NCBI GenBank assembly: GCA_027604185.1 | Contig: JADGKB010000166.1 | Span: 1-22,352 of the forward strand | Reading direction: 5' to 3' | DNA length: 22,352 nucleotides | From: Boothiomyces macroporosus | Taxonomy: Eukaryota > Chytridiomycota > Chytridiomycetes > Rhizophydiales > Terramycetaceae | Shown here: positions 1 to 22,352 of the stretch, piece after piece | Numbering within the stretch: position 1 is the stretch's first letter | How the letters are laid out: every line of letters starts with the position of its first letter | Made by a program: the position numbers and the translations under genes | Notes under the pieces: model-generated | Told to the model about the DNA's origin: nothing | Seen by the model: the letters and a program-made list of their open reading frames with translations, nothing else | The model's database searches: none

Positions 1-63
1 TGAAGGGGTCTGCCCTTCCTTTGCCCAATTATGGGTGGGATTTAAAGGAGAGAAATTATACAT
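1..63 (-). CDS. Possible 5' end of a leftward gene, cut by the window edge
   Basis: Reading leftward from an ATG at 63-61, the frame stays open to the window edge (21 codons, MYNFSPLNPTHNW and so on). The first 40 bases are richer in G+C than the AT-rich stretch that follows, as coding DNA is elsewhere here. A gene divergent from the F-box-like gene would suit the dense layout. Twenty-one codons are too few to name a product, and a chance open frame is quite possible. Confidence 0.22.
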   Translation of the reverse strand, partial: MYNFSPLNPTHNWAKEGQTPS

Positions 64-348
64 GTCAGAAATTTTTTGTTGTACATTGTTAAATTTGTTC
101 AACTTTGAAACCCCCCAAGCTCAGATAAGAATTAAATTTGGATAATTAGAATTGTATTGGTCTTGTATCTCTTGGCTGTGTCGTGATTTGCATCTCTTGT
201 GTCGTGATTTGTATCTCAGTGGATAGCAGCATGTGAGTGAAATAGATTTACAAGTTAAAAACCAAGTGGCTTTTAGAACCAGTTAAACTCTACTTCTATT
301 CTGAGCCGAGTATCAGTCGTAAAACATGGACATGAAACTTTTTGAAAA
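64..348. other. Left intergenic region with short direct repeats and an upstream AUG
   Basis: This AT-rich stretch shows no convincing gene. It holds a 21-bp direct repeat (177-218). Just before the next gene, an upstream ATG at 326 opens a 14-codon frame that contains a second ATG and ends with TAG at 365-367. That frame overlaps the start at 349 in a different frame. If the transcript begins upstream, it could reduce translation of the F-box-like gene. Confidence 0.4.
177..218. repeat. 21-bp tandem direct repeat, two copies
   Basis: Copy 1 is 177-197 and copy 2 is 198-218. They share the core TGTGTCGTGATTTG and differ at one C/T and the last base. A partial further copy (CTTGTATCTCT) lies just upstream. 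It is non-coding and upstream of the F-box-like gene. Confidence 0.8.
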
Positions 349-810
349 ATGGAGAAACTGCCGATAGAAATACACCTAAAAATAGCCAGCAATTTGAATA
401 TAAAAGATTACTTTGAGCTTAGTCTAGTCCTAAATCTACCAGTCATCGAGCTTTGTTTTCCAGCATTCAAAGAATCGATCGAATACTTGGAAAGCTTAAA
501 TTTACCCACAAGAAACGAAGTAACAGGAACACTAGTGCTTTCAAAAGATTCATATTCAAACGAGGCTTTTCTGTACATGATTGATCATCACCTATACCAC
601 CAAGCACTCAAAATGATGGAGTGCATTACAAATGAAACAAAAAAGAAAGGCTTCAAGCAAATAATTACTTCAAATGAATTTAAAGAAAGGCTGTTGGATT
701 CTACAAATACTGCTTGCATAATACTAGAGAATGTTTTAAAGAGCGAAGTTGAAATGGAATTTAATATTGACAACTTGTTTTACTTGGTACAAATTATAGC
801 TTCTTTTTAG
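349..810 (+). CDS. Small F-box-like protein, related to the ankyrin protein at 16938
   Basis: A 153-residue protein with no introns. The N-terminus (MEKLPIEIHLKIASNL followed by NIKDYFELSLVLN) has the spacing and hydrophobic pattern of an F-box, the roughly 40-residue helical motif that binds Skp1 in SCF ubiquitin ligases. No substrate-binding repeat follows. The next part (SNEAFLYMIDHHLYHQALKMM) resembles a segment of the ankyrin protein at 16938-18164 (TDEKFMYFVDKRHIQQLSK). This suggests a short or truncated relative that ends where the ankyrin repeats would begin. The start at 349 is the first ATG in this frame; two out-of-frame ATGs precede it at 326 and 332. The F-box call is by pattern only; the open frame itself is solid. 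Confidence 0.6.
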   Translation: MEKLPIEIHLKIASNLNIKDYFELSLVLNLPVIELCFPAFKESIEYLESLNLPTRNEVTGTLVLSKDSYSNEAFLYMIDHHLYHQALKMMECITNETKKKGFKQIITSNEFKERLLDSTNTACIILENVLKSEVEMEFNIDNLFYLVQIIASF

Positions 811-887
811 AATAAAGTTACTGTATAATCTTGATTTTAAATATAAGTTTTAATATTGGATCTGGACGTTTTATACAGTTAACCAAT

Positions 888-949
888 GTTCAAGTTAATA
901 GAGCTAAACCTAAATAGAGTTCAAGGTAATAGAGCTAAACCTAAATAGA
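888..949. repeat. 31-bp tandem direct repeat, two copies
   Basis: Copies at 888-918 and 919-949 share GTTCAAG followed by TAATAGAGCTAAACCTAAAT and differ by one base. A degenerate start of a third copy (GTTTAGGTGTAAT) follows. The array lies in the gap between the F-box-like gene and ATG22, about 90 bp before the ATG22 start. Confidence 0.8.
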
Positions 950-1039
950 GTTTAGGTGTAATTAACCGTGAATTGAGCGTGTTAGACCAATGTAAAACGT
1001 GTGGCGGAAATAAAAGCCAAAAACAAAACCAAGCTTTTC

Positions 1040-2501
1040 ATGTCCAAAGTATCCGAAGACACCCTACATGAAAATATTCAACTAGTACAAGACTCTGAAG
1101 TAAAAGGATGGTACTCTTACGCCTTTGCTTCGGAAGGATACTCTACCCTTCTCTCTACGTTTTACCCTTTAATCCTACAACAATTATATTCTGAACAAGG
1201 AAGGGATAAGAGTAATCATGACTTGCCATGTACTACTTCTTGCGATGTGTATTTCTTTGGATGGATGGATACAACTACCTTGGTGTACTATTCAACTACA
1301 ACTAGCGTACTACTAATGCTGATTATTTATATTCTATTAGGGCCAATAGGCGATTACTCTTTTTATAGAAAGAAACTCTTGTTTCTATTTGGTACTCTAA
1401 ACTGCCTTTTTGGATTGCTATTCTTGTTGATATACAACAGCAAGTATTACTATTATGCAACCGCATTATTTATCCTGGGCAATGTTTCGTTTGGTGGATC
1501 ATTTGTATTTTATTACTCTTATATACCAATATTATCTAGATACCACCCATCAACTATTAAAGACCCGGATACTAGAGAAGAATTCATGAACAATCTGTCT
1601 ACGTTTGGATTCCTTTATGGATACGTTGGTGGAGTAATTGTTTTGATTATTTCAATCATTTTAATTTCTGTTTGCTACAAATTCGGGTTTGAAGGTGTTT
1701 ATCCAATGCAAATATGTGTGGGGTTTTCCTGTCTGTGGCAGTTGATTGTAATGTACAGTTACACATTTCCCAATTTAAAAGAACGAAAAGGACCAGAATT
1801 ACCGAAAAGACCAATCCTAAATTCATTGCTGTCGTTGAAAGACACTTTAAAGAAAACTAGAAAATTAAAAGAATTGTTCAAGTTCTTGATTGTATGGTTC
1901 ATGGCTTCAGATGGTGCTTCAACTATATCTACTGTAGCAATACTGTTCTTTCAAACTGAACTTGGAGTATCTCAAATTGGACTTGTCGTTGTCGCAATCA
2001 TTTCACCATTCGCTGCTATATCTGGAAACTACTTTTTCAATCTGCTGAAAATCAAGACTAAATGGACAATCAAAAAGATTTTGATTATTCAGTTGATAAT
2101 GATTAGTATTCTACCTATTTGGGGAATGATTGGATTCTTTACACCAAAAAACACTTTTGGATTACAGTCACAGTGGGAAATTTATCCGTTATCTGTTTAT
2201 TTTGGATTCGTGTTTGGTGCTGCACAGTCATCGTGCAGAGTAATGTTTTCTGAATTGATTCCGCAAGGTCATGAATCCGAATTCTTTGGTCTATATGGTA
2301 ATTATTATTAATGTAGAATTGACTGATAAAGGATCCGCTTGGATTGGGCCACTTGTTGCTGGGTACATTGCTAACAATGCTAATAAGCGGTTCACATTTA
2401 TATATCTCTTTGGATGTTTCCTCGTCGCCCTTGGAGTATTCCTTTTGGTGGATACAGAGAAAGGCAAAAGAGATGCTGAAGATTACGTAGCGCAAATATA
2501 A
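1040..2501 (+). CDS. ATG22: Atg22-family vacuolar membrane transporter (spliced)
   Basis: Exons 1040-2297 and 2317-2501 encode 480 residues. Atg22 proteins are major-facilitator-like permeases of the fungal vacuole that export amino acids released by autophagic breakdown. Seen here: an N-terminal EVKGWYSYAFASE, the usual Atg22 opening; many hydrophobic helices separated by charged loops; LSTFGFLYGYVGGVI, matching the conserved GYxGG helix; and near the end EFFGLY-ELTDKGSAWIGP, which only forms when the 19-nt intron is removed. The frame extends upstream of 1040, but ATG 1040 is the first ATG and sits at the expected distance from the conserved start. Without splicing the frame ends at a TAA inside the intron and loses the last helices. 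Assigned by family motifs; transport activity is inferred. Confidence 0.9.
2298..2316 (+). other. 19-nt intron in ATG22
   Basis: Sequence GTAATTATTATTAATGTAG, phase 1. Removal joins the codons for FGLY to ELTDKG, restoring the conserved Atg22 motif. The TAA of the branch-like ATTAAT is in frame if the intron is retained. Confidence 0.9.
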
Positions 2502-2561
2502 CGACTTGAATTTATAGTGCACTTTACTTTTTTGGACTCAGTCATCTTTTAACTCGTTGTC

Positions 2562-2653
2562 GAGTCCTCTTTTAGCCAGCTACAGAGTCCTCTATTAGCT
2601 AGCAGCTGAGTCCTCTATTAGCCAGCTACAGAGTCCTCTATTAGCTAGCAGCT
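2562..2653. repeat. 23-bp tandem repeat, four copies in two alternating types
   Basis: Copies start at 2562, 2585, 2608 and 2631. All share GAGTCCTCT and TTAGC; copies 1 and 3 end AGCTACA while copies 2 and 4 end AGCAGCT, so the true repeating block is about 46 bp. A degenerate extra copy can be seen at 2539-2561. The array lies between the ATG22 stop and the next gene, both on the + strand, so it may be in a terminator, promoter or untranslated region. Confidence 0.85.
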
Positions 2654-2757
2654 GAATTATCCTTGTAACTCATTAAAAACTCTATCAGTGAGATTGACAT
2701 CAAACTTTTTTGTCAGTTTCTCGTATTTGATTGGTTGGCAGATCCAAATTTGATTGG

Positions 2758-3261
2758 ATGAAATTTAAATCTTTCGTCAATGATTGGACAAAAATTTCTA
2801 AACTTTTAATGGACAAACCCTCTTCAAAATGGTCGTTACCACTAGTCGCATACCCCACAGACGAAGATTACAACAACTGGACGCTCGACCAACTCTTGCG
2901 GGAAAGTATAAACAGAGGAATTAAACTTGCACAAAACAAATCAAAGCAAGTACGCATCGAAGCACTAAAAAAATACGACGCTGAAAAAAAGCGACCGATA
3001 TTACCTAAATTCCCTATCCTTATATCACCGCAAAAGAGGCTAATACAGCCAAAGCCAATACAGAAGAAAATCAAGGTCGAAATGGACGATTTGGAAAGGT
3101 TAAAAATACTAAACACGGAAATTGAAAAAAGCACCCAAAAATTAGAGATGCTGAAACAGAAGCCGGATAAGGACAAGAATGATATGGATGATATTCAAGA
3201 TTGTTTAAAAGATTTGGAGTTTTATAGATTGCAAAAAGAGCGAATTAGGCAAGGAAAATAA
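2758..3261 (+). CDS. Uncharacterised lysine-rich protein with C-terminal coiled coil
   Basis: A 167-residue intronless protein that I do not recognise. The N-terminal third (MKFKSFVNDWTKISKLL and then WSLPLVAYPTDEDYNNW) looks folded, with several tryptophans. The middle is lysine- and proline-rich (KKRPILPKFPILISPQKRL), likely unstructured. The last 60 residues (LERLKILNTEIEKSTQKLE onward) have the charge and leucine spacing of a coiled coil, suggesting a subunit of a complex. The frame is open for nine codons before ATG 2758 but has no earlier ATG; a short upstream exon cannot be excluded. Confidence 0.7.
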   Translation: MKFKSFVNDWTKISKLLMDKPSSKWSLPLVAYPTDEDYNNWTLDQLLRESINRGIKLAQNKSKQVRIEALKKYDAEKKRPILPKFPILISPQKRLIQPKPIQKKIKVEMDDLERLKILNTEIEKSTQKLEMLKQKPDKDKNDMDDIQDCLKDLEFYRLQKERIRQGK

Positions 3262-3324
3262 AAAGTGTATTTTTGAAAGCTGTCAAATATTTATTTCTTT
3301 GCCAGTCCAAGATATTTTCGTCCC

Positions 3325-3633
3325 TCAATCCGGCATTTGTCTTGTCTTCATGGTATTCTTTTCGAAACTATTTTGCCTTTGGTGATTTTCGGTCCAGTAA
3401 TCAAAATACTGATAAACAGCGGATGAAACTGTCTGGATAGGCAGCAACATCCAAGACCCACTTTACCCAAATTGGCGCGTCAGTTTGTTCAATAATATAC
3501 GTACAATACCATTCAGGTGTGGATAGAGAGTAGGTAGTTGAAGCCAAAAATGCTGGTACGATAAATAACCAAAGCTATCATTTCGATAAAGTTCCGTCCG
3601 ATGACGTTTTCCATTTGGGATAAAATTGTTCAT
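3325..3633 (-). pseudogene. Probable gene relic with an in-frame stop
   Basis: One leftward frame runs from an ATG at 3633-3631 to TGA at 3327-3325, interrupted once by TAA at 3465-3463. Both halves look protein-like: the first includes FGYLSYQHFWLQLPTLYPHL, the second SSAVYQYFDYWTENHQRQNS. The frame is also open upstream, from 3672. I found no GT-AG segment of suitable length that would remove the stop and keep the frame. A second leftward frame (3574-3401) is also open, so the true structure is unclear. It may be a decayed gene or an unrecognised spliced one. I do not know the family. Confidence 0.3.
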
Positions 3634-3673
3634 ACGGAAGTCAGTTGGATGACGAATAAGGATATCAAACAAT

Positions 3674-6600
3674 TTATTGCGTCTTTTGCTTTTTAAATGC
3701 CGGCTCTGGGCTGCTCTTTTTAAAACAGTTCATTATATAATTTTCTGCCTCGTCTAGTGTGCCATTAAGTTTGCGTATTCTAGTAGATAATTCTTCAACG
3801 GCAACGCGATTTGAAGACACCAGTCCTTCAATTGAACTAAAGTCTCGTTTCTTGCTTGTTTGTTCTGGTGTCACTTTGTATATTTCAGTTAATATGTTGT
3901 ATTTAGTTGGGGTATCGGTAATTTCCAATCTGACTTCAGAAGGACTTTTGGGCTCAGAACCTAAACAAATTGAAGCAGTTTCTTCATCCGAAGAGAACGA
4001 ATTACTTGATGGTAGTTTTGCAATCAATTTTTTAGGTGCTGTATTTCGTGATTGTGTATGAATCTTTTTTGGAGAATTGGTATCGCTTTGGAAATCCATG
4101 TCAATTGATGCTGTTTCACTTTCTGAGATGGTTTCATCCATTCTCTCATTACAGCTTATCAGGTTGTCTTGACTGATTAGTTTGTCATTTTCGAGTTGCG
4201 AGATATCGTTTTCATGTAGGGTATCCGCTGATTCAGCAGTCGGTGAAGGAGCAAGGTCTTTGCACTTGGTATTTGTAGTTTCATGGTTCAGAACATCCAT
4301 TTTTGAGCACTCTTCGTTTTGGTTTCCATCGGTTAAATCATTACTTTCGGTTTCATCAACTATAGTCTTGCCACTAGATACGATTTGATCTTCATCGCTT
4401 TCTTGAGACTCTGCGGGTGGGGTAAGTGATTCAATGTTTTTATCATTAGGCTGATACACTGTTTGATCCTCTTTACTAAAGCTTCCACCATTCGAATCAA
4501 CTACAACTCGTTCTTGGGCCGAATACTCTTTGGGATACTTTTGCACTTCACCGACTGTAGTTCCTGTTTCACTTTGAGGAATATCTAATTTCGAACCAAC
4601 TTGGGCATCAATCTCTATTTGTGGGTTAGTTGGTAAAGCAGGAGCACATTTTAAATTTGGTTCCAAATTTTGATTTTCCTCACAATCTACTGCAGAAATT
4701 TCTTTGTCTTGAATTACTGGTGGCAGCACATCGTTTGTGTTTACTGCTTCAATGTTTTTCTTTTCGTCACCATCAGTAAAGTCAATACTTTCACACTCTT
4801 CATTTACAGTCTTTCCCGTGGATACTCTTTGTTCATCTTCACTTTGATACGTGCAATCACTTTCCAGAGTATAAACGGCAACATCCATTTCAGTTTCAGT
4901 GTGTAAGATCTGGTTTAGGCGATTGGTTGATGAGGCATTGAAAGTCGTTGCCACATCTTTACCACTCGAAAGATTGCACTCTTCGGCTCGAGTATCTTCA
5001 GCCAAATCAACGCTTTCAAAATCATCATCCGACGGTATTCCACTGAATACAATTGGTGCATCTTCATTATCATCCGAGTCAACATCGGAAGCTACTTCTA
5101 GTGGATCAATATCCATACCACTAGCACCATTGTCAATCTGGTGGTCAACTGGTAATCCATTAGTTTGGCAGTTTGAAACCACAGGTTCACCGATTGAAAG
5201 AGTCTTTGGTAAATGGGTTTCAGCTCGTTTTCCTACTGTAAACTGCACATTTCCAGATTCTCCATTCAATGCATCCTCAGTTATTTCAACCTGTGTATCT
5301 CCTTCCATTTCCAGACTGTCTTTTTCATGAATATCCACTTTAGGATCTTCCCCAGTTGCACTTTTTGGTTTGGGTTTGATTCGTGAATTTGGTTCCAAAG
5401 GAAGGGCGACGTTGCACTGCTCTTTATTTCCGTCTCTTTGATCATCTATTGGTTCATTCGCTACAGTGGCAGCTTGAGAGAAAACAAATTCCTCCGCATT
5501 GGAATAGTTAAGATCCACAAATTCTTCCCATTCAGATTCAATATTATTGACGGTTTTGCTAAACAAATTAGGACCATTTCCTAACGCCGAGGATCCAAAA
5601 AATTCTTCCAGAGGGTCCAGATCCAGCATTCGAGGCTTTTCAATTTGCATTAAATAATCATCAAATATTGTCTGACTTTGCTCCAATGGACCAAGTCCCT
5701 GATCTTTATATCTATCACTGTTTTCTATGTTTGGTGGAGCTGTCAATGAAGACTCGTTTACATTCAACTTTTCTTGAGCGTTTTGTGATCTGCGTGTGAA
5801 ATGCTTGGGATTCTTTATCTTTGCGAATCTGTTTTTACGTCTGCTTAAAAGTGGGTTCAAACTGTTTTCGATTTTTAGAAGGAAGGATTTCAAGGTGCTT
5901 GTAATTTGCTTGACCACCATATTGGAAATTAATTTGGCAGTTGTTTGTGCATCCCCTTTATAAAAGATCGTAGGAGCAGCTCTAGCTCTATGACCAACTT
6001 TGGACTTTGGAGTAAATTTTGGGGTTACTTTTGGTTTTGAATTACACTCATTTGCTTTTGGACCGATTTTTTGTTTGGAATTGGAATCACTTGGGTTGGG
6101 AAGAGTATCTGTAGTAATATTTTCCGTTTGGGGTTTGCTTCTGTCCAGCTCTTCAGTATGGAGTTCTTGCTCGTGCTTGCTTTTCTTTGAGATGTGGAGG
6201 AAAACTTCTGTGCAATAATTACATTGGTATAATCGACCTTGGACTGAAAACAGCTTTCGTGGAAGAAAATCATCAACGTATTGCAACATTCCTTGACTGT
6301 CATTTTCATTTCTACCACTGGATTGTGCATTTTGCAGCCGGTTGTCCCAATACTTTTCCAATTCATCTTCGAGATAGTTATATTGACATGAATGCAAATG
6401 ACTTTCCAGGTTGATACTCTTTACTTCCTCCAAGCACTGTACACATATAACGGAAGAATTTGGATCGTTTGGAAATACCAGAAATGCGGTATCTGAAAAC
6501 TTTGTCAATATCATTTTCAAATGAACAAGTAGTCTGTGGTATTCCAAGACAATTGCAGATGAGCATGCATCACCACAGTCGTCACAGCAGTTTTGATTAG

Positions 6601-8704
6601 AATGTGTGGGGCTTGAAACAGTAGAACTTCTTCCAGAAGTGCTCCTTCTAGAACTCCTGCGTAAGTGGTAATCTCCTGACGTGCTTTCCGATTGGGTGCT
6701 GCTCCCTGTGAACGATCTCCTTCGATTGGGTGTAATTTGATTTCGATCGATTTCAGAAAAGGTTGGTGAGCAAACATAATCAGAATCAATTTCCATTTCA
6801 CGATTTTTACCCCGTTTCAACATATTTCGCTGTTTACGCTGTACGCTAGGAGTGGTAGTGTCACTCCAGCATAAGTCTGAATGATCGTTAGGGAAATCCA
6901 TACTAACATCAAAATCAGCATCAAAGTTTGTTGGTTCAACTGCTGGAGACTTGCCCTTCACTTTTGAGGAAGATTTGGGCTTCTTGCTAGTTGTAAATTG
7001 CTTCTTTGGAGACTTTTCAGACATGGTTTCGCTAACAGCCGAATTCTGTACTTGATCTTCACCCAGAGAAACATTTTGTTTAACCCACTGCATAAGTGCA
7101 ATCTTTGCTTGCTCTTTGTTGGAATCTTGCGATTTGGACATTGGACTCTTTGAAGATCGCCTTTTACTACTCTTTTTGCTGGAAGACTTTTTCGATTTCT
7201 GTGGAGCGGGTGTTGAATTAGTGTCTGAAGATGGAGAATTTACAGTGTTTTTCCGAATAGGTCTATCCAGAGGAGTTTGGGAATTCCGTTCTCGACTTTC
7301 CTTGCTTGGCACTATTGTACATTTTGGGATATGGCATTTCAACTTTGAACAGTCCGGAAACAGTTTACCACATCTTATGCAATCAAAATATTCCAAATTC
7401 TTTTGCCGTGAAAATGTTTCTACAGTTACTACAAGAAATACCTTCATTGAAAAAGCTAAATATATATTCTCCCCGATGAATTTGAGCATTATGTCGCTTT
7501 AAAGTTGCTTTGTCATTGAACAGGATATCACAGCTCAGACAATTGAATTGAATCTTTGGATAAGGGCAGATGTTCATATGGCTTTGCAGCAAGCATTCGT
7601 CATTTTCAAAATTGGTGCAGCAACGGGGGCATCGGTAGTCTTCTCCACTAGCAATATGGATTTTTTCTAGATTAATGACGAATACCTCCATCGGGATAAA
7701 AGAATTCGGAAATAAACCGTCTAGATTTCCGAAGACTTTCGGGTGCATCAGAGAAAAGTGTGGTGCTTGAAGCTGGAGTCTTTATACCCATAGAACGCTT
7801 TTCAGGAGAAGTAGAACCCGTTCCATAAGGTGTAGTTTTTGAGCCGGGTAGAGTCTTTACCCCGCGACCGGGAGTTTTCTGTGGATATTTCATAGATTTG
7901 GCAGGAGTCTTGAAGCTTTGAGATGCTCTAGTAGCTTCCGACGGTGTGCTTGACACTGGTAGTTTTTTAATTCCATGCTTAGGTATACTAGAAGGCGATT
8001 TCGACTTTGCAGGTTTGTCATTCACCTCGCTGAAAATTTCAGACCTAATATCCACATCACCAATGTCGGATTTCTCGAGAAAATCAACCACATCCTGGAG
8101 ACTAAAGTCATCACCATTTTGATTGGTATCGGCAGTTGGGCTGTTTGATTGACAATCAACATCCAAAGATTTGTTGACCGCCGTACTAGAATTAACTTCT
8201 CGGGAGATATCAGCAGTTTGAATCGGACTACTGAATTCTTTCTCATAAATTGCTCTGTTGGAATCCAATACTTCTTCGAGTGACTCCTGTAGAAACATTG
8301 ACATTTCAACATCGCTAAAACAACTGGATACGTGCTGCGAGAATTCCAACTTTGTAAAGTAGATCTCCTGACATTTTTGGCATTGTGTAGCCTGGTCATG
8401 ATGGAATTGCGCTGCATGCTGTTTTAGATCAGCCCTAGTTCGCTTTGATTCTTCACAGTAAAAGCATTGAAAAGTAGAGCAGCTTCGTGCATGCGCTTTA
8501 AGCTGTAGTGGCGATTCAAAGTCGTTCAAACATCGAGGGCATTGCAGCGGGTATGGAGGTTGGATTGAGAAAGAGTCTGGATTAGTTCATCTTACCTCCG
8601 TCATTGAATTTGATACTGAACCGGTTATAATGTACTCTGCGTTTATGGTTGTTGAATTCAGATAGCAAGAGAAAGGTTTCGCTACACTGATTGCACTCGT
8701 GCAT
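3674..8704 (-). CDS. Large multi-zinc-finger protein, founder of a local paralogous family
   Basis: Four exons (8704-8596, 8576-7686, 7666-7442, 7419-3674) encode 1656 residues. The product carries paired fingers. Module 1: C2H2 (C4, C7, H20, H25), a strand-like FSIKFNDG, then C2HC (C49, C52, H65, C69). Further C2H2 and C2HC fingers follow (from C74). Module 2 has FFYPDG-EKIHI before CPRC (346-349). Module 3 is CLSC...H...H, then FFNE-E and CIRC (422-425). Module 4 lies near residues 686-753, and a last C2H2 begins near 808. Between them are Ser/Lys-rich basic stretches, and residues 840-1560 are long, acidic and probably disordered. The C-terminus is a short coiled coil (LSTRIRKLNGTLDEAENYIM). 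Nuclear nucleic-acid binding is inferred from the fingers. All three introns are phase 1 at equivalent module positions. I do not recognise the family. Confidence 0.85.
7420..7441 (-). other. 22-nt intron 3 of the large zinc-finger gene
   Basis: Reading leftward it starts GTATTTCTTG and ends AGTAACTGTAG, phase 1. It joins the FFNE segment of module 3 to ETFSRQKN and the CIRC finger. A 13-nt alternative ending at an earlier TAG keeps the same frame but lacks a branch-like motif, so 22 nt is preferred. Confidence 0.75.
7667..7685 (-). other. 19-nt intron 2 of the large zinc-finger gene
   Basis: Sequence on the coding strand GTATTCGTCATTAATCTAG, phase 1. Removal joins FFYPDG to EKIHIASGEDYRCPRC, rebuilding module 2. 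Retention gives an in-frame TAA from the ATTAAT. Confidence 0.88.
8577..8595 (-). other. 19-nt intron 1 of the large zinc-finger gene
   Basis: Sequence on the coding strand GTAAGATGAACTAATCCAG, phase 1. It joins the first C2H2 finger and FSIKFNDG to DSFSIQPPYPLQCPRC. Retention gives an in-frame TAA. Confidence 0.88.
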
Positions 8705-9324
8705 GGTGATTGAAAAAAAGCAACAACAAAATACATTACTAATCTTGTAGCCCTAGCCCTTAGAAGGATAGAATATCATTACACGCGAAGATGGATTGTA
8801 CGGCAAAGTTTACCACGGGAATAGAGTGATTCATTGTTTTGAATTCCAAGATCATGTTTAACCCGAGCTTTGTTCTCTTTCAATGTGTATTATCCAAACT
8901 CTGAGAATTTGGTGAATCATCTGAGCCAATGACTGAAGATGCTTGACCGAATGGCTGTAACTGGAGTGATTGACGGTAGTTGCCACCTTCGGTACAATTT
9001 AATCTGTCGATTAAACGAATCTGCTAGAGTTTGTACTGCGTATGAACGTACTCTTCCGTTGCTTTGATTCACTTGGGAATCAGTTGCACACATGCTGCTG
9101 GTAGTCAATATAAACCAATTCCACATTGAACGACCGTGTAGTACATTGTGCAACATGGCGAATTGAATAATCTAAACTATTTGGACTGCATTATTCAATA
9201 CCAGACTCTAGCGACACATTATTCAACACTGGACTCTATCATTGACAATACAATCAATAAACCAACATTGCAGAGAACAGTAACAAAATTTGAGAGAATA
9301 ATAAAGAAACAAAACCAAATACTT
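8705..9324. other. Unresolved 620-bp gap between two leftward genes
   Basis: No gene is called here with confidence. Several frames are open and look protein-like, but none gives a clean structure. Leftward, ATG 9156-9154 starts a 79-codon frame (to 8917). A second leftward frame, entered after a TAG at about 9040, runs through an in-frame TGA near 8894 to an end near 8764. On the + strand a frame from ATG 8951 is open except for one TGA. This mix suggests a decayed gene, or one with introns that I cannot place. An imperfect 28-bp repeat lies at 9189-9244. Confidence 0.4.
9189..9244. repeat. Imperfect 28-bp direct repeat, two copies
   Basis: Copies start at 9189 and 9217 with CATTATTCAA and share GACTCTA further on; 19 of the first 22 bases match. 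It is non-coding and lies just beyond the 3' end of the Zn2Cys6 regulator gene. Confidence 0.6.
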
Positions 9325-10949
9325 TTATTTAATTTCAAGCTTATTTAACATTTCAACATGAAAGGCAGTGGGCTTACTAAGCGGTGAAAACCCATTAGCC
9401 CTAAACTCGCCATAAGCCAATACTGCTTGGTACAACTCCATTTCCTCCAATTCCAGTATCAACTTGTAGTACAACTCTGTCCTTTGAAATACTTTGCCAT
9501 GTAGTGAAAGTAGCTCTACGTGTTTTTGATAAGCTTGTTTGATTTCTAGTGTCGACATGGGCAGCTTTATACAGCATTGGAGTAAAAATGCGCATACAAA
9601 TAACAGGTAGATTATGTATGCGTGCAAATGTTCAAATTGCTGATTGTACGTTTTAATCAACTCTAGTACATAAATGTTTGCCATACAAGATTGAAGGGCT
9701 TCTTTAAAATACAAAGAGTTTTCTATTTTCTTTCCTTTAATGATATTCTTCATGATACTCGGTATGATTAACTCCACCCTGGCATTATTGTACATTATGT
9801 AGACAGATAGTACCATCCAAGTGAGCTGTGGCTCTTTAACATTTTGGCTTATAAGCATTCTACCGTGATAATGAATGATATCTATGGCATTATTATACCA
9901 CTCTAATAGAGACGAATTCAAAGATCCAGCAATATATCTAATATTTTCTGTTTCATTGAGTAGCTCCAAGTGAACATAATTCAGAATATTATGGACTATT
10001 TTGTGCAAAATGATTCTATATGCCTGAAAGTCTTGATTAGGTATACATGGGATATACCATTCGCTGCTAGACATGATTTCTATACCATAGTAATCCGATG
10101 GAGAGCCAGCTTCAAAGTAAAAGTTTCCAGGCAAGAATATCTGATTATCACTGGATGATATGGCTGAAAACTTTTTCGGATTAATAGTGTACAGATTATA
10201 CAGCAACCACCATGTTCTTCTCATATTCTCCCTTTCATAATCAAAAGAGGATAGTTTCGCAAGTCCTGCTTCCGTGTTCATACCCAAATGCTTTGCAAAA
10301 GCCAAGCCCATATCTGCATAAAGGTAAGCTTCCTTTCCATCCAGCCCTAATTTAATTCCATTTTTACGTAGATGAGTGAACGCTAACTGAGCCAGAGTCA
10401 ATACTGCCAAATGGCTATTTTCGTTGATAAAGTTAAAAGAACCGGCTTTTTCCAAATACGCATGCGCCATTTCTATTCGATTGTTTAGTCCTTTAGGAAT
10501 AAGCTGATCAGGGAGATACAGAGCCGCAGTAGCGTATAAACTAAACCGTAGTGGCCAAAATTGCTTTGCGGATTCGATAAAGTATTCTCTGGATACATAA
10601 GAGAATATCGAAGGTAGTTTTTGAAACCGCAAGTCAATCAGATAATCATGGTTTGTACAAAAGAGATAGTATTCCAAATCATTTGATAACTGGTATCGCT
10701 CCACAGGAGGTTCTTTGGTTCGGTGTTCCCAGGTATGTTTAAACGGCATAATCAACAGCATCTCCAAATGTCTTATTCTACTCTCCATTCTCTTGTATTT
10801 CTTTATTACTGTTTCTTGCTGAGAGTATCTGCACTTTATATTCTTTTCCAAACACAGGGAGCAAGGTAAACGACGGTCACACTTTCTTTTCTAAGTTAAA
10901 GATCGATTACCCTTTTGATACAGTAATCACAGGTATAAACTAGCTTCAT
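9325..10949 (-). CDS. Zn2Cys6 (Gal4-type) fungal transcription factor (spliced)
   Basis: Exons 10949-10911 and 10890-9325 encode 534 residues. Splicing builds a perfect Zn2Cys6 DNA-binding cluster: cysteines 7, 10, 17, 23, 26 and 33, spacing C-x2-C-x6-C-x5-C-x2-C-x6-C, with basic IKRKRK between C10 and C17. These clusters bind two zinc ions and usually recognise CGG triplets. A short coiled-coil linker follows (about 40-60), then a helical regulatory region with the fungal middle-homology signature (YERENMRRTWWLLYNLY, around 231-247). The start ATG lies six codons before the first cysteine, normal for the family. Without the intron the first two cysteines are lost. The target pathway cannot be told. 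A CGG-N8-CCG element lies upstream, so self-regulation is conceivable. Confidence 0.9.
10891..10910 (-). other. 20-nt intron in the Zn2Cys6 regulator gene
   Basis: Sequence on the coding strand GTAATCGATCTTTAACTTAG, phase 0. It splits the zinc cluster between CDYCIKR and KRKCDRR; removal gives the exact six-residue spacing. Retention gives an in-frame TAA. Confidence 0.92.
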
Positions 10950-11423
10950 GTAATTTTTGTGGTGATTTTTTTTCACCAGCGGGTTGAAAATCCAGTCCCC
11001 TTTTTACCTTGAAAAGGGTTTCCAAAATAACGGCGGCAAAATGCCCGACTTTTCGTTTTTACAGTGCTTGAGCGGGTGAATAAAGTTTGGTATAATTTGA
11101 ATTATTTAATTAGGGGTAGCCTATCTGCTTGGCTTCCCAAGCCTAAATAACCATTGTCAACAGAATGGAAATTGACACTTTTTATGCCGTGGCAAATTAC
11201 TTTTTATTGCTGTAGATGATAATTGTAATCTTGGCGGTAATTGAGCGAGTCCAGTTGATCGGAATATTAATTATTACTGGTTTGATTCTAATCTGAACAT
11301 TTATCACGTGAATACTCAAGCAGATACAACTTTAGCTGTGAAATGACTCATCTCGACTAGTATTTTCAATGCTCAAATTACTTTTTTGTAAATTGTTTTT
11401 TCAGCCACATTTGCATAATCTAA
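10950..11423. other. Divergent promoter region between the regulator and the repeat protein
   Basis: This 474-bp gap separates two genes that point away from each other, so it should hold both promoters. Seen in it: a CGG-N8-CCG element (11034-11047), a small perfect hairpin at 11127-11142 (stem GCTTGG/CCAAGC, loop CTTC), and AT-rich tracts. I see no gene or tRNA in it. Confidence 0.5.
11034..11047. promoter_or_regulatory. Possible Zn2Cys6 binding element, CGG-N8-CCG
   Basis: An everted-type CGG pair spaced by eight bases (CGGCAAAATGCCCG), with a further CGG just upstream at 11031. Zn2Cys6 dimers often bind paired CGG triplets, and this one lies 85 bp upstream of such a gene. Short motifs occur by chance, so this is only a candidate. 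Confidence 0.2.
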
Positions 11424-12002
11424 ATGCGAGTTTTACAACCGAAACCAGTGAATATACCAACCAAGAAGGCCAAAGGGAAAAAGGGGAATAATCCAACAAA
11501 GAAACCAATCAAGACAGCCATAAAAGAACCAATTAAAACGAAAGCAATTGACTCTGACTTGCGAAATTCTGACTACAAAGACTCTGACTTGCAAAATTCT
11601 GACTGCAAAGACTCTGACTTGCAAAATTCTGATTACAAAGACTCTGACTTGCAAAACTCTGATTACAAAGACCCCAATTACAAAGACTCTGAATTCAATG
11701 ACCCATGGGGAATTCTTCAAGCTACCAGAGAAACAAAGACAGTATCAACTCCACAGAGTAAAGAGAAATCAGACAACGGTATCAGCACAGAAAAGGAATT
11801 CAAAGATGGTAGTGATACAGAGGAAATCAAAGACAAGTCTGTTAGTAGTCAGGAAATAAATGACAGCCCTAGAACGCAACAATCGAACGAGACTCGTAGT
11901 AGTAGTCCGGAATACATGGACAACTCTGTGTTCAATATAATGAAAAGAGTCCAGGAAAATGTTGAACAGATACAACAAAAGCATAAAAAAAGGAGAAAAT
12001 AA
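11424..12002 (+). CDS. Basic, low-complexity protein with a 10-residue tandem repeat
   Basis: A 192-residue intronless protein that I do not recognise. It starts with a Lys/Pro-rich basic region (KKAKGKKGNNPTKKPIK). Four copies of a 10-residue repeat (DSDLQNSDYK type, residues 43-82) and two half copies follow. Then come a short DPWGILQATRE motif, a serine- and acid-rich stretch, and a C-terminal helix with heptad spacing (FNIMKRVQENVEQIQQKH) ending in KKRRK, a likely nuclear or nucleolar signal. The composition resembles small ribosome-biogenesis or chromatin proteins, but that is a guess. PEX6 begins only 49 bp after the stop. Confidence 0.65.
   Translation: MRVLQPKPVNIPTKKAKGKKGNNPTKKPIKTAIKEPIKTKAIDSDLRNSDYKDSDLQNSDCKDSDLQNSDYKDSDLQNSDYKDPNYKDSEFNDPWGILQATRETKTVSTPQSKEKSDNGISTEKEFKDGSDTEEIKDKSVSSQEINDSPRTQQSNETRSSSPEYMDNSVFNIMKRVQENVEQIQQKHKKRRK
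11550..11699 (+). repeat. Coding tandem repeat: four 30-bp units plus two 15-bp half units
   Basis: Units start at 11550, 11580, 11610 and 11640; half units at 11670 and 11685. Each 30-bp unit is itself two related 15-bp halves (GACTCTGACTTGCAA and AATTCTGACTACAAA types). Unit length is a multiple of three, so copy number can change without breaking the frame. Confidence 0.9.
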
Positions 12003-12051
12003 AATATCGTTTTTAACTACAAAGTGGCTTTGATTTTGTTTTTAATCTGAA

Positions 12052-14252
12052 ATGCAATCACAAATACCAATTGAATCCATTTACACATTCAACCACAACG
12101 ATTACTTGATTTCATATCCAATCCGAAATGGTGCAATCACGGAAAACACAAATATAATATTACTTGAACCTGAAATTGAAACAAAACATTCAATTGAACC
12201 TGCGTATAAATCCCAATCATTAAATCATTTATTGTTGGGATCAAAGGAAGCTTACGAACTGAAATTGTTTGAAAATGATTACGTAATGCTGCTACCAATC
12301 AAACTTGTAGTTCAAGTCAAAATAATTGATTTTGGGATTTACTTGGATTACAATTACAAATTGGATTCTTTTCTTTATAAAAAGGTCTTGCATGAATTCA
12401 AAGAATGCGAAAAGATTCTTGTTTATTCTTTAGCAAGAAACCCTGATTTACAAGAACTGTATAAAGAGATTTGTGGACAAGTTGTGTTTAATGGTGTAAT
12501 GATATTCACTGGAAATAATGGATACAAATTGAAAACAAAGACCCAGTCGTTAGTAACTAGAAATACTGTATTGGAATACAAAGGGATTTTGAAGCCAGTA
12601 AAGTATTTGGGGCTACAGGTTGGTTACTTGCAAGAACCAAAAAATGTTAATCTGATTTACAAAAAGGTAGGATTCATATTGAATTATTTCTATTAGAATT
12701 AATTCTATTTATATTGATTTTACTCTAGTACAACAGTTTTCTGCTTTTAAAAGATTCTATTCAAAAAACAGTGGAAAATTTGAAATCAATATTGCTTCCT
12801 AATCATTATATAGTGCTGGAGCATTTTGAAGCATTTCAAGAGTCTTGGAGCGGGTAATTATTTTTGACTATAGGAGTAAACTAGATGGAAAGTATCTCTT
12901 GGAAAAGGTGTTTGATGAAACACAAGCGCATGTAGTGTGCCATTTAGAAAGAATTGATTTGATTGAAAAAGAGTATTTGAGCCTGTTTGACGAAATCACT
13001 GAAACGGAAATTCCTAATCAAGAAAAAAGACAAGAAATTCTAAAGCAATTTATAGATCACGTGGATTATAAAAGGATTGCTGTTCAGACGGCAGGAATGA
13101 CTGAAAAGGAACTAAAGAAACTGGTTGAAAATGCAAAGATTGATTTAAAGAAAAATATTTTAACCAAACACAAAACTATTGTAGACAAACTGTTCCCAGA
13201 ACAACTGGACGATCCAATTGTAAAGCATTTAAAAACAAATGAAAAGTACAATGAATTCATTGAAACAGTCGAGCCTGTATTACAAACTAATGATTTAATC
13301 TCATCAGCAATCCAACTTAAGCAATCCAGTCAAACAGCAAAAATTCCAAATGTACAGTGGAAAGATGTTGGTGGTTTAGAACATGTGAAAAAAACAATTA
13401 TTGAAACCATAAAATTACCACTAGATAACCCACATTTCTTTGATGGGATGCAAAAAAGAAGTGGTATTCTGCTCTATGGACCACCTGGAACTGGTAAAAC
13501 ATTAATTGCGAAAGCAGTAGCTACTACCCTACAATTAAACTTTTTTTCTATCAAAGGACCACAGTTGTTGAATCAATACGTTGGTGAAAGTGAAAAGAAC
13601 GTTCGGATGGTGTTTGAGAGAGCTAGAGAAGCCAAGCCGTGCATCATATTCTTTGACGAATTGGATTCACTAGCACCAAAAAGAGGAGGTAGTGGTGATG
13701 GCGGTGGTGTAATGGACAGAATCGTATCTCAATTGTTAGCTGAGCTTGATGGGTGTGGGGGATCAGATGTATTTTGTATCGGTGCTACGAATAGACCAGA
13801 TTTACTTGATAGTGCATTACTAAGACCTGGTAGATTTGATAAACTGGTATACCTAGGACCAAGTACAGACAAAGTATCACTCCTTAGAGCGTGCATAAAC
13901 AAGTACATGTAATTAATGTAGATTCGATGTAGGCGATTTCGATATAGAATCATTCACCAGTAAAATCCCAGATGGATTCACTGGTGCAGATTACTACGCC
14001 TTATCTTCACGCGCATTCATGAACGCAATCAAGAGACGCATCAAAGTGATAGACCAAGAACGAGGTGACTTTTCACCTAAAAAGTACATGGAAAAAGTTG
14101 GAGATGAAGGAAAAGTTGTGGTTCACGAACAAGATTTTGCTGATGCACTTGTTGGGCTTGAGCCTAGTGTTGGTAGAGAAGAGATGAAGCGGTATGAGAG
14201 TATTCGCAGGCAGTTTGAGCCTGTCAAAGATAAAGGAAAGAAGCCAATGTAA
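12052..14252 (+). CDS. PEX6: Pex6-type peroxisomal AAA ATPase, shortened (spliced)
   Basis: Four exons (12052-12666, 12729-12853, 12874-13902, 13922-14252) encode 699 residues; Pex6 is usually near 1000. With Pex1 it forms the hexameric motor that pulls the receptor Pex5 out of the peroxisomal membrane. The D2 domain is intact: GPPGTGKT (449-456), [13 protein letters not shown] with D508/E509, the Pex6-typical [17 protein letters not shown], the ATNRPD and RPGRFDK arginine-finger region, then [19 protein letters not shown], which needs the third intron removed. The D1 domain is vestigial: Walker A is reduced to [14 protein letters not shown], the Walker B acidic pair is missing ([13 protein letters not shown]), and the following segment is deleted. 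The N-domain (exon 1) is short and divergent. Assignment to Pex6 rather than Pex1 or Cdc48 rests on the D2 motifs. Confidence 0.9.
12667..12728 (+). other. 62-nt intron 1 of PEX6
   Basis: Starts GTAGGATTC and ends TTTTACTCTAG, phase 0. It joins the N-domain exon (ending IYKK) to [15 protein letters not shown], the D1 remnant. It is three times the length of the other introns. The frame demands a length of 3n+2, which 62 satisfies; no shorter GTA...AG segment fits. Confidence 0.7.
12854..12873 (+). other. 20-nt intron 2 of PEX6
   Basis: Sequence GTAATTATTTTTGACTATAG, phase 2. It joins [10 protein letters not shown] to [13 protein letters not shown], giving a continuous D1 remnant. The TAA of GTAA is in frame if retained. 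Confidence 0.8.
13903..13921 (+). other. 19-nt intron 3 of PEX6
   Basis: Sequence GTACATGTAATTAATGTAG, phase 2. It joins RACINK to [11 protein letters not shown], giving the conserved KF of Pex6. A 13-nt GTAATTAATGTAG keeps the same frame but would add Y-I and leave almost no spacer. Confidence 0.85.
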
Positions 14253-14412
14253 TAAAGCCAATTGAAAGTCTTGAAGGATTGTTTACTCGTGATCGTGATA
14301 GGAGCGCAGGTACGAGTTGCTGGACCAAATGGATCAGTTGGTAACTAAGAGTATGGTTCATGAGAGACACTTGTTTAAATGTTTTGAGTGATCAAAATAT
14401 TTTTCCCACGAA

Positions 14413-16879
14413 ATGGCGAGTTGCGCAACGTGCTCATTCCCAATCCTGCACAAACCAGACTTGAATTGCTACGCATGCAAATACAACGTACTCTTTACTA
14501 ACTCAGATTGATATATGCGACGTTTGCGGTGCTCTAGCAAGAATGACCAACGATCAGCCAGTAGAACTGTTATCCACACCTATAAAGCTATGTACGGACT
14601 GTATCCATGAAAAACAAGACCGCAAGTTTAGTGTATGGATAAATTCAGTTTCTGGATTGAAAAAAGAGCGGATTGAAAAGATATTACGAAATCCTCATGT
14701 AGTTTCGGTTTACCAGCAAGAGTTGTATGAACAGATAAAAAGCAATTTTCAAGAAACCGAGTATGAAGAGTATAGCGGTAGTATTATCAAAGAGCTGCCC
14801 TTCCGGTACGCTGACGATGAACCAATGGACATTGATGAACCAGTAATACCGACAATCAGACCATCACCAGTTAAAAACAATACAGACACTTTAAACGAAA
14901 TGGTTCATGAAAAAAATGTATCCCCAAATAGCGAATTCCCTCTTGATATTGCACAAGAGTCACCTCAACTAGATTTGATACCAGATCAAAATAATGAAGG
15001 GGACGAAGATATGGATACATCTTCAGATGAATTTAAAGAAACTGTTGCTCCTATCGAAATTCCTAGCACCAAACCATCGCCGATATTTGAAAACCTTTCG
15101 CTATCTCCTGAAAGTACTAGTAAAATTGCTGAAGATGAAAGTGATTTGGTGGTTAAAAAGGTTACGGAAGCCACGAATCTTGTGCAGGATATAGATAACG
15201 ATGTCCAAGCACAAGACCAGGATGTTGTTGCGGTTACTAAAAATCAATTACTAGTTGAGGATAATGATGTTGCTGCAGTTGTTAGCAAGGAGCGTGCGCA
15301 AGTTGAATACAAGGATATTGTCGAGATCGCAGATGACGAAACTGCTCTCTTATGCAAAGAAGATGTAAAAAATGATACACCGTTTGAACTGAAAGCTTCC
15401 TCGGTTGATAAAACAAGTGCACGAGAGATGGAATCCAGAGTTTTAAAAGAAAACAAGCAGGGAGAAAAAGATATTTCTTTGCATAGCTCTGTTCAATCAT
15501 CAGTGGAGGCTAGTGATAAAGCAGCTGGCAAAACGTTGGAAAAGGCAATCGAACAGAAAACAGAAATGCAAGTATCTCTTGAAAAACAAGATAATCCTCA
15601 CTCCCCAAAACGACCTGTAGAAACAACACCAGTAAATGCACAAAAGAAATCAAAGGTAGAGCAGGCAGACAGTCCACCAGTTCCGGTTACTTTTGAAAAT
15701 GAATGTCAAGTAGAAATGGAGCTAGATGATGATTCAGACAACTCGCTCATAATTGAATTAGAAGAAACTACTAATCAAGTTCAGCCTCAGACAAATATCT
15801 CAAATGAAAAGTCTAGTGACAACCTGGAAAGCAAAAAGACTGCATTTGCTGAAAGTATTAATCAATCCAAAGGCACCGATTCCCCAACCAAAGCAAACAC
15901 ACTTGAAAGAGGAAAGCCAGCTCCTCTCACAACTATTACTGCTCCAGTAAGACCAAAGTCTTCGATTTTAGATGTAATCAACAAGAAAAAGGAATCCAAG
16001 GATATAATGTCTGTCCTTACATCCAAATCCAGCTATCCATCGATTGCACCAAAAGAATCTGAAAATGAAATTGAATTCATCAAATCTGTACCAATAACCC
16101 CAGAATCAAAAGATAAAAAAGATAAAAAAGATGAATTCAATACCAGCCAAGAGTTTATCCAAATAGATGTAGGCGAGGATGATTTGAGAAAAATAATCAA
16201 TCCAGCACGGAATGCTCAACGGTCTGCAACCGATTCTGTGAAAAGCTCTGTTGCCCCACCTCTAGATTCCGAACCAAAACAAAGCAGTGCAGTAAATGAA
16301 GCGAAAGTTGTAAACCAAAAAGCAAACTATGCTTTTACACCAAACAAACCCTCTCTTCATCCTCAAGCTAATACACCCACTATGACTGTTCAAACAGCGA
16401 ATGACAATACTCAATTAGTAAATACTGGCACACCCAATGCTCCAGTGCCAAATGTTACCCCTACAACTACTCCAAGAAACCCGGTGCCAGCTACGCCTGA
16501 ATTACATACACCAAAGACTCCATTAGTTGGTCCGAAACCTACTTCCAAACCTGTCATAAAGCCAGTGAAAAGCCTATTCCCAATGCTTACCCCAACAAAT
16601 ATTCCCAGAGAAAAGAATCATGGCATTTGCTACTACTGTCAGGAATACGATTACTTGAAGTACACCAACATTGTTGAAAATCCAAACTTTAAGCTCATCC
16701 CAATTTGTAAGACCTGCCACAAAAGTAAAGGCAAACAACCCGTACTTTGGTGGGTAAAGTCGCTCCAAGCACAGCAACAGCACTTTATCTGGAGTTTATT
16801 TAATATGCCAGAAAACCAACTTTTGAAAACAGAAGCACTGAATGAGGCAGCTCAGTTCGAAAACAATAAAGCCCAGTGA
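14413..16879 (+). CDS. Uncharacterised protein with cysteine clusters at both ends (spliced)
   Basis: Exons 14413-14487 and 14507-16879 encode 815 residues. The N-terminus has four CxxC pairs (C4/C7, C19/C22, C29/C32, C54/C57), enough for two zinc ions in a RING- or ribbon-like fold; the first two pairs are in exon 1. A helical region follows (about 60-110). Residues 120-690 are disordered, acidic and Ser/Thr/Pro-rich, with hydrophobic-acidic patches such as NSLIIELEE and FIQIDVGEDD that look like SUMO-interacting motifs. A C-terminal zinc ribbon (CYYC 733-736, CKTC 759-762) precedes LWWVKSLQAQQQHFIWSLF. I do not recognise the family; a nuclear or chromatin scaffold role is only inferred. The intron is well supported because it carries a perfect TACTAAC and places the two halves of the cysteine cluster in one frame. 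Confidence 0.8.
14488..14506 (+). other. 19-nt intron with perfect TACTAAC branch site
   Basis: Sequence GTACTCTTTACTAACTCAG, phase 0. It joins CYACKYN to IDICDVCGA. Retention reaches an in-frame TGA a few bases into exon 2. Confidence 0.9.
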
Positions 16880-16937
16880 TTTTTTTCTGTGATCTGTGAT
16901 CTATGTACAGACATCCGTGACCGAAAACTTTTGATAA

Positions 16938-18164
16938 ATGTTTAGATCGATCGTCGCAGAAACATATATAATATCGCAGTACCTTTCGCTGGTCGACTAC
17001 CACAACCTCCGCTTTGCCTCCATAGAAATCAACCTTTCATCCTACCCGCAATTATCGTGGCAAGCTTACGTACTGTCATCAACGATTTCACACCAAGATA
17101 TATCTGAATTTATGACTGTCTCATCGCTCTCAATAACAGACGAGAAATTCATGTACTTTGTTGATAAACGTCACATTCAGCAATTATCTAAATCGTTCAC
17201 TCCTCAAGTATCTTTTAAAACTGTACTTCGAGTATTACGAAACAATTTGTATGACATTCACTCTTTTCAGCCTGAAATTGTATTGGAGCTGTTGAAGCAT
17301 ATAGATCTGACTCGAATAAGTGTTTGCGAGATTGATCGTCTTTGGCATAGATCTATCGATACTTGTAGTGTAGAAATTGTCGAATTGATGCTGGAAAGAA
17401 ACTTGCTGCTGGATCTAGAGTATGGTATGTTTACTGCTTGTCAAGAAGGCTCGTACGAACTTGTCGATTTGCTAATTTCTTTTGGAGTAGATCCAAGCGT
17501 AAACGATTCTGAATCTTTGGTGATTGCATGCAGGTACGGATACGATAAGATTGTTCAGTTGCTGCTTGCTGATCCAAGAGTCAACCCAAGCGGCAAAAAC
17601 AATCAGGGATTAGTGTGGGCATGTAAAAATGGAAATACAAAAATAGTATGTGGATTGCTGCATTGTTATAACATGAATGCGACTATTGAACTAAAGAATG
17701 AATGCTTTCTTTTGGCGGTTGTCCGTGGGCATGATGATATCGTGGGGTTATTGATGGACGATGGGAGAATAGATCCGTATGTCCAGTCGAGTGCCCTGCT
17801 ACATGCCGCGAAATGGGGGCATTTGGCTGTTTTAGAACTGTTGGTACAGGCATACAAAGTAGATTTGATGCACTTTGGAAACTTGGCATTTACAGCAGCG
17901 TGTGCCAACGGCTATTACTTGGTAGTAGAGTATATGCTCGGAATACAAGGAATAGATCCAAATTTTGACGGCAGCAGACCATTGTATTTGGCTGCACAAA
18001 ATGGACACCTCAAAGTGGTCGAAATTCTTGCCAAAGATAAAAGGGTTGACGTCTCACAAAGTGTAATTCGAAGTGCAAAGAAGAATCGACACTTGGATAT
18101 CTACAAGATATTGACTAATAGAAGTAGTACATTCTTGTGCTGGTGGAATATGCTTGTTTTTTAA
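16938..18164 (+). CDS. F-box-like ankyrin-repeat protein
   Basis: A 408-residue intronless protein. Residues 1-40 (ETYIISQYLSLVDYHNLRFA) have an F-box-like helix pattern. Residues about 45-140 form a region shared with the small protein at 349-810 (TDEKFMYFVDKRHIQQLSK). From about 145 to 400 there are eight or nine ankyrin repeats, with recognisable cores such as LVIACRYGYDKIVQLLLADP, LLHAAKWGHLAVLELLVQA and LYLAAQNGHLKVVEILAKD. Ankyrin repeats bind protein partners; with an F-box this would suit a substrate receptor of an SCF ubiquitin ligase, which is inference. The gene starts 58 bp after the previous stop on the same strand and converges on the next gene. Confidence 0.88.
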   Translation: MFRSIVAETYIISQYLSLVDYHNLRFASIEINLSSYPQLSWQAYVLSSTISHQDISEFMTVSSLSITDEKFMYFVDKRHIQQLSKSFTPQVSFKTVLRVLRNNLYDIHSFQPEIVLELLKHIDLTRISVCEIDRLWHRSIDTCSVEIVELMLERNLLLDLEYGMFTACQEGSYELVDLLISFGVDPSVNDSESLVIACRYGYDKIVQLLLADPRVNPSGKNNQGLVWACKNGNTKIVCGLLHCYNMNATIELKNECFLLAVVRGHDDIVGLLMDDGRIDPYVQSSALLHAAKWGHLAVLELLVQAYKVDLMHFGNLAFTAACANGYYLVVEYMLGIQGIDPNFDGSRPLYLAAQNGHLKVVEILAKDKRVDVSQSVIRSAKKNRHLDIYKILTNRSSTFLCWWNMLVF

Positions 18165-18322
18165 TATATTAATTTGTTTATAGGATTCTTGAGTAGACAT
18201 CTCTCGATTTCGTTAGTATGCAGTACTTTCAAGTGATAATTTACACTATTTGCGGGTTTCTCTATTCAGCTCTAAAATCCAAAACTGGTATCAATTTTTA
18301 TTTTTAATGTAATGTCGATTTA

Positions 18323-19447
18323 TCATACAGTGTGTCTCCGATGCTTCCATTTGACTTTTGATTGCGAATTCAAAACTGAAAGTATGGTGTCTTCAACTTG
18401 ATCCAGCTGAGAATCCAAAATACTCAGTCTTTGGTGCATTCCTTGAATATTATCTTTAATTGCTATCGCAGGTGGTATTAATCCATTATCAGTTAGATAT
18501 TTCATGATATTTACTTCTACTTGATCTAAACATTTGTGTAGCAGTGGTATTTTGACACACATTGCTTTGATTTCCTGGTTAACAGCATCAACCAATTCAA
18601 AAGCAGCACTAGATTGATCTGTATTGAAAATATCTGTTTCAAGCAATCTGGAAATCTCCCCAGAATCTGAGAAATGCTCGAATATCTTTGTGTAGTGCTC
18701 TATTTCTTTGGCACTATGACAAGGCATGCTACTAGAATGGTGAATCCAGTTTAATGGGATATTCTTTATCGAAAACACAGTATTTTTATCACTATCTGGG
18801 TGTGCCGGTAATGTATTAGCCGGTTCAATATATTCTGGGTGATGATGCTGGATATGTTTTGAAAATCCCTCTAGCTGTTCACTTTGAAATATGCGTTTTG
18901 GGTGTTCCAAGTCCTCCGGTAAATTATTGGTATATTGTATATTTTCAAGGCCGTTGAAATATCTATTTACAATTCCATTATCATTTTGGTTTTCTCCAAG
19001 TTCACTTTGATCGAGCACTATTTCGGTGTCGAGATCTGTATTTTTCTGTGTTATGCTTTTGGAATTTGGATATTCCGTCTTACCAGAGTTACATGTATTC
19101 TCAAACTTGTCAGAGTCCAACTCTTCCATTTCATTTGCAATAGTGTTAAGTGTGTTTTCGTTCGAGTCTTGGTTTTCAGTCAAGTGCCCATCCACAACTT
19201 GCATAGGATCGGTATTCTCCATGTTGGCATCCATTGCACTATTATCCAGAGATTCATCAATCTCAATTCTGTTATCTGGTTTGCCCGCAGTTGATTCTGG
19301 TGTCTTTAGTTGAAGATATTGATCAAGCATCCTTTTGTCATTATCCAAGCTTATTGAATACTTTGGACGGTCAAGGCACTGGATTGAATGAGTGTAGAGT
19401 CCTGTTGGTGTATAAAAGTTTTCTCTGCATTTTCGACATTCAAACAT
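18323..19447 (-). CDS. Single-finger member of the local zinc-finger family
   Basis: A 374-residue intronless protein. It opens directly with a C2HC finger, CRKCRENFYTPTGLYTHSIQ followed by C (C-x2-C-x12-H-x3-C), then KYSISLDND, reminiscent of the FxIxFxDG segment of its relatives. The middle is acidic, Asn-rich and probably disordered, with HHH-rich and hydrophobic patches. The C-terminal 90 residues are helical with heptad spacing (LHKCLDQVEVNIMKYL; QRLSILDSQLDQVEDTIL). The last heptads resemble the C-terminus of the large protein at 3674-8704. It lies 104 bp from the next family member, on the same strand, and converges with the ankyrin gene. It probably oligomerises through the coiled coil; function unknown. 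Confidence 0.8.
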   Translation of the reverse strand: MFECRKCRENFYTPTGLYTHSIQCLDRPKYSISLDNDKRMLDQYLQLKTPESTAGKPDNRIEIDESLDNSAMDANMENTDPMQVVDGHLTENQDSNENTLNTIANEMEELDSDKFENTCNSGKTEYPNSKSITQKNTDLDTEIVLDQSELGENQNDNGIVNRYFNGLENIQYTNNLPEDLEHPKRIFQSEQLEGFSKHIQHHHPEYIEPANTLPAHPDSDKNTVFSIKNIPLNWIHHSSSMPCHSAKEIEHYTKIFEHFSDSGEISRLLETDIFNTDQSSAAFELVDAVNQEIKAMCVKIPLLHKCLDQVEVNIMKYLTDNGLIPPAIAIKDNIQGMHQRLSILDSQLDQVEDTILSVLNSQSKVKWKHRRHTV

Positions 19448-19551
19448 GAAAAAAAAAGTAAACTCTACAGTTGGTCAAAACTTGTTACTTGCGGTTAATT
19501 ATTTAGAGGTGTTAAATTTAAACCGGAAAGAGAGCTTCAGGGTTATATTAT

Positions 19552-21497
19552 TTAGTTATGAGGATAATAAGAAGAGTTGAGTTGAACACAAGTTCGGGCA
19601 TGACTCTGCAATAGTCGTCCCGTGTTGTAATGCTTTTTACATCTTGGACAGGCAAAAGTATCCTTCTTTTCTACTTTGAATGATTCTAAGTTAATGGCGG
19701 TTACCTCCATCGCTAAACTTGATTAGAAATACAGTGCGATGAACATTTTGGAAATGTGTATTCCTATCGTGTTCAGAAGCGAAAATTTCCTCGCATTGGG
19801 TGCAGTTGAATTTGAACGGGCCAAAGATATCTAAACCGGTCTTTAAGCATCGCTTGGTATGAAGGTGCAGCATCCTATACGATGTGGCCAAATGGCTACA
19901 ACGCGGGCACTTGAAAGGCTCCCCTCTGTTAATTTCAAAGCCGCCTTCATCTGGAAAGTTGAAATGGTATACTTGGGCATGAACATTCTTTTGATGCACA
20001 TATCTCTTTCCTCTCGTATCAAATATTTCATCACACTCGTTGCATGGAAAATATTTCATTCCATTCTGTCCAACTATAGGTGGTTTTGTAGGAATAGATG
20101 GATGTAAATACTGAAAATTGGGAGAATTTGGTGGAGGCTTTGGTGCATCTAATATATGTTTTGGAATCATTCCAATTAAACGTAGAGTATTCTGATTCGC
20201 TACACTAGTCGATATCGTTTGACTGCTGGACAGTGAATTTGTCTGAGCAGGTTTATCGTCATTTTGTGTGTTATTTTCCGATAGCTTGACCAAATCACCA
20301 GGCGGCGGGTCTCTGAATGTGACTTGTTGAGGTGTTTTACCATCAAGATTAGGTAGAGTGTGTTTTACAAATACAGTATTCCTTTCTTTTGAATCTTGGC
20401 TATATCCGGACAAAAAAGTATTTTTCAGTCCCGATATATCTTTTCCAGGTGAGTATCCTTCTGGTGTCGGTATAGAGCTGCCTTTGAGAGCAACTTGATC
20501 TTTATCAGAGACCAATTTTTCTAATATTGAAGGAGACATGGGATGCTGTAGAATCCGCACAGAATGTACCTCCAATTCCTGTTCAGGAGAATGCTCAACT
20601 GAATCTTCGCTTTGCAACTCTATAGAATCGTCCAAGTCAACAGTTCCAATGCTATTGGTATCTGCTGAATCCAAAAGAACTGTAGATGGCTCAGAAACAT
20701 CGTCGGAAGGACTGGAGGGTATTTCTGGAACAATTGGTGGTATTTCTATATCCTCTAATTTGTTTCTTTTTGGCAAAGAACATAATGCGCTTTCAATTAC
20801 TCTTTTCAAGTTTTCCCTTTTTCCTACATCAACGATTGTCTGTGGGGTCCTTTTCGTACTCACTTGACAATCGTGGGATATAAATTCCTGATAATTGAAC
20901 ATTATATTACAAGATGGACATGAGACTTTGGGTCTCGATATTTCCACATTATTTATAAAATCCCGAACTCCAATTGATCTGCTATCAGTCTGCGGGTTAA
21001 CCGGAATTTCTGGGGCAACTGGTAGATCTGGCGAACTGGCTACATATAGACCAGGATGACTGCTTTTCTTTTGTTGATTTGAATCGTTTTCCGTGATTAT
21101 TTCACTTTTTCCAGTAGATTTTATCGAATCCTCTTCCTCTTCATTCGCGCATACATGCCTCATATATTCCTTGAAATTGAATTTGTTACTGCATAAGGTA
21201 CATTCAAACAATTCCACTTTTGGTTCTACATTAATTCAATCTACCTTGTTTTTGATGATGCTGCCTCAGGATATGCATATTCCGGTTCGCTATACTGTTG
21301 AACTGCATACAACAGTACTGACACGAAAAATCCTTGGATTTACTGTCGTCGTTGCTGGTACCAGCTCCAATAATTTCAGAGGTGTTTGGTATCAGGGAAT
21401 CTCTGGTCATCAAAGAAATCCTTCCGCCTCCACTCTGCGCTGTGTATTTTGATTGATTTCTAATTGTCGACGTTTCTATAGAGTCTTTTCGTGTCAT
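19552..21497 (-). CDS. Multi-zinc-finger protein of the local family (spliced)
   Basis: Three exons (21497-21245, 21225-19705, 19685-19552) encode 635 residues. Fingers in order: C2H2 (C59, C62, H75, H80); two short fingers of type C-x2-C-x11-H-x-C (CTLCSNKFNFKEYMRHVC; CPSCNIMFNYQEFISHDC); a Ser/acid-rich disordered middle; then two complete tandem modules. The first is CNECDEIF..., YHFNFPDEGGFEI, CPRC; the second CTQCEEIF..., VFLIKFSDG-ESFKV, CPRCKKHYNTGRLLQSHART with a final C. The last finger exists only after splicing. The start ATG at 21497 is the first in a frame open for another 14 codons upstream; a further 5' exon is possible. Nucleic-acid binding in the nucleus is inferred from the fingers. 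Confidence 0.85.
19686..19704 (-). other. 19-nt intron 2 of the 635-residue zinc-finger gene
   Basis: Sequence on the coding strand GTAACCGCCATTAACTTAG, phase 1. It joins VFLIKFSDG to ESFKVEKKDTFACPRC, completing the last module. Retention gives an in-frame TAA. Confidence 0.9.
21226..21244 (-). other. 19-nt intron 1 of the 635-residue zinc-finger gene
   Basis: Sequence on the coding strand GTAGATTGAATTAATGTAG, phase 1. It joins the first C2H2 finger (ending HHQKQ) to EPKVELFECTLC. Retention gives an in-frame TAA. The last ten bases are identical to the ATG22 intron and to PEX6 intron 3. Confidence 0.88.
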
Positions 21498-22352
21498 TGC
21501 TATCGCTCCAAAACTCTTTTGCAAACAAAATGTTTGCAATGAATTGGTGTGGCTGGGACCCGAGTTATATCGGCTCTGACAATTTTAGCCATCAAAACAA
21601 AATTCTAAACACAAATTCAGACTTTAATATCTTGAGAGATTTAATCAGGCATCCAAAGATGTAATCTTGGTATTAATTTAGATTGAATATTTGTATTCTC
21701 GCGATTTTGCAAACGGAATGGTCATGAGGTATCAACACAACGCCGCATTGTAATATTTTAGCTCTGTGACAATGCTTCAATGGTGTTCATGTCCAAGTAG
21801 TTGGTAAGTTTGTCGGAAACGAGTAAATTCGGCTTTGAGAAAGTCATATCTGCCATACGCTACGCTTGCTTGATCGGGTGGTTAGTATTTAACCTGGATG
21901 ATAATCCTTATATTGCAAGCTTTGTCTATACTGCAGTTTGGTGTATCAGATTCTTCAATACCTCTGATCTGGACACTCGGTTTTCAATTCAGCCTAAATA
22001 ACCTGTCTTTTACTGTCTGGCTTCAATAAACGCCGTTACAAGGGTGCATATTATCTCACTCTGGACCAAAATCGCGAATCAAGATTGTTGGCTGAAATTT
22101 AAAGTACATTTGATGCTCTATTAGTTGCTATCAGCGGTCCTTGTCAAAAAGGATGAGCAGGCGGATGGTAGGCTGTAAGAATTATCCTGCAAGTCAGGAC
22201 GGGACATTGAAAGGTCGCTTCCTCCACTGCAGCTTTTGAGAGCTGAGATGTAGAATTGGGGTAGTTCCTCCACTATTTCCAACTACCTTTTGGAGCCTAG
22301 ATTCAAGGACAGTCAACGCACTGTTGAGGGAGTATAGATGGAAGTGGAAGGC
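21498..22352. other. Right end: promoter of the leftward gene and unresolved sequence
   Basis: The first 200 bp are AT-rich and should hold the promoter of the leftward zinc-finger gene. From about 21790 several short frames are open on both strands. On the + strand one runs from a TTG at 21801 to 22001, and another from an ATG at 21899 with FGVSDSSIPLIWTLGFQF. Leftward, one includes RYDFLKAEFTRFRQTYQLLG. From about 22130 G+C rises. A + strand frame from ATG 22153 is broken by TGA at 22237 and then open to the edge, while a leftward frame is open from the edge to 22191. None can be called a gene from this window. Confidence 0.35.

Follow-up and report, generated by a model that had tools for sequence, protein, structure and literature searches.

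Introns close to the minimum length are known as a main class from ciliates, mikrocytids/Rhizaria and nucleomorphs (PMC9505925, PMC10245619, PMC4035089); here and below, published systems are described as in the available portions of the cited papers. The introns of Stentor coeruleus measure 15-16 nt, with the branch A at base 10-11, and a non-conserved N-terminus of Isy1 has been reported for this ciliate (PMC9505925). In chlorarachniophyte nucleomorphs introns are 18-21 nt long, and 19 nt is the commonest length in both Bigelowiella and Gymnochlora (PMC4035089, PMC10245619). The initial annotation of the DNA studied here had named these two systems as precedents, with the same lengths. Mikrocytos mackini, whose spliceosome is reduced to 17-19 proteins, has introns of 16-17 nt (n=224; PMC10245619). 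Among fungi, shorter-than-usual introns have already been published: a study of Encephalitozoon cuniculi gives a median of 32 nt for 13 introns (PMC2483917), and Cryptococcus neoformans has a mean intron length of 63 nt, with a study that bins introns of 20-40 nt (PMC11913375, PMC8476143). None of these is a genome-wide class of 19-22 nt in the portions available. Similarly, the open-licence literature and a fungal intron survey, as far as accessible, yielded no report of a main class of 19-22 nt, in line with the statement in the initial annotation that no comparable fungal class was known.

We analysed a stretch of 22,352 nt (the window) in which ten segments of 19, 20 or 22 nt interrupt six genes. 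These segments are very probably U2-type spliceosomal introns and part of a genome-wide 19-22-nt nuclear class in a flagellated fungus. This interpretation, made from sequence, is supported by a motif excess, by a decoy-tested hidden Markov model (HMM), by strand bias, by restored protein domains, by an intronless repeat unit and by the pairing sequences of the small nuclear RNAs. As the assembly encodes IFT57 (E 5.2e-121) and IFT140 (E 2.4e-43), we attribute it to a flagellated (zoosporic) fungus and not to a yeast or to the Saccharomycotina; fungal genes (Zn2Cys6, ATG22) are found beside the flagellar transport genes.

The six genes read through only once the ten introns are removed, as initially proposed (Table 1). 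The accompanying claim that every summed CDS is a multiple of three holds for five of them, all ending in a single stop; the remaining one (19552-21497) has an open frame of 635 codons up to a stop. A pattern scan of the window recovered seven 19-mers matching GTA-N6-AYTAAY-N-YAG where they had been annotated. Shuffled windows contained a mean of 0.03 matches, and none of 100 shuffles reached seven; these shuffles, together with the genome counts against a reversed control given below, rule out that the seven introns are chance motifs. The remaining three introns, of 22, 20 and 20 nt, had been given no coordinates, and their positions, 7420-7441 (-), 10891-10910 (-) and 12854-12873 (+), are our own assignment.

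Table 1. Genes, short introns and related features of the window (positions on the 22,352-nt stretch).
Feature	Position	Strand	Remarks
ATG22 gene (vacuolar effluxer), one 19-nt intron	1040-2501	+	spliced CDS 1443 nt, one stop
ATG22 19-nt intron GTAATTATTATTAATGTAG	2298-2316	+	pattern; chosen by length-neutral HMM
Zinc-finger gene A, three tiny introns	3674-8704	-	spliced CDS 4971 nt, one stop
Gene A 22-nt intron GTATTTCTTGTAGTAACTGTAG, phase 1, same zinc-finger-unit position	7420-7441	-	HMMs called first 13 nt only
Gene A 19-nt intron, phase 1, same zinc-finger-unit position	7667-7685	-	pattern; HMM
Gene A 19-nt intron, phase 1, zinc-finger linker	8577-8595	-	pattern; HMM
Zn2Cys6 transcription factor gene, one 20-nt intron	9325-10949	-	
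20-nt intron GTAATCGATCTTTAACTTAG within Zn2Cys6 cluster	10891-10910	-	HMMs: none, gene begun downstream
PEX6-like AAA ATPase gene, two tiny introns and 62-nt segment	12052-14252	+	spliced CDS 2100 nt
62-nt probable intron, PEX6-like gene; exception to tiny class	12667-12728	+	
20-nt intron GTAATTATTTTTGACTATAG, PEX6-like gene	12854-12873	+	length-neutral HMM
19-nt intron, PEX6-like gene, within stretch aligning to Cdc48 and PEX6	13903-13921	+	pattern; HMM
Gene with Cys-rich N-terminus, one 19-nt intron	14413-16879	+	spliced 2448 nt, one stop
19-nt intron GTACTCTTTACTAACTCAG, Cys-rich-N-terminus gene	14488-14506	+	pattern; HMMs missed, gene started at 14543
Zinc-finger gene B, two tiny introns	19552-21497	-	
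Gene B 19-nt intron GTAACCGCCATTAACTTAG, phase 1	19686-19704	-	pattern; absent from length-neutral HMM run
Intronless zinc-finger-unit copy, internal splicing control	19898-19984	-	29 residues
Gene B 19-nt intron GTAGATTGAATTAATGTAG, phase 1	21226-21244	-	pattern; length-neutral HMM: 118-nt intron, same 3' end

Removal of the introns restores protein domains, including those of Atg22 and the Zn2Cys6 protein, in agreement with the initial annotation. The spliced ATG22 product scores 380.5 bits with the Pfam ATG22 profile, vs 318.1 bits when exon 1 is read 11 bases into the intron. The spliced Zn2Cys6 protein matches Zn_clus at 34.9 bits (cut-off 21), and a profile search with the downstream ORF alone (9325-10851) returned no Pfam family. 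The spliced N-terminus of zinc-finger gene A matches zf-C2H2_4 at 34.5 bits, and the intronless zinc-finger unit is equal in length to two spliced copies. The spliced PEX6-like protein matches AAA at 155.4 bits. We kept the name PEX6 from the initial annotation, although the top PDB scores are those of Cdc48/p97 (E 7.6e-125, two stretches) and the peroxisomal ATPase PEX6 aligns over one stretch (E 4.7e-101). The 62-nt segment of this gene is called a probable intron because its removal is needed for the reading frame. No Pfam family was matched within the first 243 residues encoded by the gene with the Cys-rich N-terminus.

A scan of the 15.2-Mb assembly for the 19-nt consensus gave 1282 matches vs 34 in the reversed control, and a strict 20-nt pattern gave 1781 vs 106, i.e. 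~2,900 above control for the two strict patterns together. The annotated range of 19-22 nt stands, with a few introns at 23 nt. In contrast, the idea that 19 nt is the dominant length had to be corrected, since 20 nt is at least equally common genome-wide.

The length distribution was determined on an unbiased sample of 11 pieces, namely the window and ten 10-kb stretches (122,352 of 15,203,306 bases), using an HMM gene finder with a preference for GTA and YAG ends but none for length; the end preference was added because a run without donor preference misplaced boundaries. Gene models scoring <15 were dropped (25 in the other loci), as were overlapping models with lower scores. Fifty-two of the 90 GT-AG introns called measure 19-22 nt, and no introns were found at 10-18 or 23-28 nt among these 90 calls; one 15-nt intron was called in the other loci. 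Decoy end pairs placed only 3/58, 2/73, 4/64, 1/64, 2/46 and 1/66 calls at 19-22 nt. Calls of at least 29 nt numbered 38, vs 41-64 with the decoys, so that this model gives no general excess of longer introns. Tiny introns are therefore the main class, the remainder being at decoy level. Single longer introns look real despite the lack of an excess over decoys. For the ten window introns, the length-neutral HMM was exact in five cases (2298, 7667, 8577, 12854 and 13903), cut the 22-nt intron to 13 nt, called the one at 21226 as 118 nt and left those at 10891, 14488 and 19686 uncalled. With a wide pattern (15-52 nt), 71 of the first 100 matches listed are 19-22 nt long; its total of 1277 vs 1015 in the control is not a clear excess alone, and only the pile-up at 19-22 nt is informative.

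We next considered the spacing within the introns. The grid used covered 279,080 bases, with identical contexts counted once and 30 anchor hits of the 19-nt pattern left out; these bases are not a random sample, since they include loci fetched for matching something. Locally, YTRAY at fixed spacing was matched 209 times, and the reversed control gave 13 matches. Of the 209, 125 place the branch A at base 14, 64 at base 15 and 20 at base 16 (tail of 5-6 nt); the control values are 5, 1 and 7. The grid showed no excess at base 13 (2 vs 4) and no clear excess at base 17 (6 vs 4). Relative to predicted genes, 55 motif matches are sense, 6 antisense and 25 outside (control 2, 2 and 1). The donor is (A)AG|GTA, with T at +5 in 52% and G in 12%. 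The AYTAAY of the seven annotated 19-mers is correct for these, but the leading A is not fixed (39% A, 26% G), and the motif is better written as YTRAY. Likewise, a branch A 5 nt from the 3' end describes one group, whereas the distance is 6 nt in another group and 4 nt in a few introns. Introns of 21 nt (3n) were observed 30 times, whereas independence of branch position and tail length would predict 43.5; this deficit is too weak and too confounded to claim selection against them.

Components of the splicing machinery were found in the same assembly. U2 keeps the branch-binding sequence GTAGTA, and U6 keeps ACAGAGA. The U1 match, which begins ATACTTACCTG, scores 68.8, just below the family cut-off of 69.5, and its 5' end ACTTACCTG fits the (A)AG|GTA donor. 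All six proteins sought, SF1, U2AF65, Slu7, Prp18, Cwc25 and Isy1, were found. U2AF65 scores below the strict family cut-off; its gene has three called short introns, and the alignment to the human protein (E 1.2e-61) runs through two of them. One of the introns of this gene ends AAG rather than YAG. The SF1 zinc knuckle spans a stop-free 21-nt intron, and the alignment of Isy1 to human ISY1 runs through three tiny introns. The first 33 residues of Isy1 have no alignment to human ISY1 in a PDB search, in a model that rests on an uncertain 49-nt intron, and its Pfam match starts at profile position 4. The Slu7, Cwc25 and Isy1 models hold longer called introns of 56, 31, 46 and 49 nt; together with the PEX6-like model, they indicate either that a thin longer tail exists or that the models are partly wrong. 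Loss of Slu7 and Prp18 had been expected from the 5-nt tail and is ruled out, both genes being found. A Stentor-like change in Cwc25 was not seen either, its glycine plug being intact. The analysis thus establishes a class of sequences with a characteristic spacing, proteins that are restored by its removal, and an assembly that carries U1, U2, U6 and all six proteins.

Stentor is similar in fixed lengths, the GTA donor, a branch A at a fixed base, a 5-nt tail after it (shared with one group of the present introns), and a canonical U2 branch-binding sequence with the U6 ACAGAGA (PMC9505925). However, the introns described here are longer, at 19-22 nt, have the branch A at 14-16 and carry a clear YTRAY motif. 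The available part of that paper lists Slu7 and Prp18 among the proteins not found and gives the Cwc25 glycine plug as absent (PMC9505925); the present assembly has both proteins and an intact plug. These losses are a mark of Stentor rather than of tiny-intron genomes in general. Chlorarachniophyte nucleomorphs share the length range and its narrow distribution, but they are endosymbiont relic nuclei of ~0.4 Mb (PMC4035089, PMC10245619) and not a 15.2-Mb nuclear genome. The introns of M. mackini are likewise uniform, very short and conserved in sequence, but number 224 (PMC10245619) vs ~2,900 above control here, where six of six splicing proteins sought were found. E. cuniculi belongs to the wider fungal lineage and has a strong branch motif, but its few introns differ from the thousands of 19-22 nt found here (PMC2483917). 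C. neoformans also has fungal genes interrupted by many short introns, but no main class of 19-22 nt is described in the available portions (PMC11913375, PMC8476143). In Yarrowia lipolytica the branch site likewise keeps a fixed distance to the terminal AG, with no 3' polypyrimidine tract, but the median length is 204 nt and only the 3' end is compact (PMC2483917).

We infer from these features that splicing occurs, and the order of binding may be as follows. U1 would pair with the (A)AG|GTA donor, the usual +5 G being lost, and SF1, followed by U2, would bind YTRAY with its branch A at base 14, 15 or 16, such that the whole intron is recognised as a single unit. The U1 footprint (~+1 to +6) would adjoin the U2 branch helix (~bases 9-15) with almost nothing between them, a side-by-side fit that is arithmetic and not structure. 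U6 would then replace U1, and the branch A would attack the donor, forming a lariat loop of ~14-16 nt, after which the first YAG, usually 5-6 nt beyond the branch A, would be joined. The sharp lower edge, with no excess at base 13, suggests that shrinkage halted at the room that this spliceosome needs. Base 14 is not a universal limit, since the branch A of Stentor can be at base 10 (PMC9505925).

It is possible, if short of probable, that the spliceosome is set to a spacing ruler, with donor and branch site, 13-15 nt apart, read by U1 and U2 as one rigid unit, introns outside ~19-23 nt being poorly spliced or absent, and Slu7, Prp18 and the Cwc25 plug retained. We entertain just as tentatively the explanation that the introns are real but their length window results from deletion bias and weak selection on a few lengths, with no ruler and with longer introns spliced equally well. 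For such genomes, it has been suggested that introns shrink by deletion until they reach a functional threshold (PMC10245619), and some longer introns apparently exist, such as one of 62 nt in the PEX6-like gene and one of 46 nt in Isy1. However, the upper edge at base 17 is sharp too, and calls of at least 29 nt are no commoner than with decoys; pure deletion bias is disfavoured, as it would give a floor but not such a ceiling. If the ruler reading is correct, intron miniaturisation would be separable from the spliceosome changes of other tiny-intron lineages, and the assembly would be the first case of a nuclear genome in fungi that relies on introns of this kind.

That the frame breaks are not introns but assembly or sequencing errors, or marks of decaying genes, is very unlikely: the assembly seems to contain some duplicated stretches, but errors would not produce one and the same branch motif with constant spacing at some 3,000 sites, 55 of the 61 genic cases are on the sense strand, and the spliced proteins, including those of the core spliceosome, align well to human. 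Removal from DNA in a somatic nucleus, and not from RNA, is hardly credible, because, although the segments are short, AT-rich (0.70 for 207 short segments) and narrow in length like the internal eliminated sequences of ciliates, they have GT/AG ends and a U2-type branch site, matching U1, U2 and U6 genes and splicing proteins are present, and two kinds of nuclei are not known from fungi.

Introns near the shortest known from any organism thus appear to be removed at thousands of gene sites by an ordinary-looking spliceosome. This brings tiny introns into a lineage not far from the yeasts whose spliceosomes have been studied best. In yeast, Prp18 and Slu7 have been described as dispensable at a short branch-to-3' distance (PMC10711555); as both are kept here despite a tail of 5-6 nt, duties beyond reaching distant 3' sites become testable. 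That the branch A is confined sharply to bases 14-16 sets a measurable constraint on the closeness of U1 and U2. Finally, the default minimum intron sizes of gene callers and aligners would probably break most intron-bearing genes of this genome.

Scanning the whole assembly (15.2 Mb in 216 contigs, the window being contig 166) with the 19-nt pattern GTA-N6-AYTAAY-N-YAG, as the initial annotation had proposed, returned 630 + 652 matches, whereas its reversed form gave 19 + 15. A strict 20-nt pattern that keeps the same number of bases after the presumed branch A (the tail) gave 875 + 906 matches across the assembly and 50 + 56 in the control. These two narrow patterns alone thus account for ~2,900 matches above control. 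The total for an open 15-52-nt pattern is scarcely informative, because its 1277 matches compare with 1015 in the control; among the first 100 matches listed, 30 were of 19 nt, 31 of 20 nt, four of 21 nt and six of 22 nt.

A codon-model gene finder that accepts all GT-AG introns, with a preference for GTA and YAG ends and none for length, was run on an unbiased sample of 122,352 bases (the window plus ten stretches of 10 kb taken from seven further contigs). With lengths of 10-300 nt allowed, 52 of the 90 introns called in this sample measured 19, 20, 21 or 22 nt (15, 29, 4 and 4, respectively), and none fell at 10-18 nt or at 23-28 nt. When six other end-dinucleotide pairs were run as decoys, the shares at 19-22 nt were 3/58, 2/73, 4/64, 1/64, 2/46 and 1/66. 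At 29 nt or more, 38 GT-AG introns compare with 41 to 64 for the decoys, so a longer class does not rise above background; individual longer introns, such as one of 46 nt in the Isy1 gene, look real. The gene finder is a rough tool. Of the ten window introns, a run with lengths capped at 120 recovered five exactly, left three uncalled, shortened the 22-nt one to 13 nt and gave another a 118-nt form. A motif-favouring version called 102 introns in the 75 genes of this sample, 81 of them at 19-23 nt; over the 94,305 nt of predicted coding sequence, this amounts to ~0.9 tiny introns per kb. Extrapolating the results of the unbiased sample yields ~6,000 to 10,000 per genome. At other, non-randomly chosen loci, the proportion was 126/152, with a single 15-nt call. 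The 86 motif matches in the unbiased sample were also strongly oriented (55 sense, six antisense and 25 outside predicted genes), compared with two, two and one for the reversed motif. On sequence evidence, a genome-wide class of predicted 19-22-nt introns is well supported as real.

The architecture of these introns was examined on a spacing grid of 279,080 bases, with the anchor matches of the genome-wide 19-nt scan set aside. With a 5- or 6-nt tail, placing the branch A at base 14, 15 or 16 gave 125, 64 and 20 matches (reversed control 5, 1 and 7), compared with two at base 13 (control 4) and six at base 17 (control 4). Another combination that gives 19 nt, a 4-nt tail after a branch A at base 15, had ten more matches (control 0). 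The resulting motif reads (A)AG|GTA, T-rich bases 5-9, YTRAY, one or two bases and YAG; at donor position +5, the usual G is scarce (12%) and T accounts for 52%.

In the window, the initial annotation had counted ten introns in six genes. Its seven 19-mers, starting at 2298, 7667, 8577, 13903, 14488, 19686 and 21226, lie exactly where it put them, and window shuffles average 0.03 matches; the other three had been reported without coordinates and were assigned by inference (see table). Its statement that every summed CDS is a multiple of three holds for five of the six spliced CDSs, each with one terminal stop, and the sixth is open for 635 codons to its stop.

Window introns assigned to the three claimed without coordinates
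Feature	Position	Strand	Assignment
Intron, 22 nt	7420-7441	minus	taken as one of the ten claimed
Intron, 20 nt	10891-10910	minus	taken as one of the ten claimed
Intron, 20 nt	12854-12873	plus	taken as one of the ten claimed

Removal of the predicted introns restores protein families as had been claimed. The Zn2Cys6 domain scores 34.9 bits once 10891-10910 is removed, and the downstream ORF alone has no match; for ATG22, the spliced model scores 380.5 bits, compared with 318.1 bits when exon 1 is taken by itself and extended 11 bases into the intron. In the PEX6-like gene, which keeps its earlier name, an extra 62-nt segment must also go; against PDB, its product scores best with Cdc48/p97 (E 7.6e-125), PEX6 reaching E 4.7e-101. 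Two window genes share a recurring zinc-finger unit, in which the introns at 8577, 7667, 7420, 19686 and 21226 are all in phase 1 and the first four occupy a common position. The copy at 19898-19984 has no intron and encodes 29 residues, as many as the 8577 and 19686 copies do after predicted intron removal (30 for the 7420 copy), and is the best internal control. Both genes (3674-8704 and 19552-21497) are large, with recurring paired fingers connected through a conserved FSDG/E...CPRC linker. Nearby, the open frame 18323-19447 starts with a Cys/His pattern that looks finger-like by eye, and a single open frame at 16938-18164 encodes an ankyrin-repeat protein. Tandem repeats occur at 11550-11692 (30 bases, encoding a repeated D/S/N-rich peptide within open frame 11424-12002) and at 2562-2655 (23/46 bases, immediately downstream of ATG22).

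The splicing machinery, which the initial annotation had also singled out for inspection, includes genes for U2 (two), U6 and U1. U2 carries the branch-binding sequence GTAGTA and U6 has ACAGAGA; the U1 match (68.8, slightly below the family cut-off of 69.5) starts ATACTTACCTG. The two U2 genes are diverged, at 1501-1693 of locus L031 (contig C80; 142.2 bits) and 1501-1691 of L032 (C178; 135.4 bits), both with GTAGTA; a reading frame at L031 1955-3192 looks like that of a hAT-type transposase. All six proteins sought (Slu7, Prp18, SF1, U2AF65, Cwc25 and Isy1) were found. U2AF65 scores below its strict cut-off (E 1.1e-67). Three short introns were called in its gene (19, 20 and 19 nt, with an AAG end on the 20-nt one), and two of the three lie within the stretch of 197 residues that aligns to human U2AF65. 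The alignment of Isy1 to human ISY1 runs through three tiny introns; a 49-nt segment of its gene (L059 1259-1307), with apparently two tiny-intron 3' ends in succession, is possibly a nested or alternative intron. In SF1 (L041), the zinc knuckle is split by a 21-nt intron without in-frame stop; once this is taken out, the knuckle reads GHxARxC, as expected, whereas gene finders would translate the intron as seven extra residues. The alignment of Cwc25, which starts MGGGDLNLKKSWHP, to human CWC25 begins at residue 1.

Uniform tiny introns are reported for Stentor (15-16 nt, branch A at base 10; PMC9505925), mikrocytids (16-17 nt; PMC10245619) and nucleomorphs (18-21 nt; PMC4035089, PMC10245619). 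According to the Stentor report, neither Slu7 nor Prp18 was found there, the Cwc25 Gly motif is missing and the Isy1 N-terminus is not conserved; in contrast, Boothiomyces macroporosus keeps Slu7, Prp18 and the Cwc25 Gly motif. For fungi, published values are a mean of 63 nt for Cryptococcus in an intron survey (PMC8476143), a 20-40-nt bin in another Cryptococcus study (PMC11913375) and a median of 32 nt in E. cuniculi (PMC2483917). Our searches of the open-licence literature turned up no fungus described as having a 19-22-nt main class, and the genome may already be annotated elsewhere. With splicing predicted from sequence, B. macroporosus would be a fungal addition to the uniform tiny-intron systems.

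We favour intron definition as a single unit. Both the floor and the ceiling are sharp, which would speak for a required spacing rather than for deletion bias by itself. U1 at the donor and U2 at the adjacent branch site would recognize the intron as one unit, after which ordinary chemistry could form a loop of 14-16 nt and use the first YAG. The spacing arithmetic fits, with donor pairing to about base 6 and the branch helix from about base 9. Other spliceosomes reach lower than base 14, since the Stentor branch A lies at base 10.

The presence of flagellar genes (IFT57, E 5.2e-121, and IFT140) and dymeclin alongside Zn2Cys6, ATG22 and a GH18 protein points to a flagellated fungus as the likely host; the window has a GC content of 37.8%. 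Identical matches occur at C49:3443-3682 and C100:5038-5277, at C3:211575 and 233193, at C20:74242 and 119309, and on contig C2 at 279933 and 298150 and, with equal spacing, at 322529 and 340746, which suggests that the assembly contains large duplicated blocks or haplotypes that were not collapsed.
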